DNA from: Armatimonadota bacterium
GTDB lineage: Bacteria > Armatimonadota > Armatimonadia > Armatimonadales > Capsulimonadaceae
Direction: 5' to 3'
Length of the DNA: 64,000 nt
Assembly (NCBI GenBank): GCA_025354405.1
Contig: JANXMY010000150.1
Location: 1-64,000 of the forward strand
Shown here: one piece after another, positions 1 through 64,000 of the stretch
Layout: each line of letters starts with the position of its first letter
How positions within the stretch are numbered: the stretch's first letter is position 1
Translations under genes and position numbers: made by a program
The notes under the pieces: model-generated
What the model was told of the DNA's origin: nothing
Database searches by the model: none
The model's input: the letters and a program-made list of their open reading frames with translations, nothing else

Positions 1-142
1 GGAGATGGTGATGCCGGGTGACAACGTGACGATTGTTGGGGAACTGATCGCGCCGATCGCGATGGAAGAGGGTCTTCGCTTTGCAATCCGTGAGGGTGGC
101 CACACGGTGGGCGCAGGCGTCGTCACCAAGATTCTCGCTTAA
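1..142 (+). CDS. tuf: Elongation factor Tu, C-terminal end (partial)
   Basis: Reading frame 2 is open from the window edge to TAA at 140-142. It encodes the last ~46 residues of a translation factor ending in [19 protein letters not shown], the conserved C-terminus of EF-Tu domain 3. EF-Tu is the GTPase that delivers aminoacyl-tRNA to the ribosome. The 5' part lies outside the window. The following order, rpmG then tRNA-Trp, is the usual bacterial neighbourhood of a tuf copy and supports the call. A perfect 10-bp hairpin (154-180, 7-nt loop, no T tract) lies between it and rpmG and may be a processing or partial termination site. Confidence 0.95.
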
Positions 143-205
143 TAATTTACTTGCCGGGACAGAAATACCCTCTGTCCCGGTCTCTGACCGATAGGATGAC
201 AGAAA

Positions 206-367
206 ATGGCTAATGAAGCACGTGTCGTTGTCACGCTTGCCTGCACCGAGTGCAAAGAGCGGACTTATGCGACCACCAAAAATAAGCGTCAGCACCCGGA
301 TCGCCTGGAGCTGAACAAGTACTGCCCGCGCTGCCGCGTCCATAAGCTGCACCGCGAAGCGAAATAG
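206..367 (+). CDS. rpmG: Large ribosomal subunit protein bL33
   Basis: This 53-residue protein matches bL33 in length and pattern. It has two CxxC pairs (CTEC near residue 13, CPRC near residue 41), indicating the zinc-binding form, and the conserved [19 protein letters not shown] region. bL33 sits near the ribosomal E site. The gene is too short for many ORF callers but is unambiguous. It lies 63 nt after tuf and 49 nt before tRNA-Trp, so the three are probably one transcript. A perfect 8-bp hairpin with an AAAA loop (375-394) sits between rpmG and the tRNA and could direct processing. Confidence 0.95.
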
Positions 368-416
368 TTCGCCGGGGCAGAGAAAACTCTGCCCTCATCC
401 CAAAACCAGATTCTCG

Positions 417-489
417 GGGAGTTTAGCACAGTTGGTAGTGCGTCCGCCTCCAAAGTGGAAGGTCGCGAGTTCGAATCTTGCAACTCCCG
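417..489 (+). tRNA. tRNA-Trp (anticodon CCA)
   Basis: A full cloverleaf can be drawn. The acceptor stem is GGGAGTT (417-423) with AACTCCC (482-488). The anticodon stem TCCGC/GTGGA holds the loop CTCCAAA, which contains CCA. The T arm reads CGAGTTCGAATCTTG. Discriminator base 489 is G, as expected for bacterial tRNA-Trp. The 3' CCA is not encoded and must be added. Its place after tuf and rpmG matches the common tuf-rpmG-tRNA-Trp-secE-nusG order, but here a terminator follows instead of secE. Confidence 0.95.
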
Positions 490-496
490 TATGAAA

Positions 497-534
497 AGAG
501 CCGTCATTCCTGAAGTGGAGTGGCGGCTTTTTTT
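497..534 (+). terminator. Rho-independent terminator after tRNA-Trp
   Basis: An imperfect hairpin (AGCCG ... CGGCT at its base) is followed by seven T residues. It closes the tuf-rpmG-tRNA-Trp unit and separates it from the lipoprotein gene. Confidence 0.8.
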
Positions 535-607
535 GTGCCGGGCAAACTCCCGATCGATTTATGCTGTCAGCAGGAAAAGACGCGCTGGAACGCGAACAAA
601 CGAGCTT

Positions 608-1297
608 ATGACCATCCATTTTTCTGCGCGGCCCTTCGCCCTGCTCCCCCTCATTATTTTCGCCTCGCTGATTGCTCCCGGCTGCCGTACGAACTCGCAC
701 AGCGGCGACGTGCAGGTACGGCTGATCGATGCCATGCCGGAGGGCGGTGGCCTCGCGGTGTCCGTGGACGGACAGCGGGTATGGAAAAACGCCCGGTTTC
801 GCAGCAGTACAGGGTATCAGGGAATGGAGGCTGGGAGTTACAGTGTTCGCGTGGAAGCGGCGGGGGGCTCAGGGACGACCCTGGGGACAAGCCGCCCAAT
901 GACTTTTGAGAAAGGCCGTCGCTACACGGTGCTGGCCCTGGACCGGGCAGGGGCGGCGGCGGCCCGGGTCCTAGTGCTGGAAGATGAAGCTCCGAGTGCT
1001 ATTCCCCCCGGCAAAGCGGCTCTTTACCTGATCCAAGCGGCCTCCGGCGCAGGGCCGGTCGATCTGGTGGTCAACAGCATCGTCGGGGTGAAGTCGGTGC
1101 GGTATGGGAAGCGCAGTGAGGCTTTGCAGCTGGACCGGGGCAGCTATGACCTGAAGGTGGTCACTTCCGACACTCCAGACGCGCTGGCCGGCCCGATCAA
1201 GCTATCGCTTGACGCGGGCCACTCCTACACGCTGGTAATGATGGGGCAGGTCGCCTCGGGTGATGTGACACTGGAAGCCTACGCCGACAATCCATAA
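608..1297 (+). CDS. Predicted lipoprotein with two DUF4397-like repeats
   Basis: The ATG at 608 is preferred over upstream in-frame codons because it opens a signal peptide: a short polar start, the hydrophobic stretch LLPLIIFASLIAPG, then Cys. The lipobox APGC is imperfect at -3, so lipidation is likely but not certain. The mature part has two similar beta-rich segments, each with an aliphatic opening, a short VDG/VNS turn and a GSYxxxV motif (around residues 37-110 and 130-225). This is the pattern of DUF4397 surface proteins, whose biochemical role is unknown. The gene follows the tRNA-Trp terminator and converges on the small gene at 1320-1622, so it is probably transcribed alone. Confidence 0.7.
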   Translation: MTIHFSARPFALLPLIIFASLIAPGCRTNSHSGDVQVRLIDAMPEGGGLAVSVDGQRVWKNARFRSSTGYQGMEAGSYSVRVEAAGGSGTTLGTSRPMTFEKGRRYTVLALDRAGAAAARVLVLEDEAPSAIPPGKAALYLIQAASGAGPVDLVVNSIVGVKSVRYGKRSEALQLDRGSYDLKVVTSDTPDALAGPIKLSLDAGHSYTLVMMGQVASGDVTLEAYADNP

Positions 1298-1319
1298 GTG
1301 CCTGCTGTAAGAATTCGGA

Positions 1320-1622
1320 TTACTTTCCGCGCTCGATCCAGTCGCAGACACGGCGATAGGCGGTGCTGAGGTAATCGGTCATGAGCAGCTCGCGCTGACC
1401 TTCGTAATAAAACTTGACGCGCTCGCCTAAATTTTCGTCCGGGTCAGCGATCTGATACAGGCCGATTTCCCGCGGCAGGATCAAAGGTCGGCTCGTTGCC
1501 TCGTCGAGGGCGTCGAATTTGATCTTGAAGACATGGTCTTTGTCTTTAAACTTCTCGTCCCAGGACATCGTGACAGCGTAGTTTCGCCCGTCGATGCAGT
1601 GGTAGCGGCTCTTCTTTTCCAT
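1320..1622 (-). CDS. Small conserved-looking hypothetical protein
   Basis: This is a 100-residue soluble protein with no signal peptide or membrane segment. It is rich in charged and aromatic residues (KSRYHCIDGRNYAVTMSWDE, FYYEGQRELLMTDYL). I do not recognise the family. The coding potential looks real: the frame fills the gap between the lipoprotein gene and the TlpA gene, and codon use resembles the neighbours. It is transcribed convergently with the lipoprotein and divergently from the TlpA gene. A possible TTGACA-like element on this strand lies at 1729-1734, but no convincing -10 box is placed correctly. Confidence 0.55.
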   Translation of the reverse strand: MEKKSRYHCIDGRNYAVTMSWDEKFKDKDHVFKIKFDALDEATSRPLILPREIGLYQIADPDENLGERVKFYYEGQRELLMTDYLSTAYRRVCDWIERGK

Positions 1623-1754
1623 AGGCTCCTGATTCGTGACTCCGGTGTGGCGGGACTTTATTTATTCGAAAACGTTCGGGTGGGAACAGATGATGGCGCT
1701 CTGATGGTATCCTTTTTAGGGGCCGAATGTCAAGCCCTTTTCAGGAGTAACCCA

Positions 1755-2306
1755 ATGCCTAGTTCTCGATTGACGTTTTCTCTGCTCTCCGCACTGACTC
1801 TTTTTGCGTGTACCCTGCCGATTTCCGGGCATGCGCAGGTCATGGGGGCCGAGCCGCCGCCTCTGCCTGCGGGAAGCCGCGCTCCCGCCTTTAGCACAAC
1901 CACGCTTCAGGGGAAGCCGCTTTCTCTGGCTTCACTGCGCGGCAAGGTGGTCTTGGTTGATTACTGGGCCACCTGGTGCGGTCCCTGCCGCATGGCGACC
2001 CCGATGCTGGAGGCACTGCATAAGAAATTCGGTCGACAGGGACTGCGCGTAGTGGGAATTAGTCTGGACCGGGCTGACTCGGTGGCACAGGTGAAGCCAT
2101 TCGTCAAAGCCTACGGCATGACTTATCTCATTTCGGCCGCCCCAGCCCTCAATGGGCGGGCAGCACGGGACTATCGTGTCAACGGTATCCCCTCCCAGTA
2201 TTTAATCGATAAAAAAGGCATTGTCCGCTGGAGCCAATCGGGATATTCGCCTGATGAGGGGCAGGAGCTGGCAGGGCGTATACGCATGCTGCTGGCAGAG
2301 AAGTAA
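1755..2306 (+). CDS. TlpA/ResA-type thiol-disulfide oxidoreductase, exported
   Basis: The ATG at 1755 has AGGAG at 1743-1747 and opens a signal peptide (LTFSLLSALTLFACTLPISGHAQ). The frame is open further upstream but without a plausible start. The mature protein has the AhpC/TSA-thioredoxin fold: GSRAPAFSTTTLQGKPLSLASL, then the redox motif WCGPC after VLVDYWAT, and a cis-proline region GIPSQYLIDKKG. Family members reduce disulfides outside the cytoplasm, for example in cytochrome c maturation or as a partner of a peroxiredoxin. No cytochrome genes are nearby, so the partner is unknown. At 183 residues it is the usual size. An intergenic structured repeat follows directly. Confidence 0.85.
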   Translation: MPSSRLTFSLLSALTLFACTLPISGHAQVMGAEPPPLPAGSRAPAFSTTTLQGKPLSLASLRGKVVLVDYWATWCGPCRMATPMLEALHKKFGRQGLRVVGISLDRADSVAQVKPFVKAYGMTYLISAAPALNGRAARDYRVNGIPSQYLIDKKGIVRWSQSGYSPDEGQELAGRIRMLLAEK

Positions 2307-2329
2307 GAGGGGGTGTCTGAATTTAGATC

Positions 2330-2446
2330 GGGCGATTGAAATCGCGGCAACAAGTGCGCAAAACCGGCCTTCGCCGGTTAAGATCAGGACTTTCCGAGTC
2401 CACGCAGGTGGACTTCGTGCCCTTGTTGCCGCGATCTCAATCGCCC
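2330..2446. repeat. Nested palindromic intergenic element
   Basis: An outer inverted repeat of 25 bp (2330-2354 with 2422-2446, one mismatch) encloses two smaller perfect hairpins. The first is AACCGGC with loop CTTC (2362-2379). The second is GTCCAC with loop GCAG (2398-2413). The result is a three-way-junction-like fold of 117 bp between the TlpA gene and the atpG promoter. Architecture resembles the elements at 16671-16814 and 51051-51189, though the sequence differs. It has no coding capacity and is probably a mobile palindromic repeat. Confidence 0.75.
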
Positions 2447-2503
2447 GGAAAGTCGGTTCTTTCCTATCTGATCGATATACAGCACTCCTGAAGCAGTGCG
2501 GCG

Positions 2504-2533
2504 TTGACAAAAAGGCTCCGCGCACGGTATCAT
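2504..2533 (+). promoter_or_regulatory. Sigma-70-type promoter of atpG
   Basis: The -35 box TTGACA (2504-2509) and -10 box TATCAT (2528-2533) are 18 bp apart. They lie about 65 nt upstream of the atpG start, just after the palindromic element. Confidence 0.7.
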
Positions 2534-2599
2534 AACGCCAGATTTCCCACCCGTTTCAAGTATCTACGATTTTCAAGATCTAACGATTAAGGACCCACG

Positions 2600-3472
2600 A
2601 TGGCTACCCCACGACAGATTCGCGGCCGCATCCGTGTCGCGAAAAACATTCAGCAGATTACCAAAGCCATGAAGATGGTCGCGGCGGCTCGTCTCCGCCG
2701 GGCACAGGAAGCGGTTGGCGCGGCGCGTCCCTATGCCAAAAAGATGCGGGATGTCATGGCAAGCCTCGGCGGGGCGACCGGCGGCGTTCAGCACCCACTG
2801 CTGCGCCGTGCAGAAGGGGAACCGCGCGCGATTGGTATCCTCCTCATCACCGGCGACCGCGGCCTATGCGGGGCATACAATTCGAGTGTCATACGCAAAG
2901 CAAACGATCTGGTGAAGTCCTTTGGCCCAGAGCGCACCAAGCTGGTCTGTGTCGGCAAAAAAGGGGCTACCTTCTTTCGGCGTCGCGGATTTGACGTTGT
3001 CGCAGAGCATCCCGTACCAGCCACGGGGATCAGCTTCGCCGAGGCGCAGGCACTGGCAAAAACGGGACGCGACTTGTTTGCCGCCGGTGAGATAGACGTG
3101 CTGTACCTCGTCTACACCCGATTCCTGTCCGCGCTTTCCCAGCGCCCGCAGGAGCTGCAGATTCTCCCGATCGATCCTCCGGAGACCGAGAACGGTGCGG
3201 TGGCGGGACCAACGGCGGAGTACCTGTTTGAGCCGGACCCCGAAGAAATTCTTGCCAGCCTGCTCCCCCGCTACGTCGACACGCAGGTATACCAAGCGGT
3301 TGTTGAGAGTGTTGCTTCCGAGCACGGCGCCCGCATGACTTCCATGTCCGCGGCCACCGATAATGCCGGCACGATGATTTCCAAACTTACTCTTACTCTG
3401 AACCGTGCCCGCCAGGCCGCCATCACCAAAGAGATTGCGGAGATCGTTGGCGGGGCAGAGGCGCTGAAATAG
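2600..3472 (+). CDS. atpG: F-type ATP synthase gamma subunit
   Basis: This 290-residue protein starts MATPRQIRGRIRVAKNIQQI and continues TKAMKMVAAARLRRAQ, the conserved N-terminal helix of F1 gamma. It ends with the matching C-terminal helix (TDNAGTMISKLTLTLNRARQAAITKEIAEIVGGAEAL), which forms the rotor shaft inside the alpha-beta hexamer. Length is normal. An AAGGA sequence near 2590 gives a ribosome site. Unusually, atpA does not precede it: a thioredoxin gene and a palindromic repeat do. The gene has its own promoter and is followed by a terminator, so gamma is made from a separate transcript from beta and epsilon. Confidence 0.97.
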   Translation: MATPRQIRGRIRVAKNIQQITKAMKMVAAARLRRAQEAVGAARPYAKKMRDVMASLGGATGGVQHPLLRRAEGEPRAIGILLITGDRGLCGAYNSSVIRKANDLVKSFGPERTKLVCVGKKGATFFRRRGFDVVAEHPVPATGISFAEAQALAKTGRDLFAAGEIDVLYLVYTRFLSALSQRPQELQILPIDPPETENGAVAGPTAEYLFEPDPEEILASLLPRYVDTQVYQAVVESVASEHGARMTSMSAATDNAGTMISKLTLTLNRARQAAITKEIAEIVGGAEALK

Positions 3473-3526
3473 AGAGTTTCGTCAGTGCTGGACGAAGATT
3501 TCAGCACGTGCGGAAGTTAATTTGAC

Positions 3527-3550
3527 AGGCCGATAAAGTCGGCCTTTTTT
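3527..3550 (+). terminator. Rho-independent terminator after atpG
   Basis: A perfect 7-bp stem, AGGCCGA/TCGGCCT, with a 5-nt loop is followed by a run of T residues. It separates atpG from atpD. Confidence 0.9.
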
Positions 3551-3551
3551 C

Positions 3552-3581
3552 TTGACACTGCTTTCGCTTATGGGCTATACT
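3552..3581 (+). promoter_or_regulatory. Sigma-70-type promoter of atpD
   Basis: TTGACA (3552-3557) and TATACT (3576-3581) are separated by 18 bp. They start immediately after the atpG terminator and precede atpD by about 80 nt. This strongly suggests independent transcription of atpD-atpC. Confidence 0.8.
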
Positions 3582-3657
3582 CAGGTTAGCTTCGGCATAT
3601 TTTTCATACTTTAGACTTTAGATAAACGCGGATTTTCTCAAAGGAGATAGAAAATAG

Positions 3658-5097
<1,440 letters not shown>

Positions 5098-5124
5098 GCC
5101 GAGCAAGCTCGTGAGACAAAGTAT

Positions 5125-5547
5125 ATGGCAACAACGTATCCCTTAGAAGTAGTAACACCCGAGCGGGTGTTACTTAGCGAACAGGTCACCATGACCATCG
5201 CCCCTGGTTCGGAAGGGCAGCTGGGCATCTTAGCCCATCATATGCCGCTGATGACCGAGCTGGCTCCCGGCGAAGTCCTGGCCACGCTGGCCGATGGGCG
5301 GACGACTTCGCATATCGTCATCTCCGGCGGATTTCTCGAAATCGCCGCCGGGGAAGGCCGAACCACGATCTTGGCCGACAGCGCCGAGCGAGTGGATGAG
5401 ATTGATATCACGCGTGCAGAGGCCGATCTTGCCGCCGCTCGTCAAATGCTGGCGGATTCGAGTGAGGGAACGTCGGAGCAAATCGAAGCCCGGCGCAGTA
5501 TCGCCCATAATGAGATCCGCGTCCGCGCCTCACGCGGTCAATCGTAA
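5125..5547 (+). CDS. atpC: F-type ATP synthase epsilon subunit
   Basis: This 140-residue protein has the epsilon layout: an N-terminal beta sandwich (YPLEVVTPERVLLSEQVTMT, PGSEGQLGILAHHMPLMTEL) and a short C-terminal helical hairpin (DITRAEADLAAARQML ... EARRSIAHNEIRVRAS). Epsilon binds the gamma shaft in the central stalk and can inhibit ATP hydrolysis. It follows atpD by 27 nt, the usual gene order. The first domain's start at 5125 fits the family length. Confidence 0.95.
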   Translation: MATTYPLEVVTPERVLLSEQVTMTIAPGSEGQLGILAHHMPLMTELAPGEVLATLADGRTTSHIVISGGFLEIAAGEGRTTILADSAERVDEIDITRAEADLAAARQMLADSSEGTSEQIEARRSIAHNEIRVRASRGQS

Positions 5548-5600
5548 GCAGGATGATTCGTGCCGACGAAGACCTTTGGAATTGAAGGGAACGAACTCAT

Positions 5601-6821
5601 TTGGCACAGGAAAACAATGGTGAGCTGCCGCAGGCACTTTCTGCGACGGCGACGCCCAATCAAATAGCAATTAAAGTCTGGCGGCTGATTTTCGTCAGCT
5701 CACTTCTCATTCTCGGGGGCATCGCCGGATACCGAGTAGGGATCGAATTCGTCGTCTGGGTAAGCGATCCCGCAAATACGAATGTCTACATCGTAGCCAT
5801 GCGTGAGAGCCTTAAAGTCACGAGCGTGACCCTTCTGGCCTTTACGCTGCTTGGCGTCCTGTTTGCTCGGCTGATCTCCACCCCCGCTTTCCGCAGACTT
5901 GTACAATCCGGCGATCGGCTCCACGACATGAAGCCGAACGAAAAAGTCGCGACATTCATTGGGATATTGGTTGGCCTGCTGCTGACAATTATGCTCAGGA
6001 TCGCCTTCCCCATTCTTGGGATCGGAGGAACCTTGGTCGTGGGTATTGTCCTGTTGTATCTGGGAATCGTCGCGACCTGGAGCATGAAGGACGACCTGCG
6101 GATCATCCTGCCCGGCGGCGGTCCGGTGACCGCCGATGGCAAAGATATTCTCCCCGAGCAGTGCAAGATTTTGGACACCAATGTCATCATCGACGGCCGC
6201 GTCGCCGACATCTGCCGGACTGGGTTTATCGAAGGCCCGATCTACGTTCCGGGCTTTGTTCTGGACGAGCTGCAGCATATTGCCGACTCCGCAGACAGCC
6301 TGAAGCGTGCCCGCGGCCGCCGCGGCCTGGACATTCTGAACCAGATGCGCACCGAGCTGAAGATGATGATCCGCACCTATGACAACGTCGATCAGAACGA
6401 CCGGGATGAAGTAGATGCCAAGCTTGTGAAGCTGGCGAAGAAACTGGGCGGCAAGATCGTCACCAACGATTACAATCTGAACAAGGTCGCCGAACTTCAG
6501 GGCGTTCCGGTACTGAATATCAATGAGCTGGCGAACGCGGTCAAACCGGTCGTCCTGCCCGGCGAAGAGATGCTGGTCACAATCATCAAAGAAGGCAAAG
6601 AAATGAACCAGGGGGTCGCCTACCTTGACGATGGCACGATGATCGTGGTGGAAGGCGGCCGCCGCCGGATCGGTGAGACGCTGCCGGTCGTCACCAGCAG
6701 CGTACTGCAGACGGTGGCCGGTAAGATGATCTTCGCGAATATTCGCGGGGACGTAGTGGAAGAAGAAGAGGGGGCTAACGGTGGCATACGCGCTTATCCC
6801 CGCAGCGGGCCGCGCCGCTAG
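5601..6821 (+). CDS. Membrane-anchored PIN-TRAM domain protein (YacL family)
   Basis: The start is TTG at 5601 with AAGGGA upstream; no ATG is in frame before the first membrane segment. Four hydrophobic segments occupy about residues 27-50, 68-90, 115-135 and 138-158. A PIN nuclease-like domain follows: [15 protein letters not shown], then [10 protein letters not shown] and [14 protein letters not shown] supply the acidic metal ligands. A C-terminal TRAM domain ([23 protein letters not shown]) probably binds RNA. The family function is not settled. Its gene order, directly upstream of ispD and ispF, mirrors yacL-yacM-yacN of Firmicutes. The 3' end overlaps ispDF by 41 nt, so translation is probably coupled. 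Confidence 0.85.
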
Positions 6822-7992
6822 GTTCCAGTCCGGTGAGGGCGGCTCGTCGGGTAACAAGGTCTATTCGCCTTTGGCCGGGAAGCCTGTCCTGCGCTGGACC
6901 GTCGAAGCATTTGCGCGTCACCCGGAGATCGAGGGCATCGTCGTCATCTGCGGTCCGGAAGAAGCTGCGGCTTGCCGGGCTGCTCTCACGGGAACCGAAA
7001 AGCTGCTGGCAATCGTTCCTGGCGGCCGCACCCGGCAGGAATCGGTGGCGATGGGCCTGTTCGCCCTTGGCGGTGGACCAGACGATTTGGTTATGGTCCA
7101 CGACGGTGCGCGCCCCCTGGTCTCCGACGAGGTCATCACGCGCTGCCTCAAAGCCGCCCGAAGTTTAGGCAATTCCGTGGCCGCTCTGCCCGTCACCGAT
7201 ACACTGAAAGCGGCGGATGACACTCAAATCGTGACCCGCACCGTAGACCGCGAAGGTTTATGGGCTGTTCAGACTCCGCAGGTCTTTCGCGTAGCAACTC
7301 TCTACGAGGCTCACACCAGTGCCCGAGACAGAGGCTGGACCGGGACCGATGAAGCCTCACTGGTCGAGATGTTCACCGATGAGGCGGTCCACCTGGCTCT
7401 CGGGGACCCGGAAAATTTCAAGATCACCCGCCCCGAAGATCTGCGTCTGGCGGAGGCACTCCTGCTCCCACGCTCTGAGGCTGTTCCCATGCTCCCGCGT
7501 ATTGGCTTTGGCTACGACATTCATCCTTTGATTGCAGGTCGACGCTTGTTTCTCGGGGGTGTCGAGATACCAAGCGATCGCGGCCTAGACGGTCATTCCG
7601 ATGCCGATGTTTTGCTGCATGCACTCTGCGATGCTCTGCTGGGGGCCGCAGGTCTGCCGGATATCGGAAACTTGTTTCCGAACACAGATGCAGCGTACAA
7701 GAACATTTCCAGCCTTTCTCTCCTACGCGATGTTTTTGGGCATCTGACCAAACTGGGCTATGCGGTCGGCAACGTGGATATCACGCTGATTGCCGAAGCC
7801 CCGAAGATCGCCCCGCATGTCCTGCAGATGCGTACAATTATCGCCGATGCTTTGGGAGTAACGCCGTCACAAGTGGGTATCAAAGCTACAACTAACGAGG
7901 GACTTGGCGCACTGGGGCGTGGTGAGGGCATCGCCGCCCACGCCGTCGCGTTGATTGCGCGTTCCTCCGAGTTGTCACCAGAAATTTGTTGA
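6781..7992 (+). CDS. ispDF: Bifunctional IspD-IspF (MEP isoprenoid pathway)
   Basis: This 403-residue fusion starts at GTG 6781, inside the end of the PIN-TRAM gene. Residues 1-235 are IspD, 2-C-methyl-D-erythritol 4-phosphate cytidylyltransferase: the PAAGRAARF nucleotide loop, [10 protein letters not shown], and TDEASLVE. Residues 240-403 are IspF, the 2,4-cyclodiphosphate synthase: GYDIHPL and [19 protein letters not shown] supply the zinc and active-site residues. The IspD glycine loop is longer than usual ([14 protein letters not shown]). The two domains catalyse non-consecutive steps; the IspE step lies between them. Isoprenoids made here would feed carotenoid synthesis, relevant to the crtY-blh pair in this window. 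Confidence 0.95.
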
Positions 7993-8013
7993 GTAAAAGA
8001 GGGAGATAAGACT

Positions 8014-8586
8014 ATGGCAATTGCGGTAAAAGTCAAAGGCAAGCATCTTCAGGTCACCGAGGGCCTGCGCGAGCATGCAGAGCAGCGTCTGCAGAAACTG
8101 GAAACCTATTTCCAGAATATCCGCGAGGCCATTGTCGTGGAAAGTGTGGAAGGCGGTCAGCATCGGGTGGAGATCACTCTGGAAGGCGATGGATTGCTCC
8201 TTCGCGGCGAGGAGCGTACAAACGATATGTACGTCTCGCTGGACCGGGTCGTGGACAAGCTGGAACAGCGGCTGAAGAAGTTCAAGTCCAAGCACACCCA
8301 TCTGCGAAACCATCAGCAGAGCCTCCGCACCAATGTCGCAATTACGAATGGCAGCGGTATCGACGGTGTTCTTCCCGCCGACTCGGAAGAGGAAGCCGAT
8401 GATACCCCGCGTATCGTCCGTACCAAAGCTGTCACCATGAAGCCGATGGGAATCGACGACGCAGTGCAGATGCTGGAGCTGACCGACCATGAATGGTTTG
8501 TCTACCTCGATATGGACACGCATCTCACGCAAGTCGTGTATCGACGTCGCGATGGGAACTACGGGCTGGTTGTGCCGAAGATTTAA
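8014..8586 (+). CDS. hpf: Ribosome hibernation promoting factor, long form
   Basis: This 190-residue protein has the N-terminal S30AE domain (residues 1-105: KVKGKHLQVTEGLREHAEQR, then a basic helix LDRVVDKLEQRLKKFKSK). A linker leads to the C-terminal dimerisation domain found only in long HPF (IVRTKAVTMKPMGIDDAVQMLELTDHEWFVYLD). Long HPF pairs two 70S ribosomes into inactive 100S dimers during slow growth. A GAGGGAGAT ribosome site precedes the ATG. It lies 21 nt after ispDF and could be co-transcribed. A long hairpin (8604-8640) follows. Confidence 0.95.
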   Translation: MAIAVKVKGKHLQVTEGLREHAEQRLQKLETYFQNIREAIVVESVEGGQHRVEITLEGDGLLLRGEERTNDMYVSLDRVVDKLEQRLKKFKSKHTHLRNHQQSLRTNVAITNGSGIDGVLPADSEEEADDTPRIVRTKAVTMKPMGIDDAVQMLELTDHEWFVYLDMDTHLTQVVYRRRDGNYGLVVPKI

Positions 8587-8603
8587 GTTGTTACTCAGTA
8601 GAA

Positions 8604-8640
8604 AACAGTAGGGGCGGGGCTTGCCCCCGCCCCTACTGTT
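8604..8640. repeat. Long GC-rich hairpin, GTAGGGGC-type palindrome
   Basis: A near-perfect 15-bp stem closes on a short loop between hpf and the phosphofructokinase gene. It lacks a T tract, but the stem is strong enough to slow polymerase. Its arms begin GTAGGGGC and end GCCCCTAC, the same as the arms of the larger inverted repeat at 36155-36290, so it probably belongs to the same palindrome family. Confidence 0.65.
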
Positions 8641-8675
8641 CATTCGTTAAGAATTGAAGGAGAGATCACGAACAG

Positions 8676-9716
8676 ATGAAAATTGGTATGCTGACTGGTG
8701 GCGGAGACTGCCCCGGATTGAACCCGGCCATTCGCGGCGCGGTGCTGCGACTGCTGGACTATGGCGATGAAGTGATCGGCTTCACGCAGGGCTGGAAAGG
8801 CCTTGTCGAAGGCAATACTGAGCCTTTGACACTGGAGCGGGTTGAAGGCATCATCGACCAGGGTGGAACCATTCTGCGCTCGTCGCGGACAAACCCCTTT
8901 GCGGCAGGCAAAGAGGCGCAGCTGGAAGGCGTGCTGGCGAACTTGAAAAAGTTTGAGCTGGATGCCTTGATCGCTCTGGGCGGAGAAGACACGCTCGGCG
9001 TGGCCTCTAAGCTCTGGACACAGTACGGTATCAAGACTGTCGGCGTCCCCAAGACGATGGACAATGACCTCAGCCTGACCGACTATACGTTCGGCTTCGA
9101 CTCGGCGGCCTCGGTGGCTCTCGAATCCATCGACCGCCTGCGTGATACGGCCCGCTCGCATGACCGCGTGATCGTGGTCGAGATCATGGGCCGCCATGCC
9201 GGATGGACCGCACTCTGGGCGGGTGTCGCGGGCGGTGCGGACTGGGTCGCAATCCCCGAAGTCCCCCTCGACATGGACGCGATGTGCAAACATCTGCAGG
9301 CAAACTATGCCCGTGGCAAGACGTTCGGTATTGTGGCGGTGAGCGAAGGCGTCGAGATCGCCGGGGCGCAGAAGGCCGCCGATGCGGCCCTGGATGCGTT
9401 CGGCCATCATCAGCTTGGCGAAGTCGGCATCGGACCGGCCATCGCTAAAGAGATTGAAAAGCGAACGGGTATTCCCACCCGGGATGCCGTTCTAGGCCAT
9501 GTGGTGCGCGGCGGCTCGCCGACACTCTTTGACCGTATTCTCGGCACGCGTGTCGGCATCAAAGCCGCTGACCTGGTACACGAAGGCAAGTTCGGCGTCA
9601 TGGTCGCACAGCAGGGTACTGAGATCCTGTCCGTGCCCATCGAGGATGCCGTCAAGCAGTGGAAGCTGGTTCCTCAGGCTCTATATGATGAGTTTGTGAC
9701 GACATTTAATAAATAA
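8676..9716 (+). CDS. Phosphofructokinase, probably pyrophosphate-dependent
   Basis: This 346-residue PFK-A family enzyme phosphorylates fructose 6-phosphate in glycolysis. The N-terminus IGMLTGGGDCPGLNPAIRG, the catalytic PKTMDNDL loop (125-132) and MGRHAGW are all present. Two residues decide the phosphoryl donor in this family. The GGxxT motif reads GGEDT (102-106), with Asp where ATP enzymes carry Gly. The following loop reads PKTMDND, with Lys where E. coli PfkA has Gly. Asp plus Lys is the pattern of pyrophosphate-dependent enzymes; this is a family rule, not a measurement. A PPi enzyme would work reversibly and would connect to the membrane pyrophosphatase at 38029-40461. Confidence 0.88.
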   Translation: MKIGMLTGGGDCPGLNPAIRGAVLRLLDYGDEVIGFTQGWKGLVEGNTEPLTLERVEGIIDQGGTILRSSRTNPFAAGKEAQLEGVLANLKKFELDALIALGGEDTLGVASKLWTQYGIKTVGVPKTMDNDLSLTDYTFGFDSAASVALESIDRLRDTARSHDRVIVVEIMGRHAGWTALWAGVAGGADWVAIPEVPLDMDAMCKHLQANYARGKTFGIVAVSEGVEIAGAQKAADAALDAFGHHQLGEVGIGPAIAKEIEKRTGIPTRDAVLGHVVRGGSPTLFDRILGTRVGIKAADLVHEGKFGVMVAQQGTEILSVPIEDAVKQWKLVPQALYDEFVTTFNK

Positions 9717-9960
9717 TTGAAAGTGCTTCGGATTGGAAGTGCCGCGGATTGGAAAGTGCTCGCCGTCGAAGCGACGTTAAGATAGAGACATAGGCTTTCT
9801 TTTCTTCTCTTGCGTCCCCTGGACGCTGGGCTTTTTCCAGCCTCGGATTTCCAATCCGTGGCATTCTCATCCGCAGCTCTCCAATCCATGGCTCTCCAAT
9901 CTGTAGCTCTCCATCCGTGGCATTCTGACTCGTGGCACTCCTTGCCATATTCTCTCCAAA
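9717..9960. repeat. Array of degenerate 15-bp repeats around a hairpin
   Basis: The gap before the PfkB gene holds two left-hand copies of a unit resembling TTCGGATTGGAAGTG (about 9726-9765). At least five copies of its complement, resembling CTCCAATCCGTGGCA, follow at about 9840-9945. A central hairpin GCGTCC/GGACGC (loop CCT, about 9811-9825) lies between the two sets. The same core, CCACGGATT/AATCCGTGG, forms the terminator-like palindrome at 58267-58303. No coding function is seen. Confidence 0.7.
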
Positions 9961-9967
9961 TACGCTT

Positions 9968-10960
9968 ATGTCTTTAGATCTTGTGACCCTTGGTGAAGCC
10001 TTAATTGACCTGCCTGCACAGCAGGCCGGCGTCTCGCTCTCCGATGCCTCCAGCTTTGCCAAAGTCCCGGCGGGTGCTCCGGCAAATGTCGCCGTAGTCG
10101 GCGCGATGCTGGGGCTGCAAGCGAGCTTTGTCAGCAAGGTCGGTGAGGATGCATTTGGCATGAGCATTATTCAGACCTTTGCGGCGCTGGGTGTGGATAC
10201 AAGCCACATCGTTCAGGACCCCGCGGCCCGAACCGGGCTGGCCTTTGTCTCCGTACAGCCCGACGGCAGCCGCGACTTCTTGTTTTACTTCGATCCTGCC
10301 CGTGATTTAGCGCTGCACCTGAGTGAGATCGACCTGGAATGGCTGGAGACGACCCGGGCCTTTCACTACGGCAGCATTTCCCTGATCGCCGAACCTTCGC
10401 GCGGTACGACCCTGGCCGTTGCCGCGCATCTGCAGGGCAGAGGACGGGCGGTCTGTTCCTACGACCCGAACTTACGCTCCTGGCTTTGGCCTGATGATTC
10501 CTCTATGCGCGAAACGGCACTTCTAGGTTTTGCCGTCGCTGATATTGTGAAAATCAGTGCGGAAGAGCTGCTATTTTTGTTTCCCGAGACGCAGAGCGAA
10601 ACCGAGGCGATCCATCTGCTTTTAAGTGAGTATGTGAATCTGAGCCTCGTGACAGTCACCGATGGCAGCTTGGGCAGCCGCGGCTACACGCGTCGCGGCG
10701 GCTTCGCGAGCGCCGAAGGCTTCGCGGTGAAGTTTGTCGATGGCACGGGGGCAGGGGATGCCTACATGGCGGGGCTGCTGGTGTTTCTGCTCCGGCAGGG
10801 GCCAGACACGCACGATACTCTCTTTAACTTCTCGCCCCTGCTTAAAGACGCCCTGCGCTACGCGAATGCCTGCGGCGCGATTGCGACGACGACACTCGGC
10901 GCGAGCCCGCTGGGCTTGTCCGACGAGTCTATCACAGCACTTCTAGAAAGCAACCCATGA
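9968..10960 (+). CDS. PfkB-family carbohydrate kinase (fructokinase-like)
   Basis: This is a 330-residue ribokinase-fold kinase. The ATG at 9968 aligns with the typical start (LDLVTLGEALIDL). The first family signature, GAPANVAVVGAMLGLQASFVS, and the second, DGTGAGDAYMAGLL with the catalytic Asp, are present. Such enzymes phosphorylate free sugars; fructokinases and 2-keto-3-deoxygluconate kinases are closest in feel, but the substrate cannot be read from sequence. The stop overlaps the start of the SDR gene by 4 nt (ATGA), so the two are coupled, which hints at a shared sugar or polyol pathway. Confidence 0.85.
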   Translation: MSLDLVTLGEALIDLPAQQAGVSLSDASSFAKVPAGAPANVAVVGAMLGLQASFVSKVGEDAFGMSIIQTFAALGVDTSHIVQDPAARTGLAFVSVQPDGSRDFLFYFDPARDLALHLSEIDLEWLETTRAFHYGSISLIAEPSRGTTLAVAAHLQGRGRAVCSYDPNLRSWLWPDDSSMRETALLGFAVADIVKISAEELLFLFPETQSETEAIHLLLSEYVNLSLVTVTDGSLGSRGYTRRGGFASAEGFAVKFVDGTGAGDAYMAGLLVFLLRQGPDTHDTLFNFSPLLKDALRYANACGAIATTTLGASPLGLSDESITALLESNP

Positions 10961-11709
10961 TATCCATTGATCTTCGCGGTAAGAATGCCTTGATTACCGG
11001 CGGGACACGCGGCATTGGTCGTGCGATCTCCCGACGCCTTGCGCAGGCCGGGGCAAATACGATTGCAGTCTACCGGGGGAACGAAGCCTCGGCATTGGAG
11101 TCACTTGCGGAGCGGCAGGCATTTGGGATTGGGAATCATCAGAATATCATCGCGGATATCGGTGAGGAGCTGCAGGTAGACGGTTTAATTTCGGAGGTGA
11201 AAGATATTTATCCCGAAGGGCTGGACCTGCTGATACTTAATGCGGGGATCGGACTCAGCGGCACAGTCACCGAAACTGCCCCGGCGGACTGGCGGCGGAT
11301 GCTGGAGGTCAATTTAGGCTCCGCGTTTCTGCTGTCACGCGGGCTGGTTCCGGAGATGCGGCGCGGCGGAAGCCTGGTCGCGATTGGCAGCGGCTCCGGG
11401 CACGATCCAATCCCCGGCCTAGCATTCTACGGCGCCGCCAAAGCCGGGCTGAACATGTTCATCGCCGATCTAGCACAAGAAGTCGGGCCGGCCGGTATTC
11501 GCGCAAATGTCGTCTCGCCCGGTGGCACGGATACATCGTTTCAGGAAAATGCCCCGTTGCCGACTGTGAGGCAAGAGAGTGCCAGCCATAACGCCCTGCG
11601 CCGCCGCGGCGTTCCGGACGACGTGGCCGGGGTCGTGCTTTTTCTGTGCAGTGATCTCGCCGGGTTTGTGACAGGGCAGGCGATTCGGGTGAATGGGGCC
11701 GCGCTTTAG
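10957..11709 (+). CDS. SDR-family oxidoreductase
   Basis: This is a 250-residue classical short-chain dehydrogenase. It has the cofactor loop TGGTRGIGRAI, the NAG motif (LILNAGIG), the catalytic serine in IGSGSG, the YGAAK tyrosine-lysine pair, and VSPGGTDTSF. It should oxidise or reduce a sugar, polyol or keto compound with NAD(P)(H). A single SxS stretch (IGSGSGHDP) replaces the usual SSxxG. Translationally coupled to the upstream PfkB kinase, so a sugar or sugar-alcohol route is the likely context. The substrate is unknown. Confidence 0.85.
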   Translation: MISIDLRGKNALITGGTRGIGRAISRRLAQAGANTIAVYRGNEASALESLAERQAFGIGNHQNIIADIGEELQVDGLISEVKDIYPEGLDLLILNAGIGLSGTVTETAPADWRRMLEVNLGSAFLLSRGLVPEMRRGGSLVAIGSGSGHDPIPGLAFYGAAKAGLNMFIADLAQEVGPAGIRANVVSPGGTDTSFQENAPLPTVRQESASHNALRRRGVPDDVAGVVLFLCSDLAGFVTGQAIRVNGAAL

Positions 11710-11719
11710 AGAATTCGTC

Positions 11720-13591
11720 TTACTCCCGCATCTTCGGCATGGCTATGGGTTTGTTTGTCGGTTTGCCTGCAATCTTACCTTCCGTGATCTTGGACAGAGT
11801 TACTAGGGTATAGCCCTTCGCTCGCAGAGCGGCCACCAGGGCGGGGATAGAGGCGGTCGTGACATCTGGGCCGTTGTGCATCAAAACAATGGAGCCGGGG
11901 TGGACATGGCCCAGAACATAGTCGATCAGGCCGGAGGAAGAGCCGACGTCTTCGGCGTGCAGCACGTCCACGGTCCAGTACGCCAGTGAGAGGCCATACG
12001 AACGGGCGATTTTCTGGACACCGGCATTGGCATTGCCGCCGGGCGGGCGAAAGAAATGCGGAGAGCGTCCGGTCAGGGCACGGATTAGCACGCTGGTCCG
12101 CAAAATCTCCCCCTCTGCCACCGACGGAATCAACAGATTCATGTTTGGATGGGTGTACGAATGGTTCTCCACCTCATCCCCTCGTGCCGCCATGCGGTGC
12201 AAAATCTCCGAGACAGCTTCGGCGCGGGAGCCGACGACGAAGAAAGTGGCCGGGGCCTGGGCCTTGTCGAGTGCATCCAGCAGGGCAGGGGTTTTGAGCG
12301 GGTTCGGACCGTCGTCGAACGTCAGCGCGATTTCTTTGCGCGTCGTGTTTCCGGTCCAGTAGGCCGATGCGGGAGCGGCAAACAAGGTCTGGGCAAACTC
12401 CTGCCCATTCTTGTAGGCAGGGTCCAGCGCGGCGGCAATGGCCAGGTGTGCATCGGCACTGGTACGGTCTCCCTGCGCCAGCACGCTCTGCGCCAGTGTC
12501 CACTCAGCGACCTTCCAGGAGGGCCGCAGCTTCAGCAGGTTCCAGAGGCGTTCCCGGAGGGCGATTGCCTCAGGGCTGGTGTCGATCTGGTTTGTCAACG
12601 CTCCATTTTTATTGCTGACGCGAACGGTTAGTGTTTGTGTCGTCAAATCGTTGCCGGAGGCATCGACAGAGTCGATGCGGACCTGATGCGTTCCGTTGAC
12701 CACATGGGCGGTGTTCCAGGAGAATTCGTACGGAGACTGACTGACTACCGCCGCCATTTGTCCGTCCACCGTGTAGGAGACCAGAGCGGCACGGCGGGGG
12801 ATCACCTCTGAGGGAATCAGAGTCGCCATGCCGGAGCAAAGCAGCACGCTGCCCGCATGACGGGCGGTGTCGGTGACATCGCCCAGCAGCCGGTCAGCGT
12901 ACATCTGCTGCAAATCCGGCTCCACGACGCATGGCTCCAGCGGGCGGGCGGCATCAAACAAAGGCCGCAGACCATCTTCTTCGTGCAGCTTTGGAACGCC
13001 GCCGGGCGGGGTGAGCAGCTTTGCCAGCCGCCCGGAGAATATCTTGGAGTTCTTGCGGATTTCAGCCAAAGCCCCGATCTCCTCCCGCAGCGTGTCTCCC
13101 TCGTTTCCTGCTTTCTCCGCTCCGTCAAAATCACCCTTTAAAAATTTCACATAGGCCTGTGCCGTGGAGACATCTCTGCTCTGCGTTTCCGTCAGGTTGG
13201 GGGAAGCTGCCGCCTGGGTCCAGGCACTTGCTGCGGCCTCTACTTTTCGGCCAAAGAGGGCGCAAAGGGCCAGCCCGTACTGCGCCTCGGGATCGGGTGA
13301 GAGGGCCGCAGCATGGGCGAAATCTTTCTGGGCCCGACCGGTGCTGCCGACATAGAGTGCTGTCACCCCGCGCAGCTCGTAGGGCAAAGCCCGGTCCGGA
13401 TAGGCGGCAATCAGGCTTTGCGCGGCATCGATGGATTCCCCGTAGCGTCCTGTTTCCAGCAGATGCAGCGTCCAGCCCACCTGCGTGGTGTAGGCAGCTT
13501 TCAGGTCTTCCGCCTGAGAGGCCTGTCCCAGCAGGCTTGCCGCGCAAAGAGCCGCGGAAAGCGATACGATCATTTTTCGTCGAAAGTGCAT
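11720..13591 (-). CDS. Exported TPR protein with polysaccharide deacetylase domain
   Basis: A signal peptide (MIVSLSAALCAASLLGQASQA) opens this 623-residue protein. Residues 25-160 form TPR-like helical repeats. A middle region (about 260-330) includes a beta-rich, Ig-like segment (PYEFSWNTAHVVNGTHQVRIDSVD). The C-terminal third is a NodB deacetylase domain. It has LTFDDGP (catalytic Asp and metal Asp), HSYTHPN (metal histidines), RPPGG, and a final HNGPD. It probably removes acetyl groups from peptidoglycan or an exopolysaccharide. It lies 33 nt downstream of the FtsW-PBP fusion on the same strand, which favours a cell-wall substrate. TPR plus NodB is an unusual pairing. Confidence 0.85.
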   Translation of the reverse strand: MHFRRKMIVSLSAALCAASLLGQASQAEDLKAAYTTQVGWTLHLLETGRYGESIDAAQSLIAAYPDRALPYELRGVTALYVGSTGRAQKDFAHAAALSPDPEAQYGLALCALFGRKVEAAASAWTQAAASPNLTETQSRDVSTAQAYVKFLKGDFDGAEKAGNEGDTLREEIGALAEIRKNSKIFSGRLAKLLTPPGGVPKLHEEDGLRPLFDAARPLEPCVVEPDLQQMYADRLLGDVTDTARHAGSVLLCSGMATLIPSEVIPRRAALVSYTVDGQMAAVVSQSPYEFSWNTAHVVNGTHQVRIDSVDASGNDLTTQTLTVRVSNKNGALTNQIDTSPEAIALRERLWNLLKLRPSWKVAEWTLAQSVLAQGDRTSADAHLAIAAALDPAYKNGQEFAQTLFAAPASAYWTGNTTRKEIALTFDDGPNPLKTPALLDALDKAQAPATFFVVGSRAEAVSEILHRMAARGDEVENHSYTHPNMNLLIPSVAEGEILRTSVLIRALTGRSPHFFRPPGGNANAGVQKIARSYGLSLAYWTVDVLHAEDVGSSSGLIDYVLGHVHPGSIVLMHNGPDVTTASIPALVAALRAKGYTLVTLSKITEGKIAGKPTNKPIAMPKMRE

Positions 13592-13624
13592 TTGTATTTC
13601 CTGATTTTTTGTACTTGATCAAAG

Positions 13625-16615
13625 TCAGTGCGCGAGTGCGGCCCGTATCATTTCGCGGCAGACGGGAGCGGCGGCAGCTCGGCCCGCCCCGCCATTTTCG
13701 ACGATACAGGCGAAGGCCAGGGTCGGGCTCTCCACCGGGGCAAACCCGGCGAACCAGGAGTGGGTCATGCCGTCGCCTCGCCCGTTCTGGGCACTTCCGG
13801 TCTTTCCGGCAACGCTGACGGGGAGGCCGTCGAAGACGCCTCGGGCGGTTCCATTGGTGACGACTGCCGCAAGCATCGCCTGAAGATGTCCTGCTCGCTC
13901 AGGCGTCAGGGCTTGCGTTCCGGAAGGCGCTTTGCCGATTTTGAGAAACGATACGGGGAGCAGCCGCCCGTTGTCTGCAGCTGCCTGAGCGACATGGCCC
14001 ATTTCCAGCGGCGTCACCAGCACTGCGCCCTGCCCGTAGGCGCAGTCTGGCAGGTCTTCGCCCAGCTTTTGCAGGGAGGGCAGGTGCAGCAGGCCAAACT
14101 CATTTCGGGCAGTCGCGTTTAAGTTTTCCGCTCCTATGGCAATTCCGAGGTGAGCGAAGTAGACATTACAGGAAACGCGCAGTGCTTTTGCCATATCCGT
14201 TTCGCCGTGGGGAACAAAGCCTTCTTCATCCGTGATGCGCCGCCGCGAGTACCGTTTCCCGAGTTTGTCTCGCCAGGCGACATTCGTGTCGAAATGGTGG
14301 CAGTCGAAGGTGTAGTTTCCTTGCCCGTGTGCCATACCTGCCGCGGCGGTGACGATCTTAAACGCCGATCCGGGCGGATACAGGCCGGAGACGGGGCGGT
14401 TGAATGCCGGGCCATCGGGCCGCGCCAAAATAGCTGCCCAGCTTTCCGAGGTCAGCGTCGCCGGGTCGAATGTCGGCAGGGACGCGAGGGCAAGTACCTC
14501 GCCGGTCCGGGCATCCAGAAGCACCGCCGCGCCTTTGTCCTTGCGCCGGCCGGTGCGACGGTCGCGCACGGCGGAAGCATACTTGTGCAGGGCATCAATG
14601 GCCGCTTGCTGCAAATTTTCGTCAATTGAAAGTGTCACCGCTTCGCCTTTCGGGTCTCGGTGCCAGAGCTGATGACGGTCCCGGTATGGTGAGAGCAGCT
14701 CGGCATAGGTGGTGAAGCCGCGCAGACGTGCATTCTGGCCAAGTGCATTCGATGGCCCCGCCGGACGCTCCACCGCGGCGACAAGCTGGGCACAGGCAGA
14801 CCCACCGGGGTAGACGCGTGGGCGACCGTCCGGGCAGAGCAGAGATGTTTGTCCCGGCATATCCTCCGAAGTCGGGTTCTGCGCCAGCAGCTTGCCGTTT
14901 CGGTCTTGAATCGCGCCGCGTGGGATAGAATTGGCATAGGCCAGCAGGCGCGGATTAACATGCGCAGGCAGCGGCTGCCCGGGAAGCGTATCCCGGTCAG
15001 GCGTTTTGAGAATCTTTGTGGCAAGTGCCTGGTCCTGTATTCCCTGAACTAGTGCTAACCGAAAGACGCCGATCCCGACGAGCAGATAGGCCGCGCAGCC
15101 TACCACCAGCAGGCGTCCGGCGCGGGTCCACTCGGGTGCGGCGCGGTCAGCGACTGCGGCGGGCAGCGTCTTTCCTGAAAGGTGCAACAACAGCCCAATG
15201 GCAAAGAAGTCGGCGACCAGGGAAGATGCGCCGAACGAGATAAAGGGCAGTGTGATCCCGGTCAGCGGGGTGAGGCCGGTGACCCCGCCCAGAATTATCA
15301 TGGTCTGGAGGCCCAAAAGCAGTGTGAGACCTGCCGCCAGCAGCCGGTCGAACTCGGTAACTGCTCGTCGCGCGATGTGCATGCCCCGTGCGATCAGCAG
15401 CGCGTAGACCGCCAGTACGATCAGCCCGCCGACGAGCCCAAGCTGTTCGCCAAGTGCCGCAAATACCGAGTCCGACCCGGCACGCGGCACAAACTCCGGT
15501 CCGCCCAGCCCCAGGCCGCTCCCCCAGAGACCGCCGGTTGCCAGGCCCCACAGGCCCTGCGCCAGCTGCGCCCCATTCTTATCGGCATTGTCCCAGGGAT
15601 GCATCCACATGACGACGCGGGTTGCAAAGAACCCGAAATGGAGGGCGTAGCCAACCACAGCCGCCAGCAGCAGCAGCCCTGTGCCGACGGCAGGATAGAT
15701 CAGCTTTCGCGTCGTCAAATACAGCAGAGCCAGAAACACGCCAAACAAGAGCACGGCGGGGCCGAGATCCTTCACCAATAAAAACAGTCCCAGGCAAAAC
15801 GCATACACGACCGCCAGCGGCAGGAAGTCTTTGATGCGGCTGACCACGCCGCGTTTTTCCGCGAGATAGGCGGCTACAAAGAGTACCAGCAGCAGCTTGA
15901 TGATCTCAATCGGCTCGAACCCGAATACTTGGATATGGATGCCCCCCGGTCCATGTCCCAGAACCAGCAGCAGGAGCATCAGGAAGATGGCACCCCCAGC
16001 ATAAGCATATTGATACCGGCGCAGGGGCAGCCGCCCAAAAGGACGTGTCAGAGGGAAAAGCAGGGCCAATAGTCCGTACAGGGCGACCCCCCAGACCTGC
16101 CCGGCAAAGACGAACGTATCTCGATAAGGGTCTTTAACGCTAAAGACCATCATCAGTCCCAGCCCGGAAAGCAGAGCGACAAACGGCAGCAGAAACGGAT
16201 CAGCAGTCGGAGCGGATTTTCGCAGGATAGCATGGGCCAGCCAGAATATCAGCAGAAACGCCGCTGTGCCGCCCCAGAACGCGCGCGCGACTTCGGAGGC
16301 TGTTCGCACGACGTAGTGGGCGTCGATCCCCGATGTCGGAATGTTCTCAATTGCCTTCGCATGACGCAGGCCGGAGACGGAGGCCCAAACTCGCCCGCGG
16401 TGCGCTTCACGCTCGGCGACGAGCTGCTTCGCGGTGTCTTTCCCGATAGCAAGCGACTGGGCAAACTGCGCCGCCGTTGCCGTGTTGATATTCATCGGCT
16501 GAGCAGGATAATCCGAAGTCGCCTGTTTGCCAAAAAAGACCAGTGTCAGACCCATCAGCAGAACAATCTGCACGGCGAGCAGCAGCAAAAACTCGGTTTT
16601 ACGGTTGTGTGTCAT
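13625..16615 (-). CDS. HhH - FtsW/RodA - penicillin-binding transpeptidase fusion
   Basis: The start ATG at 16615 is chosen because the longer frame runs into a repeat element. The 996-residue protein has a first membrane helix (8-28), then a ComEA-like helix-hairpin-helix segment (about 41-95: NINTATAAQFAQSLAIGKDT, EREAHR). A SEDS domain of about ten helices follows (112-480). It carries VKDLGPA with the Asp expected for glycosyltransferase activity, SDSVFAALGEQLG, and LPFISFGASS. The last ~440 residues are a class B transpeptidase: RGAIQDRNGKLLA, SxxK in PPGSAFK, SCN in RVSCNVYF, and KTGSAQ. It thus joins polymerase and cross-linker of peptidoglycan in one chain. It probably forms an operon with the deacetylase. 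Confidence 0.9.
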   Translation of the reverse strand: MTHNRKTEFLLLLAVQIVLLMGLTLVFFGKQATSDYPAQPMNINTATAAQFAQSLAIGKDTAKQLVAEREAHRGRVWASVSGLRHAKAIENIPTSGIDAHYVVRTASEVARAFWGGTAAFLLIFWLAHAILRKSAPTADPFLLPFVALLSGLGLMMVFSVKDPYRDTFVFAGQVWGVALYGLLALLFPLTRPFGRLPLRRYQYAYAGGAIFLMLLLLVLGHGPGGIHIQVFGFEPIEIIKLLLVLFVAAYLAEKRGVVSRIKDFLPLAVVYAFCLGLFLLVKDLGPAVLLFGVFLALLYLTTRKLIYPAVGTGLLLLAAVVGYALHFGFFATRVVMWMHPWDNADKNGAQLAQGLWGLATGGLWGSGLGLGGPEFVPRAGSDSVFAALGEQLGLVGGLIVLAVYALLIARGMHIARRAVTEFDRLLAAGLTLLLGLQTMIILGGVTGLTPLTGITLPFISFGASSLVADFFAIGLLLHLSGKTLPAAVADRAAPEWTRAGRLLVVGCAAYLLVGIGVFRLALVQGIQDQALATKILKTPDRDTLPGQPLPAHVNPRLLAYANSIPRGAIQDRNGKLLAQNPTSEDMPGQTSLLCPDGRPRVYPGGSACAQLVAAVERPAGPSNALGQNARLRGFTTYAELLSPYRDRHQLWHRDPKGEAVTLSIDENLQQAAIDALHKYASAVRDRRTGRRKDKGAAVLLDARTGEVLALASLPTFDPATLTSESWAAILARPDGPAFNRPVSGLYPPGSAFKIVTAAAGMAHGQGNYTFDCHHFDTNVAWRDKLGKRYSRRRITDEEGFVPHGETDMAKALRVSCNVYFAHLGIAIGAENLNATARNEFGLLHLPSLQKLGEDLPDCAYGQGAVLVTPLEMGHVAQAAADNGRLLPVSFLKIGKAPSGTQALTPERAGHLQAMLAAVVTNGTARGVFDGLPVSVAGKTGSAQNGRGDGMTHSWFAGFAPVESPTLAFACIVENGGAGRAAAAPVCREMIRAALAH

Positions 16616-16628
16616 AAGAATGTAGTAG

Positions 16629-16670
16629 CCCGTGAGTGAAAGCCCGTGAGTGAAAGCCCGTGAGTGATAA
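16629..16670. repeat. 14-bp tandem repeat, three copies
   Basis: Three head-to-tail copies of CCCGTGAGTGAAAG (the last ending TAA in place of AAG) sit between the FtsW-PBP start and the palindromic element. Noncoding. Confidence 0.85.
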
Positions 16671-16814
16671 ATTCCGAGTGGTTGAAAACCACTCGCTAGG
16701 TGAGGCACCCTCCGGGTGTAAAGAAAGCAGATCCAATGGCTGCTCTGCTTCTTCGCCCGAATCCGTCGTCCAGAGGACGCCTTACCTAGCGAGTGGTTTT
16801 CAACCACTCGGAAT
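16671..16814. repeat. Palindromic element with perfect 30-bp terminal inverted repeats (copy 1)
   Basis: Arms 16671-16700 and 16785-16814 are perfect inverted repeats. Each arm itself folds as a hairpin (CGAGTGGTT, loop GAA, AACCACTCG). The interior has two more hairpins: CACCC/GGGTG near 16705-16719 and GTCC/GGAC near 16768-16777. A second copy lies at 51051-51189. No transposase is present, so it would have to be mobilised in trans. Confidence 0.85.
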
Positions 16815-16844
16815 CTGTCTCGGAATCTGTCTCGGAATCTGTCT
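16809..16844. repeat. 12-bp tandem repeat, three copies
   Basis: Three exact copies of CGGAATCTGTCT follow the right arm of the palindromic element and overlap its last six bases. Confidence 0.85.
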
Positions 16845-16881
16845 CCTGCTCGGTCTGGGCACGTCTATTATACCTGCGGGG

Positions 16882-16887
16882 TACAAT
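16882..16887 (+). promoter_or_regulatory. -10-like box six bases before the luxE-like ATG
   Basis: TACAAT ends six bases before the ATG at 16894 and no Shine-Dalgarno sequence is present. Transcription would begin at or near the A of the start codon, giving a leaderless mRNA. The same spacing occurs at 57555-57567. No clear -35 box is visible. Confidence 0.5.
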
Positions 16888-16893
16888 AGACAG

Positions 16894-17919
16894 ATGAAAG
16901 ATGCCCTGATCCGGCAGATCGCCGATTTTATTACATCCAGCCCCGTGCATACTAGCGATGACATATTTGAGGCACTGGCTCTTCAACTGTTCGCCCGGCA
17001 GTATGCGCTTGTCGCCCCCTATCGTCGTTTGTGCGACGCCAGTGGAGCGACGCCGGACACCCTATTCCGCTGGCAGGATATTCCAGCAGTCCCTGCCGCC
17101 GCTTTTAAGGCCTTTGATCTCTCTGCGGTGCCGCTCTCCGACAGCAAGGCCGTCTTTCACTCGTCGGGCACGACCGGGGCGGAGGCCAGCCGGCACTACT
17201 TCGACGCCGACGGCTTAACGCTGTACGAAACTAGCCTGCGTGTTGGCTTCCGCGATGCGCTGCCCGATTGCCCGCCTCATCTCTGGGCGCTCATGCCGAA
17301 CCCAGAGGCGGCTCCGAATTCGTCTCTTTCGCATATGCTGGGCACACTCCGTGCAGAGCGTTTCTTTTGGGAGGCCGATGATGCACTCGCCGGGACATTA
17401 AAAAAACTCACGGAGCCGGTTACTCTCTTCGGCACGGCCTTTGCATTCGTTCAGCTCTTCGACGGCACCCTTGCCAGCTGGCGGATGCCGCAGGGGAGTG
17501 TCGTCATCGAGACTGGCGGCTTCAAAGGCCGCTCACGCGAAGTCCCGCGGGAGGAGCTCTATGGCCTCTTCGGAACGCGGCTGGGTGTGCCGCTGACAAA
17601 TTGCCACAGTGAATATGGCATGTCTGAAATGGCTTCCCAGTTTTATGGCCGCGGACTGGATTCGGAGAAGCGCGGCCCACACTGGGTCCGCACCCGCACG
17701 ATTGATCCGCTGACCGGCGAAGACTCGTTACCCGGGACACCTGGGCTGCTGCGGCACTACGACCTGGCAAACTGGAATTCGGTCCAGGCTTTGCAGACGC
17801 AGGATTTAGGGACCTTGACCCCGTCCGGGTTCCTCCTGCATGGACGCGCGCCAAGTGCCGAGGTGCGCGGCTGCTCTTTGACGGTGGAAGAACTATGGAC
17901 ATCACGGTCGGCGAGCTAG
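16894..17919 (+). CDS. LuxE-like acyl-protein synthetase
   Basis: This 341-residue protein belongs to the LuxE/adenylating family. It has the nucleotide loop SSGTTG (near residue 94), ETGGFKGRSREV, and NCHSEYGMSEMASQF. In luminous bacteria LuxE activates a fatty acid with ATP and passes it to the reductase LuxC. The frame is open upstream into the repeat element, but the ATG at 16894 matches the family start and follows a TACAAT box by six bases. The last 25 nt overlap the LuxC-like gene, so the two are surely made together. No luxA or luxB is nearby. A role in making a long-chain aldehyde for another purpose is likely. Confidence 0.85.
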   Translation: MKDALIRQIADFITSSPVHTSDDIFEALALQLFARQYALVAPYRRLCDASGATPDTLFRWQDIPAVPAAAFKAFDLSAVPLSDSKAVFHSSGTTGAEASRHYFDADGLTLYETSLRVGFRDALPDCPPHLWALMPNPEAAPNSSLSHMLGTLRAERFFWEADDALAGTLKKLTEPVTLFGTAFAFVQLFDGTLASWRMPQGSVVIETGGFKGRSREVPREELYGLFGTRLGVPLTNCHSEYGMSEMASQFYGRGLDSEKRGPHWVRTRTIDPLTGEDSLPGTPGLLRHYDLANWNSVQALQTQDLGTLTPSGFLLHGRAPSAEVRGCSLTVEELWTSRSAS

Positions 17920-19103
17920 AAAGCGCGATCTGTCGACTACGGCAGACGCATTTGGAGACCCTGACGCCTCTGCGGCAAGTGGGGGTTGTCTCTGCGCTGT
18001 CCGTGCTTGCCCAGCGCTGGCGCGATCCGTCGTACGAGCTGCGGCGGCAGGCGGAGCTGATCACCGATCCATTTCCATTCGCGATGGTCGAAGTCAGTCT
18101 GAACGCCCTGCTGGACTCGCTGACCCCTGAGCGCCTCTGGGCCTTGATCGACAGCGAAGAGATGCGCGGAGTTTCGGGCTGCCCCGTGATCGGCCATGTG
18201 ATCGCGGGGAATACGCCGCTCCTGAGCTGGGTGAGTATCATCCGGGCCCTGCTCGTCGGCAGCGGGTCCCTGGTCAAGCTGCCCTCCGGCGCGGCGTCCG
18301 TCTGGGGGCATCTTTTTCATCAGTCGCTCTTTGACGTTTCGCCGAAGCTGGCCGAGTGCGTGACGATATTTGAGTGGCCTGGGGGTACGGCGGATCTCGA
18401 TGCCGCGCTTTGCGCCTCGGCCGATTTAATTATAGCCCACGGCAGTGACGCGACCCTGCGCTCGCTGGGAGCGTATTGTCCGGGCAGAACGCCATTTATT
18501 GGCTATGGACACCGAGTTTCTTTCGGACTGGTGACGACGGGTAGTGGGAGTGCCGAGGCCGCAGCTGGTTTTGCCCGGGACATTCTGCTCTACGATCAGG
18601 GCGGCTGCCTATCTCCGCAGACGATTTTCGTCGAGGGGGACTGGTCGGAAACGATCCATTTTGCCGCCGGTCTGGCAGAAGCTCTTGCCTTGACCGTGCC
18701 CCTGTATCCCCTGCCGACACGCGCGGCTTCGGCGGCTTCGGCCGTGCGTGAGGCCCGCCTGCTGGCCTCGATGGAGGAGGGTACCCGGCTGTGGGGGGAT
18801 GAAGCCCTCCGCTGGACTGTGATCGCTCGGACGCAGCGCGAATTTGTCCCCTCACCAACATTTGGGATAATCTCCGTACAGTCCCTGGAAACGCTGGCCG
18901 ATCTGCCGGAAGCGATCGCCCTGGTGTCCGCATTTTTGCAGGGGTGCGCGGTTGCCGGTGACGAACAGGATTACATTCCCAACGTTTCCTATTTGTGCGC
19001 TCCCGGCGAAATGCAGACCCCGCCCCTCCACTGGCGGCAGGATGGGCGGGATGTTCTGCGCTTGCTACCGGGCAGAAGGCAGCACGAAAATTTTCGTCTC
19101 TGA
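17895..19103 (+). CDS. LuxC-like acyl-CoA/acyl-protein reductase
   Basis: This is a 402-residue member of the LuxC family. These enzymes take the acyl group onto a cysteine and reduce it to an aldehyde with NADPH. The expected active-site context is present: YDQGGCLSPQTIFVEG, with Cys near residue 237. The cofactor-side region GNTPLLSWVSIIRALLVGSGSLVKLPS is also conserved. It overlaps the luxE-like gene by 25 nt. Together they form a fatty-acid-to-aldehyde module. Its 3' end overlaps the convergent metallo-hydrolase gene by 39 nt. Product use (wax, lipid or pigment) is unknown. Confidence 0.88.
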   Translation: MDITVGELESAICRLRQTHLETLTPLRQVGVVSALSVLAQRWRDPSYELRRQAELITDPFPFAMVEVSLNALLDSLTPERLWALIDSEEMRGVSGCPVIGHVIAGNTPLLSWVSIIRALLVGSGSLVKLPSGAASVWGHLFHQSLFDVSPKLAECVTIFEWPGGTADLDAALCASADLIIAHGSDATLRSLGAYCPGRTPFIGYGHRVSFGLVTTGSGSAEAAAGFARDILLYDQGGCLSPQTIFVEGDWSETIHFAAGLAEALALTVPLYPLPTRAASAASAVREARLLASMEEGTRLWGDEALRWTVIARTQREFVPSPTFGIISVQSLETLADLPEAIALVSAFLQGCAVAGDEQDYIPNVSYLCAPGEMQTPPLHWRQDGRDVLRLLPGRRQHENFRL

Positions 19104-19736
19104 AGGAAGCATCTCGGAGGACAGTTTCAGTGTCGGGGAGGGGTGATAGACGATCTGAGACGGGTCAAACTGTGCGAGGAGATCGTCCACCGGGCGCAGC
19201 TCTAAATTGACCTTCCCGTTCTGGTAGTGCATTGGAATAACGATGCGCGGCTGTATCAAATCGATGACGGTCTTCAGGTCGGCAATCGGTAGGGTAGGCG
19301 GTCCGCCGGCCACGGCGAGAAAGATGTCGACACCGCGGATCGGAGCGACTTCCGCTTCTGTGAGCATATCGCCCAGATCGCCGGAGTGGCAGAGGGAGAG
19401 TCCAGCCATCTCAAAATAGGGCATGGAGACGGGAACGTCACGGGCCGGCGATTCCCAGACTTTGATTGCCTTGAATTCGATGCCGAGTGCAGCCAAGCCT
19501 TGCGGCGAATCAGCGAAGTCCAAGCCGTTCAGGCGCAGGGGCGTCCCCGCCGCCGCGTCCCAGTGACTATGGTACTTCGGGTTCAGGTGGCTGACCAGCA
19601 CGATGTCGGCGTCCGTTTCGATCGGAGCGTAACCGCCGACATCGGGCGCCTTGTAGGGATCCAGCAATATGCGGACGCCACCAGCTTCCAGCAGAAAAGC
19701 GGCATGGCCAAACCAGGTAAGTGTGAGAGTGCTCAT
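19065..19736 (-). CDS. UlaG/UPF0173-like metallo-beta-lactamase-fold hydrolase
   Basis: This 223-residue protein has the fold's opening TLTWFGHAAFLLEAGGVRILLDPY, as in UPF0173 and UlaG. It also has GDLGD in the middle and VIPMHYQNG at the end, which supplies the last histidine. The central metal motif normally reads HxHxDH, but here the segment is VSHLNPKYHSHWD. It keeps one His pair at different spacing and lacks the usual HxHxD. Metal binding may therefore be altered. Length is normal for the family. It converges on the LuxC-like gene with a 39-nt overlap. The substrate is unknown. Confidence 0.75.
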   Translation of the reverse strand: MSTLTLTWFGHAAFLLEAGGVRILLDPYKAPDVGGYAPIETDADIVLVSHLNPKYHSHWDAAAGTPLRLNGLDFADSPQGLAALGIEFKAIKVWESPARDVPVSMPYFEMAGLSLCHSGDLGDMLTEAEVAPIRGVDIFLAVAGGPPTLPIADLKTVIDLIQPRIVIPMHYQNGKVNLELRPVDDLLAQFDPSQIVYHPSPTLKLSSEMLPSETKIFVLPSAR

Positions 19737-19847
19737 GGGAGAAGTTTCGATACGCTTAGTAAATTTCCTGCATTTTCAGGTATAATCAATCGGAATATTA
19801 AGCCGACATTAAGAAGTAGAAGCTTAAGAGGGCAGGAGCATTTATCT

Positions 19848-20189
19848 TTGAACGCAGCGCATCTTGTCATCAATCAGCGGCAAGAAGACGGAAAGCAGAT
19901 TATTGAGGCGATCGGTGAAGTGGATCTGACGACAGCGCCGCACTTACGTGAGGCGATTTTGGCCTTTCTCGCCGGTACGGAAAAGCTGTCTCTTGTCGTA
20001 GATTTGTGCCAGATCGATTTTATCGATAGTGCCGGTCTTGCACTTCTGGTCGAAGCCCGAAAGAAGCTTGCTCCGGAAGGTCTGACGCTGAATATTTTGC
20101 TGACCGCTGGTCGTCAGCCCGAGCGTGTCCTGAAGCTGGGCCGCTTCGATACGATCATGAAACTGGCTTACAGCCTCACCGACCTCTGA
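19848..20189 (+). CDS. STAS-domain anti-sigma factor antagonist-like protein
   Basis: The start is TTG 19848 with AGGAG at 19834-19838; the frame is open upstream only through antisense sequence. The 113-residue product is a lone STAS domain: VIEAIGEVDLTTAPHLREAI-like beginning and LVVDLCQIDFIDSAGLALLVEARKK. The serine in DSAG is the site phosphorylated in SpoIIAA/RsbV proteins. Such proteins bind an anti-sigma kinase in a partner-switching pathway. No kinase or sigma gene is adjacent. A TATAAT box at 19781-19786 could drive it. A second STAS gene, also TTG-started, lies at 63334-63702. Confidence 0.85.
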   Translation: MNAAHLVINQRQEDGKQIIEAIGEVDLTTAPHLREAILAFLAGTEKLSLVVDLCQIDFIDSAGLALLVEARKKLAPEGLTLNILLTAGRQPERVLKLGRFDTIMKLAYSLTDL

Positions 20190-20242
20190 ATCTTGCTCAG
20201 GGTACGAGATTATCGAATTTCAGATTGCGAGACTATCGAATT

Positions 20243-20494
20243 ATGGCAGTAGAAACAGGAACACCCGCGGGCACGATGGGGATGAGCGCACAGGACACCA
20301 TTGCCCTGCCGGAGAACACCGGGATCATCGGGTATGTCGATCCGATCATTGGCCGAGTCGCCCACCGCGAAGTCCTCGGCTACTTTGGCTTTCCGCTGAT
20401 CCGCAAGGGCGAAACGGTGACACGCGAGATTATGGAGCGTGCTCAGAACCTTTCACGGCTGTTCGAGCTGCAGGCGGCGACGGAAGTGGAATAG
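20243..20494 (+). CDS. Small hypothetical protein
   Basis: This 83-residue protein has no recognised domain. It has a central hydrophobic stretch with repeated glycines (GIIGYVDPIIGRVAHREVLGYFGF) and an amphipathic C-terminal helix (REIMERAQNLSRLFELQAATEVE). The start is uncertain: ATG 20243 lacks a clear ribosome site, and TTG 20225 is in frame. It lies between the STAS gene (53 nt upstream) and the YtxH-like gene (26 nt downstream) on one strand, so the three may form a stress-related unit. That is inference from spacing only. Confidence 0.5.
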   Translation: MAVETGTPAGTMGMSAQDTIALPENTGIIGYVDPIIGRVAHREVLGYFGFPLIRKGETVTREIMERAQNLSRLFELQAATEVE

Positions 20495-20520
20495 ATTTTC
20501 GTGAGAATAGGATCGCCTCG

Positions 20521-20799
20521 ATGTACGACCGGAATGAAAATCAGAGCTCAGGTGGCGGGATCGGCTTTACGGCAGCAGTAGTCGGAGTGATCCTGGGGGC
20601 TGCCGCGTTTCTGCTGAATACCAAACAGGGCAAACAGATCCTGGAACAGGTGGGTATTCGGGCCGACGATTGGAAAGCCCAGGCGGCCGCCACCCTTGCC
20701 GAGACACGCGAGAAAGTAGTCAGCTCTGTCGAAGCTGAAACACCTCCCTCAAGCGATTCCCCCGACGGCCCAGGTCCCCAGGTTCGTCAAAATCTTTAG
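20521..20799 (+). CDS. YtxH-like single-pass membrane protein
   Basis: This 92-residue protein has a glycine-rich start and one membrane segment (GIGFTAAVVGVILGAAAFLL). The NTKQGKQIL basic stretch follows, then an amphipathic helix and a low-complexity Pro/Ser tail. This is the layout of YtxH/general stress proteins, where GxxxGxxxxxLxxPxxGKxxR is typical. Function is not established in the family. Its last 4 nt overlap the end of the convergent transporter gene. Confidence 0.65.
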   Translation: MYDRNENQSSGGGIGFTAAVVGVILGAAAFLLNTKQGKQILEQVGIRADDWKAQAAATLAETREKVVSSVEAETPPSSDSPDGPGPQVRQNL

Positions 20800-22076
20800 T
20801 GCTTGACCAGAAATGTCAGCCACAATGTCACTGCCGCGGCCAGCAAGGTCAGCGGCGTGACGACCATTCCCACTTTAAAGAAATCCAGACCGCGTATCTC
20901 TTCGCCCTTCTTTCGGGCTGTCGTCAGAACCAGCATCGTCGCCAGTGACCCGAAGAGCGTCAAATTCGGCCCAATATTTGTGCCCAGCAGCGCACTGTAA
21001 ACCAGCGGCGGCCCGGCATGCGCCGTTTTCAGGACTCCCTGCGCCAGCAATGCGGCCGGGATGTTGTTGACGATATTTGAGGCCAGGCCCGCCCCCCCGG
21101 CGGTCGCCAGAATGGCAGTGAGATTGTTTCCCCCTGAAGTTTCCAGCCAGTGCACTGCCGATCCTCCCATCCCTAAATTCTCCACACCGCGTACCAGCAC
21201 GAATAGGCCGATGACGAAGGGGAACAGCGACCAGGCAACCTCGCGCAAAACTCCAGCCTCGACTTGCCTTGTGTGCAGGCCCCAGAACACCATCAAGACA
21301 CACCCGGCGAACCCGATGGTATACGGCGGCAGGTGCACGAACGGCGCGGCGAAGTAGCCCAGAAGTACTAAGACCAAAATTACTATGGCGCCCGCGAAAT
21401 ATCTTCGGTGCGGAACGACTGACAGCGGCTCCGGCAGGGCCGCCAGGTCGAAACGCTCCGGAAGCTGGGCTCGGAACAGAAATCGAAAACAGGCATAGTT
21501 GACGACCAGCGCGGCGATCTGCGGCAGTGCCATCCGGGCGACAAAACCGCTGAACGGCAGGTGAAAGGCCTCCGTAAAGAGCAGGTTGGTTAAATTGCTG
21601 ACGGGGAGCAGGAGGGACGCCGTGTTGGCGACGAAAGCGCAGGCGAAGACATAGGGCCGGGCGGGGACTTTGAGGCGTGTGACAAATGCCAGGGTGAGCG
21701 GCGTCAGGATAACCGCGGTGGTATCAAGCGAAAGCGCAGCCGTGATGACGGTGCCGAGCAGGAAAACGTTCCGAAATAGCCGCCGGGCATCTCCCTTTGC
21801 CGCTTGGGCAGCACAGATCGCCGCCCATTCGAAAAAGCCACTTTTCTCCAGCAGGGCGGAGAGCAGCAGCAGGGCCAGCAGAAACAGCAGGACATCTTTT
21901 CCGGCCCATATCACCCCCCAAGCAGCCCCCGGCGAAACCAGGCCCGTGACCAGCAGCACGCCGGCCCCACCCATAGTCCACCAGGCTTCGTTCCAGCCCC
22001 GTGGGCGTATCAGCACGCCTCCGAGCGCGGCGGTAAACACCAAAAGTGTCAGGGCAACCCTCAAGGTCTCCGTCAC
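20796..22076 (-). CDS. ArsB/NhaD-type ion transporter
   Basis: The start is GTG at 22076, which overlaps the kinase stop as GTGA, a strong sign of coupling; the frame upstream is kinase antisense-phase sequence. The 426-residue protein has about eleven membrane segments. It carries the ArsB-like patterns LLSALLEKSGFFEWAAICAAQAA, TTAVILTPLTLAFVTRL and LLPVSNLTNLLF. Family members extrude arsenite or exchange sodium and organic ions. No ars regulator or reductase is near, so the ion is not decided. Coupling to a Ser/Thr kinase is unusual for this family and suggests phospho-control. Confidence 0.8.
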   Translation of the reverse strand: MTETLRVALTLLVFTAALGGVLIRPRGWNEAWWTMGGAGVLLVTGLVSPGAAWGVIWAGKDVLLFLLALLLLSALLEKSGFFEWAAICAAQAAKGDARRLFRNVFLLGTVITAALSLDTTAVILTPLTLAFVTRLKVPARPYVFACAFVANTASLLLPVSNLTNLLFTEAFHLPFSGFVARMALPQIAALVVNYACFRFLFRAQLPERFDLAALPEPLSVVPHRRYFAGAIVILVLVLLGYFAAPFVHLPPYTIGFAGCVLMVFWGLHTRQVEAGVLREVAWSLFPFVIGLFVLVRGVENLGMGGSAVHWLETSGGNNLTAILATAGGAGLASNIVNNIPAALLAQGVLKTAHAGPPLVYSALLGTNIGPNLTLFGSLATMLVLTTARKKGEEIRGLDFFKVGMVVTPLTLLAAAVTLWLTFLVKH

Positions 22077-23701
22077 GAATGACGGCCCAGCTTCGATATA
22101 ACGAAATCCAGTGCAGAGATTACGCGAATCGAAATCGGGACTGAGAGCGACTGCCGACCGCGGGTGCGGATCGACACGACTGCCGGGTAGATCCCTGGGG
22201 GCAGCGCTGCCGTAGAAATTGCGACCGTAATCGTGAATGTTTGGCCTGCCTCCACTGTCCCTTCCCGTGGGGAAACGCATAAGCCCTCCAGCGGCTTTCC
22301 AACACCGCCGGTGATCGTCTCCATGGTCTGGATCGCCTCGAAATCAATCGGCATCTCCCCAACATTTTTGAGATGCAGTGTGCCCGAGATACTCTGGCCT
22401 TTGCGCCCGCTGAAAACCAGAGGAGCTGGCGGTGATCCTTCCTGCTCGGTCACTTTGAGCAGTCCCGGAGACGGCTGCAGGGTGACACTGCATTCTACTG
22501 ACCATCGGTCACTGGCAACGACGTTTCCCTCGGAATCTTCCTGGCCATCACTGCTGATCTCCAGCTTCCCCGTCAGGGCTTTACCACGCTCTTTTGTCTT
22601 TGCTGGGTCGATCGATACCGTGACCTCATGAGTGTTGCCCACGAAGCGGTGCGCGGAGACGACGATCCAGGGGGCGCGAGACTTAACCTCCCCGCGGATC
22701 TCGCCGCCACCGGCATTGTAGAGCTTCACGGTCATCGGTGGGATGATCTGTCCGGAATTCACATTGCCGAACCAGAGGTTCTTGCGGTTAATCAGCAGTA
22801 CCGGCGGGGCGATCTCACGCAGATCCTCCAAAAACTCTCCCGCATTGGCGTAGCGATGGTCGGTATTGTAAGAAATTGCCCGATTAATTAATTTCACCAG
22901 GCCAAGGTCGGCGTTCGGGCGATGGGTCAGCGAACTGGTCACATACATGGAGCGCTGATTGATCTGCTCCTGGTCCGGGGGAACACCAGCAATCATCTCA
23001 TACAGAATACAGCCCAGCGCGAAAATATCTGTGCGGATATCCGCGATCCACTGCCCGTCCGCTTCCAGCTCCGGGGGCAGGTAGCCTTCCGTGCCATACA
23101 GCTCGACTGGTTTGTCGTGTTCATGTCCGGCTCCAAAGTACTGCGCCGCCCCGAAATCCAGCAGTACCAGATGTCCCTGCGGCGTAATCCGAATATTGGC
23201 CGGCTTCAGATCATGATGTATGATCTGGCGAGAATGCAAAAATGCCAGGGCGTCACAAAGGCTGACAGACCACTTTAAAATCCATTCGCGGGGTAAGGGG
23301 TGACGACGCAGGATGATGGCGTCGAGCGTGGTGCCGACAATAAACTCCTGCGCAATATAGAAGTTTCCATCATTCTGAAATGCTTCATAGAATGTCGGCA
23401 TCAGCGGGTGCGAGCTGGCCTGCATCCCCACCATGCGCTCCCGATCGAAGAGTGCCTGCAGAGGGGCCTGATCGCGAGGGTGACGTGCCGGAAAGAATTC
23501 TTTTAATGCAATCTGCCGACTAGGCATATTGATATCGCGGGCGATGTAGACGGCTCCATAGGCACCTGTTCCCACAATGCTCTCAATGGTATAGTGTGTG
23601 TGGTGGCTGGGAACATCTTCACCTGGTGCCAGCAGCATCACATCATCATATCGCTTCCGCTTCGCCAAACTCGGTGCCTTTCGGCCCGCAGGCCTTGACA
23701 A
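22073..23701 (-). CDS. Soluble Ser/Thr protein kinase with C-terminal beta domains
   Basis: The start is TTG at 23701. Residues 37-300 are a Hanks-type kinase. The glycine loop GTGAYGAVY and the lysine in QIALKEFFP are present. The catalytic loop reads HHDLKPANIR, with His in place of the usual Arg before Asp (a non-RD kinase), followed by DFGAAQ and GTEGYLPPE. Residues 310-540 form two Ig-like or BACON-like beta domains (NLWFGNVNSGQ, APWIVVSAHRF; GTLHLKNVGEMPIDF). No membrane segment is seen, unlike PknB. Its stop overlaps the transporter start, so the two are co-translated. The kinase may control that transporter. Confidence 0.88.
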   Translation of the reverse strand: MSRPAGRKAPSLAKRKRYDDVMLLAPGEDVPSHHTHYTIESIVGTGAYGAVYIARDINMPSRQIALKEFFPARHPRDQAPLQALFDRERMVGMQASSHPLMPTFYEAFQNDGNFYIAQEFIVGTTLDAIILRRHPLPREWILKWSVSLCDALAFLHSRQIIHHDLKPANIRITPQGHLVLLDFGAAQYFGAGHEHDKPVELYGTEGYLPPELEADGQWIADIRTDIFALGCILYEMIAGVPPDQEQINQRSMYVTSSLTHRPNADLGLVKLINRAISYNTDHRYANAGEFLEDLREIAPPVLLINRKNLWFGNVNSGQIIPPMTVKLYNAGGGEIRGEVKSRAPWIVVSAHRFVGNTHEVTVSIDPAKTKERGKALTGKLEISSDGQEDSEGNVVASDRWSVECSVTLQPSPGLLKVTEQEGSPPAPLVFSGRKGQSISGTLHLKNVGEMPIDFEAIQTMETITGGVGKPLEGLCVSPREGTVEAGQTFTITVAISTAALPPGIYPAVVSIRTRGRQSLSVPISIRVISALDFVISKLGRHS

Positions 23702-23723
23702 TCGTTCTCTCTTTGGGTATTAT
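23695..23723 (+). promoter_or_regulatory. Promoter of tRNA-Glu, overlapping a minus-strand -10 box
   Basis: TTGACA (23695-23700) and TATTAT (23718-23723) are 17 bp apart and lead into tRNA-Glu at 23770. On the other strand the same bases give TATAAT (23719-23724) 17 nt before the kinase TTG start. The two divergent promoters therefore share one -10 region. Confidence 0.75.
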
Positions 23724-23769
23724 ACCAGCCATAGCGCAAAAGGTTTACACTGATCGCGTTTATGTTTAT

Positions 23770-23841
23770 GGCCCCGTCGTTCAGCGGTTAGGACGTCGCC
23801 CTCTCACGGCGAAGGCACGAGTTCGATTCTCGTCGGGGCTA
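23770..23841 (+). tRNA. tRNA-Glu (anticodon CTC)
   Basis: The acceptor stem is GGCCCCG with CGGGGCT (G-U first pair, common in tRNA-Glu). The anticodon stem TCGCC/GGCGA holds the loop CTCTCAC with anticodon CTC. The T arm is ACGAG TTCGATT CTCGT and the discriminator is A. CCA is not encoded. It has its own promoter. Confidence 0.95.
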
Positions 23842-23943
23842 TATTTTTTCGTTGCTGTATTTTTTCGCTGCTATGTTTTTACAGAACATCTTCCTGACAG
23901 CCCTCTGGCTCGGGAAGATTTTTCTTTGAGTGGGTAACAAGAG

Positions 23944-24450
23944 ATGGACAGACTTTATGCCCCTTGGCGCATGGCCTATATCGAGCAGCCGCAGAAAGAT
24001 AGCCGCTCCGCGCTGCCTCAAAGCCGTACCGGCTGTGTTTTCTGCGATGCCGTAGCGTCCTCCGATGATCTTGGCAGCCTGATTGTCCATCGAGGCAAGG
24101 CCGCATTTGTCCTGCTGAACCTCTTTCCCTACAATTCCGGCCATTTGCTGGTCGTTCCGTACCTTCACACGGCCCAACTTTCCGATCTCGACGACGACGC
24201 TTCCCTCGAACTCTGGACACTCACGAAGCGGGCACAGAAGGCTCTGGAGAGCGTAATGCATCCCGAAGGCTACAATCTGGGTATGAATCTGGGGACGGTC
24301 TCCGGAGCGGGCATCGCGGACCATCTGCACCTGCATATCGTGCCGCGCTGGAATGGGGATACCAATTTCATGCCCGTGCTGGCGGATATCAAAGTCCTGC
24401 CCGATGCTCTGGAGAATACCTGCCGCAAATTGCGTGCGGTCTGGGAATGA
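23944..24450 (+). CDS. HIT-domain nucleotide hydrolase/phosphorylase
   Basis: This 168-residue protein has the histidine-triad active site HLHLHIVPRW (near residue 123). The N-terminus WRMAYIEQPQ and a CVFCDA pair are also present. The whole resembles the Ap4A phosphorylase-like HIT branch common in Actinobacteria (GMNLGTVSGAGIADHLHLHI, NGDTNFMPVL). Such enzymes split dinucleoside polyphosphates or nucleoside phosphoramidates. The start ATG 23944 fits the family. It precedes the uracil-DNA glycosylase by 29 nt on the same strand. Confidence 0.88.
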   Translation: MDRLYAPWRMAYIEQPQKDSRSALPQSRTGCVFCDAVASSDDLGSLIVHRGKAAFVLLNLFPYNSGHLLVVPYLHTAQLSDLDDDASLELWTLTKRAQKALESVMHPEGYNLGMNLGTVSGAGIADHLHLHIVPRWNGDTNFMPVLADIKVLPDALENTCRKLRAVWE

Positions 24451-24479
24451 AAAAAGATTAGAAGTGGAGAAGGTCTGCG

Positions 24480-25112
24480 ATGAGCGAGAAAGGGCGCCTG
24501 ATTTTGGAAATGGCGGAGCAGGCGAGTACCTGTCCGGCCTGTGACCTGGCGGAGACACGCACCAAAGTCGTCTTTGGGGACGGCAATGCCGATAGTCCGC
24601 TGATGCTGATCGGTGAGGGACCGGGGATGAATGAAGATGCGACCGGCCTGCCGTTCGTGGGCCGCGCGGGCACGCTGCTGGATGAATGTCTGCGCGAAGC
24701 GGGAATGCTGCGCAAACATATCTACCTGACCAATGTCGTTAAGTGCCGGGCCACAGTCGAAGAGGCCGGCCGGCTTAAAAACCGACCGCCGCGGGCGGAT
24801 GAAGCCGGGGCATGCGTCCCGCTCTGGCTCGAAAAGCAGATTGCAGTGATTCAGCCCTCGGTTATTCTTTGCCTTGGAGCACCGGCGGCCAATGCCATTA
24901 TCCACCGCAGCTTTAAAATGACCCAGGAGCGCGGACAGTGGTTTGAAAGCAAGTATGTCAGGCATGCGATGGCGGCTCTGCACCCGGCCTATATCCTGCG
25001 TCAGGAAGGCGAGGCGTATGACACCGCGCGTCAGACTCTGGTCGACGATCTCCTGGCTGCCCGAGATAAAGCAAAGTCCACGAAAGACGAACCGAAAACA
25101 ACACTATTTTGA
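24480..25112 (+). CDS. Family 4 uracil-DNA glycosylase (4Fe-4S)
   Basis: This 210-residue protein has the family-4 layout. It has an N-terminal Cys pair (TCPACDLAETRTKVVFGDG), the active-site motif GEGPGMNEDATGLPFVGRAG, NVVKCRAT, a further Cys in GACVPLWLEKQ, and the HPAYILR motif. These enzymes remove uracil from DNA and carry an iron-sulfur cluster on four cysteines, all of which can be seen. Its stop overlaps the next start as TGATG, so it is coupled to the HAD phosphatase gene. Confidence 0.9.
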   Translation: MSEKGRLILEMAEQASTCPACDLAETRTKVVFGDGNADSPLMLIGEGPGMNEDATGLPFVGRAGTLLDECLREAGMLRKHIYLTNVVKCRATVEEAGRLKNRPPRADEAGACVPLWLEKQIAVIQPSVILCLGAPAANAIIHRSFKMTQERGQWFESKYVRHAMAALHPAYILRQEGEAYDTARQTLVDDLLAARDKAKSTKDEPKTTLF

Positions 25113-25930
25113 TGAATATTCTAAACCTGGCAGCGATCGATCTCGACGGCACACTTCTCGGCCGTGACCATGCGGTCAGCGCAGGCAATCAGGCTGCTAT
25201 CCGGCGAGTGATTGATGCCGGTGCGGTCATCGTGCTGGCCTCGGGGCGTCAGTTCAGTACGATTGACATATTTGCGCAAAAACTCGGTTTATCTTCAGAT
25301 GCCCCGATTATCGCATATAATGGTGCCATGATCCGCACCCACGGCGGGGAGACCTGGTTTCACCAGCCCCTTCCCGCTGCGTCGTCGTCGGCGGTTGTGC
25401 GCTATTGTGCGGCAAACGGCCTCCATCTGAATCTTTATCTCAATGATGTGCTTTATGTGCGAGACGAAACGCATTGGAGCCGGATGTATCAGGAACGAAC
25501 GGGAACTGTGGCCCAGATCACCGGCGACCTGACACGATTCAGTGGCGAGCAGCCAACGAAGCTTCTGCTGATCGATACGTGCGAAAAGACGGACTCGCTT
25601 CAGGCACACTTTCAGGCCGAGTTCGGGGATACCCTCACGATCACCAAGACGGAGGATGAATATCTCGAATTCATGGCTCCAAATGTCAGCAAAGGCCGGG
25701 CACTCGCCGAGACGGCAAAGCGCCTTGGCCTTTCAGCCGATCAGTGCGCGGCCTTTGGTGATTCGTATAATGACATTTCCATGCTCGAATGGGCCGGTCT
25801 GGGGGTGGCGATGGAGAATGCCCGGCCCGAACTGAAGGCGGTCGCCGATTTAATTGCCCCGCCCGCGGATGCTGACGGGGTGGGAGCGATCCTGGTCGAA
25901 CTCTTCCCGGTCCATCCAGAGCACCAGTAG
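25112..25930 (+). CDS. Cof-type HAD phosphatase
   Basis: This is a 272-residue HAD hydrolase of the Cof/YbiV group. Motif I is AAIDLDGTLL, motif II is VLASGRQF, and the Lys/motif III-IV end reads SKGRALAETAKRLG ... AAFGDSYNDISMLEWAGLGVAM. The insertion between motifs matches the C2B cap. These enzymes dephosphorylate sugar phosphates or flavin mononucleotide. The start ATG 25112 overlaps the UDG stop (TGATG). The last 81 nt overlap the convergent blh gene, a long overlap for two apparently intact genes. Confidence 0.88.
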   Translation: MNILNLAAIDLDGTLLGRDHAVSAGNQAAIRRVIDAGAVIVLASGRQFSTIDIFAQKLGLSSDAPIIAYNGAMIRTHGGETWFHQPLPAASSSAVVRYCAANGLHLNLYLNDVLYVRDETHWSRMYQERTGTVAQITGDLTRFSGEQPTKLLLIDTCEKTDSLQAHFQAEFGDTLTITKTEDEYLEFMAPNVSKGRALAETAKRLGLSADQCAAFGDSYNDISMLEWAGLGVAMENARPELKAVADLIAPPADADGVGAILVELFPVHPEHQ

Positions 25931-26926
25931 AAAATGTGGGAACGTCAGCGCGGCGATCAGCGACAGGTAGAGATATACCAAAGCCTCGGGAGTGATGACG
26001 CTCCGCCCCGTCCACCAGAACAGTCCCGCGAGCATCACCAATGCGCCAACTGTCATAGGGATCGCCTCCCATGCGGTTCGGAGCAAAGGCTTCGTGAGAT
26101 CTCCCCGCGTTAAGGGAAGGCAGTTGGCATCGTCGAGGAGCATCAGCCGGGCCAGATGCCGGGCGGAGTGCCAGAGGCAGAAATAGACTCCGACCGCCAG
26201 AATCGGCGGAACCAGGGAGAAAAAGACCAGCAGTAAAACGACTTCCCAGACATCCCGCCAGAACCCCTGCCTTTTCCCCGACCATGAGAGCCAAAGATAG
26301 GCGCCGATCAGCAGTGCCAGCAGAGCTATCCCCGCAAGACGCCAGCTCCCCCCGAGTGCTATCGTCTCGGCATGGCCGTACCATCCCAGAATCCCGGCGG
26401 CGACACGGGCGAAGACAGAGGGGAAGGCCAGAGCAGGGAGAAAGATTGGCAGCCCGCCGCGCACCAGCCAGCGAACCAGCTCCTCCGAGCGGTTACGGGC
26501 CTGGGGCCGGTTCTCGAAAACGCGCTGGAAGTAAGCGTCGCCCTGACCCCAGTGCAGCCAGGAGAAGAGGAGAAAGATCACCAGTGCCCCCACCGGTGCG
26601 AAGTGCCAGAAGAAAAGATAGAGACCCACACAGGCCAGATATCCGAGCACGAAAAGCACCAGGTAGCGGGGAGTCAGCTTGCGGTGCTTGATAAAAAGTG
26701 GTGCCAGATGGTCCAGTGCCCCGTGCGGCAGTCCCAGAAAAACCATCCCCACTATAAACGGAACAAATTGCCAGCGGAGTGCGGCGGCTGGTAATAGCAG
26801 GGAGAAGAATAGCACGGCCAGCAGCAGGCCCCAGACGGGGTAAGTTAACCACGTATGGATTTGAGCGCGGCCCGCAGGAAGGGGCCGAGCGGCAAGCTCC
26901 GCATGATCTGAAAGTCGCTGCGCCAT
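25850..26926 (-). CDS. blh: Brp/Blh-family beta-carotene 15,15'-dioxygenase
   Basis: This 358-residue membrane protein has about nine hydrophobic segments. The iron-binding histidine motifs of the Brp/Blh family are visible: GLPHGALDHL, LFSWLHWGQGDAYF and CLWHSARHLARL. The enzyme cleaves beta-carotene to two retinal molecules. It follows and overlaps the lycopene cyclase gene by 82 nt. This gives cyclisation of lycopene to beta-carotene and then cleavage to retinal. Retinal in bacteria almost always serves a rhodopsin, but none is in the window. The start could lie inside the crtY end; the ATG at 26926 is the first that covers the N-terminal helix. Confidence 0.88.
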   Translation of the reverse strand: MAQRLSDHAELAARPLPAGRAQIHTWLTYPVWGLLLAVLFFSLLLPAAALRWQFVPFIVGMVFLGLPHGALDHLAPLFIKHRKLTPRYLVLFVLGYLACVGLYLFFWHFAPVGALVIFLLFSWLHWGQGDAYFQRVFENRPQARNRSEELVRWLVRGGLPIFLPALAFPSVFARVAAGILGWYGHAETIALGGSWRLAGIALLALLIGAYLWLSWSGKRQGFWRDVWEVVLLLVFFSLVPPILAVGVYFCLWHSARHLARLMLLDDANCLPLTRGDLTKPLLRTAWEAIPMTVGALVMLAGLFWWTGRSVITPEALVYLYLSLIAALTFPHFLLVLWMDREEFDQDRSHPVSIRGRGN

Positions 26927-28005
26927 GTGCTAGTCTCCGATAGGAACGCGGTTAAAGCCTCCGGGGAGACGCGCGCAAAGAGGCGGTAAAAGTATTCCGG
27001 GAAATTGCCTGGATCGTCATGCAGTACCTGCAAAAAGACGGAGTCGAAAAAGCGGTACCGGGCTGGTGCGAGTCGTTCTCGAAAGCGGTCCAGTGTCCCC
27101 CCCGCCGCGGCCTCCGCAATCTGTCGGCATTGTTCTTGAATACGCTGAAATGTATAGCCGCTGGAAGGTTTTGTACATCCACCCGCCGTTCCGATAAAAA
27201 AGAGTCGTCCGTCACGCTTCGGGAATGGCTGTGTCGTCATCGGAATGGCTCCGGCTTCCTCCCGCAGGAGGGTGAAAGCGGTTAGGCCAACCTTTTGCGC
27301 GAGATAGTCGGATATTTCAGTTCGGTGCTGTTCGGGAGACAGTCCCACCGCTTCGCAATCCTGAATATAGGTGTTTTCAATCAGTGCTTCCGTCGGAGAG
27401 AACGGCAGGATATAGAAGAAATGCAGACCATGCTCCTGCGATGTCCGAAAGTCCATCAGGGTGCATCGGGCCGGGTCGAATACCGGGGTGTCTGTGCGGA
27501 TGAATTGTCCGTAAAATCGCTGCGTTGACGCAGTGCCGCCCCGTGCCGGGACAGTTTTGGGGCGACTATCAAAAACGTAGTCTGCGGAGTAACTTATTCC
27601 ATTCGCCTCGACTGCCGCGTAGTCGGGGAAGGTATTCACGTTTTCAATGGCGCTGCCCAGCATCAATGTGACGTTTCCATGCTCGGCGATTTTCGCCTGC
27701 GCATGATCGTAGAAGTCCAAGCCTCGCAGGCAGGCATAGCCGACCCCTGGCGACTCCTGTCGTGCCTCATTTCCCTGCGTGTCTCGTACCTCCCAGCGAT
27801 GCCAGCAGCGAATCGCGAGATCGGTATATGGGCTCGGCCGGACATTCCAGAAGCACCAGGTTCGGTCATCCGTGAAAGCAGACTTTCGGTCCAAAATCAG
27901 GATGCGGTCACGGACACCCGCTTCCAGGAGGTGGCAGCAAAGGCTTAGACCAGATGCCCCAGCCCCGACAATAATATAACGATAGTTTTCTTGCACGGGC
28001 AGCAA
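26845..28005 (-). CDS. crtY: Lycopene beta-cyclase (CrtY type)
   Basis: This 386-residue flavoprotein starts with the dinucleotide-binding fold YIIVGAGASGLSLCCHLL. It has the CrtY features DRTWCFW, FDSRP, ALIENTYI, and GTAGGCTKPSSGYTFQRIQ. It converts lycopene to beta-carotene. It overlaps the blh gene, its probable metabolic successor. It lies 61 nt downstream of the Lon-N protein gene on the same strand and may share that transcript. No phytoene synthase or desaturase is in the window, so the lycopene supply must be encoded elsewhere. Confidence 0.92.
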   Translation of the reverse strand: MLPVQENYRYIIVGAGASGLSLCCHLLEAGVRDRILILDRKSAFTDDRTWCFWNVRPSPYTDLAIRCWHRWEVRDTQGNEARQESPGVGYACLRGLDFYDHAQAKIAEHGNVTLMLGSAIENVNTFPDYAAVEANGISYSADYVFDSRPKTVPARGGTASTQRFYGQFIRTDTPVFDPARCTLMDFRTSQEHGLHFFYILPFSPTEALIENTYIQDCEAVGLSPEQHRTEISDYLAQKVGLTAFTLLREEAGAIPMTTQPFPKRDGRLFFIGTAGGCTKPSSGYTFQRIQEQCRQIAEAAAGGTLDRFRERLAPARYRFFDSVFLQVLHDDPGNFPEYFYRLFARVSPEALTAFLSETSTWRSDFQIMRSLPLGPFLRAALKSIRG

Positions 28006-28066
28006 ATATGCCGTCTCTTCCTAAAAATCGCGGCGGAGAAAAACCAGTCTCACCGATCGCAGCCAG

Positions 28067-28768
28067 TCAATTCTGAGAGGATAACTTGCTCAGCTCATGG
28101 ACATCCACCGGGAATGCAAAGCTTTTGCCCTCTGTGCCGGTGCCGAGAAAGTCCTGCAGGACATTCTGTGCTTCGATTTCCACCTGCAAAATCTCCATCT
28201 CCCGGGTGAGTCGGTCCTCGGTGACAGTCATCTCCAGCAGGCTCTGCTTCTCCGGCAGCGGCACCTGCAACACGCTGGCGATGGCATACGCGAGGTTCTC
28301 AGGCTCTCGTGGCAGCTGCAGTCCACTGAGCGATTGCCCCGTCATCGCCAGCAGCCTCTGTAAATAGGTCTTAAAGAGTTCGGAGACAGTCGCCGCCGTC
28401 TCTTTCAGCTTCTTTGCATCCCGAATTTCGTCCCCGAACGGCTGCACCTCGGCACAAAGGAAAGGCTGATTGTGATGAGTTCGGGTGATCTGAAAACGCG
28501 TCTCGCCGAGTACAAGAATATACATACGCCCGTCAGGCAGTTCTTCAAACTGCGTAATGCGTGCCGTCGTTCCAATTTGGTGTGGCACTGCCTCCGCGCC
28601 GGTTTCATCGCCGCTTCCAATCAGGGTAATTCCAAAGGGCGAGTTGTCTTCCCGGCAGCGCATGATCATCTCCCGGTAGCGGGGCTCGAAAATGTGCAGC
28701 GGCAGTGGCATCTCGGGAAATAGGACGGCATGGAGTGGAAACAGCGGGAGGTCATCGTAATTTGTCAT
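28067..28768 (-). CDS. Lon N-terminal (substrate-binding) domain protein
   Basis: This 233-residue protein starts LPLFPLHAVLFPEMPLPLHIFEPRYREMI, the hallmark of the LON N-terminal domain. It then has RITQFEELPDGRMYILVLGETRFQI and an all-helical C-terminal half. It lacks the ATPase and protease domains of Lon, so it is a stand-alone LON-substrate-binding family protein. Its role is unknown; a chaperone-like or adaptor function is inferred. It lies 30 nt after the small gene at 28799-29074 and may be in the lipB transcript. Confidence 0.88.
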   Translation of the reverse strand: MTNYDDLPLFPLHAVLFPEMPLPLHIFEPRYREMIMRCREDNSPFGITLIGSGDETGAEAVPHQIGTTARITQFEELPDGRMYILVLGETRFQITRTHHNQPFLCAEVQPFGDEIRDAKKLKETAATVSELFKTYLQRLLAMTGQSLSGLQLPREPENLAYAIASVLQVPLPEKQSLLEMTVTEDRLTREMEILQVEIEAQNVLQDFLGTGTEGKSFAFPVDVHELSKLSSQN

Positions 28769-28798
28769 CGGCTTTTCTTTCCGTGAAATGACTTTCGA

Positions 28799-29074
28799 CT
28801 AAAGCAGTGTAATGTAGCCCAGATCCTGCCCCAGATGCAGAAACTCTTCTGCCGTTGCGGGCGAAGTATAGTGTGTTTGATGTGCTCCGTTGTAGAGCTC
28901 CACGGCTTTCTGAGCGAAGGCCAGTGGCGTCATCGCGCTGAGGAAAAGGCCCTTCCAGCCCAGCTCCTTCGCTACATGGGTCTTCGCCTGCGAGAGTACG
29001 TCATCGGCAGTGGTGCCGGTCAGAATCTCATCGATTTGCCGCCCGGCGACACTCATTGTTACCCGTACCTTCAT
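28799..29074 (-). CDS. Small hypothetical protein
   Basis: This 91-residue soluble protein begins MKVRVTMSVAGRQIDEILTG and ends QDLGYITLL. It has no recognised motif. Its ATG overlaps the lipB stop as ATGA, which is good evidence that it is translated. The beta-then-helix pattern suggests a compact fold. Function unknown. Confidence 0.6.
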   Translation of the reverse strand: MKVRVTMSVAGRQIDEILTGTTADDVLSQAKTHVAKELGWKGLFLSAMTPLAFAQKAVELYNGAHQTHYTSPATAEEFLHLGQDLGYITLL

Positions 29075-29754
29075 TCCGGTAGTATACCCAAATCTGCGGC
29101 AAACGTCAGAGACATTCCAAATACCTGTGCGAATGATTCGAGCAGGGCGGCTTCAACCTCAGTGCGGGGCGGACACCGCTCCCCCAGCCACTCAGCCAGC
29201 GAAGTTACATCCCGGTCCGTGATGCCGCAGGGGACGAAATCCCGTCGGAATGGGGTGAGGTCGGCATCGATATTCAGCGCAAATCCGTGCATGGAGACCC
29301 ACCGGGACACTTTAATCCCAATGGCTGCGATTTTTCTGCCGTCGACCCAGACACCGGTCAGACCGGCAATCCGCTCCCCCTTTAAGCCGAAGTGGGCCAG
29401 GGTCAAAATAAGCACTTCTTCCAGATCACGCAGGTAACGGTGCAGGTCCTGCCCATGCTGCCGTAGATCTAAAATCGGATAGCCGACCAGCTGCCCCGGC
29501 GCATGGTACGTAATTTCGCCGCCCCGATCGACAGATTCTACAGTCACTCCGCGCTGCTTCAGCTCCGCTTGACTCACGCGGAGATCGGCCTCGACCGAAC
29601 CACGGCCCAGGGTGATCGTCGGCGGATGTTCCAGCAGCAGCAGGGTGTCTGGGATTTCACCGGCCTGCCGGTCACGCATCAGTACGTACTGCTGCGCGAG
29701 GGCATCGGTGTAGGGAAAAGGCTTAGAAGTGGAGATCACGCGGCAGAATGGCAT
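29071..29754 (-). CDS. lipB: Octanoyl-[acyl-carrier-protein]:protein octanoyltransferase
   Basis: The ATG at 29754 is preferred over the upstream one at 29781. The 227-residue enzyme has the LipB motifs RGGEITYHAPGQLVGYPI, GRKIAAIGIKVSRWVSMHGF with the catalytic Lys, and VPCGITDRDVTSL with the catalytic Cys. It transfers octanoate from acyl carrier protein to lipoyl domains, the first step of lipoylation. No lipA is nearby. It is divergent from the TauE-like gene with only 20 nt between starts, and GTATAC in that gap could give -10 boxes in both directions. Confidence 0.93.
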   Translation of the reverse strand: MPFCRVISTSKPFPYTDALAQQYVLMRDRQAGEIPDTLLLLEHPPTITLGRGSVEADLRVSQAELKQRGVTVESVDRGGEITYHAPGQLVGYPILDLRQHGQDLHRYLRDLEEVLILTLAHFGLKGERIAGLTGVWVDGRKIAAIGIKVSRWVSMHGFALNIDADLTPFRRDFVPCGITDRDVTSLAEWLGERCPPRTEVEAALLESFAQVFGMSLTFAADLGILPE

Positions 29755-29774
29755 AATTGGGTATACTTCGCGGC

Positions 29775-30584
29775 ATGGCAAGGCCTAACTTATCGTACCT
29801 CAAAAACCTACTCTTATTTCTCTTCGGCTTGCCGCTCGGCCTGCTGACCGGCCTGACGGGTATGGCTGCCAGCGTTTTTGCCGTGCCGGGAGTTCGCTCT
29901 TTGCTGGGGCTGCACCCGGCCCGCGCGATTGGGACAAGCCTGGTCGTGACGTTCTTCGCCGCCCTGGCTTCTCTGCTTTCTTTTGCCCAGCACGACTTTC
30001 TGCGCGGCTGGCTGGCCCTGGCTTTGCTCGTCGGCCTGAGTGTCGGCAAAGTCCTGGGCCAGCGGGTCGGCAGGGCTCCTCCACTGAACTGGTGCTGGGG
30101 GACTCTCCTTGCTGCTGGTGGTCTGGCGATGATCGCGCAGGGCCTGGGCTTCCTGCCCCCCATAACTGGTCACCCCCTGCTGACAACTATTGCCCCGCAC
30201 ACTTTCCTTTTCCTGGTGTTCGCACTGGTGCTGACCCTGGTGCTGGGCGCAATCAGCCACTGGATGGGGCTGGGTGCAGAGCTGCTGGTTCCCCTGGAAG
30301 TCTACGTGCTGGGCCTGTCGCCACTTCTTGCGATTGGAACCGCGATTTTGGTGCTGGTGCTGGCGTCGCTCCCCGGCGTTCTGCTGCTGCTGAGCCGCCG
30401 CCAGATCGAGCCGCAGAGTGCAACATGGCTGTCGTTTGGAGGCCTCCTCGGCGGCCTGGCCGGAGCAGCCTGGGCTGTTTCACTTCCAAACAACTTCTTG
30501 ATCGTGCTGTTTGGTCTGCTGCTGGCGGTGCTGGGGATTTTGCGGCTTTGGAAACGTGAGGAACTCGTCGCGGCTACTCGCTAA
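29775..30584 (+). CDS. TauE/SafE-family membrane permease
   Basis: This 269-residue protein has eight hydrophobic segments in two halves, each opening with a glycine-rich helix (GLPLGLLTGLTGMAASVFAVPGVRSLLGLHPARAIGTSL; GAISHWMGLGAELLVPLEVYVLGLSPLLAIGTAILV). The repeated GxxxGxGxxxxxxP and AxGTS patterns are those of TauE/SafE transporters of sulfur-containing organic anions. The substrate is unknown. The ATG at 29775 follows TATACT by seven bases and lacks a ribosome site, so the message may be leaderless. Confidence 0.8.
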   Translation: MARPNLSYLKNLLLFLFGLPLGLLTGLTGMAASVFAVPGVRSLLGLHPARAIGTSLVVTFFAALASLLSFAQHDFLRGWLALALLVGLSVGKVLGQRVGRAPPLNWCWGTLLAAGGLAMIAQGLGFLPPITGHPLLTTIAPHTFLFLVFALVLTLVLGAISHWMGLGAELLVPLEVYVLGLSPLLAIGTAILVLVLASLPGVLLLLSRRQIEPQSATWLSFGGLLGGLAGAAWAVSLPNNFLIVLFGLLLAVLGILRLWKREELVAATR

Positions 30585-30718
30585 CTGACGTCACGCAGGG
30601 TTTCTCGGGTGCGTGCCGGTGAAGGGCGCGAGCCAAAGAGGCGTGAGCCAAAGAAGCGTAGGAGTTTACTCCCACGTCTTGCCCCCCGCCACGTCCTCCA
30701 TGCGTAATATCAGTCGCT

Positions 30719-30748
30719 AAAAAAGCCCCTGCCGGGAGAGGCAGAGGC
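30719..30748 (-). terminator. Rho-independent terminator of the pseudopilin gene
   Basis: On the minus strand, stem GCCTCTGCC/GGCAGGGGC (one G-U pair) with a short loop is followed by six T residues, 25 nt after the pseudopilin stop. The adjoining space (30600-30680) has two copies of a 15-bp unit resembling GCGTGAGCCAAAGAA. Confidence 0.85.
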
Positions 30749-30773
30749 CGATATTCTTTGATGCTGCATGTGG

Positions 30774-31190
30774 CTAGAGTGAATGAACTGCGAGTGGATT
30801 GGCTCCTGAAGCGCCATAGGGACAGCTGGGCAGGGTCGATGGAACATCGTACACGTAATTATTCCCTTTAGTCGGACACAGCGGCCCGTAGGTTGGATCT
30901 GTGTTCAGCGATGCCCGGACGTAGCCCTTGATGTTTGTCCAGGTGACTGGTGTGGTGCTGCTGGAGGAAATTTTGTTTTCCATAACATACTGCTCTTTGG
31001 CAGTCATGAAGTTGCTGAGGTTTTTGACACAGGCACGGGCCTGGCCTTTGTCGCGGGCACCGATAAATGCTGGGGCGGCAATATTGAGCAGGACGCCGAT
31101 GATCAGCACGACAATCATAATTTCCACCAGGGTGAATCCAGATTGCCGACGACCCCGTTTCCCTCGGCGAAGCGGTTGAGTGATATGCAT
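30774..31190 (-). CDS. Type II secretion/type IV pilin-like prepilin
   Basis: This 138-residue protein has a basic leader ending in RRQSG, then FTLVEIMIVVLIIGVLLNIA. That is the prepilin peptidase site with Glu at +5 and the N-terminal assembly helix. The rest is a small globular domain with two cysteines near the C-terminus (GPLCPTKGNN, LPSCPYG), which may form a disulfide. It is short and has no secretion machinery next to it, so whether it builds a pilus or a pseudopilus is open. A TATACT box at 31309-31314 (read as AGTATA on the plus strand) could be its -10. Confidence 0.85.
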   Translation of the reverse strand: MHITQPLRRGKRGRRQSGFTLVEIMIVVLIIGVLLNIAAPAFIGARDKGQARACVKNLSNFMTAKEQYVMENKISSSSTTPVTWTNIKGYVRASLNTDPTYGPLCPTKGNNYVYDVPSTLPSCPYGASGANPLAVHSL

Positions 31191-31337
31191 AAGAATTGGC
31201 CTCGTTTCTGACGTTATTCCGACTTACTGTCCGAATGTCATCCGGTTGGCTGAGTGATAAGCCCGGCTTGACACCCACATTGTCGGCAGAAACCACGTCG
31301 GTCTTAAGAGTATAAATACGGGGGAACCTACTTGTGA

Positions 31338-31940
31338 TTATTTTGCCGCCGGGTGGAAAGCCATATCTTGATCCACATACATGACAAACTGCGTGTCCTT
31401 CTCGACCTTGATATCGCGTCCATTCAGGAGCAGTCCAGCGTATCCGACCAAAAGAGTAGTCACGACGGAAGCCACTTCATTGGAATGGCCTTGACCGCCC
31501 AATATTTTTCCTCCACGCAGGTAGATCCGGCGGCCATTGACATCCTGCACATAGTCGCAGGTAAACTGCAGATCCCCTTTTCCTCCCACTAATCCGCGAC
31601 GTTTGGACACAATTACCCTTCCCATTGCAACGGCATTCAGGGCAACAAATAAAGTATGACTTGCATCTTGGCTATAGGTAGGCGCAACCGTATGAAAAAG
31701 CAAGGGATCACCATCTCGGCAGCCACCAGATTTCAGTGACCGGCTCAGGGTGACAGTAATCGGTGTGCCTTCCACTAAAACTATCGGGACAATAGCCGCA
31801 TCCGTCGGCCCTGCTGCCTCCAGTTTAACTGGGGGAGCGCCCAACACATTTGATGCTCCCATACAAGCAAAGAAAGCTGCTATCGCCCCCGTCCCTACAA
31901 GTGCGCGGACTCGATAGGGCTGTTTATTTGGTAACTGCAT
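31338..31940 (-). CDS. Exported hypothetical protein
   Basis: This 200-residue protein has a signal peptide (ALVGTGAIAAFFACMGASNVLGA). Its mature part is beta-rich with a pattern of VLVEGTPITVTLSRSL, then GDPLLFHTV and RVIVSKRRGLVGGKGDLQFT, DVNGRRIYLRGG. The V-x-G-x-P/LSS-x-GD/G-x-V pattern recurs in secreted proteins of unknown role that I have no family name for. Two Cys suggest one disulfide. It overlaps the upstream gene by 17 nt, so they are one operon. Base composition is more AT-rich than the neighbours. Confidence 0.65.
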   Translation of the reverse strand: MQLPNKQPYRVRALVGTGAIAAFFACMGASNVLGAPPVKLEAAGPTDAAIVPIVLVEGTPITVTLSRSLKSGGCRDGDPLLFHTVAPTYSQDASHTLFVALNAVAMGRVIVSKRRGLVGGKGDLQFTCDYVQDVNGRRIYLRGGKILGGQGHSNEVASVVTTLLVGYAGLLLNGRDIKVEKDTQFVMYVDQDMAFHPAAK

Positions 31941-32697
31941 CTTTTACCTGTGAGGGCGAATCGACTGCTGAGGCAGGTTTCATATTTCCAGCTGGCACCG
32001 CGATATAGGCAGAAGTGAGCAAATCGTCTTCACCAAATTCGTCTGCAATCTTTTTGACTTGAGGGTACGGGGTCAGAATATTAACTAGAGAGCGCTGTAT
32101 AGTCACATCAATTGCCTGTTTGAACAATCCTGTGGTACCGATATTGCCGAGGAACCGCTGGGAAGTCTTCGTGTCCTGGCAGAATTGGTTGCTGATGTAC
32201 AAATCGTTTTTGACATCCAAAATTCGAACCTGTACTTTTGCTTTCGCTCGTCTTTGGTTACCGCCAACTGCGGCACTCCAAAAATTATTGACCTTTTCTT
32301 CCCGAACTTCAATAACAGCCAAACTAATAACCCAGTCCGCACCAGTGTCCCTGCCCAGCGCTTTCAAATCGCGCTTGCCGCGAGATTCTGCATCATCTAG
32401 ATCAATATCCTCGGTGTGTGCTGCCCGTGTAGCAACGTCCGGTGAGAGCATCTGGAAACCGCGCGTCAAAAACTCGTATTCTGCTCGGTGGTTTCCTGTC
32501 AGCACGTGCGCTCGCACCATTTCGGGCTTATCTCCACTTTCGTCAATTGTTGGCAGAAGTAAAACTCTTGTCAAAGCAGGAACGATCGGTGCTGTTGGGA
32601 GTGAATCGGCCTGTGCTGGCTTATGAAATGGGCTTAAGAGAATGGAAGTCGCAGCAAGTGTGAAGAGAGCTGCCCGTGAGCGGTAAGAGGGTTGCAT
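31924..32697 (-). CDS. Exported hypothetical protein, possibly CsgG-like fold
   Basis: This 257-residue protein opens with a signal peptide (AALFTLAATSILLSPFHKPAQA). The segment ALGRDTGADWVISLAVIEVR followed by RAKAKVQVRILDVKND resembles the alternating strands and helices of CsgG/TolB-type N-terminal domains, but this is a fold-level guess. The promoter at 32809-32837 serves it and the downstream partner. GC content looks lower than in flanking genes. Function unknown. Confidence 0.6.
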   Translation of the reverse strand: MQPSYRSRAALFTLAATSILLSPFHKPAQADSLPTAPIVPALTRVLLLPTIDESGDKPEMVRAHVLTGNHRAEYEFLTRGFQMLSPDVATRAAHTEDIDLDDAESRGKRDLKALGRDTGADWVISLAVIEVREEKVNNFWSAAVGGNQRRAKAKVQVRILDVKNDLYISNQFCQDTKTSQRFLGNIGTTGLFKQAIDVTIQRSLVNILTPYPQVKKIADEFGEDDLLTSAYIAVPAGNMKPASAVDSPSQVKDAVTK

Positions 32698-32808
32698 ATC
32701 ACTAATCCTTTGTGAGAAACACTGAGCGGAGGATTAAAACAGCGATCCAGCGCTTTCCCTGACGATGCAGAGAAAATGAACTTCTGGTTAACAGAGTGAA
32801 ACAAGCAC

Positions 32809-32837
32809 AGTATAACAAGGTCGTCAAGTGTTGTCAA
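32809..32837 (-). promoter_or_regulatory. Near-consensus promoter of the two exported-protein genes
   Basis: On the minus strand, TTGACA (32832-32837) and TATACT (32809-32814) are separated by exactly 17 bp. They lie about 110 nt upstream of the start at 32697. Confidence 0.85.
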
Positions 32838-32858
32838 GACTAAGATTTGACTTTTATC

Positions 32859-32887
32859 TTGTGGAATTATCTGGTCTGTGCTACAAT
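32859..32887 (+). promoter_or_regulatory. Promoter of the diacylglycerol kinase-like gene
   Basis: TTGTGG (32859-32864) and TACAAT (32882-32887) are 17 bp apart, 30 nt before the ATG at 32918. Confidence 0.65.
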
Positions 32888-32917
32888 CACTCAGAATTTC
32901 GAGAAATCCCGCCGCTT

Positions 32918-33808
32918 ATGAAATCACTGCTTATTGTTAATCCCGCCGCTGGGCAGGGGAAACCTTCCGAGTCGATGGAAGCCCTTTCTTCGGCACTGAG
33001 GCCGCTCCTCGGTGGTGTTTTCGTGACTCAGAAGCATGGAGACGCCGAACAGGCGGCCCGGAAGGCGGCGGATGAGGATCAGTATGACGCTGTGCTGGTG
33101 GCGGGCGGAGACGGAACCGTCAATGAAGTCATCAATGGGCTGCTGGCGGGCCGAACATCGCTTCCTCTAGGACTGATCCCGCTGGGCACGCAAAATGTTC
33201 TTGCGCATGAGCTGGGCCTGCCAACAACGGTGAGTCTGTCGGAGACGGCGGAGATGCTTCGGGGTGGCAAAACACGGGCAATCGATATCGGTTTGGCCGG
33301 GGACCGCTGCTTCGCGCTGATGGCGGGCTTTGGATTCGACGCGCAGGTCGTACGTGAAGTTCTGCGTCCGGTCAAGGATTGGATCGGTCCCGCCGCCTAT
33401 GCGTTCGCCACCGTTGGCGCCCTTGCCCGGTGTCATTCGTCCTCGCTGACCCTGACCCTTGATGACGAAGAAATCCGCTCGGAAGCGTATCTGGTGGTTG
33501 TCGCTAATGCGGCCTCGTATGCCATCGGCCAAATCAAGCTTGCTCCCTTTGCCGCCCTCGATGACGGCTGGCTGGATGTCTGCGTGTTCGAGAAGGCCCC
33601 CACCCGGCGGTTCGGCTTTGCCGGACAGCTGATGGCCGTGCTGACCCGGCGGCATCTGCGCGATCCGCGCGTTCGCTATTACCGGGCGCGGCGGATAAAG
33701 ATCGACTCGGATCCCCCGATCGAGGGGCAGCTAGATGGGGAGACCCATGGTACGACGCCGCTGCAGATCACCCTGCTGCCGGGTGCCCTGTCCGTGTTCG
33801 TGCCGTAA
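32918..33808 (+). CDS. Diacylglycerol/sphingosine kinase-like lipid kinase (YegS/DagK)
   Basis: This 296-residue protein has the DAGK catalytic pattern: LIVNPAAGQGK at the start, VAGGDGTVNEVINGL (nucleotide loop GGDGT), PLGTQNVLAHELGLP, and the second domain FALMAGFGFDAQVV ... EGQLDGETHGTTPLQI. It phosphorylates a lipid such as diacylglycerol. The frame is open upstream, but ATG 32918 fits the family. It is the first gene of a three-gene plus-strand run with cobS-like and aldehyde dehydrogenase genes (gaps 35 and 23 nt). Confidence 0.88.
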   Translation: MKSLLIVNPAAGQGKPSESMEALSSALRPLLGGVFVTQKHGDAEQAARKAADEDQYDAVLVAGGDGTVNEVINGLLAGRTSLPLGLIPLGTQNVLAHELGLPTTVSLSETAEMLRGGKTRAIDIGLAGDRCFALMAGFGFDAQVVREVLRPVKDWIGPAAYAFATVGALARCHSSSLTLTLDDEEIRSEAYLVVVANAASYAIGQIKLAPFAALDDGWLDVCVFEKAPTRRFGFAGQLMAVLTRRHLRDPRVRYYRARRIKIDSDPPIEGQLDGETHGTTPLQITLLPGALSVFVP

Positions 33809-33843
33809 CGGCTGAGCACTCTTGCGGAATTGTTAAGTCTATT

Positions 33844-34593
33844 ATGTGGAATTCTTTTGCACTTGCCGTTCAGTCGCTCTCGGCATTCTCCCTGCTTGCC
33901 TCAAACCCGACTCGCGAAGATGCCAGACGTGCCGCGGCTTTGTTTCCGCTGGTCGGTGGGCTATTGGGAGCGGTACTGGGGGCAGTCTGGTTTTTAGGGC
34001 ATCGGCTCTGGACGGCCGAACCGCTGGTCGCCGCAGCTCTCACCCTGACGGTCGGAACCGTGCTGACAGGGGGGGCTGGGCTGGGCAGTGTTGCCCGTGC
34101 GGCCGACGGGCTGGCGGCGCTGGGGGGGACGAGTGACCGGACGCGGGCATTCGCCATTATGCGCGATCCCCGGCGCGGCACGACGGGATTAGTCGCCCTT
34201 GGGGTCGCACTAGCACTGCGGCTGGCGTTTCTCGCGGCTCTGCCGTCGGGCCTGGCCTGGGCCGGACTGATACTGGCCGGAGCGATGCGCGGCTGGGCGA
34301 TGTCTTTCGCCGTGAGTGCGTTCCCGGCGGGCCCGGACACTGGAACGGCGCTGGCGGAAGCTGGGCCGGGGGAGTTTTTAGTGGCCACGGCGCTGTTGAT
34401 TGTCTGCGGCGTAGCTCTGCCGACGCGTATTTTCCCGGTTCTGTTCGCCGTCGCTTTGCTGGCGGGGCCGCTGGCGCAATTCATTCAGCGGCGGCTTGGT
34501 GGATTGAACCTGCCCCTGTGCACCGCGCTCGGCGAGGTGGCGGAGATCGTCGCTCTGGCGTCTCTGAGTCTCAGCCTTCAGTCCCGATTCTGA
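33844..34593 (+). CDS. CobS-like (cobalamin synthase family) membrane protein, divergent
   Basis: This 249-residue protein has six or seven hydrophobic segments and the family patterns AALFPLVGGLLGAVLGAVW, ADGLAALGG, and RAFAIMRDPRRGTTGLVAL. CobS joins adenosylcobinamide-GDP and alpha-ribazole in vitamin B12 synthesis. The usual acidic motif GxHLDGLADTADGL here reads GGAGLGSVARAADGL, losing the His and two Asp residues. Activity is therefore doubtful. No other cobalamin genes are near. Confidence 0.7.
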   Translation: MWNSFALAVQSLSAFSLLASNPTREDARRAAALFPLVGGLLGAVLGAVWFLGHRLWTAEPLVAAALTLTVGTVLTGGAGLGSVARAADGLAALGGTSDRTRAFAIMRDPRRGTTGLVALGVALALRLAFLAALPSGLAWAGLILAGAMRGWAMSFAVSAFPAGPDTGTALAEAGPGEFLVATALLIVCGVALPTRIFPVLFAVALLAGPLAQFIQRRLGGLNLPLCTALGEVAEIVALASLSLSLQSRF

Positions 34594-34616
34594 GTTGTCA
34601 TTGGAAAGGTTATCCT

Positions 34617-36158
34617 ATGTTTACCCCAAAACTAAATGCTTCCGGACAGTATCAGATCTATGTCGCCGGGGAGTGGCGCGACTCGGCGGCCACAGAGTTT
34701 TTGCCGAACCTTGTTCCCGCCCATAAAACGCAGGTGCTGGGATATGTCGCGGAGACGACGGCTGAGGAAGTCGATGCCGCCATGCAGGCTGCCGAGGCGG
34801 CGTTTCCCCTCTGGCGCGGGGTCAGCGGCAACTTTAAAACAAAGATTTTTTTGCAGCTGGCTCAAATTGTCTCGGCCCGGTTCGAAGATTTTCAGCAGAC
34901 CATGGCCCGGGAGATGGGGAAAACGCTCTACGACTGCAAGCTGGACCTGGATGAAGCCATTGGTGTCCTGGAGTGCGTCGCGCCGCAGGGTCTGTCGCTC
35001 AAGGGCGAGACCTACCAGAAGAATATTGACGGCCTGGTGATGGAAAGTCGCTTGGAGCCGCGCGGGGTCGCCGCGATCATTACGCCGTTCAACTTCCCCG
35101 CCGCCATCCCCCTCGCCCAGATCGTGGCGGCACTCGTGACCGGCAATACGGTCGTCTGGAAGCCCTCGCACCTCGTTCCGGAAAGCTCGCAGGCCATCGC
35201 CGCCGCGCTGGACGAAGCTTTCGCTTGGGCCAAAGCGAAACTGGGGATCACGGTTCCCCCCGGAACGTTTAACCTGGTCAGCGGCGATGTGGGCACGGGG
35301 CAGGCGGTGCTCTCGCATCCTGCTGTCAAGTGCCTATCGTTCACCGGCAGCAAGCCCGTAGGGGATGCCGTCGACGCCGCCGCCAGCCGCCTTGGGAAAC
35401 GGGTAATGAAAGAAGTTGGCGGCATCAATATTTTCTATGTTCATGCTGAGGCCGACATTCCGCGTGCCGCCAAGAACTTCGTCTACGGCAAGACAATCAC
35501 CGCTGGGCAGCGGTGTACGTCTATTCAGGAAGTTCTCTGCGATTCCGAGGTCTACGAAGAGTTTATCGCCGCTGTTCTGGAAGAGTGCCGGGGAATTGTC
35601 TTCGGGGATGGATCCTCCGCCGAGATGGCTGAAGCTGATGCTGTCCCGGGCCGCTACTCCTTGCCGCCGCTAGTCTCCGCCGAGCAGCAGGCGCGGGTGC
35701 TGGGACTGATTGGAACTTCAGCCGGGCAGGGTGCAGTGATCCGTCATCAGGTCGCCGTCCCGGAAGCTCTGGCCGACGAAGGCTATTACGTTCCATTTAC
35801 GCTGGTCGAGGGGGTAGGGGAAGATAATATTCTTTGCGACACAGAGGTCTTCGGGCCGGTCGGTATCCTGACCAAAGTGAAGAACGTCGCCGAGGCGATT
35901 CGGATCATCAACGCCAAAATCGGCATTGTGGCCTGTATCGACAGCCGGAATAAAGACATCTCCGAGCATTTCATCCAGAGCGTCCTGCGTACCCGTGTGG
36001 ATGATGGACGGCACGGTACCGGGGCATTCTGGGCTACTCGGTTCGGCGGAGATCGGGGTGCGGGCAGCGGCAACCCGGCGCTGGACGAGAACATGGTCAT
36101 GGGGTACGTGCTTTGGAAAACCATCTACCGGGCGTATACGCCGTATGTGGAATCGTAG
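34617..36158 (+). CDS. NAD(P)+-dependent aldehyde dehydrogenase
   Basis: This 513-residue ALDH superfamily protein has the substrate and cofactor motifs ITPFNFPAAIPLAQI, VVWKPS, SFTGSKPVGDAV, KEVGGIN (catalytic Glu region) and TAGQRCTS with the catalytic Cys. The N-terminus YQIYVAGEWRDS is typical. Substrate cannot be inferred; semialdehyde dehydrogenases are the nearest pattern. The ATG at 34617 is preferred to a longer frame beginning in cobS. Its TAG stop lies inside the left arm of an inverted repeat that also supplies the stop of the convergent gene. Confidence 0.88.
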   Translation: MFTPKLNASGQYQIYVAGEWRDSAATEFLPNLVPAHKTQVLGYVAETTAEEVDAAMQAAEAAFPLWRGVSGNFKTKIFLQLAQIVSARFEDFQQTMAREMGKTLYDCKLDLDEAIGVLECVAPQGLSLKGETYQKNIDGLVMESRLEPRGVAAIITPFNFPAAIPLAQIVAALVTGNTVVWKPSHLVPESSQAIAAALDEAFAWAKAKLGITVPPGTFNLVSGDVGTGQAVLSHPAVKCLSFTGSKPVGDAVDAAASRLGKRVMKEVGGINIFYVHAEADIPRAAKNFVYGKTITAGQRCTSIQEVLCDSEVYEEFIAAVLEECRGIVFGDGSSAEMAEADAVPGRYSLPPLVSAEQQARVLGLIGTSAGQGAVIRHQVAVPEALADEGYYVPFTLVEGVGEDNILCDTEVFGPVGILTKVKNVAEAIRIINAKIGIVACIDSRNKDISEHFIQSVLRTRVDDGRHGTGAFWATRFGGDRGAGSGNPALDENMVMGYVLWKTIYRAYTPYVES

Positions 36159-36290
36159 GGGCGCTGCTTGCTGCGCCCTCTGAATCTCTGGTTCTGAATC
36201 TCTGGTCCTCGATCTCCGGTCCTTGATCTCCGGTCCTCGATCGGGAAATAGCGGAGAAGGAAAAGAGGGCGCGGCAAGCAGCGCCCCTAC
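36155..36290. repeat. 26-bp inverted repeat enclosing a 14-bp tandem array, spanning two stop codons
   Basis: Arms 36155-36180 and 36265-36290 are inverted repeats with one mismatch. Each begins GTAGGGGC, and the TAG in each arm is the stop codon of one of the two convergent genes (36156-36158 plus; 36287-36289 minus). Between the arms are four copies and a partial copy of a 14-bp unit resembling CTCGATCTCCGGTC. The long stem would act as a bidirectional terminator. Confidence 0.85.
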
Positions 36291-37264
36291 AATCCCTCTG
36301 TTTGCAGCCACGCATAACAATCTGCGAACATCGTCTCCAGCGGCAGAGCCTGAAAGCCCAGCTCCCGTACGGCCTTGTCGCTCCGGCAGCGGAGGGTGAC
36401 CGACAGCAAGGTCGCCATTTCGGGGGTGAGGTCGGGTTCCCTGTGGGTGATCCGAGACTTCATCTCGGCCAGCCAGCCGGCGGCATGCAGGGCAGATGCT
36501 GGGACCGTCTTCCCGGGAACTGGGTAGCCTAATAACTTGCCGACAACTTGAAAGGCCTGCATGTAGGTGGCTTGTGTCCCGGCCAGAATGTAGTTCTCTC
36601 CGGTGCGGCCCCGCTCCCAGGCGGCTAGATGTGCCTTGGCGACTTCGGTGACATGGCAAAAAGGGGCTGCCCCGGGGGGGATGCCCGGCAGTTTGTCTTC
36701 AGCGACTAAGCGAAACAAACGGCCCCAGTTCGCGGTGTCGTAAGGCCCAGCTATATTCGCGGGATTTAGGATGACGGCATCCAGGCCGTTTCCGACGGCT
36801 TTCTGGACTTCCTCTTCGGCCCGTGCTTTCGACTGTAGATACCCGATTGGCGAGCTCAGTCCCAGGTGCGGGGCGGTTTCGTCAAACTCCTCCGTCTGCA
36901 TTCCATAAACGGCCATTGACGACGTATGCACGAACCGCTTCGCACCGCGTCTTTGTGCCGCTTGCGCGACGTGCCTCGTGCCGTCTACATTGGTGCAAAT
37001 TTGCCGTGCCCGGTGCCCCGACCAGAAGCTGACATCTCCGGCGATGTGAAAGACGGCGTCCAATCCCTCCGGCATAGCAGACATCACGGAATCTGAGTCC
37101 TCGATAGTCCCAGCCACCAAGGTGACCGGGAAGCGTTCCAGATAGGTTAGATTGGAAGATGGTCGGTGCAGCGCAGTCACGGCCCAGCCCTGCTCCGTCA
37201 GCAGACGGACAAGATTGAGGCCGAGAAATCCGGTTCCACCGGTGAGGAAGGCTGTTTGGGTCAT
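36287..37264 (-). CDS. NAD(P)-dependent epimerase/dihydroflavonol reductase-like enzyme
   Basis: This 325-residue extended-SDR protein starts AFLTGGTGFLGLNLVRLL (cofactor loop). It has the catalytic triad in HTSSMAVYG and YLQSKARAEEEV (YxxxK), and NPANIAGPYD. It resembles the HpnA/dihydroflavonol-4-reductase group. The substrate, a sugar nucleotide or an isoprenoid ketone, cannot be told. Its start overlaps the stop of the YqhA gene (ATGA), so they are coupled. Its stop is within the palindromic repeat. Confidence 0.82.
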   Translation of the reverse strand: MTQTAFLTGGTGFLGLNLVRLLTEQGWAVTALHRPSSNLTYLERFPVTLVAGTIEDSDSVMSAMPEGLDAVFHIAGDVSFWSGHRARQICTNVDGTRHVAQAAQRRGAKRFVHTSSMAVYGMQTEEFDETAPHLGLSSPIGYLQSKARAEEEVQKAVGNGLDAVILNPANIAGPYDTANWGRLFRLVAEDKLPGIPPGAAPFCHVTEVAKAHLAAWERGRTGENYILAGTQATYMQAFQVVGKLLGYPVPGKTVPASALHAAGWLAEMKSRITHREPDLTPEMATLLSVTLRCRSDKAVRELGFQALPLETMFADCYAWLQTEGL

Positions 37265-37866
37265 TCAGTCTCGATTTTATGCTCTTCATTATCGTCGTTG
37301 AAAAGTTCCCGCTGGGCACGTGCCTGTGCATTAGAACTATGACTTTTCTGGTCTTCGGTCGCCCGATGGCTATAGGCCTGAAAGGCTACCAGGGCGGCAA
37401 CGACGACGGCGAGAGCGACTCCAAATTCCAGCGTTGCCAGCGGATCTTTCCACTCGATAAAATGTTCCAGGAAGTTGATGGCCAGGATCGCAATGATCAC
37501 GCTGACAACGCGCTCCTCCAGGTCGTTCAGCGTCTCGACTCCCAGAGCAACCGTGACATTCATCGGCGCAATAAACAGGCTGTACAGCCCGACCCCGACG
37601 ATATAAAACACAACGGCTTCCAGCATGATACTGACCACTTCCAGGAAAACCAATGTCAGCCGTGCATGCTGCAGATGCCCGGCGAGCAGGTCTGCCCAGG
37701 AATTCCATACCGTCAGGACTGCCAGAACGGTGCCTTGCAGAAACAAGGAGACGGAAACGAGCAGCACGGCCAATACGGACAGGAGGACGACATACCGGCT
37801 GCGCCCGATGGCCTGACTGAGCGGGGCGGGCGGCGTGACAGATTTTTGTGGAAGGTCCTTTGCCAT
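37261..37866 (-). CDS. YqhA/UPF0114-like membrane protein
   Basis: This 201-residue protein has three or four membrane segments and the conserved patch GVETLNDLEERVVSVIIAILAINFLEHF, as in the YqhA family. The C-terminal 40 residues are charged and cytosolic. Family function is unknown. The gene directly follows the hppA terminator and overlaps the epimerase gene by 4 nt. Confidence 0.75.
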   Translation of the reverse strand: MAKDLPQKSVTPPAPLSQAIGRSRYVVLLSVLAVLLVSVSLFLQGTVLAVLTVWNSWADLLAGHLQHARLTLVFLEVVSIMLEAVVFYIVGVGLYSLFIAPMNVTVALGVETLNDLEERVVSVIIAILAINFLEHFIEWKDPLATLEFGVALAVVVAALVAFQAYSHRATEDQKSHSSNAQARAQRELFNDDNEEHKIETE

Positions 37867-37896
37867 TATGCGATCATTTCTAAAGACAGCTGTGTC

Positions 37897-37927
37897 AAAA
37901 AGCCCGTCGCTGAAAGTGCGGCGGGCT
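37897..37927 (-). terminator. Rho-independent terminator downstream of hppA
   Basis: On the minus strand, AGCCCGCCG ... CGACGGGCT forms the stem and a run of T residues follows, about 100 nt after the hppA stop. Confidence 0.8.
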
Positions 37928-38028
37928 GACGAAAGCGCTGGGTATCCAAAATATAATCCTATTTTACCTGCCGCGATGGCGTGCTGTATACGGCTCTGTG
38001 CCGTCTCCCTGTTTTTGCCGGGCAGCTG

Positions 38029-40461
38029 TTAGCGCTCTATCTGTTCCTGCTCCATAGTCACCTTCGCCTTGGCAGGTTCTTCCCCAACTCCTCTGTCTGA
38101 CATCTCCGCAAGGCCGCCGCGCTTGGAGAAGAGTATCGCGCCCGCCAGCAGGACAATCATCAAAGCGGAGATGCCCAGACGTACCGGCAGATTATGCTCG
38201 GTGCCGACCACTGCTCCGGCGATCAGGACGCCGACCAGATTCATCACTTTGATCAGGGGATTTAAGGCCGGACCAGCAGTGTCTTTGAACGGATCGCCTA
38301 CCGTATCACCGATGACACTGGCCTTGTGCTGCTCGGTGCCTTTGCCGCCGAACATGCCGTCTTCGATCTTCTTTTTGGCATTGTCCCATGCCCCGCCGGA
38401 GTTTGCCAGCAGCACGGCCATCAGCTGACCGCTGACGATCGCCCCGGCCAGATAGCCCCCGAGGGCGGGTGCGCCCAGGCCAAAGCCGACGAGAATTGGC
38501 AGGCAAATCGCGAGTATTCCCGGCCCCAGAAGTTCCTTCTGGGCGGCAGCGGTGGCGATCTCAACACACCGGGCGTAGTCGGGCTTCGCCGTGCGCTCCA
38601 TGATGCCGGGGATTTCCCGAAACTGCCGCCGGACTTCTTCGACCAGCTGGAATGCCGCACGGGAGACGGCGTTGATCGCGAACGAGCAGAACAGGTAGGG
38701 GGCCGCGCCGCCAATCAGCAGCCCGATAAAGACCTTCGGCTCGACCAGGCTGAAATCTTTGGGAGTCAAATGGGCATCGGTGACAAAGCCCTGAAAAAGC
38801 GCGACGGCGGCGATTACGGCGGTCGCAATGGCAAAGCCTTTGGTGAGTGCTTTGGTCGTATTTCCCGCCGAGTCCAGCTTAGAAACTACTTTGTCGCCGG
38901 GGAGTGTGCTTGGGACGCTGCCGTTGAGATTCGCGCGATACTCCGACATGGCCCCGGACATCTCGAAAATACCCTGCGCATTGTCGGAGATCGGCCCGAA
39001 CGTATCCATCGCCAGGACGTAGCCGGTGGTAGTCAGCAGTCCCAGGCCGGCCAGTGCAATTCCATACGCAGAGAGCAGGGCATTGCCGCCGAATAAGAGC
39101 ACGATGGAAAACAGTGCGGCGACGATCACGACTGCGCCCCAGGCCGCGCTTTCCAGTCCGAGCGAGAAACCGGACAAGATCAAAGTCGCCGGGCCAGTCT
39201 GCGACGCATGCGCGACCTCATTGACGGGCCGTTTGTCGGAACCCGTGAAATATTCGGTCTGCTTGCCGATCACCAACGCGAGAATGACCCCGATGACCGG
39301 GGCGACTACGAAGTACACCGGGCCGTAAAGCCGCCCGTCCACCGTGATGCCGTCTTTGATCCCCGGCAGCAAAAACGCCGCCGCAGTCAGCCCGACCGTT
39401 GCCAATAGGCCCGTCAGCCAGAAGCCGCGATTGATTGGTGTCAGCGGGTCGAGATTGATATCTTCTTTGCCGCGCAGGCTGCTGATCCCGACGACCGATG
39501 CAAAGATGCCGACCCCGTGAATCACCAGCGGCAATAAAATCAACGGCAGAGCAAGTGCGGGGGCGTGGGCATAGGCTGCGACCGCCGCGCCCAGAAGCAG
39601 GGCGGCGACTAATGTCACCAGATAGGACTCGAAAACATCCGCCGCCATACCTGCGCAGTCGCCGACGTTATCGCCGACATTGTCCGCGATGGTCGCCGCA
39701 TTTCGCGGGTCATCTTCCGGAATTGAGTGTTCGATTTTGCCGACCAGGTCCGCCCCGACATCCGCCGATTTGGTGAAAATACCGCCGCCGACCCGCATGA
39801 AAAGTGCCGCTAAACTGCCTCCGAATCCAAAGCCCACCAGCACCTTCATGGCGTCGCCCCGGAAGATGAGGAAGATGATCGTCGCCCCAAGCAGCCCCAG
39901 CCCTACCGTCATCATGCCCGCGACGGCGCCGCTTTTAAAGGCCGTCTCCAGCGCTCCTTTGTAGGTGGTTAAGGCCTGGTTCGCCGTTCGCTGGTTGCCG
40001 GCGACCGCCATTCCCATGCCGATATATCCGGCGGTGTAGGAAAGTGTCACCCCGGCGAGAAACGCCAGTGCGATCCCGACGGCAATCGTGAACCCGTAAC
40101 TTTGTAAGTAGAAAAAGAACAGCGCGGTCGCCAGTATCCCGACCAGTGGCAGCATCGTACGCACCTGCTTGGCGAGATAGGCCAGGGCCCCGTCACGAAT
40201 GGCCTGACCGACTTCCTGCATGGCCGCTGACCCGGCAGACAGCTTCAGCACCTGAGCCCGCAGGATAAATCCGTAGACTAAGGCCGCCAGTGCGGCCAAA
40301 AGTACAAATCCTAAAACTTCGTAGACAGAAGTCGTAAATTTGAGTGGAACCGTGGTGCTTTCGCTCTGTGCCTGAGACGCGCCGCTGCCTATAAGCAGCA
40401 GCCCTGTCGCCAGGCACCCCCGTTCCAGCGTCAACGTTGAACGCCGGATACAACTTGGCAA
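38029..40461 (-). CDS. hppA: Membrane-bound proton-translocating pyrophosphatase, K+-independent type
   Basis: The start is TTG at 40461 with AAGGAGG upstream. The 810-residue protein has about 16 membrane helices and the pyrophosphate-binding motifs GGIFTKSADVGADLVGK, NVGDNVGDCAGMAADVFE and KASVIGDTVGDPFKDTAGP. The enzyme pumps ions as it hydrolyses pyrophosphate. The residue pair that sets potassium dependence reads GNTTKALTKGF, with Lys and Thr where K+-dependent enzymes have Ala and Gly. This marks a K+-independent, H+-pumping type by family rule. The N-terminus is longer than usual, with a signal-like first helix (ATGLLLIGSGASQAQS). A perfect promoter precedes it. Confidence 0.95.
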   Translation of the reverse strand: MPSCIRRSTLTLERGCLATGLLLIGSGASQAQSESTTVPLKFTTSVYEVLGFVLLAALAALVYGFILRAQVLKLSAGSAAMQEVGQAIRDGALAYLAKQVRTMLPLVGILATALFFFYLQSYGFTIAVGIALAFLAGVTLSYTAGYIGMGMAVAGNQRTANQALTTYKGALETAFKSGAVAGMMTVGLGLLGATIIFLIFRGDAMKVLVGFGFGGSLAALFMRVGGGIFTKSADVGADLVGKIEHSIPEDDPRNAATIADNVGDNVGDCAGMAADVFESYLVTLVAALLLGAAVAAYAHAPALALPLILLPLVIHGVGIFASVVGISSLRGKEDINLDPLTPINRGFWLTGLLATVGLTAAAFLLPGIKDGITVDGRLYGPVYFVVAPVIGVILALVIGKQTEYFTGSDKRPVNEVAHASQTGPATLILSGFSLGLESAAWGAVVIVAALFSIVLLFGGNALLSAYGIALAGLGLLTTTGYVLAMDTFGPISDNAQGIFEMSGAMSEYRANLNGSVPSTLPGDKVVSKLDSAGNTTKALTKGFAIATAVIAAVALFQGFVTDAHLTPKDFSLVEPKVFIGLLIGGAAPYLFCSFAINAVSRAAFQLVEEVRRQFREIPGIMERTAKPDYARCVEIATAAAQKELLGPGILAICLPILVGFGLGAPALGGYLAGAIVSGQLMAVLLANSGGAWDNAKKKIEDGMFGGKGTEQHKASVIGDTVGDPFKDTAGPALNPLIKVMNLVGVLIAGAVVGTEHNLPVRLGISALMIVLLAGAILFSKRGGLAEMSDRGVGEEPAKAKVTMEQEQIER

Positions 40462-40524
40462 TGCGGACCTCCTTATCGCAGCCCTCGGGGGCCGGGATTC
40501 CGTCTCTGGATTTAGATTAAGTCC

Positions 40525-40553
40525 ATTATAAGGCAGGAGGGCAAGATTGTCAA
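40525..40553 (-). promoter_or_regulatory. Perfect sigma-70 consensus promoter of hppA
   Basis: On the minus strand, TTGACA (40548-40553) and TATAAT (40525-40530) are separated by 17 bp, an exact match to consensus. It is the strongest promoter by sequence in the window and implies high expression. Confidence 0.9.
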
Positions 40554-40570
40554 CCAGGCAAACAGACCAA

Positions 40571-40599
40571 ACGCCCCTCCTGCACCGCAGGAAGGGGCG
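40571..40599 (-). terminator. Hairpin terminator at the end of the methylated-amine gene cluster
   Basis: On the minus strand, the stem CGCCCC-TCCTGC/GCAGGA-GGGGCG follows the last gene (stop 40624) by 25 nt. Only a short T run follows (TTT), so termination may be partial. Confidence 0.7.
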
Positions 40600-40623
40600 A
40601 TCATCGAGAGAAGCGGGCAGATC

Positions 40624-41970
40624 TTAGATACTCAAGTACCGCTGCAGCTCCCAGGCCGTCACGCTTTTGGCAATCATCTCGTGGTACTCGTCCCACTCCA
40701 CGCGCTTCTTCTCCAGGTAAACTGGCGCGTAATCCGCCCCGAGGGCATTGCAGAGCACATCGTCACGCTCCAGATCGTCCAGTGCCTCGCCGAGATTTGC
40801 GGGCAGTAAACCGATCCCCTGGGATTCCGCTTCCTTCGCTGACAACAGAAACAAGTTTCCGTCGCGGCCCGCATCCACCTTCAGACCACGCGCAATGCCG
40901 TCCATTCCGGCGGCGAGAAGCCCGGTGGCAGCGAGGTAGGGGTTGGATGAGTTGTCCGCTGTTCGGTATTCCAGACGCCCCGGGGCCGGGACACGCACCA
41001 TCACGGTTCGGTTGTTGCCACCATGCGAGATAAAAACCGGTGCCCAGGTTGCACCGGAACGCGGGGAACGTGCCCCAAATCGCTTATAGGAGTTGACAGT
41101 CGGCGCGGTCAGAGCGCACAGGCCTTTGGCATGAGCGAGCAGGCCGCCGAGAAACGAAAGTGCGACGGAAGACAGTCCACGTGGGTCGCTCTTATCCAAA
41201 AAGAGGTTGTCTTTACCCTCGGTATCCCAAAGGGAAAGATGGTAGTGGGCTCCGCTTCCCGTTAGCTGGGTAAATGGCTTCGGCATAAAGGTCGCGCACT
41301 GGCCGCGCTCCTCCGCCAGAGCCTTGACCATAAACTTGAAGAAGGACACCTGGTCAGCGGTCTTCAGGGCATCACCGAAACGCCAGTTGATTTCAAATTG
41401 GCCGTTGGCATCTTCGTGGTCGGCTTGATAGACGCCGTACCCCAATTCGTTCAGGTGTGTGATCAGAGTTGTCAGAAAATCCGAGTTCCGCAGAAGAGAA
41501 ATCTGGCCGTAGCAGGGCTTTGACAGAGTGTCCTCCGCATCGGCGACCCCGAGCGTACCGTCAGATTTCTTGTCCACGAGAAAAAACTCCGGCTCGACCC
41601 CCGTTTTCATCGTGAATCCTCGGCTCCGTGCCTCTTCCATTGTCCGCGTGAGAATAGTCCGAGGGCAATAGTCCCAGTTCTGCCCGTCCATCTGCAGGTT
41701 GCCTGCGATCCATGCCGTCCCCGGTCTCCAGGGCAGGGGAAAGACAGTCGAATCCGCTTGCGGCACACAGCTCAGGTCCGGTTCATGCGGCCCTTGTCCG
41801 ACGCCATCCACGGCGAACCCCGCAAAGCCCGCCGTGCCCTCCAGCATGTCTTTGAGGTTCTCGGCGGGAACCAGCTTGGCGCGCGGCGTGCCGTGCATAT
41901 CGACGAAAGACATAAGAAAAAACTTGATGTTTTTTTCCTGAAATAACTGCTGAGTCTGCGCGATATTCAT
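40624..41970 (-). CDS. GlnT/GmaS-type glutamine synthetase homologue (last gene of cluster)
   Basis: This is a 448-residue member of the glutamine synthetase family. It has SFVDMHGTPRAKLVP, GVEPEFFL and ADHEDANGQFEINW (metal ligands), FTQLTGSGAHYHLSLW, and NSYKRFGARSPRSGATWAPV. The C-terminal RLEYRTADNSSNPYLAATGLLAAG is also conserved. Length and pattern fit the GlnT group, which includes gamma-glutamylmethylamide synthetase. That enzyme joins methylamine to glutamate with ATP. It is one of two such genes in the cluster; the other is at 44549-45928. Which one uses methylamine is not decided. Confidence 0.88.
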   Translation of the reverse strand: MNIAQTQQLFQEKNIKFFLMSFVDMHGTPRAKLVPAENLKDMLEGTAGFAGFAVDGVGQGPHEPDLSCVPQADSTVFPLPWRPGTAWIAGNLQMDGQNWDYCPRTILTRTMEEARSRGFTMKTGVEPEFFLVDKKSDGTLGVADAEDTLSKPCYGQISLLRNSDFLTTLITHLNELGYGVYQADHEDANGQFEINWRFGDALKTADQVSFFKFMVKALAEERGQCATFMPKPFTQLTGSGAHYHLSLWDTEGKDNLFLDKSDPRGLSSVALSFLGGLLAHAKGLCALTAPTVNSYKRFGARSPRSGATWAPVFISHGGNNRTVMVRVPAPGRLEYRTADNSSNPYLAATGLLAAGMDGIARGLKVDAGRDGNLFLLSAKEAESQGIGLLPANLGEALDDLERDDVLCNALGADYAPVYLEKKRVEWDEYHEMIAKSVTAWELQRYLSI

Positions 41971-41982
41971 TCAATGGTTCTC

Positions 41983-43176
41983 CTACCGTAAAAATTTCGC
42001 CCGCTGGTATGGATAGCACGTGCGGATCGGGCGTTCTTCCGCAAAGCGAGACTGCGTGAAAATCGAAATGTCAAACGGGTCTGGCTGGCCCAGAGCGCGG
42101 GCCGCCATCGCTTCGCCGACCACCGGGGCCAGCTTGAACCCATGCCCGGAGAAGCCGACAGCCGCGTGCAGCGTCTCCCCAAAGCTGTCCAGGATCGGCT
42201 GCCAATCGGGGGTGGTCTCGTAGAGTCCGGAGAACGAACGCTGGACACCGCCTTTGTCGCCTTCCTCCATGCCCTCAAAGCGGAAAGATGCCTTGCGGCG
42301 GGCATCCGCCACGGCCTTTGCCCCTGTGCCTTCGTCAAAACCGTCCGGCTCAGGGAGATAATCCTGCAGGTCGGCGTTGTCAGAGGAGCCGACCCACATG
42401 CCGCTGCTGCCATCGGCACGGAAGTAGGCCAGATTGATGAGATCTGAGACGACCGGGAAGACCCCTGCGAATGCCTCCGGCCGTTCCAGCACCACGATCT
42501 GTGCCCGGGCAGGTGTGACGGGCAGGTCCAATCCAAAAAGTGATCCAATCGGTTTAGACCAGTTTCCGGTGCAGAGCACGACCTGTCCCGCCGACACGAC
42601 TTCGCCGTTACCGAGAGTGACCTGCCAGCCGGAGCCGTCCAAACGGGCAGCGGCGGTGACAGGGGAGCCAAAGCGCAGGTCCGCTCCCAGCTCCTTCGCC
42701 CGTGCCGCGTAGGCCGTTACGGTCAGCGGCGGGGATGCAAAGCCGCCTTCAGGCTCGTAGGCGCAGAGAGCGGCGTCTTCGATTTTCAGAGAAGGGACGA
42801 TCTCCCTCAGCTCCGTGGGGGTCAGCAGCTTGGCGCTGACCCCCAGAGACTGGTGCATGGCCGTGATGTCGCGCAGATTCTGGGCATCGGCGTCATCCAC
42901 CAGGACGGAATAGCCGCTGGCGACAAAGCCGCAGGGGCGGCCGATCTCGTCGTCAAATCGGGCGTATCGTTTGTTGGCCTCCAACGCCAGCGTCACCAGG
43001 GCTGGGACGCCGTAATGTGCCCGGATGATCGCCCCGGAGCGGGCCGTCGTCTCAGAACCCGGCTCCAAGTTGCGCTCGACCAGAGTCGTTTTTGCCCCCG
43101 ACTTCGCCAGATAATAGGCCGTCGCACAGCCCATCAATCCGCCGCCGATGACCAGCACATCGGTTGTGGTCGCCAT
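41983..43176 (-). CDS. FAD-dependent amine oxidase, sarcosine oxidase beta-like
   Basis: ATG at 43176 is 2 nt after the upstream stop. The 397-residue flavoprotein has the dinucleotide fold VLVIGGGLMGCATAYYLAKSG, ARSGAIIRAHYG, and the DAO C-terminal motif VGFSGHGFKLAPVVGE. It resembles the beta subunit of heterotetrameric sarcosine oxidase and the MgdA subunit of N-methylglutamate dehydrogenase, which oxidise N-methyl groups. The delta and full alpha subunits of those complexes are missing. It lies between mgsC-like and glutamine synthetase-like genes. It probably oxidises an N-methylated amino acid, with the methyl carbon passed to tetrahydrofolate by the GcvT-type partner. Confidence 0.85.
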   Translation of the reverse strand: MATTTDVLVIGGGLMGCATAYYLAKSGAKTTLVERNLEPGSETTARSGAIIRAHYGVPALVTLALEANKRYARFDDEIGRPCGFVASGYSVLVDDADAQNLRDITAMHQSLGVSAKLLTPTELREIVPSLKIEDAALCAYEPEGGFASPPLTVTAYAARAKELGADLRFGSPVTAAARLDGSGWQVTLGNGEVVSAGQVVLCTGNWSKPIGSLFGLDLPVTPARAQIVVLERPEAFAGVFPVVSDLINLAYFRADGSSGMWVGSSDNADLQDYLPEPDGFDEGTGAKAVADARRKASFRFEGMEEGDKGGVQRSFSGLYETTPDWQPILDSFGETLHAAVGFSGHGFKLAPVVGEAMAARALGQPDPFDISIFTQSRFAEERPIRTCYPYQRAKFLR

Positions 43177-43178
43177 GA

Positions 43179-44510
43179 TTAGTTCCCTCCCTCGCCCCAG
43201 AGATTGAGCGGGATCGGGCGACGGGTCCCGGCCAGCGGCAGGCCGGTGATCAGGGCAGATTCGAGAGTCAACGCCCGCAGGTCGTCCCGGTCCAGATTGC
43301 CCACACGCGACTTGCCGCAGGCGCGGGCCATGATCTGCATTTCCAGGGTCATGGCGTGCAGGAAGTTCTCCACACGCTCGGCGGCGTCTTCCACCGGCAG
43401 ACGCTTCATCAGCTCCGGGTCCTGTGTCGCCACGCCCACCGGGCAGCGACCTGTGTGACAGTGGTGACAGGCTCCCGGCTCGGTGCCCATGGCATGGTAG
43501 TCTTCGATCCAGAGCGGAGCATTGCAATTGAGCGCGATGATCGCCGCCGTGCCGATCGCCACGGCATCCGCCCCCAGAGCAATGGCCTTGGCGGCGTCGA
43601 CGCCGGTTTTGATCCCGCCGCAGACGATCAATTGCACCACCCCCAGCAGCTTCAGATCTTCCAGGGCCCGCACCGCCTCGCAGATTGCCCCGAGTGTGGG
43701 GATACCTGTGTGGTCGAGCAAAACGTCCGGGGAAGCAGCGGTGCCGCCTTCCATTCCATCGACTACCACGCAGTCCGCCCCAGCTTTGGCGGCCAGCTTG
43801 ACATCCTCATAGACCCGGGCCGCACCGAGCTTGACGTAGATGGGCTTTTCCCAATTGGTGGCTTCGCGCAGCTCCTCAATCTTGATCGCCAGGTCTTCCG
43901 GTCCCATCCAGTCCGGGTGGCGGCACGGAGAGCGCTGGTCGACACCGTCGGGCAGGTCCCGCATTCGGGCGATCTCCGGGGAAACTTTTTGGCCAAGCAG
44001 CAGCCCGCCGGTGCCGGGCTTTGCCCCCTGGCCGACGACGATCTCAATGGCATCGGCCCGCTGAACATCTTTGGGGTTGAACCCGTAGCGAGATGGTAGG
44101 CACTGGTAGACCAGCATCTTGGAATATTCGCGGTCGGAAGGGTGCATGCCCCCGTCGCCTGTGCAGGTGGATGTCCCGACACGGGTTGCTCCGAGGCCCA
44201 GTGCCTCTTTGGCATTGCGGGAGAGGGCCCCGTATGACATGCCCGCGATCGTGATCGGCGTCTTGAGCTGCAGGGGCTTCTTGGCAAAGCGGGTGCCGAG
44301 TGTGACACTGGTATCGCACGTCTCGCGGTACCCTTCCAGGGGAACCCGGGTCAGGCCGGACGGCAGGAATGTCAAATCTTCGAGCGTCGGCAGCTGTCGT
44401 GCCGTAGAAAATGCACGGATACGGTACCGACCGAGACGCGCCTTTTCCTGAATATCATGGATCGAGGCCCGGTCCCAGATTCGGGACGGCGTTGTTTCAT
44501 CTATCGGCAT
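43179..44510 (-). CDS. FMN-binding glutamate synthase domain protein (MgsC/GlxD-like)
   Basis: This 443-residue protein is the central FMN domain of glutamate synthase. It has TPITIAGMSYGALSRNAKEA, GTSTCTGDGGMHP, EIVVGQGAKPGTGG, YVKLGA, and the Fe-S cysteines in ACHHCHTGRCPVGVATQ. In the N-methylglutamate pathway this domain is a separate subunit that, with two others, makes N-methylglutamate from gamma-glutamylmethylamide and 2-oxoglutarate or an analogous reaction. The two partners are at the other end of the cluster (55555-57158). ATG 44510 has AAGGAG upstream. The longer frame to 44612 is not used. Confidence 0.9.
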   Translation of the reverse strand: MPIDETTPSRIWDRASIHDIQEKARLGRYRIRAFSTARQLPTLEDLTFLPSGLTRVPLEGYRETCDTSVTLGTRFAKKPLQLKTPITIAGMSYGALSRNAKEALGLGATRVGTSTCTGDGGMHPSDREYSKMLVYQCLPSRYGFNPKDVQRADAIEIVVGQGAKPGTGGLLLGQKVSPEIARMRDLPDGVDQRSPCRHPDWMGPEDLAIKIEELREATNWEKPIYVKLGAARVYEDVKLAAKAGADCVVVDGMEGGTAASPDVLLDHTGIPTLGAICEAVRALEDLKLLGVVQLIVCGGIKTGVDAAKAIALGADAVAIGTAAIIALNCNAPLWIEDYHAMGTEPGACHHCHTGRCPVGVATQDPELMKRLPVEDAAERVENFLHAMTLEMQIMARACGKSRVGNLDRDDLRALTLESALITGLPLAGTRRPIPLNLWGEGGN

Positions 44511-44548
44511 AAGAAGGTCTCCTTTGGTGAAATCTAATTTGGATAATT

Positions 44549-45928
44549 CTAGAAGAATCGAGCGTAGCGGTCCACTTCCCACTGCGAGATGGACTGGTGG
44601 TACTCTTCCCATTCCTCTCGTTTATAGCGGACAAACTCGTCTCGCAGCTCTTTTCCAAGTGTCTCCTCGATAAACGGGTCGGCTGCGAAGAAGTCTACGG
44701 CCTCATCGAGCGTGCGTGGCAGCAGGAATATTCCCTTGTCGATCAGTTCATCGTCGGTGTACGCGTACATATTCTCGTGGTGGGGTGGGCCGGGGTCTTT
44801 GCCCTCGGCGATGCCTTCCAATCCGGCGGCGAGGGCCAGAGTCGCGGCCAGATAGGGGTTGCAGGAAGAATCCGCTGCCCGGCACTCGACCCGTCCGCCG
44901 CTCATCGGGACACGCAGGTTGTTTGACCGGTTGTTACCGCCGTAGCAGTTGAAGACCGGTGCCCAGGAGTAATAGGACATCTTGCCCTTGCGTAAAAGCC
45001 GCTTGTACGAGTTGACTGTTGGACTGAAAGCCGCTGCATTGCCGAGGCCATGCTTGATCAATCCGCTGATAAATCCGTAGCCCAGAGCAGATAGCTTGCA
45101 GCCATGCGCGTCTTCGTCACCCGGTGAAGGCTCAAATAGGTTGTGGCCCGTCGTGATGTCGGCGAGGCTCATATTGAAGTGGGCCCCGTTGCCGGTCAGG
45201 TTTGCAAACGGCTTGGGCATGAAGACAGCCAGCAGACCCATCTCGGCAGCAACCTTTTTGGCCATGAGGCGAAAAAATGTGTAGCGGTCGCAGGTGGTCA
45301 GGGCATCGGCGTAGCCGAAGTCGAACTCGAACTGCGAGTGGCCGTCTTCATGATCGAATGAGTAGACATCCCAGCCCAGATCGTTGATGAGCGTCGTCAT
45401 GCGATCGAGAAACGGGAAGGCATCCATAAATCTCTGGACGTCGTAAGCCGCTTTATCCAGATTATCATTGTCGTTGGGGACAACAAGTTTTCCGGACTCG
45501 TCCAGCTTGAGCAGGTACATCTCAGCCTCGATTCCGAGGTTGAAGGTATAGCCAAGCTGCCGCGCTTTTTCGGTCACGCGCTGCAGGGCCACCCGCGTGC
45601 TCAAAGGGTATGGCTCATTGTGGAAGTAGTTGTCCGACGGAAACCAGGCGATCTCTTTCTGCCAGGGGATCTGAAAGCCCCGATCGAAGTCGGGAACACT
45701 GCTGATCTCATCGTCATTCGGCTGCTGCCCGAGTCCGTCCAGTGCGTAGCCTGTGAACAGTTCTGAGCCGCGTGCCATGTCTGCGAAATGTGCCAGGGGA
45801 ACACATTTCGCTTTGGGCACTCCGTGAATGTCCACATAGGCCCCGAGGGCGTAGCGGACACCTGAGGCCTTGAGTTCCAGCACTTTGGCGTCAATCTGGG
45901 CATCACTGTAGCGGGTTACTTTGGTCAT
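44549..45928 (-). CDS. GmaS-like gamma-glutamylamide synthetase (glutamine synthetase family)
   Basis: This 459-residue protein shares [81 protein letters not shown] and [24 protein letters not shown]. These are the active-site pieces of glutamine synthetase in GlnT-group form. The family includes GmaS, which makes gamma-glutamylmethylamide from glutamate, methylamine and ATP. Its start overlaps the stop of the creatininase gene (ATGA). Coupling with the mgsC-like gene 38 nt downstream supports a role in amine capture. Confidence 0.88.
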
Positions 45929-46689
45929 AGTCTCTCTTTCTTGGTGTTCGGAAAAGGCGGCTCCTCGGTAAGAGCAGACTGCACAAGTGCTGATAAATCT
46001 TCAACCGCCCACTCCAGCAGCGACCGTCCCTGTTCTGCTGTCGCCTGGGTCGGCTTTCCCGTCGCACCGTCGATACTGGTGCGGTCAACCGGGTACGAAA
46101 AAAACAGATTGCCTGTTCGGTCCGGATCGTCGGCGATCCTTTCGACTCGAACCCCTTGCGGAAAGTGCGCCAGCATCAGACTCGTCTCGGCGGCATTCGC
46201 GTGCCAGTCTGAGGCATCTGCCGTGTATTCCAGCGTGACGCGAGGCGAAATCTCCCAGAGATTGCGCACGGCGATTCGCATTTCTGGGTGCCGGAAACGC
46301 AGGATCTCCAGGGCGGTCCGCAGGGACGCAAAGTTTGTCATATGCCCATTCAAAATCAGCAGGCGCGTGAAACCCGAAGCCGCCAGCAGCCATTCGCCGA
46401 TCTCCACGACCGTCTGCGTCACCGTCGCCGGGGACAGCGACAGGGTGCCCGGCCACTTCGCCGTATGGCCCCAGGCTGCACCGTAAGGCAGGGTGGGAAG
46501 GACGGGAACTCCGGTCTGCCCCGAGACGCCGCGTGCGACGCTCTCCGCACTCATGGTGTCGACATTCAGGGTCAGGTGCGGCCCATGCTGTTCGGTGCTG
46601 CCGATCGGCAGGATCGCCATGTCCATACCTCCCTCGCGCAGTGCACCCACTTCTTCCCAGGTCAGCCATTCCCATAAAATCGGTGTCAT
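45925..46689 (-). CDS. Creatininase-family amidohydrolase
   Basis: This 254-residue protein has the family metal site: [34 protein letters not shown] (usually NGHGGN), and [17 protein letters not shown] with the metal Glu. Members hydrolyse cyclic amides or formamides, including creatinine to creatine. The altered NGHMTN motif is a small deviation. It overlaps the gmaS-like gene by 4 nt. In this cluster it may hydrolyse an amide intermediate or a precursor; the substrate is open. Confidence 0.85.
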
Positions 46690-46703
46690 AAAGTTTCTCG
46701 TAA

Positions 46704-46743
46704 GATGCGAATAGCATCTCCCGGCACTTTCTGTGCCGGGAGA
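46704..46743. other. Intra-operon hairpins between permease and creatininase genes
   Basis: An 11-bp perfect stem, TCTCCCGGCAC/GTGCCGGGAGA (46717-46743, loop TTTCT), sits next to a 5-bp hairpin GATGC/GCATC (46705-46719). No T tract follows on either strand. It could stabilise or split the long transcript. Confidence 0.6.
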
Positions 46744-46752
46744 AGAGTCGGT

Positions 46753-48267
46753 CTAATCGCCGTGGATGACCTCGCGGCGTCCCCCTAGATCGTCCGCACC
46801 TTCAGGCATTTCCTGAAGGTGACCGCCGCCGGCAAAGACCAGGGATGGACGCTTATCCTGCACCAGCCGTCGGTAGAAGTAAAACGGCACAAACAGCAGC
46901 ATAATCGTCCAGCCGACTCCCATCACGGTCAGGTCCATTGCGTGTCCGAAGGGATGGATTGTCGAGATCGGTGTGGCATCCCATTGCGGGCCGCCAACAA
47001 TGAAGATGAAGAGGTTGAACAGAGTGATGACGGCCGCAAGCAGAAGGAAGAACCCAGGCAGCTTGAAAGGCCGGTTCGTGTCAGGCTGCTTCACTCTCAG
47101 AACTACATAGGACGGGATTAGAACCAGCCAGACAATGATGTATCCGACATTGGAGGCTGCGATCAAGTTAATGACGTTGTTCTTGAAGATGAGCAGCATC
47201 GCGATCGTCACCGCCAGGTCCACAAACATAGACCCGACAGGAACGCCGTACTTGTTGATCGCCCCGAACTGCTTGATCATCTGACCGTCGTGAGTCATCT
47301 GGTACATCGAGCGCGACGAGCCGATGATTGTGGTCTGTACACCCAAAAGCAGTGCCGTGATCAGCATGATGGAAACGATGACGCCCCCGGCATGTCCGAA
47401 GATCGCCTGAGCGGCAGGCAGGAACGCTACTGAGGCATCCTGGGTCAGAATGCTGACACCCACGATACCGAGCATCACGAATGGGAGGATGCCATAAGCG
47501 ATAAATCCGCCGACCGACGCGGCCAGCATGGCTTTCGGCCCGTCCTTGTGCGGGTCTTTCAGTTCAGCAATTGTCGTTGACGCCGCTTCGATCCCATAAG
47601 CCGACCAGAGGGCGACAAACATCCACTTGAAGATCAGCATCCACGAGGCATGCGAATGCCAGGAGCCGTGAAGCGGGACAAAGGGCACGATATTCGACAA
47701 ATGGAAGAGGTGTGGATGCAGGACCGGCGATACAATGATCACAAACATGGGCGCAATCGCGCAGACGGCCATGACCGCCGAGGACCAGATTCCAGGCTTC
47801 AGTCCGACATAGTTGGTGGCGTACAGGAACAGGGCCATGGTGATGGCGGCAGTTAAGACCTGGCCGTCCGTCATGTGCGGCATGAACGATTTCAGGTAAC
47901 CAGCGGCAACAATCAGGTTGACGGGGATCACGGGGACCCAGCCGCACCAGTACCCCCAGTTCGCGATTGCGCCGACAATCGGCCACCTCTTGAAAGCTTC
48001 ATGTGAGTAGACGGCGGTGCCGCCGCTTTTGTTGGGGAACATACCCGCCATTTCCGCAATCATCAGGCACTGCAGGATGGCAATGGTGACGACCACAGTC
48101 CAGACAAATACGGAGGCCGGGCCGAGGTCCCCGGCGATCGCGCCAAGCGAGGTCGCAATAAGAAGCGCGGCTCCTAGAGAGATGACAAACGCTGATTTCC
48201 AGGTGACGGTTCGCGCCAGTGCGGGCTCGGTGACGGCGGGAGCCGTGACGGATAGTGTTGTACTCAC
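46753..48267 (-). CDS. APC-superfamily amino acid/amine permease
   Basis: This 504-residue protein has about twelve membrane segments. It opens VTWKSAFVISLGAALLIATSLGAIAGDLG, a typical APC first helix, and has MIAEMAGMFPNKSGGTAVYS, the equivalent of the GG-turn after helix 2. It ends in a charged cytosolic tail. It belongs to the amino acid-polyamine-organocation group. Its place in the cluster suggests that it imports the amine or amino acid that the pathway uses. Confidence 0.87.
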   Translation of the reverse strand: MSTTLSVTAPAVTEPALARTVTWKSAFVISLGAALLIATSLGAIAGDLGPASVFVWTVVVTIAILQCLMIAEMAGMFPNKSGGTAVYSHEAFKRWPIVGAIANWGYWCGWVPVIPVNLIVAAGYLKSFMPHMTDGQVLTAAITMALFLYATNYVGLKPGIWSSAVMAVCAIAPMFVIIVSPVLHPHLFHLSNIVPFVPLHGSWHSHASWMLIFKWMFVALWSAYGIEAASTTIAELKDPHKDGPKAMLAASVGGFIAYGILPFVMLGIVGVSILTQDASVAFLPAAQAIFGHAGGVIVSIMLITALLLGVQTTIIGSSRSMYQMTHDGQMIKQFGAINKYGVPVGSMFVDLAVTIAMLLIFKNNVINLIAASNVGYIIVWLVLIPSYVVLRVKQPDTNRPFKLPGFFLLLAAVITLFNLFIFIVGGPQWDATPISTIHPFGHAMDLTVMGVGWTIMLLFVPFYFYRRLVQDKRPSLVFAGGGHLQEMPEGADDLGGRREVIHGD

Positions 48268-48326
48268 AGTGTTTCTCCTTTGCGCCGGAAAGGGCGCGGA
48301 CTAAGCGAACTATGTCCGTCGCCGCG

Positions 48327-48830
48327 TCAGTGCGGTTCGGCGAAGGCCAAGAGTGCCGTCAGTGGCAGAGGAGAAATCGAGTTTTTGTCACAACACTGTG
48401 CAGTCTGTAATTCGAAAGTAGTTCTGTGGCGCCATACCAGAGCGGCAAAGTCGCCAACACGAACCGGGACCGCACGGTTGTTCGGCAGACCCGCCAGCCG
48501 GTGCGGCGGCTTGACGGTCGAGATTTTCAAGAGTCTCTCCTGCGCCTCTTCGCCCAGAATAAGACGGGTTAGAGCGCTTTGCTTGACCCAGACCCGCTTT
48601 CCGGCAGCCGCAGTGTTCAGCGCTTCGGCAAGAGACTCGGATTGCCCCTGAACACCGATCCGGAAGTTGTTCTCGCTGAGCCGCAGCAGGGAGCAGCCCA
48701 TCCCTGAGTGCGCCGTCTCCAGCGACTGGTAGACGGACAGCTTACAAGCGGCCGAACCGAAGACGGTGCAGGCCAGCTCTAAGCCGTCCACTCCGGCGAA
48801 GTCCCACAGGTCTGTCTCAGGATGGCTCAC
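48327..48830 (-). CDS. SoxG-like (sarcosine oxidase gamma family) protein
   Basis: This 167-residue protein has a hydrophobic core pattern close to the gamma subunit of sarcosine oxidase and GcvT-like folds (AACKLSVYQSLETAHSGMGC, NNFRIGVQGQSESLAEAL). The match is weak. The main evidence is position: its ATG overlaps the stop of the DUF1989-GcvT gene (ATGA) and it lies in a cluster with a sarcosine oxidase beta-like flavoprotein. It could be a structural subunit of the methyl-oxidising enzyme. Otherwise it is hypothetical. Confidence 0.55.
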   Translation of the reverse strand: MSHPETDLWDFAGVDGLELACTVFGSAACKLSVYQSLETAHSGMGCSLLRLSENNFRIGVQGQSESLAEALNTAAAGKRVWVKQSALTRLILGEEAQERLLKISTVKPPHRLAGLPNNRAVPVRVGDFAALVWRHRTTFELQTAQCCDKNSISPLPLTALLAFAEPH

Positions 48831-51013
48831 GACTTCACCCGCAGCTTCTGTGGATCATAGGCCGCAAGTGGCCCCACTACAGCGCGTGTTCGGCGCGTCT
48901 GACCATCCACAAACCCGACCTCCAATTCCGTCCCCATTGCGCCGTACTCTGGGAAGACCTGAGCCAGAGCAATACTCCGGTTCAGAAACGGCGAAAAAGT
49001 GGTACTGGTGATCCGCCCTGCCGAAAAGGTGTCTCCAGAAGCGTAGAGATGTTCGCCGATCGGGGCGACTTCGTTTCCGTCGAGTGTCAGCCCGACGGCG
49101 ACACGCGGCGGAGCAGCTTGTAGCCGCTCCGAGGCGGACTTACCGATAAAGTCTGGCTTCTGCAGGCTGACTGTCCAGCCGATTCCCGCCTGGAACGGTG
49201 AGATCCCCGGATCGAATTCGCACCCCGGCCCCAGCAGGCCCGCTTCGATCCGCGCTCGGTCCAGCGCTGCGAGACCCATCGGGAGCAGCCCTTGCGGGCC
49301 GCCCGATCTTAAGAGGTACTCCCAAAGAGCCGCCCCATCCTGCGGATGCACGAACAGCTCATAGCCCAGTTCCCCTGTATAGCCGGTGCGGGATACAAGC
49401 ACCGAAATCTCTCCGATCCGGCCCGCTGCAAACCGAAACGGCTGCATCTCTTCGAGCGTTTCTAAACCCCACTCGGGATCGAGCGCGAGAATTGGGCCGA
49501 GAATTGCGCGTGATTGCGGTCCCTGCAGAGCCAGATTGTGCCAGAGGTCACTTGAGGACTTCACGCGAACATCAAAATTCCGGTCTCCGGCGATCCGTCG
49601 CAGCCAGTCCCCATCAGTCTCGCAGTTGCTGACCACGCGGAAAGCAGCCTCACTCAACCGAAAGACGATGCCATCGTTGACCATGCCGCCGTGGGCGTTC
49701 ATAAAACAGCCGTAGGCCGACTGGCCTTTCTTGAGCTTCGACAGATCACGCGAAAATGCCGTTTGCAGCAGCGCAAATGCGTTCGGGCCATAGACTTCGA
49801 ATTTTCGCAGCGAGGACAGATCCATGATCGCCGCTTTTTCACGCAGCGCCCAGTATTCCGCGTACTCGCCCCCCTTCGCATAGCTGCTCGGAAGCCAGAA
49901 TCCGCCAAAGTCGGCGAGGTCGTCCGTGAGCACGCGGATAGACGGCGTGAAGGCCGTCTCCTGTGTCATCTGAAGCGGGCGATCGCGGGAAACCCGCCGC
50001 CCCGATCCGGCAGGAAAGCGATTGCCAGAATCGTATAGCCGGACATGAATTGGGGTCGGGTTCCAGCCGTTCACCGGGTCGATGTCGTCCGCACAGCTGG
50101 AAGTCGTGCAGAGCAGATCAGTCTGCGCTTGCAGCAGAACATAATCGCCGGGCCGTGCCCAGGACTCGCCGCTGACGATGGTTCCATCCGAAAGCACTTC
50201 CGTGTTAAAGAAAAAGTTCAACGCGGCCCATCCGGGCCGGGCAGCGACCGCATATTTCGCTAAATTTAGGTTAAAGTTAGTTGTACAGTTCGCATGGCCC
50301 GGATAGCCGATATCATCATAGTAGAGCTCGCTGCATGCCAGCAGAAAGCTGTCGTGGCGGCCGCAGGTATCCTGAATGACTTCGATCAGCGGGCGCATTT
50401 CCTGTGAGAAATATTTCCCGTGCAGCCCCGCTCCCGGCATGGACGTTCCGTTCAGCGTGCGGGTTGCGGCTCCGTCCAGCTCCTCAGTCAGGTCCGTTCC
50501 AGCGAATGCCAGAAAGTCGGCGCACTGGCTCCCTTCGACATTCAGTATCTGTATGTACTGTCCGGCTTTGACCTTGTAGGCGATCGCCGTGGCTCCGTCG
50601 ATCCGGTACTCGGCAGTGACCGGGGCCAGCGGCTCCGGGAGATCATTGAACTTTTGGTCCGGGAAGGCCAGCGGCATCCGCACACGCAGAGCGGTCTGCG
50701 GAGTCAGTGGAGCAAACCTGGAGTCGTCACCTGATATCGCCCCGATTTCCATCCACTGATCGCGGCAGGCCCGGATGGTCAGCTCCGCACCGGATCGATT
50801 TTCTGAAGTGACCGCGATCCGTCGCCGCAGCACATCCCCCGCCGTCACTCCGGCGCCAATGCTCGACACGACCTCGACTGCCGCTCCGTCCTCCAAGTCC
50901 AGCGCAAAAGGCTGCTCACCTTCAGGGTCGCATACACCCAGCAATGCACCCGCCGGGACGAAGATTCGCCTCGGGGTGGACGGTGCAAGTGTGATTGTTT
51001 GGTAGTCTTTCAT
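48827..51013 (-). CDS. DUF1989 - GcvT aminomethyltransferase-like fusion
   Basis: ATG at 51013 is chosen; the frame is open further into a palindromic repeat. The 728-residue protein has an N-terminal ~90-residue domain. DUF1989 (urea-carboxylase-associated) follows, about residues 130-340: GQYIQILNVEGSQCADFLAF, DTCGRHDSFLLACSE, NCTTNFNLNLAKY. From about residue 370 it has a full GcvT fold (REKAAIMDLSSLRKFEVYG, ALQGPQSRAIL, SRTGYTGELGYELF, GLAALDRARIEAG). GcvT-type domains pass a one-carbon unit to tetrahydrofolate. In sarcosine oxidase this domain belongs to the alpha subunit, so here it may be the carbon acceptor for the flavoprotein at 41983-43176. Confidence 0.85.
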   Translation of the reverse strand: MKDYQTITLAPSTPRRIFVPAGALLGVCDPEGEQPFALDLEDGAAVEVVSSIGAGVTAGDVLRRRIAVTSENRSGAELTIRACRDQWMEIGAISGDDSRFAPLTPQTALRVRMPLAFPDQKFNDLPEPLAPVTAEYRIDGATAIAYKVKAGQYIQILNVEGSQCADFLAFAGTDLTEELDGAATRTLNGTSMPGAGLHGKYFSQEMRPLIEVIQDTCGRHDSFLLACSELYYDDIGYPGHANCTTNFNLNLAKYAVAARPGWAALNFFFNTEVLSDGTIVSGESWARPGDYVLLQAQTDLLCTTSSCADDIDPVNGWNPTPIHVRLYDSGNRFPAGSGRRVSRDRPLQMTQETAFTPSIRVLTDDLADFGGFWLPSSYAKGGEYAEYWALREKAAIMDLSSLRKFEVYGPNAFALLQTAFSRDLSKLKKGQSAYGCFMNAHGGMVNDGIVFRLSEAAFRVVSNCETDGDWLRRIAGDRNFDVRVKSSSDLWHNLALQGPQSRAILGPILALDPEWGLETLEEMQPFRFAAGRIGEISVLVSRTGYTGELGYELFVHPQDGAALWEYLLRSGGPQGLLPMGLAALDRARIEAGLLGPGCEFDPGISPFQAGIGWTVSLQKPDFIGKSASERLQAAPPRVAVGLTLDGNEVAPIGEHLYASGDTFSAGRITSTTFSPFLNRSIALAQVFPEYGAMGTELEVGFVDGQTRRTRAVVGPLAAYDPQKLRVKS

Positions 51014-51050
51014 GTGTATGAACCGAAAGCAAGCGAGACCGAGCGAGATC

Positions 51051-51189
51051 GTCCGAGTGGTTCCAAACCACTCGCTAGTCGTCCGAGTGGTTGAAAACCA
51101 CTCGCTAGGTAAGGCACCCTCCGGGTGTCGGAGTCCGAATCTGACGTCCGCAGGACGCTTCACCTAGCGAGTGACTTTCAGTCACTCGT
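51051..51189. repeat. Palindromic element with CGAGTGGTT hairpins (copy 2)
   Basis: Three hairpin units are present: 51055-51075 and 51084-51104 (tandem left arms) and 51167-51187 (right arm). The core between them shares the CACCC/GGGTG and GTCC/GGAC hairpins with copy 1 at 16671-16814. The right arm hairpin reads CGAGTGACT, loop TTC, AGTCACTCG, whereas copy 1 reads CGAGTGGTT and AACCACTCG. Both sides of the stem changed together, so pairing is kept. Confidence 0.85.
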
Positions 51190-51194
51190 CTCTT

Positions 51195-52628
51195 CTATAC
51201 GGCTGCCGAATACGTCGCCTCTTCCGCGCAAGCCTCCGCCATCAATTTCTCGGCCAGCGCACGTTTCTGCCCGGTGTCCATCTTCTTGGTCTCGTTATGC
51301 ACCACGCGGTCGTTGACGTGCTGGTTCCAATAGTCCAGCGAATCTATCCCCAAAAGAGCGAGCTTGCCGACAAACTGGCGCAGGACTTCATTGGTTGGCC
51401 CCATGACCCAGCCAGCCTTGCCGTCGCGCAGGTAGCGCTCGATTCCGAGGTCCTTCTTATAACCCGTTCCCCCGCAGGCATGAAGCATCTTGTCACAGAC
51501 CTCGGCAACGTTTTTTGCGGCCATGAACTTGATCTGCCAGTACCAATGCAGATAGGCGGCTCGCGGGGTGGCAACGATGTCATCGTGCAGTGACCAGTCA
51601 CAGTTATTCGTGAGATCGTCCATCAGGCGGCCCATGCTGAACGAATAGATGCGGCAGGCATTGGTCGTCATGATCGCTTCGCCGACATAGTCCTGTATCG
51701 TCGGGTAGTCAGCGACACGCATCCCGACATCCACATGCTTTTTGCGTGTCGTCTGCATCTTCGCGATGTCGATGGCTCCCATGGCGATCCCGTTCCAGCA
51801 GGACGACGAACAGAGCAGAAAGAACGGGTCGACGATCTCATCGTTCGAGATTACGCCGTCGCCAATGGGGCCGACAATACGAGAGGCGGGGAGAATTACT
51901 GCGTCTACCTCAAGCGTACCTGACTGATTTCCACGCAGGCCCATGGCATCCCATTTGTGCGGCTCGGCTTGAACTTCTTCTTTGAGAACCAGAAAGCAGG
52001 ACAAGTCAGAATAGTTACCTTTGAAGTCCGGGCTGGTCGTCTGCACGACATAAAAATCAGCAAACCCCGCCGAAGTGGTCCAGGAAGCTTTCTTGCTAAT
52101 TTTCCAGCCCTCGCCATCTCGCTCGGCGCGGGAAGAGACCGGATACCAGAAGTGCGACCCTGTTTCCGGGTCTGAGTACGAGAGTGTCCCGATCAGAACG
52201 TCGCGGTCGAGCCTCTCAAGCAAGGTGACGAACGTCGGATTGTACGCGGCGCGGAAGAGCAGCGACGCGACCGCGCCCAGGTGCATTGTGTAGCACATGG
52301 CGGTGCTGGGGCAGCCGTAGCGGGCAATTGTCTCGACTACCATAGCGGCGCACACATGGTTCTCGCCGAGGCCGCCCATTTCTTTAGGAACTAACAGGCT
52401 GAGCAGGCCAAGTTCCGCCAGCTTCTCGAAGTTCAGGCGCGGATAGATTAGGCCGGTATCCGATTTGACGGCATTCGGGCGCAGGGTTTCGGCACAGGCT
52501 TCGATCAGCCGAGTCTGGAGCTGCTTCTGGGAATCGGTCAGCACCCATTGCGGGTCGAAATCGTACCCGAGACCCCAGAACGGTTTAGCATCTTCTGCCA
52601 TTTCTTTCCACATCTTCTCTTGAGACAT
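51195..52628 (-). CDS. Acyl-CoA dehydrogenase-like flavoenzyme
   Basis: This 477-residue protein is related to acyl-CoA dehydrogenases. It has LGLLSLLVPKEMGGLGENHV, IGTLSYSDPETGSH, and a C-terminal helical domain ending CDKMLHACGGTGYKKDLGIERYLRDGKAGWVMGPTNEVLRQFVG. That last part is the region where most members read GGxG...RDA. The catalytic base cannot be fixed from sequence. Some relatives are flavin monooxygenases or N-hydroxylases that act on amines, so it may be an oxidative enzyme of the amine pathway rather than of fatty acid oxidation. It sits 9 nt upstream of neighbours that are N-demethylase parts. Confidence 0.8.
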   Translation of the reverse strand: MSQEKMWKEMAEDAKPFWGLGYDFDPQWVLTDSQKQLQTRLIEACAETLRPNAVKSDTGLIYPRLNFEKLAELGLLSLLVPKEMGGLGENHVCAAMVVETIARYGCPSTAMCYTMHLGAVASLLFRAAYNPTFVTLLERLDRDVLIGTLSYSDPETGSHFWYPVSSRAERDGEGWKISKKASWTTSAGFADFYVVQTTSPDFKGNYSDLSCFLVLKEEVQAEPHKWDAMGLRGNQSGTLEVDAVILPASRIVGPIGDGVISNDEIVDPFFLLCSSSCWNGIAMGAIDIAKMQTTRKKHVDVGMRVADYPTIQDYVGEAIMTTNACRIYSFSMGRLMDDLTNNCDWSLHDDIVATPRAAYLHWYWQIKFMAAKNVAEVCDKMLHACGGTGYKKDLGIERYLRDGKAGWVMGPTNEVLRQFVGKLALLGIDSLDYWNQHVNDRVVHNETKKMDTGQKRALAEKLMAEACAEEATYSAAV

Positions 52629-52637
52629 TTTTGGTTC

Positions 52638-53642
52638 CTAATCTAGTTGGTTATGCTTCAGCCAGGTCATGACCGCCTCACGCGTATCAGTCAAACCTTT
52701 GTAATCTGTGATTTCCGGCGGCAGCGATTCTAGGACACGCCCCAAACGCTGTGCCCATTCGGGATTGGTCGCCAGCTCGTCCAGGCGAATCAAATAGGTA
52801 CGGATACTAAATAAAACCCCATGCGAGCGCGGCAATCGGGCCAATACTTGGGCTTCGACGCGCAGATGCACCTGCTCACCTGCGTTCTCCGCCGTGACGC
52901 CCGATTTGTCCCGGCCCCACAGGTGATAGGTCTCCGAGGAAGTCTCCAGGCGCGGCCCAATAGTGAATGTCCAGTTCAGCCGCTGCCAGGGCTGGTCAAT
53001 CTCCAAGTTCATCAGAAATTTCTTGGCCCGCGTAAAGACTCCCGCAGGATGCGCCAGCGGAACCGGCCCATGCCACTCTTCGAAAGTCATGCCCAGATCG
53101 AAAGTGAGTGACCAATCGGCGGGGAACGTCACCAGCCCTGCATCCAGGTACAGATCGCCTTCGCGCTGGTCCAGCAGGCAGAAATCACCCTGCATCTGCC
53201 GCCCCATCCATTCCAGCGGCTCAAGTGGCAGAGTGGACGGGTCCCCAAACGTAAAATCCTGGGTGATCCCTAACAAATAATTTTCCCAGTGCCAGAAATC
53301 ATCCTCTTGTCTGAGCGTGAAACTCTCCGGGTACGCTGCGGCCAGATGGGTCATGCTCATCTCGAGAAAGTCCCACTGGGCTTCCATCATATGCGGCAGA
53401 GTAAGATACCGCCGTCCATGGTCTTCGCTGAGAATACGCCGCCGCTCATCAAACTCGGCCCTGTAATGCTCGTCGATATCGAAAAGGTGTTCGTTATAGG
53501 TTCCTGCTTCGCCCTGACCCGCTGGGGTGAGGTTGACCGAGTAGCCATAGCTGTCCGTGCTGAAGGGGAACGGGAAACGCCGCATGGCTTCCGCGGAGTT
53601 CCTCAGGGACGGCACAGTTTTGGATTCGAGGATCATAGTCAT
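52638..53642 (-). CDS. Heme-dependent oxidative N-demethylase (DUF3445; DmmD/HodM-like)
   Basis: This 334-residue protein is a DUF3445 member. It has RRFPFPFSTDSYGYSVNLTP, RRYLTLPHMMEAQWDFLEMSMTHLA, a WHWENYLLG segment, and DFCLLDQREGDLYLDAGLVTFPADWSL. Known relatives are heme-dependent oxidative N-demethylase and the DmmD subunit of dimethylamine monooxygenase, which use O2 and electrons from a reductase to remove a methyl group from a secondary amine. Its reductase and small partner are directly upstream. Start could be 53642 or 53636 (MTMILE). It is the strongest pointer to an amine substrate. Confidence 0.88.
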   Translation of the reverse strand: MTMILESKTVPSLRNSAEAMRRFPFPFSTDSYGYSVNLTPAGQGEAGTYNEHLFDIDEHYRAEFDERRRILSEDHGRRYLTLPHMMEAQWDFLEMSMTHLAAAYPESFTLRQEDDFWHWENYLLGITQDFTFGDPSTLPLEPLEWMGRQMQGDFCLLDQREGDLYLDAGLVTFPADWSLTFDLGMTFEEWHGPVPLAHPAGVFTRAKKFLMNLEIDQPWQRLNWTFTIGPRLETSSETYHLWGRDKSGVTAENAGEQVHLRVEAQVLARLPRSHGVLFSIRTYLIRLDELATNPEWAQRLGRVLESLPPEITDYKGLTDTREAVMTWLKHNQLD

Positions 53643-53653
53643 GGTTATATTTC

Positions 53654-54625
53654 CTAACCCGGCAGTGCAAGCGTCAGCCTCTGACCCCGGCAGCGGGAGA
53701 CGCAAGTGATGATCTTTCCCTCGTGTAACTCGCCCTCGGACAGGCAGCGGTCACGGTGGTCGGCCTCGCCCCCCAGAACTTGCATCTCACAGGTCCCGCA
53801 TTGCCCGACGCGGCAGGAAGAGGCAATTGGTACGCCTGCCCGTTCCAGGGCTTCCAGAATCGTTTCCCGGACGCCCACTTTCACTTCCAAGGACAGCTCG
53901 GGCAGGTGGACGAAGAATGGCGCGGAGTCGCTCACCGGCGGTGGCGCGAATTCTTCGAAGTGAACATGGGACGCTGGCCAGCCCATCTCCGCTGCCGCGC
54001 CGCTGACAGCGGCGATCAGCAAATGCGGACCGCAGACATAGACATGAGTTCCCAGCGGCTGATGCGCCAGAACCGCTGCCGCCGAAAGCCGCGACCCTTC
54101 TTCCGAGACGTAGAACCGGGCATAGGTGCCATACTCACCACAAAGCTGCTCCCAGAACGCGCCCCCCACGCGGTCGCGGAAAGCATAATGCACCTCGAAC
54201 GATGCCCCCGACCGCCGAAGTGCGGGGAGGTGTGCCAGAAACGGCGTGATCCCGATGCCTCCAGCGATCAAAACGTGTTTTGCAGCATGACGAGCCAGCG
54301 GAAAGTAATTGCTCGGCGCACCGATTTCCAGCGTGTCGCCGCTGTGAACCTGATCGTGCAGGAACTGCGATCCGCCTTTCGTACGTGACAGATCCTCTTT
54401 GCGAACGGCGATCTGATAGAACCGCGTCTCGCCCGGAGTTCCAATCAGCGAATACGAGTTGCGCCAGATGTGCTCTCCATCGGAGAGGGTCATGCTAACA
54501 TGGCTGCCACTTGACCAGCTCGGCAGGCGCCGGCCCTCCGCATCCTCCAGTGTAAACCGCTTGACACAGGGTGTCACCAACTCGGTCTGAGTCACGCGGA
54601 CTATTCGCTGTGGTCGACTTGTCAT
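53654..54625 (-). CDS. PDR-type ferredoxin reductase of the N-demethylase (DmmB-like)
   Basis: This 323-residue protein has a flavin domain (FTLEDAEGRRLPSWSSGSHV, RNSYSL), an NAD-binding domain (HVLIAGGIGITPFLAHLPAL, HVYVCGPHLL), and a C-terminal plant-type 2Fe-2S domain (SSCRVGQCGTCEMQVLGGEADHRDRCLS). This is the phthalate dioxygenase reductase layout. It passes electrons from NAD(P)H to an oxygenase, here the DUF3445 heme enzyme just downstream (11-nt gap). It overlaps the DmmA-like gene by 4 nt. Confidence 0.9.
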   Translation of the reverse strand: MTSRPQRIVRVTQTELVTPCVKRFTLEDAEGRRLPSWSSGSHVSMTLSDGEHIWRNSYSLIGTPGETRFYQIAVRKEDLSRTKGGSQFLHDQVHSGDTLEIGAPSNYFPLARHAAKHVLIAGGIGITPFLAHLPALRRSGASFEVHYAFRDRVGGAFWEQLCGEYGTYARFYVSEEGSRLSAAAVLAHQPLGTHVYVCGPHLLIAAVSGAAAEMGWPASHVHFEEFAPPPVSDSAPFFVHLPELSLEVKVGVRETILEALERAGVPIASSCRVGQCGTCEMQVLGGEADHRDRCLSEGELHEGKIITCVSRCRGQRLTLALPG

Positions 54626-55107
54626 ATCGGCAGCACTCCGAGGTCAGCAATCACACCCATGTAAGCTTCCAGAGGGCGTGAAAAATGATCGCGTACCGTC
54701 AGTTCCAGGCCGCAGTGCTGACAGCGATGGATCGTCGTGGTTACCTGCTCGTTCATCTTCCCGCAGATGACACAATAAACGCGACGCGCCACACTTCCAG
54801 CAATCTCCTGCTGAATACGCCGGTTTTCTACTCCGGCTAGCCGCAGGCAGTTAGCGGTCTGCCACAGAAAGAGCTCCGGCCCGGCGATGTAAAAAGCCGT
54901 CTCCATGCCCGCCTTCGCCAGAGCTTCGGACATCCGTGCTTCGCGAGATAAAGGGTCATCAAGTATCACCAAAGCCGCGTCCACGGGGAAAGATGCAGCC
55001 AATGCGCGCTGGGCGGCAAACAGGCCGTCCTGCCCCTGTGTCAGAAAGAGGTGACGCCGGGCCGTGCGGTCGAGTTCCAGCACGGCATAAACCGGCTTGC
55101 TTTTCAC
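54622..55107 (-). CDS. DmmA-like dimethylamine monooxygenase subunit
   Basis: This 161-residue protein ends in a zinc-ribbon-like segment: YCVICGKMNEQVTTTIHRCQHCGLELTVRDHFSRPLEAYMG. That is the C-terminal pattern of DmmA, a small subunit of dimethylamine monooxygenase. The N-terminal half has a Rossmann-like beta-alpha pattern (DAALVILDD, AFYIAGPELFLWQTANCLRL). Its stop overlaps the reductase start and its start overlaps the cupin stop. The three genes DmmA-, reductase- and DUF3445-like form a compact enzyme module. Confidence 0.82.
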   Translation of the reverse strand: MKSKPVYAVLELDRTARRHLFLTQGQDGLFAAQRALAASFPVDAALVILDDPLSREARMSEALAKAGMETAFYIAGPELFLWQTANCLRLAGVENRRIQQEIAGSVARRVYCVICGKMNEQVTTTIHRCQHCGLELTVRDHFSRPLEAYMGVIADLGVLPI

Positions 55108-55538
55108 GAAGTGAACCCCGGTGTCGCCACGGTCCCCTCGAACCCAGGGAGAAAAGATGCCTCCGGGCCGCGATGGCCTGCATAGACTGCCGTGCCGTCA
55201 CTCTCCGCTTGAAAGATCACCAGGCAGGGCGGGGTGAATACATATATGTCGCCTGGTTCTGCCTCATAGCGCACTCCTGCTTCGTCTTTCACGATGATTT
55301 TGCCAGTGACGATGGTTTTGACTTCCAAATATTCGTAAAAGAATGGAAAGTCGACCGAAGGATGCATCTCAAATCGGCCCATAGTCAGCGGCTTTTCTTC
55401 ACTGGACATGGGGATATCGATAATCGTGCTTCGCAGCCCTGGACGCTGGTAAGAGTGTTCCAGATCGATCTGCGACGGAGCGCCGTTTTTAATCAGTTGT
55501 ATTCCTGGCTTTTGCGCGAGCGACGGTGGTGTGGTCAT
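55104..55538 (-). CDS. Small cupin (EutQ-like) protein
   Basis: This 144-residue single-domain cupin has strands FFYEYLEVKTIVTGKIIVKDEAG and YEAEPGDIYVFTPPCLVIFQAES. The canonical metal motif GxxxHxHxxxxE is not present; Tyr-Glu-Tyr-Leu-Glu replaces the histidines. Such cupins near ethanolamine or amine enzymes may sense or bind a ligand or accessory metal. It overlaps the DmmA-like gene by 4 nt. Confidence 0.75.
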   Translation of the reverse strand: MTTPPSLAQKPGIQLIKNGAPSQIDLEHSYQRPGLRSTIIDIPMSSEEKPLTMGRFEMHPSVDFPFFYEYLEVKTIVTGKIIVKDEAGVRYEAEPGDIYVFTPPCLVIFQAESDGTAVYAGHRGPEASFLPGFEGTVATPGFTS

Positions 55539-55554
55539 AAGTTTCTCCTGACGA

Positions 55555-56262
55555 TTATAAAGCGGTCTTCCAAATCTCTTTTTCTTTTTTGTCGAAGTTG
55601 TACAGCTTTCTGCCGGAAACGATCTTCTTGAAGTCTGCCGGGACCATGTCCATGCCGGCGTCAGTGAGCGCCTCGGAGAGAAGGGTGATATCGGATTCGG
55701 TCAAATCGGCCTGAACTGCGTCGCTGCCCAGGGCGTCGATCGTGCCCCGGATATAGATCTTTCCCTCGTAAAGCGAGTCGCCCAGGGCTTCGCCTGCGTT
55801 GCCGCCGACGATCATCACACCCTTCTGCATCATGAAGCCGGTCATGTAGCCGACATCGCCGCCGACCACCAGTGTTCCGCCTTTCATCGCAACCCCGCAC
55901 CGTGCCCCAGCATCGCCGCCCACGATGATCGTCCCGCCGCGCATAGTCGCACCGGCAGCCGATCCGGCGGACCCGGTGATCTGCACACGGCCCTGCATCA
56001 GGTTCTCGCCCAGGCCCCAGCCTGCGCCCCCTTGAACCTGCACGTTCACACCTTCGCACAATCCAGCGCAGTAGTAGCCGACGTGTCCTTCGATCCGAAT
56101 GGCAAGCGGTGAAGTCAGCCCGACCGCCAGATTATGACGGCTGTCCGGATTCGCCAAAACGACTTCCAACTCCATTCCCCGGCCTGCGGCCTCCTGCAAA
56201 AACATATTGATTTCGCGGGTGCTGCGGCCTTCGCAGTCAAATGTCCTTATGCCCTCTCCCAT
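55555..56262 (-). CDS. GXGXG glutamate synthase domain protein (MgsB/GlxC-like)
   Basis: This 235-residue protein is a right-handed beta helix with repeated G-x-G-x-G turns (GGTIIVGGDAGARCGVAMKGGTLVVGGDVG and so on). It is the C-terminal structural domain of glutamate synthase as a separate subunit. In N-methylglutamate synthase it pairs with the GATase and FMN subunits. The start overlaps the end of the mgsA-like gene by 16 nt. Confidence 0.9.
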   Translation of the reverse strand: MGEGIRTFDCEGRSTREINMFLQEAAGRGMELEVVLANPDSRHNLAVGLTSPLAIRIEGHVGYYCAGLCEGVNVQVQGGAGWGLGENLMQGRVQITGSAGSAAGATMRGGTIIVGGDAGARCGVAMKGGTLVVGGDVGYMTGFMMQKGVMIVGGNAGEALGDSLYEGKIYIRGTIDALGSDAVQADLTESDITLLSEALTDAGMDMVPADFKKIVSGRKLYNFDKKEKEIWKTAL

Positions 56263-57158
56263 ACACGTACCTCCCGTGGCCGAATTTCTTTGATGACCGC
56301 ATTCTGTCCAAGCAGGTGATAGAGTGCCTGCGGCTCCGAGCCGAGAGCGACCTGTGTCTCAGTCTCCACATACAGCAGGGGCTTAGTTGCAAATGGATCG
56401 CGCACGACGCCCAGGCTATTCGTCGTCGCGACGATGCAGGAATAGGAACCGTCCAATTCTTTGCCCGCCGCCGAGAGTGCCTCGTGCAGCGACAGCCCCG
56501 AGGCTATTTTGCGGCCCAGATAAATCCCGATGATCTCCGAGTCGTTGTGGCTGGCGAACCCGAATCCCTCCGCCTCGAACCGCAGACGCAGTTTATGATA
56601 GTTCGTGATATGGCCATTGTGTGTCACGGCAAGGTCCGGATAAGGCCTTCCCCAGAAGGGCTGAGCGTGGGCCGGATCGATCTTTGACTCCGTCGCCAGC
56701 CGCAGATGCGCGATTCCGTGAGTCCCCATCAGTGAGCCGACTGAAACTTCCAGCCCCTCGACCATACCGACGGCTTTCTCCACGGTCAATCGAGTACCCA
56801 TGCCCGAGACGGTGGCTCCGGGCAGCCCCGTTTCCAATGCTTGAATTAGCTCCAGGTCAGCCTGCACGGAGTTTCCTGATGCCGGCCGGACAGCGGCGGA
56901 AAATCCGGACTTCTCCGGGCAGAGATCGCTCAGACGACCTCCTCCCAGTTCGAGAACCTCCTGCGGCTCCGGCAGAGGTCCCGGGTGCGGCAGCATGACT
57001 TGCAGGCGCAGCCCCACGTCTGCCGCCCCGAACACTGCCATACCCGCGGAATCCATACCCCGATGCTGCAGGCATGCGGCCATCGTTAGGAGTGACCGTC
57101 CGATGGGGGCAGGTTCGTTCGTAATTTGTTTATACAAAACGCCGGCAATGCCGCACAT
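56247..57158 (-). CDS. Class II glutamine amidotransferase subunit (MgsA/GlxB-like)
   Basis: This 303-residue protein keeps the N-terminal catalytic Cys directly after Met (MCGIAGVLY), QHRGMDSAGMAVF, GTHGIAHLRLATES, and AVTHNGHITNYHKLRLRFE. This is the Ntn GATase of glutamate synthase as a separate subunit. A segment of about 45 residues (55-99) contains LPHPGPLPEPQE and looks repeat-derived. It interrupts an otherwise ordinary domain. This is the first gene of the cluster. The promoter is at 57316-57344 and the leader is ~150 nt. Confidence 0.88.
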   Translation of the reverse strand: MCGIAGVLYKQITNEPAPIGRSLLTMAACLQHRGMDSAGMAVFGAADVGLRLQVMLPHPGPLPEPQEVLELGGGRLSDLCPEKSGFSAAVRPASGNSVQADLELIQALETGLPGATVSGMGTRLTVEKAVGMVEGLEVSVGSLMGTHGIAHLRLATESKIDPAHAQPFWGRPYPDLAVTHNGHITNYHKLRLRFEAEGFGFASHNDSEIIGIYLGRKIASGLSLHEALSAAGKELDGSYSCIVATTNSLGVVRDPFATKPLLYVETETQVALGSEPQALYHLLGQNAVIKEIRPREVRVWERA

Positions 57159-57315
57159 AAGCCTCTCCTCGTAAAAACGCAGTCAAACTTCAAAAACAGA
57201 AAAACGCCTTTCCAATTTGCCAGTCACCCGAGAGGGGATATGTGCAAAATGAAAAGACGTCTTCGCCTTCTTCACCGGGTTCAATCGGTGCAGACCGCCA
57301 TTGGCCTGATACTCT

Positions 57316-57344
57316 ACTATATCATAATTCTTGCACTATGTCAA
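57316..57344 (-). promoter_or_regulatory. Near-consensus promoter of the amine catabolic operon
   Basis: On the minus strand, TTGACA (57339-57344) and TATAGT (57316-57321) are 17 bp apart. It faces mgsA, with a predicted start near 57309. Confidence 0.88.
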
Positions 57345-57345
57345 G

Positions 57346-57427
57346 CAATTAGCAAGAAATAAAAAATAATTATTTACTAAAAGTAACTTACTCTGCAATA
57401 CTACTTGCTAATTGTAAGGCTTACAAT
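57346..57427. promoter_or_regulatory. Inverted-repeat operator cluster (probable Lrp/AsnC sites)
   Basis: CAATTAGCAAG (57346-57356) is matched by its exact complement CTTGCTAATTG (57404-57414). A perfect palindrome, ATTGTAAG-G-CTTACAAT (57411-57427), follows. They flank the -35 box of the operon promoter in an AT-rich tract. The neighbouring Lrp-family gene is the natural candidate to bind them. Confidence 0.65.
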
Positions 57428-57445
57428 GGTTTAAACAGAAAACGC

Positions 57446-57488
57446 CGTTTTCCCTGCGTTTGCCGATTGGCAAACGGAAAGGAAAACG
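57446..57488. other. Strong hairpin upstream of the Lrp-family gene
   Basis: An inner 8-bp stem CGTTTGCC/GGCAAACG (loop GATT) sits within an outer stem CGTTTTCC/GGAAAACG. A T-rich stretch follows on the plus strand. It may terminate plus-strand transcription or serve as an operator. Confidence 0.6.
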
Positions 57489-57566
57489 ACGTCATTGTTT
57501 CGTTTCTTATTATAACACGCGGTGCAGAACCTGTCAACCGGTATTTTGACAAGGTACAATAGGGGC

Positions 57567-58052
57567 ATGGCGAATGCAGAACTGGACGAAACGGATAAGG
57601 TGCTGCTGCGGGCCTTGTCCCGCGATGGACGGATGACGGCCGCGGCCCTCGCTCCGCTGGCCGGGCTGTCCCGGCAGGCGGTGACGGAGCGTATGGAGCG
57701 GCTGAAGCAGGAGGGGGTGATCGGGCGGTTCACCGTGAGCGTCGCCCCGGAGAAGCAGGGGGTCACGGTGCGGGCCTTTATCGCGATCACCCTTCTGCCG
57801 GCCTGTTCGGAGAAGCAGGAGGGGCATGTGCTGCGGGTTCTGGAGAAGAACTGCTGGGTGCAGGAATGCTACCGGGTCACCGGGGACGATTACTTTCAGG
57901 TGCGCGTCACCGCCCCGGAGATCGCCGACATTCGTCAGCTCGTGCTGGACCTGCGGGCGACCGGGGTGGTGCAGAGCACCCGGACGGTGCTGGCACTGGA
58001 GACGCTGTTCGAGAAGAGTACGTTAGGGTATTTGGAGCCGGTGGGGGAGTAG
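57567..58052 (+). CDS. Lrp/AsnC-family transcriptional regulator
   Basis: This 161-residue protein has an N-terminal helix-turn-helix (DETDKVLLRALSRDGRMTAAALAPLAGLSRQAVTERMERL) and the RAM ligand-binding beta sheet (VRAFIAITLLPA ... DYFQVRVTAPEIADIRQLVLDL). It is a one-domain-pair Lrp-type regulator that senses a small amino acid or amine. It is divergent from the amine operon, the usual place for its regulator. ATG 57567 follows TACAAT by six bases with no usable ribosome site, so its message may be leaderless. Confidence 0.88.
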   Translation: MANAELDETDKVLLRALSRDGRMTAAALAPLAGLSRQAVTERMERLKQEGVIGRFTVSVAPEKQGVTVRAFIAITLLPACSEKQEGHVLRVLEKNCWVQECYRVTGDDYFQVRVTAPEIADIRQLVLDLRATGVVQSTRTVLALETLFEKSTLGYLEPVGE

Positions 58053-58372
58053 GGAGGGCGGCCACCCTTCGTTGGAGTACCGTTCTAGTTAGCGAGCCGC
58101 CGCCGGCGTAAACGGCATTGTCGCCAATTCGTTTGTCATACATCAGCGCGTCCGGGTGCCGCTGCTGCCGCCCGGCAGCGACAAGATCGTCCCCCACAGC
58201 CCTTGCCATCACCATTGCAACACTGCTTGTACCAAAGTGCGCGGAAGTACCTTGATAACTGCAATAAAGAGAAGCCACGGATTTCCAATCCGTGGCTTCT
58301 CTTGTGGCCACGCACCATCTGGCACGGGGCTTATTTAGGCCAATTATTTTTAGCCTACTGTCTTCTCTCATC
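58053..58372. other. Gene-free stretch with an uncertain degenerate reading frame
   Basis: This 320-bp space separates the Lrp gene and aconitase. On the minus strand, 58085-58250 can be read as AMVMARAVGDDLVAAG and similar, without a start, which could be a gene remnant but is not convincing. The only clear structure is the palindrome at 58267-58303. Confidence 0.5.
58267..58303. terminator. Perfect 17-bp palindrome, terminator-like
   Basis: AAGAGAAGCCACGGATT and its exact complement flank the spacer TCC. On the minus strand it follows the acnA stop by about 70 nt and is trailed by TTTATT, so it can end acnA. Its core matches the repeat array at 9717-9960. Confidence 0.8.
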
Positions 58373-61303
58373 CTACTCCGCCGAAGGGCGGGGCTGGAGG
58401 GTGTCCAGGAGATGAGCGGCCTGGCGGATATTATCCTCTTCCAGCAGCTGCCGCAGGACATAGGGCAGGATGCCGCCGTTGAGGTAGTAGTCGACTTCGA
58501 TCGGCGTGTCGATGCGCAGGGTCAGCGGCACTTCTTCGGTCTCGCCACTCGTCCGGTGGATCTGCAGGGTGACATCCATCTGCGGGCGCAGGCCGTTTTC
58601 CAGACCTGTCAGGTCGAAGGTCTCCGTGCCGTCGAGGCCCAGCGTCTGCGCGCTAGTCCCCTCTTTGAACTGGCAGGGCAGGACACCCATTCCGACCAGA
58701 TTGGAGCGGTGGATGCGCTCGAACGACTGCGTGATGACTGCTTTGACACCCAGCAGGGCGGTGCCTTTGGCGGCCCAGTCGCGGGACGAGCCGGTGCCGT
58801 ACTCCTGACCGGCAAAGATCAGGAGCGGAACATGAGAGTCCTGATAGCGGATGGAAGCATCGTAGATGCTCATCGGCTCGCCCTCAGGCTGATGGACGGT
58901 GACACCGCCTTCCGTGCCGGGGGCCATCAGGTTCTTGATGCGGACATTGGCGAATGTGCCGCGCATCATGATTCGGTCATTGCCCCGGCGAGAGCCGTAG
59001 GAGTTGAAGTCCTCTTCCGGAACCCCTTTTTGCTGCAGGTAGAGACCGGCCGGGGAGGTCGGCTTGATCGCACCGGCGGGGCTGATATGGTCGGTGGTGA
59101 CTGAGTCGCCGAAGATTGCCAGTGGCCGCGCATTCTGGATGTCCTTGGCGACATTTGCATTCATGCTGAACTTATCGAAGTAGGGCGGCTCCCGGATGTA
59201 AGTCGACTGAGCATCCCAGTCGTAGATCTGGCCCAGGGAGCTGGGGATCTCCTGCCAGAGCGGATTCTGCTCGGCAAAATCTTTGTAAAGCCGCTGATAG
59301 GTTTCCGGGTCGTTTGCCGCCCAGAGCGCACTGCCGATCTCCTCCGAAGTCGGCCAGAGGTCCTTCAGGTAGACATCATTATCGAATTTGTCTTTGCCGA
59401 GCGGGTCGGTCGTCAAATTGATATCCACAGTTCCGGCAAGTGCAAACGCCACCACAAGCGGCGGGGACATCAGGAAATTGGCACGGACATTCTGGTGGAC
59501 ACGGGCCTCGAAGTTGCGGTTGCCTGAGAGCACGGAGGCAACGACCAGGTCGTTCTGCGTCACTGTTTTCTCCAGATGCGGCTCGAGCGGCCCGGAGTTG
59601 CCGATACAGGTGGTGCAGCCGTAGCCGACGGTCTGGAAGCCAAGCCGGTCTAGAAATGGGGAGAGGCCCGTCTTGTCCAGGTATTCGGTAACGACGCGCG
59701 ATCCCGGGGCCAGAGAGGTCTTGACCGTGGAGCGGATAGACATGCCGCGCTCGACGGCTTTTTTCGCCAGCAGGCCTGCCGCCAGCATGACGCTAGGGTT
59801 AGACGTATTGGTACAGCTTGTGATTGCGGCAATGACAATGTCGCCATGGCGCAGCTCAACCATCGCCTTCGGGAATTCGCCCAGGGGGACATCCTCTACG
59901 CGGTCCGGAGTCGGACGGTTCTGCATCATCTCAATCTCGGTAAGGGTGCTGGTGTCCTTGTCGCTTTCCAGATCACTTTCCCCGCTCGGCATTGTATCCG
60001 AGTCCTGCTCGCCTCCGCCGGAGAGCGGCTTAACGTTGTGGCTGATTCCAGTGAGGATGATGAACTTCTTGTTCAAGTCTTCCAGAGACTTGTTGTAAGC
60101 CGAGGGGCTTGCCAGCAGCTCTTCAAACTTGTTTTTGACTTCTGTCAGCGCGATACGGTCCTGCGGCCGCTTCGGTCCGGCGACACTCGGCACGACAGTT
60201 GCCAGGTCCATTTCCAGCAGCTGACTGTACTGGATCTCGCCGGACTTTGGCATCCCGAACAGGCCCTGAGCCTTGAAGTACTGCCGGAAGGCATCCACTT
60301 GATCTTCAGTACGGCCCGTGGCCGTCAGGTAGCGGCAGGACTCTTCGTCCACCGGGAAAAAGCCCATGGTCGCGCCGTATTCCGGGGCCATATTGGCGAT
60401 GGTCGCCCGGTCGGTCAGCCCCAGCGAGGCCGCGCCTTCGCCGTGGAACTCGACAAACTTGCCGACGACTTTTGCCGCCCGCAGCATCTCGGTCAGGGTC
60501 AGCACCAGGTCCGTGGCAGTGACGCCGGCATTCAGCACGCCGGAGAGGTTGACGCCCACCACATCCGGGGTCAGGAAGTAAACGGGCTGGCCGAGCATAC
60601 CCGCCTCGGCTTCGATGCCGCCGACTCCCCAGCCGACGATGCCCAGGCCGTTGATCATAGTCGTGTGCGAGTCCGTGCCGACCAGCGTATCGGGATAGAA
60701 GATGTCATCTTTGCTCAGAACACCTTTCGCCAGATACTCCAGATTCACCTGATGAACGATCCCGATTCCGGGCGGGACCACAGAGAAGCCGTTAAATGCC
60801 TGCATCCCCCATTTCAGGAACTGGTAGCGGGCGCGGTTCCGCTTGAATTCGATCTCCATGTTGAGCTGCAGGGCGTTGCTGACTTCGGAGAAGTCCACCT
60901 GCACGGAGTGGTCAACCACGAGGTCCACGGGAACCAGCGGCTCGATCATTCCGGGGTCCCGGCCTAGGCGGGAAACGGTGGAGCGCATGGCGGCCAGATC
61001 CACCAGCAGCGGGACGCCGGTAAAGTCCTGCAGCACAACGCGGGCCACCACAAAGGGGATCTCCGCTGTGCGCACAGCATTCGGCTGCCAGTTCGCCAAC
61101 TCGCAGATATCGGCTTCGCGGACACGTTTATTATCGTAGCTGCGCAGGACGGACTCCAGCACGATCCGCAGGCTGACCGGCAGCTTGGAAATCGGGCCGA
61201 CTTCGGCTTGTTCCAGTGCCGGGAGTGAGTAGAATTGTCCGGTCTTGCCGCCGCCATAGGTGAACGTCTGAAGTGAATTGAAAAGTGAATGCGTCTCAGC
61301 CAT
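58373..61303 (-). CDS. acnA: Aconitate hydratase (AcnA type)
   Basis: This is a 976-residue enzyme of the TCA cycle that interconverts citrate and isocitrate. It has the cluster ligands [15 protein letters not shown] and [27 protein letters not shown]. The substrate motifs [25 protein letters not shown] and the C-terminal [30 protein letters not shown] are also present. Typical AcnA has about 900 residues. The excess is a Ser/Asp/Glu-rich insert (about residues 425-480: [20 protein letters not shown]), probably a loop. The promoter is at 61335-61364. Confidence 0.96.
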
Positions 61304-61334
61304 TATCGGTTGTCCTTTGCTAAAATCTACTTCT

Positions 61335-61364
61335 AGTATATCGGGGGAAGGGGAGGGGTGTCAA
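61335..61364 (-). promoter_or_regulatory. Promoter of acnA
   Basis: On the minus strand, TTGACA (61359-61364) and TATACT (61335-61340) are 18 bp apart, about 30 nt before the acnA start. Confidence 0.8.
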
Positions 61365-61569
61365 GCAAAATCCTCTCTGTATTGCGATGCACTCGAAAAG
61401 CCACAAATAAATGAAAAAAGGCCCTAGAAAACTCAGTTTTTTGGGGTCATCAGAACAAGGAATTTACTTCGATACGGAGCGCCGTCAATATGCCCCTGCC
61501 CACTGCGAAAAAAACGCGAAAATGGTATACTGCGACCCGTATGGTTGGAATTCACTGTCAGGGCGCACG

Positions 61570-62049
61570 ATGGAAAACATGAAACTTTACTCCAAACAAA
61601 TTCAGCAGGGCAAGCCGATATTTCTCCTCGCGACCGACGGTGACCCGAAAACGCGGGCGAGCAAGGGGCTGCTGGTTTCCGTGAAATTGAAAACTGTGGA
61701 GCGTGTCCGAGACCTGCCTGCAGTGCTCAAGGTAGGCTTCTGGAAGCCGATCACCGGCAGCGATCCGACGCTGGACGCTCTTGCCAGTCTGGTTCCCGCG
61801 CTGCGGCCCTATCGTGGAATCGAAGTACGTTTGACCACCGGCAAGACCGCCTGGATTTGCTGGCGGCAATGGTCGAGCGAGGATGCAAATGCCCAGGCTC
61901 TGCTGACACAGGCTACCTCCGCACTGGTCGCTCCCAAATATGAGCCGGACGGGGACTATTATCTGGCAGTTCAGGCAATGAGCGTGCTGGGCGGGGAAGT
62001 CCTGGACCCGCCTCGCTCGCGCCTCGTCGTGCCAGACGACACGTACTAA
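61570..62049 (+). CDS. Hypothetical protein
   Basis: This protein is 159 residues if ATG 61570 is used; the frame is open to 61411, and ATG 61579 is another option. It has no signal peptide. It is a mixed alpha-beta protein with KPIFLLATDGDPKTRASKG, VGFWKPITGSDPTLDALASL, and EVRLTTGKTAWICWRQW. I do not recognise the family. A TATACT box near 61528 could promote it. Confidence 0.55.
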   Translation: MENMKLYSKQIQQGKPIFLLATDGDPKTRASKGLLVSVKLKTVERVRDLPAVLKVGFWKPITGSDPTLDALASLVPALRPYRGIEVRLTTGKTAWICWRQWSSEDANAQALLTQATSALVAPKYEPDGDYYLAVQAMSVLGGEVLDPPRSRLVVPDDTY

Positions 62050-62121
62050 AAGCACGAATTCAAACCTGGCAATAATACCAAAAAACTTTCGTCGTTTTTG
62101 CGGTCACCACTCAAAACGTAC

Positions 62122-62150
62122 TTGCGGACAGGCAGAATATGTGCTAGAAT
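62122..62150 (+). promoter_or_regulatory. Promoter of the DUF1844 gene
   Basis: TTGCGG (62122-62127) and TAGAAT (62145-62150) are separated by 17 bp, about 50 nt before the ATG at 62203. Confidence 0.6.
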
Positions 62151-62202
62151 AAGCCCCGTCAGCAAAAATCCCAGACAGAGCAGAGCGGCGGTAAAAATCA
62201 GC

Positions 62203-62634
62203 ATGGCGGAATCAGAAACAGGATTTACATTTGTCGACAAGCGGAATGCTCAGTCCGATCCTTCCGATGAGAACGTGTCGGGAGTTCTGACAGACACTGC
62301 CACTGATGAAGTGGCCGAGACAAAAGAAGAGGCCGCTGAAAGGCAGCAGTCGCCGGGGACCTACGATCTCATTGGCTACTGTTTGAACTTGCTGGCTTCT
62401 CAGGCCTGGCAAAAGCTGGGGCTGCTGGCCGATCCGCAGACGGGTGAAGCAAAGCTCGATCTGATCGAAGCGAAACTTGCAATCGATGTCGTTGGTGACC
62501 TGGCCGCGCATCTCGAGTCCGCATCGGACACTCAGGTACCCTCTGACATGCGGCGCGAGCTGCGTGTGCTGCTGAATGATCTGCGTTTGAATTATGTCGC
62601 CCGGCGTGGCGATGAAATCCCAAACTCTCTTTAA
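62203..62634 (+). CDS. DUF1844 family protein
   Basis: This 143-residue protein has an acidic, low-complexity N-terminal half and a C-terminal helical domain. The latter reads DLIGYCLNLLASQAWQKLGLLADPQTGEAKLDLIEAKLAIDVVGDLAAHL, the DUF1844 signature (QA..LG...P.TGE...DL..AK..ID). The family has no known function. It is often near ribosome or translation genes, but not here. Confidence 0.8.
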   Translation: MAESETGFTFVDKRNAQSDPSDENVSGVLTDTATDEVAETKEEAAERQQSPGTYDLIGYCLNLLASQAWQKLGLLADPQTGEAKLDLIEAKLAIDVVGDLAAHLESASDTQVPSDMRRELRVLLNDLRLNYVARRGDEIPNSL

Positions 62635-62700
62635 TATCGAATCATTTTACACATATTCCAGTAACATCGGATTTTTTTCATTCTAGAAGGCAACGTCGCT

Positions 62701-63258
62701 ATGATTCGAAGCAATCTTCCCCTCCCATTTCTATACCGGCTTCGGCTTCAGGCCGGAGCAGCCGCCCGAAGGGCGATCTCGGCCCCGGTGAACTACCGCG
62801 ATGCGCGGCCCATGAGCACGGGGAGACGGACCTCGACGTCCCGGCTGGCAGCGCGGCGCGTCGCGCCCGGAGATGCCGCCCAATTCTGGCAGCTCTTTAT
62901 TGATCAGTATGAATCTTTTACCGGTGTGCTTTGCGCCTCCGCAAAAGCCGGATGCGACAGCCACCGAGAATCGGAATACGCCCAGCTCCGCCGCTGGTTT
63001 GTTGCGAACTACTACCGCACTGCGTCCCGCGTTCGGCCCTATTTGGAAGCCGAATTCGGTGCGGCGGACGCGCTGCCCAGTATCGTTGATTACGCAGGCC
63101 AGCGGCGCTGCCTGGATGCGCTGGAGGCTCTGTTTCTCCCGCCGACACTGCGGGAAGTTCTGAAGCACGATACCGGCGACCTGATACCCCGGGTCGCCCG
63201 GATCAGCGAGGCGATTTATCGCTGCCATGCTGATTGGGAAGCCGGGCAGGCTGCTTAG
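62701..63258 (+). CDS. Hypothetical helical protein
   Basis: This 185-residue protein has an Arg-rich N-terminal third and a helical C-terminal part (AAQFWQLFIDQYESFTGVLC, ANYYRTASRVRPYLEAEFGAA). An AGAAGG sequence precedes the ATG. No family is recognised. A terminator follows, and the genes at 62203 and 62701 are on one strand. Confidence 0.6.
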   Translation: MIRSNLPLPFLYRLRLQAGAAARRAISAPVNYRDARPMSTGRRTSTSRLAARRVAPGDAAQFWQLFIDQYESFTGVLCASAKAGCDSHRESEYAQLRRWFVANYYRTASRVRPYLEAEFGAADALPSIVDYAGQRRCLDALEALFLPPTLREVLKHDTGDLIPRVARISEAIYRCHADWEAGQAA

Positions 63259-63269
63259 ACCCAAAACTG

Positions 63270-63309
63270 AACCGCCCTCCGCCAGCAATTGGCGAAGGGC
63301 GGTTTTTTT
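63270..63309. terminator. Rho-independent terminator after the hypothetical gene
   Basis: Stem AACCGCCC/GGGCGGTT, with an inner CGCCA/TGGCG stem, is followed by seven T residues on the plus strand. The other side has AGTTTTG, so it may also end the minus-strand STAS gene. Confidence 0.88.
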
Positions 63310-63333
63310 GCGGCAAAGTCGCTTCACTGTCCG

Positions 63334-63702
63334 TCATGCGGCGATGGGTAATGGATGCGTCCGGATTACGGTAAGGGCATCCTCATTCGTATCATACAGC
63401 TGGAATATCTTTACCAGCCGTGTGATCTCAAAGGCGCGCCGCACAAATGGAGTCGTCGAGACGAGGCTGATGCCTCCCTCGTGCTCCCGTACACGGCGGA
63501 CAGCATCCACCATGACGCCGAGCGCCGCGCTATCCAGATACGGCACCTCTGCCAGATTGATGATAATCTGGTGATGGCCTTTTTCAATCAGTTCACGGAG
63601 CGTGTCACGCATATCCGCGCAGGTGTGCAGGTCAATTTCGCCTTTAAGAGCGACAATTGGTATCTGATCGTCAGTTATTTGTGTTTTTATTTCGAGATTC
63701 AA
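63334..63702 (-). CDS. STAS-domain anti-sigma factor antagonist-like protein
   Basis: The start is TTG at 63702 with AAGGAGG placed eight bases before it; the longer frame to 63810 is not needed. The 122-residue lone STAS domain reads IPIVALKGEIDLHTCADMRDTL and NLAEVPYLDSAALGVMVDAVRRVREHEG. The Ser in DSAA is the likely phosphorylation site. It probably takes part in a partner-switching pathway with a kinase encoded elsewhere. It is a distant paralogue of the gene at 19848-20189; both use TTG followed by Asn. Confidence 0.87.
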   Translation of the reverse strand: MNLEIKTQITDDQIPIVALKGEIDLHTCADMRDTLRELIEKGHHQIIINLAEVPYLDSAALGVMVDAVRRVREHEGGISLVSTTPFVRRAFEITRLVKIFQLYDTNEDALTVIRTHPLPIAA

Positions 63703-63988
63703 ATGGACTTCCTCCTTCGGCACCGATTTTTCTTCCCTGGCAACGCCAACTTCTTTTCCCTGGTCGCAAGATCTTATAAAGTCAAATTTACCCGTTTCCG
63801 TACCAGTCAAAACGAATGTCTGCCCACCATCGAAAATCCTGGGAAATTTACCCGAACCCCTTTTTCTCGTTTAAGTGCAATCATGAGTCGCACACGATTT
63901 ACCGGACAAGACAGGAGAAACCGTGCTCCGTGGGGAACAAGTGTTGCGACACTCACTGACCTGAGTCACACTAACAGAGGAGATTTTT

Positions 63989-64000
63989 ATGGAATATCGG
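63989..64000 (+). CDS. Start of an unidentified gene (partial)
   Basis: ATG at 63989 is preceded by AGAGGAGA. Only MEYR is visible before the window ends. Nothing can be said of function. Confidence 0.45.

Follow-up and report, generated by a model that had tools for sequence, protein, structure and literature searches.

At positions 16615..13625 on the minus strand of the window (the whole 64,000-nucleotide stretch analyzed, from an Armatimonadota bacterium) lies one intact, uninterrupted open reading frame that encodes a fused protein of 996 amino acids (Table 1). The protein begins with a first transmembrane helix (TM1), which is followed by a helix-hairpin-helix (HhH) segment on the extracytoplasmic side and then by TM2; a SEDS core of ten TMs comes next, and the chain ends with the membrane anchor of the PBP and a transpeptidase of class B. 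Pfam models matched FTSW_RODA_SPOVE at residues 143-480 (E 2e-59) and Transpeptidase at residues 695-990 (E 1e-43), while the HHH_3 match at residues 40-72 reached 17.3 bits, which is under the 27-bit cut-off. The domain search suggested in an earlier note on this DNA, made from the sequence alone, was therefore strong for the two enzymatic domains and fell short for HHH_3 in the window protein taken by itself, in which one HhH unit is clear and the second is degenerate.

Hydropathy analysis predicted 13 membrane helices with the N terminus inside, which puts the transpeptidase outside together with both the HhH loop and the catalytic loop of SEDS; this predicted topology is what a working fusion would need. 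An AlphaFold model of the whole fusion had a mean pLDDT of 84 and a pTM of 0.78, with the SEDS and PBP parts modeled well. A longer frame of 1060 amino acids, starting at 16807, was rejected as spurious since it crosses a palindromic repeat element.

Table 1. Features of the fused gene and of its surroundings.
Feature	Position	Strand	Details and basis
Fused HhH-SEDS-class B PBP gene	13625..16615	-	996 aa, ATG at 16615; start matches the conserved N-termini of homologues
TM1, residues 9-27	16535..16591	-	Hydropathy; AlphaFold model helix 4-35
HhH_3-type segment, residues 40-98	16322..16498	-	Inside an 85-aa extracytoplasmic loop (28-112); profiles and topology
TM2, residues 113-131	16223..16279	-	Hydropathy
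SEDS glycosyltransferase core, residues 139-482	15170..16201	-	Ten TMs; Pfam, hydropathy, AlphaFold
SEDS catalytic Asp D382	15470..15472	-	Large extracytoplasmic loop; invariant in homologues, motif equivalence
PBP membrane anchor, residues 502-520	15056..15112	-	Hydropathy
PBP pedestal (PbpA-type dimerization region), residues 550-694	14534..14968	-	PBP_dimer_2 in 8/14 homologues
Transpeptidase domain, residues 695-990	13646..14533	-	Pfam; 3upp (M. tuberculosis PbpA) is the top Foldseek match
SxxK motif S750-K753	14357..14368	-	Homologue alignment
SxN motif S815-N817	14165..14173	-	Homologue alignment
KTG motif K938-G940	13796..13804	-	Homologue alignment
Ser/Thr protein kinase	22073..23701	-	5.5 kb upstream of the fusion, same strand; likewise close to the fusion in genome G002
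Loci with an upstream PfkB-type kinase			L148, L163, L165, L166, L169, L171, L174, L177, L185, L187, L189, L192, L193

Several other elements surround the gene. The repeat element, about 140 bp long with inverted arms CCGAGTGGTTGAAAACCACTCG, occupies 16664-16827 between the fusion and a LuxE-like gene and recurs at 51039-51188; dozens of copies are present genome-wide (120 partial or full matches). Genes for a LuxE-like acyl-protein synthetase and a LuxC-like acyl-CoA reductase (window 16660-19103) are divergent from the fusion and adjoin it in several genomes of the same family. On the other side, a polysaccharide deacetylase with TPR and Ig-like regions (11720-13591) starts 33 bp past the fusion stop on the same strand; this is possibly a wall-modifying enzyme co-transcribed with the fusion, and it is not kept there in relatives.

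Both halves of the protein carry the hallmarks of their enzyme classes. The SEDS half has the FTSW_RODA_SPOVE domain, ten TMs, and a catalytic Asp in the large extracytoplasmic loop, and the PBP half has the SxxK, SxN, and KTG motifs of a class B PBP, a single N-terminal anchor, and no Transgly domain. In an alignment of 14 fused homologues, D382, S750, K753, S815, N817, and K938-T939-G940 were invariant, so that the earlier proposal of a SEDS protein and a class B PBP on one chain with intact motifs holds. By motif, we take D382 to be equivalent to D262 of E. coli RodA and D297 of FtsW. Activity is lost in the RodA D262A mutant (PMC6207328). Artificial RodA-PBP2 fusions work both in vivo and in vitro (PMC6207328; PMC10449877), which makes the fused architecture compatible with function, and from its sequence the natural fusion would be enzymatically active. 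The protein has diverged from the curated families, scoring 209.8 against a cut-off of 337.5 for the NCBIfam ftsW equivalog and 157.4 against 336.7 for rodA, and as it lies under every FtsW, RodA, and PBP2 equivalog cut-off we file it as SEDS rather than as FtsW or RodA. This divergence is what one would expect of a catalytically reduced protein serving mainly as a scaffold or a beta-lactam sensor, but such a reading is very improbable when every known catalytic residue of both halves is invariant.

SEDS and PBP genes are adjacent and almost overlapping in many bacteria, and one unfused pair occurs in the same phylum (L200), which is the situation in which an assembly or sequencing error could join two neighboring genes. 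Using the linker-pedestal region as the query, we found strong relatives in 51 of 291 Armatimonadota genomes, distributed over six families. Uninterrupted fused frames, roughly 900-1250 codons in length, are found across the family and order of the window and also in other families of the phylum; no complete copy among the relatives is split, and those short frames that were fetched are truncated at the ends of contigs. A cultured organism, Chthonomonas calidirosea T49 (L148, genome G039), likewise has the fusion together with the HhH segment, on a closed chromosome. Since intact fused frames recur in dozens of independently assembled genomes, the frameshift that the earlier note had named as a possible refutation was not borne out, an artefact of sequencing or assembly was rejected as having a negligible probability, and the fusion itself is near certain.

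The same note had proposed looking for stand-alone ftsW and rodA, and both are present in the genome. FtsW and an FtsI-like PBP are encoded in a division and wall cluster with murD and murF, and the genome also has genes for RodA, PBP2, and PBP1A; FtsW, RodA, PBP2, and PBP1A exceed their own NCBIfam cut-offs. This rules out the fusion as a replacement for a missing FtsW or RodA. Because separate FtsW, FtsI-like, RodA, and PBP2 proteins exist, the fusion is an additional, third SEDS/class B PBP synthase, presumably with a non-redundant role.

Which known pair the fusion corresponds to is indicated by its relatives. Among solved structures, the PBP half is closest to M. tuberculosis PbpA (by phmmer, and by Foldseek with 3upp as the best hit); Foldseek also matched a transpeptidase domain of E. 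lenta (4mnr), and 8 of the 14 homologues carry the PBP_dimer_2 pedestal of the PbpA type. On the contigs of the named relatives, the SEDS and PBP genes are separate and adjacent in Actinobacteria, Firmicutes, and Chloroflexi, and fused into single genes in Coriobacteriia and Acidobacteriota. An FHA/PP2C/RodA/PbpA/kinase cluster is known from mycobacteria (PMC6554272). We found the order FHA, PP2C, SEDS, PBP, kinase in Actinobacteria, PP2C, kinase, fusion in Acidobacteriota (L048), and fusion, FHA, PP2C, kinase in two Armatimonadota genomes (L152 and L157). Taking the PbpA-type relatives and pedestal together with these FHA, PP2C, and kinase neighbors, there is a strong case that the window protein is a fused orthologue of the actinobacterial RodA-PbpA pair of the pstP/pknB cluster, whose neighbors are FHA, PP2C, and PASTA-type kinase genes. 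The fusion shares with that pair (M. tuberculosis PbpA 3upp, 3un7) its SEDS and PBP subfamilies and gene order, and the FHA/PP2C/kinase neighbors of the pair also stand beside some fused relatives; it differs in being one chain with an HhH insertion and, in the genome of the window, in having a dispersed cluster.

The window locus itself has no FHA/PP2C cluster and only a kinase 5.5 kb away, which may be what is left of the ancestral FHA-PP2C-RodA-PbpA-kinase cluster and may be functionally linked to the fusion. The kinase frame is overlapped by about 208 bases by an ArsB-like transporter frame on the same strand (20796-22280), and one start codon of the two was probably mis-called. In two families, f9 and f24, a gene for a PfkB-type kinase precedes the fusion on its own strand (loci in Table 1), joined in most cases by one for a TatA-like protein.

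A FastTree phylogeny of concatenated SEDS and PBP parts groups the fusions of Armatimonadota and Acidobacteriota in a single clade with a local support of 1.0, and the Coriobacteriia fusions in a separate clade nested near Actinobacteria. Two further fused branches (L194/L195 and L196) fall elsewhere, one of them beside the unfused same-phylum pair L200. The tree was rooted at the midpoint and so does not prove the direction of change; its branches indicate that the SEDS-PBP fusion arose more than once, from a RodA-PbpA gene pair. The natural fusions of Coriobacteriia are likewise a single frame with SEDS followed by PBP and the same junction topology, but unlike the Armatimonadota fusion they have a short loop without HhH.

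The HhH segment is better supported in the family than in the window protein. HHH_3 matched 11 of the 14 fused homologues, above the cut-off in several of them and with a best E value of 1.9e-8. A profile built from 22 HhH segments of the family and compared with the PDB matched EEPD1 (9yi2, 5e-22), ComEA (8dss, 2e-10), GspK (5vtm, 3e-9), and Tex (6e-9), and because of these matches the homology to HhH_3 domains is firm at the family level. Together with the predicted topology, this bears out the earlier placing of an extracytoplasmic HhH segment between helix 1 and the SEDS core. Structure prediction was less informative: in the full AlphaFold model, the pLDDT was 40-63 over the HhH segment, where the alignment was shallow (the window and related loci only), and a single-sequence model of isolated residues 38-112 was poor, giving one long helix with a pLDDT of 68 and a pTM of 0.33. 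By the family profile, the segment is present in 35 of the 48 main-clade fusions with a complete N terminus, as a tandem duplicate in some fusions, and absent from the other 13 (ten of them in family f5; some f9 members also lack it). As family f5 and a few others do without it, the domain is not essential for the fused enzyme. The positions that define the fold are kept (N in 36/39, R in 39/40, and an aromatic residue in 40/40), and conservation outside them is low. Plain Pfam detected no HHH_3 in the N-termini of two Acidobacteriota fusions (L048 and L092), whose N-terminal loop resembles by eye a degenerate HhH (NLNT ... LPNVGALARL).

The earlier note had called the segment ComEA-like. As regards ancestry this stands, since the fusion HhH shares with that of ComEA the fold signature N-x-N-x-A ... 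R ... F and the profile match to 8dss, but the DNA-contacting glycines of the hairpins are lost and the hairpin looks like the one in GspK units. Hairpin glycine 2 occurs in 2 of 40 fusion HhH units versus 27 of 28 in ComEA-type proteins of the phylum, and the second hairpin glycine in none of the 40 versus 26 of the 28. The 40 units are related rather than independent, and one control among the 28 was extracted wrongly, which, if it biases the control values at all, makes them too low. The pair of GxG hairpins, one per unit, that characterizes DNA binding by ComEA is thus missing from the fusions, as are the basic residues after the second hairpin. In the GspK proteins of the phylum, the hairpins of the HHH_3 units are altered in a similar way, and the HhH/SAM-like units of GspK (type II secretion protein K) are, like the fusion HhH, extracytoplasmic and of the HhH_3 type without the canonical GxG hairpin; the family profile matches GspK 5vtm. 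The likeness ends with these units, as GspK is a pseudopilin and the fusion has no pilin features: T2SSK (PF03934) scored 16.5 bits against a cut-off of 24.2 in the window protein, and T2SSK_1st gave no match.

Given the loss of the hairpin glycines and the parallel departure of the GspK units, binding of DNA by the fusion HhH is unlikely, and a protein- or wall-binding role is more likely. An HhH that binds DNA outside the membrane, as in ComEA, could tie wall synthesis to DNA uptake or to extracellular DNA, and the shared Pfam family (HHH_3) and the profile matches to solved ComEA structures are what such a domain would give. We nevertheless consider this improbable: besides the hairpin glycines and basic residues that have gone, the genome encodes a separate SLBB+HhH ComEA-like protein of its own. 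A further difference from ComEA is that the fusion HhH is attached to a synthase rather than to a DNA receptor.

We therefore favor, as the probable reading, a single-chain bifunctional peptidoglycan synthase that would operate beside the canonical FtsW/FtsI-like and RodA/PBP2 pairs with the HhH as a docking domain. The SEDS part would polymerize lipid II into a strand, to be crosslinked by the class B PBP tethered to it, with the covalent link fixing a one-to-one stoichiometry and the choice of partner. The HhH, in the loop between two extra N-terminal helices, would be an HhH_3 scaffold turned to new use as a protein interface of the GspK kind; its most likely role would be to dock either an envelope protein or the wall, and thereby to localize or switch on the synthase. 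MreC and FtsQLB act in this way for RodA/PBP2 and FtsW/FtsI, respectively. The genes neighboring the fusion include no obvious HhH partner; docking is a reasoned guess, and the ligand and effect of the domain are proposed by analogy.

Alternatively, the HhH could be a mere structural spacer, or a membrane-proximal lid over the SEDS/PBP interface, that has no ligand, leaving the fusion an ordinary RodA-PbpA synthase. Its loss from f5 and some f9 members that retain the enzyme would fit, as would the scant conservation beyond the fold positions. We regard this as somewhat unlikely, because the segment is kept in most of the complete proteins across several families, is duplicated in some, and has its place taken by another interaction domain in one independent fusion. 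That protein (L196:8820-12122, minus strand, genome G041) is a SEDS-PBP fusion whose corresponding loop contains a TonB_C domain (E 2e-9, above the cut-off), and its gene adjoins PP2C and kinase genes; a wider search found the TonB_C variant in one genome only. Because L196 carries TonB_C there, the loop between the extra N-terminal helices would seem to be an insertion site for extracytoplasmic interaction domains. Extending the docking reading, we tentatively suggest that the loop may be a plug-in input site of SEDS-PBP synthases, holding HhH in Armatimonadota (perhaps in degenerate form in Acidobacteriota) and once TonB_C, whose modules could recruit or allosterically switch on the synthase and so replace or add to separate activators.

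The fusion itself is not new: SEDS-PBP fusions in a single open reading frame have been stated to exist (PMC10449877), and there are the Coriobacteriia and Acidobacteriota examples. The new part is the HhH domain, which is kept across much of Armatimonadota and appears to be undescribed; the literature searched, which gives partial coverage, held no description of an HhH-bearing SEDS-PBP fusion. Since the synthase has both its crosslinker and a candidate input domain on its own chain, the open question of how extracytoplasmic partners activate SEDS polymerases becomes testable with one purified protein, and the presence of the fusion in the cultured and sequenced C. calidirosea helps to make it so.

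Follow-up and report, generated by a model that had tools for sequence, protein, structure and literature searches.

In the sea and in soil, TMA and TMAO are important as sources of both nitrogen and carbon, and tmm serves as a marker for TMA-oxidising organisms. In Roseobacter, Methylocella and Paracoccus these compounds are used through the Tmm-Tdm-DmmDABC-GmaS-MgsABC-MgdABCD pathway (PMC5520151, PMC4543880), and 'methylotrophy islands' have already been published (PMC4543880). The genes tmm, tdm, dmmDABC, mgsABC-gmaS and soxBDA(G) are found together in Paracoccus aminovorans pII and Rhizobium sp. CCGE532, and dmm is found with mgs in Methylohalomonas lacus and an Ectothiorhodospiraceae MAG. 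A sequence-only reading of the Armatimonadota locus described here had taken the merging of dmm and N-methylglutamate operons, supposedly separate in established pathways, as its novelty; these merged clusters contradict that claim, and the idea was rejected. The new element is the ACAD-like gene and not the merged gene set.

The window analysed, a stretch of 64,000 nucleotides, contains all 15 expected ORFs on the minus strand, from position 57158 down to 40624. They overlap by 4-16 bases or are separated by short gaps, mostly of less than 65 bases, with one of 181 bases ahead of the inferred Tdm start.

56247..57158, minus: MgsA-like glutamine amidotransferase subunit of N-methylglutamate synthase (Pfam GATase_7/GATase_6)
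55555..56262, minus: MgsB-like GXGXG subunit (Pfam GXGXG; 38-52% identity with cluster homologues)
55104..55538, minus: cupin, EutQ-like (Pfam Cupin_3)
54622..55107, minus: DmmA-like subunit of dimethylamine monooxygenase (NCBIfam NF041259, 87.5 bits, cut-off 60)
53654..54625, minus: DmmB-like reductase, PDR/VanB family, with 2Fe-2S domain (Pfam Fer2, DmmA-like_N)
52638..53642, minus: DmmC/HODM alpha, haem-dependent oxidative N-demethylase (Pfam PF11927, 250 bits; PDB 5lte)
51195..52628, minus: ACAD-like flavoprotein, proposed replacement of Tmm as TMA N-oxygenase (Pfam acyl-CoA dehydrogenase domains, context, catalytic Glu replaced)
48827..51013, minus: TMAO demethylase (Tdm) homologue, DUF1989-GcvT (NCBIfam NF053776; PDB 9q59)
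48327..48830, minus: 167-aa protein, weakly SoxG-like (hhalign)
46753..48267, minus: APC permease, probable TMAO/amine importer (NCBIfam TMAO permease)
45925..46689, minus: creatininase-family amidohydrolase (Pfam PF02633, 214 bits)
44549..45928, minus: GS2, divergent GmaS-type ligase with altered amine pocket (TIGR03105, 562 bits, cut-off 470)
43179..44510, minus: MgsC-like FMN subunit of N-methylglutamate synthase (Pfam PF01645)
41983..43176, minus: DAO-family flavoprotein, candidate single-subunit N-methylglutamate oxidase/dehydrogenase (Pfam DAO, 224 bits; PDB 1y56_B)
40624..41970, minus: GS1, GmaS, gamma-glutamylmethylamide synthetase (TIGR03105, 567 bits, cut-off 470)

As in the Roseobacter, Methylocella and Paracoccus pathway, homologues of Tdm, DmmABC, GmaS and MgsABC and a permease are encoded in one cluster. 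In contrast to that pathway, the operon lacks Tmm, DmmD and MgdABCD, has mgsC apart from mgsAB, belongs to a host outside Pseudomonadota and Actinomycetota, and adds the ACAD-like protein, the lone DAO protein, the second GmaS-type ligase and the creatininase-family, cupin and 167-aa proteins. Comparison with another species of the same genus shows that the contig is authentic: its aconitase and pyrophosphatase, which flank the operon, share 96% and 95% identity with their counterparts in that species, where the same operon, albeit with internal deletions, adjoins the same pyrophosphatase. MAG contamination was ruled out by this identity of the flanks and the common location of the operon. The cupin is kept in the same-genus genome G005 (83% identity). 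Values of dN/dS across the operon genes (0.01-0.14) indicate that they are under constraint, so that a chance arrangement is ruled out.

The operon very probably encodes an aerobic route from TMA/TMAO to glutamate, if the steps of TMA oxygenation and N-methylglutamate oxidation are left aside. The order of intermediates would be TMAO, dimethylamine, methylamine, N-methylglutamate and glutamate. Judging from strong homology, DmmABC/HODM would convert dimethylamine to methylamine, while GmaS (GS1) would form gamma-glutamylmethylamide and MgsABC would turn it into N-methylglutamate. The HODM alpha subunit is homologous end to end with Pseudomonas HODM (PDB 5lte; E=1.6e-131 over 319 residues) and keeps 110 of 129 near-invariant positions, and the DmmB-like reductase is about 47-48% identical to the PDR genes adjoining HODM at two other loci (L011 and L012). 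A separate gene for the GcvT-like delta/DmmD subunit, which distinguishes the Pseudomonas system, was absent from the operon in Pfam and NCBIfam profile searches; DmmABC alone is reported to be active in E. coli and to be enough for growth on dimethylamine (PMC5520151).

All three subunits of MgsABC are encoded. The MgsA-like protein is a homologue of the first gene product of mgs clusters in Paracoccus, Rhizobium and Actinomycetota, and the MgsC-like subunit is about 60% identical to its cluster homologues, with 130 of 138 near-invariant positions kept. GS1 is 43-45% identical to proteobacterial GmaS and retains its catalytic residues Asp177, Glu186 and Arg312. GS2 retains D177 and E186 and carries the changes Q175->S and N188->D. 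Much of the sequence-only reading is thus borne out: the fifteen packed minus-strand genes, the demethylase module of DUF3445 protein, PDR reductase and DmmA, the split N-methylglutamate synthase, the two GmaS-type synthetases and, in view of the family matches, PDB relatives, GmaS residues and the occurrence of these gene sets in established TMA degraders, the assignment to methylated-amine catabolism. Its domain labels agree with Pfam and NCBIfam, except for the DUF1989-GcvT protein as a part of sarcosine oxidase and the 'SoxG-like' label of the 167-aa protein.

The DUF1989-GcvT protein is a Tdm homologue by profile and structure matches, and is predicted to demethylate TMAO. Its best NCBIfam match is TMAO demethylase (NF053776, 788 bits, below the curated cut-off of 1100); an actinobacterial Tdm neighbouring an ACAD orthologue scores 1207 bits, above the cut-off. 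Residues 27-727 align with solved Tdm (PDB 9q59, E=2.8e-172), and the protein has the DUF1989 and GcvT domains (Pfam) that Tdm membership requires. The residues of the Zn/Fe site, mapped by motif spacing, are kept (Cys263, His276, Cys279, Cys343, Asp346 and Asp198 in M. silvestris Tdm numbering), with the motifs QCADF, LLACSE, PGHANC and SSCADD present, as are two aspartates that are Ala in PDB 9q5a. In a tree the protein forms a long branch (length 2.1) and no donor is identifiable; viral contigs yielded no relatives of Tdm. Given the homology and the conserved metal residues, it would split TMAO into dimethylamine and formaldehyde. The APC permease, which may import TMAO or an amine, has the TMAO permease of Methylocella silvestris as its best NCBIfam match (234.6 bits, below the cut-off of 690), and probably serves as such an importer.

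The sequence-only reading had combined the DAO, DUF1989-GcvT and SoxG-like proteins into a reduced sarcosine-oxidase-like complex demethylating N-methylglutamate. The GcvT-like domain at the end of SoxA and the weak similarity of the 167-aa protein to the SoxG profile (hhalign P 3e-4, probability 40%; best of eight shuffles P 0.14) speak for such a complex, as does the lack of SoxA: no SoxA-type subunit (TIGR01372) or SoxA/MgdC scores over the cut-off anywhere in the genome, which is 96% complete, the best matches being a GcvT-like protein and Tdm. However, the DUF1989-GcvT protein retains the metal site of Tdm and scores 154 bits against SoxA, far below its Tdm score, and elsewhere tdm adjoins Tmm or ACAD and not a lone SoxG, which leaves the complex improbable. 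The candidate SoxA remnant was rejected on the two scores and the PDB 9q59 match, and with it the idea that module three is a sarcosine-oxidase-like unit, since the chief protein of that module is a TMAO demethylase homologue. The 167-aa protein gave no convincing match in Pfam, NCBIfam or PDB and no close relatives in plasmid searches, and the creatininase-family protein scores below the creatininase and MftE cut-offs.

The same lack of SoxA upholds the earlier claim that the four-subunit N-methylglutamate dehydrogenase is missing. By elimination in this 96%-complete genome, the DAO flavoprotein, with 1y56_B as its nearest PDB entry, might oxidise N-methylglutamate to glutamate and formaldehyde in place of MgdABCD, a tentative assignment whose chances are put somewhat below even.

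The ACAD-like gene, passed over by the first reading, is the most informative of the operon. In its product and all nine orthologues (56-66% identical), MGPTNE replaces the catalytic-Glu xEGT motif, and ordinary ACADs in the same alignment keep this Glu. The tdm-linked ACADs form one clade (support 100/99). Within the ACAD fold, flavin monooxygenases of group D turn dimethyl sulfide into DMSO, as Tmm also does (PMC13352529). The group D enzymes Dms1-3 of Acinetobacter baylyi, likened to the window ACAD by superfamily fold, act on sulfur substrates, among them the dimethyl sulfide also used by Tmm, and share the reductase MsuE (PMC13352529). No dedicated flavin reductase gene was found beside the ACAD gene, although ACAD-fold monooxygenases need reduced flavin. 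Plasmid searches gave no close relatives of the ACAD; the best plasmid ACAD, from Methylocystis, has the MGP[ST]N motif in common with it at 30% identity and lies next to sfnG, which encodes dimethyl sulfone monooxygenase. With a mean pLDDT of 33-34, the single-sequence AlphaFold models of the ACAD and of the 167-aa protein were left out of fold searches. A literature search, with most subscription papers outside it, turned up no connection between TMA oxidation and an ACAD-like enzyme.

Among 397 Actinomycetota genomes, tdm was present in 10 and an ACAD orthologue in nine, with both in eight (Fisher p=2.8e-14). The ninth ACAD genome seemingly lacks a paired tdm because its ACAD, adjoining gmaS/mgs genes, lies at a contig end where the tdm side is cut off. 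In 9 of 9 sampled pairs, the window included, tdm is immediately preceded by ACAD, both genes lying on one strand, all cases other than the host genome coming from one phylum. Membership of the acyl-CoA dehydrogenase superfamily might suggest an ordinary dehydrogenase carried as a passenger and unrelated to amines, but this is scarcely credible given the near-perfect co-occurrence with tdm, an adjacency conserved in two phyla and the loss of the catalytic Glu.

Tmm shows the opposite distribution. No FMO-type Tmm homologue was matched at E<=1e-20 in the host genome or its congener, and Tmm is absent genome-wide from the eight Actinomycetota genomes with ACAD and tdm; among the 10 tdm-bearing ones it occurs only in the two without ACAD (Fisher p=0.02, for genomes that are not independent). 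Of 24 Pseudomonadota tdm loci, 17 have Tmm near tdm and none has ACAD, and no ACAD orthologue was found in 399 Pseudomonadota genomes. The Actinomycetota gmaS-mgsABC/ACAD-tdm loci (L158-L164 and L166) resemble the window in their orthologous ACAD directly upstream of tdm and their lack of Tmm; genes of the NMG pathway are usually present, and an APC permease is frequently encoded close by. They differ from it in having no HODM near tdm (none within about 9 kb) and, in some cases, SoxB/SoxA/SoxD nearby. A role of ACAD in the dimethylamine step is possible at these loci.

Another explanation could be that only TMAO is used, Tmm being missing because TMA is not a substrate, and that ACAD performs another step beside Tdm, such as dimethylamine oxidation or the release of TMA/TMAO from a larger amine. 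The permease, closest to a TMAO permease, is consistent with this, and so is the lack of HODM at the actinobacterial ACAD-tdm loci and in the 1.67 of 2.62 Mb (64%) examined of one ACAD- and tdm-bearing genome, G870. On the other hand, HODM is encoded in the window as well, where a dimethylamine-oxidising ACAD would be redundant; the two actinobacterial tdm loci that carry Tmm are likewise without HODM nearby; and the mutual exclusion of ACAD and Tmm is given no reason. This explanation is considered unlikely.

Context and active-site changes point instead to the ACAD-like protein as the TMA N-oxygenase, which would oxygenate TMA to TMAO in place of the absent Tmm; we regard this replacement as about evenly balanced. 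The proposal that an unrecognised ACAD-fold family supplies the TMA N-oxygenase in many Actinomycetota and in the host Armatimonadota lineage, in a non-orthologous displacement of Tmm, falls just short of that. Taken as a whole, a TMA/TMAO-to-glutamate route including both ACAD as the Tmm replacement and the DAO step is the best explanation of the operon and has a slightly better than even chance of being right.

The operon extends TMA/TMAO catabolism to a phylum of which only 1 in 291 genomes was found to carry Tdm. It also suggests a candidate single flavoprotein standing in for the four-subunit N-methylglutamate dehydrogenase, and the proposed role of ACAD yields a prediction of N-oxygenase activity. 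If this is true, tmm-based surveys would miss whole groups of TMA degraders, among them 8 of the 10 tdm carriers in the sampled Actinomycetota.

The operon comprises 15 genes with short gaps or overlaps between neighbours, as the sequence-only reading described, transcribed in the following order:

57158 to 40624, minus strand, genes 1-5: GATase, GXGXG protein, cupin, DmmA-like protein and PDR reductase
same strand, genes 6-10: DUF3445 N-demethylase alpha (HODM), acyl-CoA-dehydrogenase-like flavoprotein (ACAD; 51195-52628), DUF1989-GcvT protein, 167-aa protein and APC permease
same strand, genes 11-15: creatininase-family protein, GmaS-type ligase GS2, FMN glutamate-synthase domain, DAO-family flavoprotein and GmaS-type ligase GS1

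Genes for an aconitase upstream and an ion-pumping pyrophosphatase downstream flank the operon; their products are 96% and 95% identical to those of a second species of the genus, and thus the 149-kb contig is a genuine part of the genome.

Elsewhere in the window, a 1060-aa ORF (13625-16807, minus strand) carries an FtsW/RodA-type glycosyltransferase domain and a penicillin-binding transpeptidase domain, which are usually on separate proteins. Pilin-like H-X9-DG proteins were also seen and would fit Armatimonadota.

The DUF1989-GcvT protein, previously taken for part of a sarcosine-oxidase-like demethylating unit, resembles instead the trimethylamine N-oxide (TMAO) demethylase, Tdm: it scored 788 bits with the NCBIfam model (cut-off 1100) versus 154 for SoxA, the solved Tdm 9q59 aligns across almost its full length, and the cysteine, histidine and aspartate residues of the proposed metal site (PMC12560246) are conserved. 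Since it is divergent (closest relatives 49-53% identical, long branch), it is termed a Tdm homologue rather than a certified Tdm. The best curated match of the permease is the Methylocella TMAO permease, far under the cut-off. The predicted N-demethylase and split N-methylglutamate synthase were both borne out, HODM matching PDB 5lte end to end and all three MgsABC subunits being encoded; the GmaS of the operon retains the catalytic residues (PMC7948447). No DmmD is encoded in the operon; DmmABC was functional without it in E. coli (PMC5520151). Together, these proteins would enable a route from TMAO via dimethylamine, methylamine and gamma-glutamylmethylamide to N-methylglutamate.

As no SoxA-type subunit of N-methylglutamate dehydrogenase was found in the genome, the DAO protein (nearest PDB entry, Pyrococcus 1y56_B) is, by elimination, a candidate for the final step. 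The 167-aa protein, proposed to be SoxG-like, shows a weak resemblance to SoxG. GS2 keeps the GmaS catalytic residues, and the alteration of Gln175 and Asn188 in its amine pocket suggests that it acts on another amine. A DAO-family flavoprotein 29% identical to that of the window adjoins the trimethylamine (TMA) monooxygenase gene tmm, near tdm, in a Tmm-bearing actinobacterium (L167, G958, 1712-2899).

The merging of dmm with N-methylglutamate genes, initially regarded as new, is already known: a single region unites tmm, tdm, dmmDABC, mgsABC-gmaS and sox genes both in Rhizobium sp. CCGE532 and on plasmid pII of Paracoccus aminovorans, and dmm adjoins mgs in Methylohalomonas and an Ectothiorhodospiraceae MAG. 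The operon is a novel variant of a known pathway. One actinobacterium with ACAD-tdm (L250 and L211, G870:C1, about 2.11 and 2.17 Mb) has two gmaS-mgsABC sets, one canonical with soxBDA, the other divergent (GmaS about 33% identical) near a dimethylglycine-dehydrogenase-like gene. A search through 64% of this genome yielded no HODM, so the divergent set might process dimethylamine as glutamyl-dimethylamide.

The second species of the genus has the same operon adjoining the same pyrophosphatase (L114, G005:C150:20000-39584, 6196-14163), without tdm, ACAD and the 167-aa, permease and creatininase genes, and with cut copies of dmmA/PDR, HODM and GS2. Two joins of its internal deletions show overlaps of 4-10 bases, and DmmA-PDR and HODM are fused into new reading frames. 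The deletions may reflect either decay of recent date or a chimeric assembly; the parts kept are under purifying selection (dN/dS 0.01-0.14).

A search for Tdm covered two groups of about 400 genomes apiece, Pseudomonadota and Actinomycetota (names assigned from the centre loci L012, an Ectothiorhodospiraceae MAG, and L030, Nocardioides), and was positive in 26 and 10 genomes, respectively. In the 24 pseudomonadotal neighbourhoods examined, Tmm was nearby in 17 and ACAD in none. Eight of the ten actinomycetotal loci have an ACAD orthologue (62-66% identical) directly upstream of tdm; in the remaining two, Tmm is close to tdm. When whole genomes were searched, no Tmm was found in these eight or in that of the window. 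ACAD orthologues occur in 9 of 397 Actinomycetota, eight of them tdm carriers (p=2.8e-14); in the ninth, gmaS and mgs genes lie beside ACAD and the contig ends just past it. None was found in 399 Pseudomonadota, a weak negative for want of a positive control in that set, though the same query matched in Actinomycetota.

The tdm-linked ACADs form a single clade (100/99), and all have MGPTNE in place of the catalytic-Glu motif xEGT. The superfamily fold also comprises flavin monooxygenases, and Tmm also carries out the conversion of dimethyl sulfide to DMSO. Three Acinetobacter flavin monooxygenases of the ACAD fold perform this reaction (PMC13352529). A Methylocystis iwaonis plasmid (L113, 12001-13182) encodes, next to the dimethyl sulfone monooxygenase gene sfnG, an ACAD of 30% identity that has the MGP[ST]N motif as well and may oxygenate dimethyl sulfide or DMSO. 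No reductase gene linked to ACAD was found. On the simplest reading, ACAD would convert TMA to TMAO, supplying Tdm. The main rival, that only TMAO is used and ACAD has another role, is opposed by the mutual exclusivity of ACAD and Tmm and by the position of HODM next to ACAD in the window. The value of the operon is as a pointer to a probable, unrelated replacement of Tmm.
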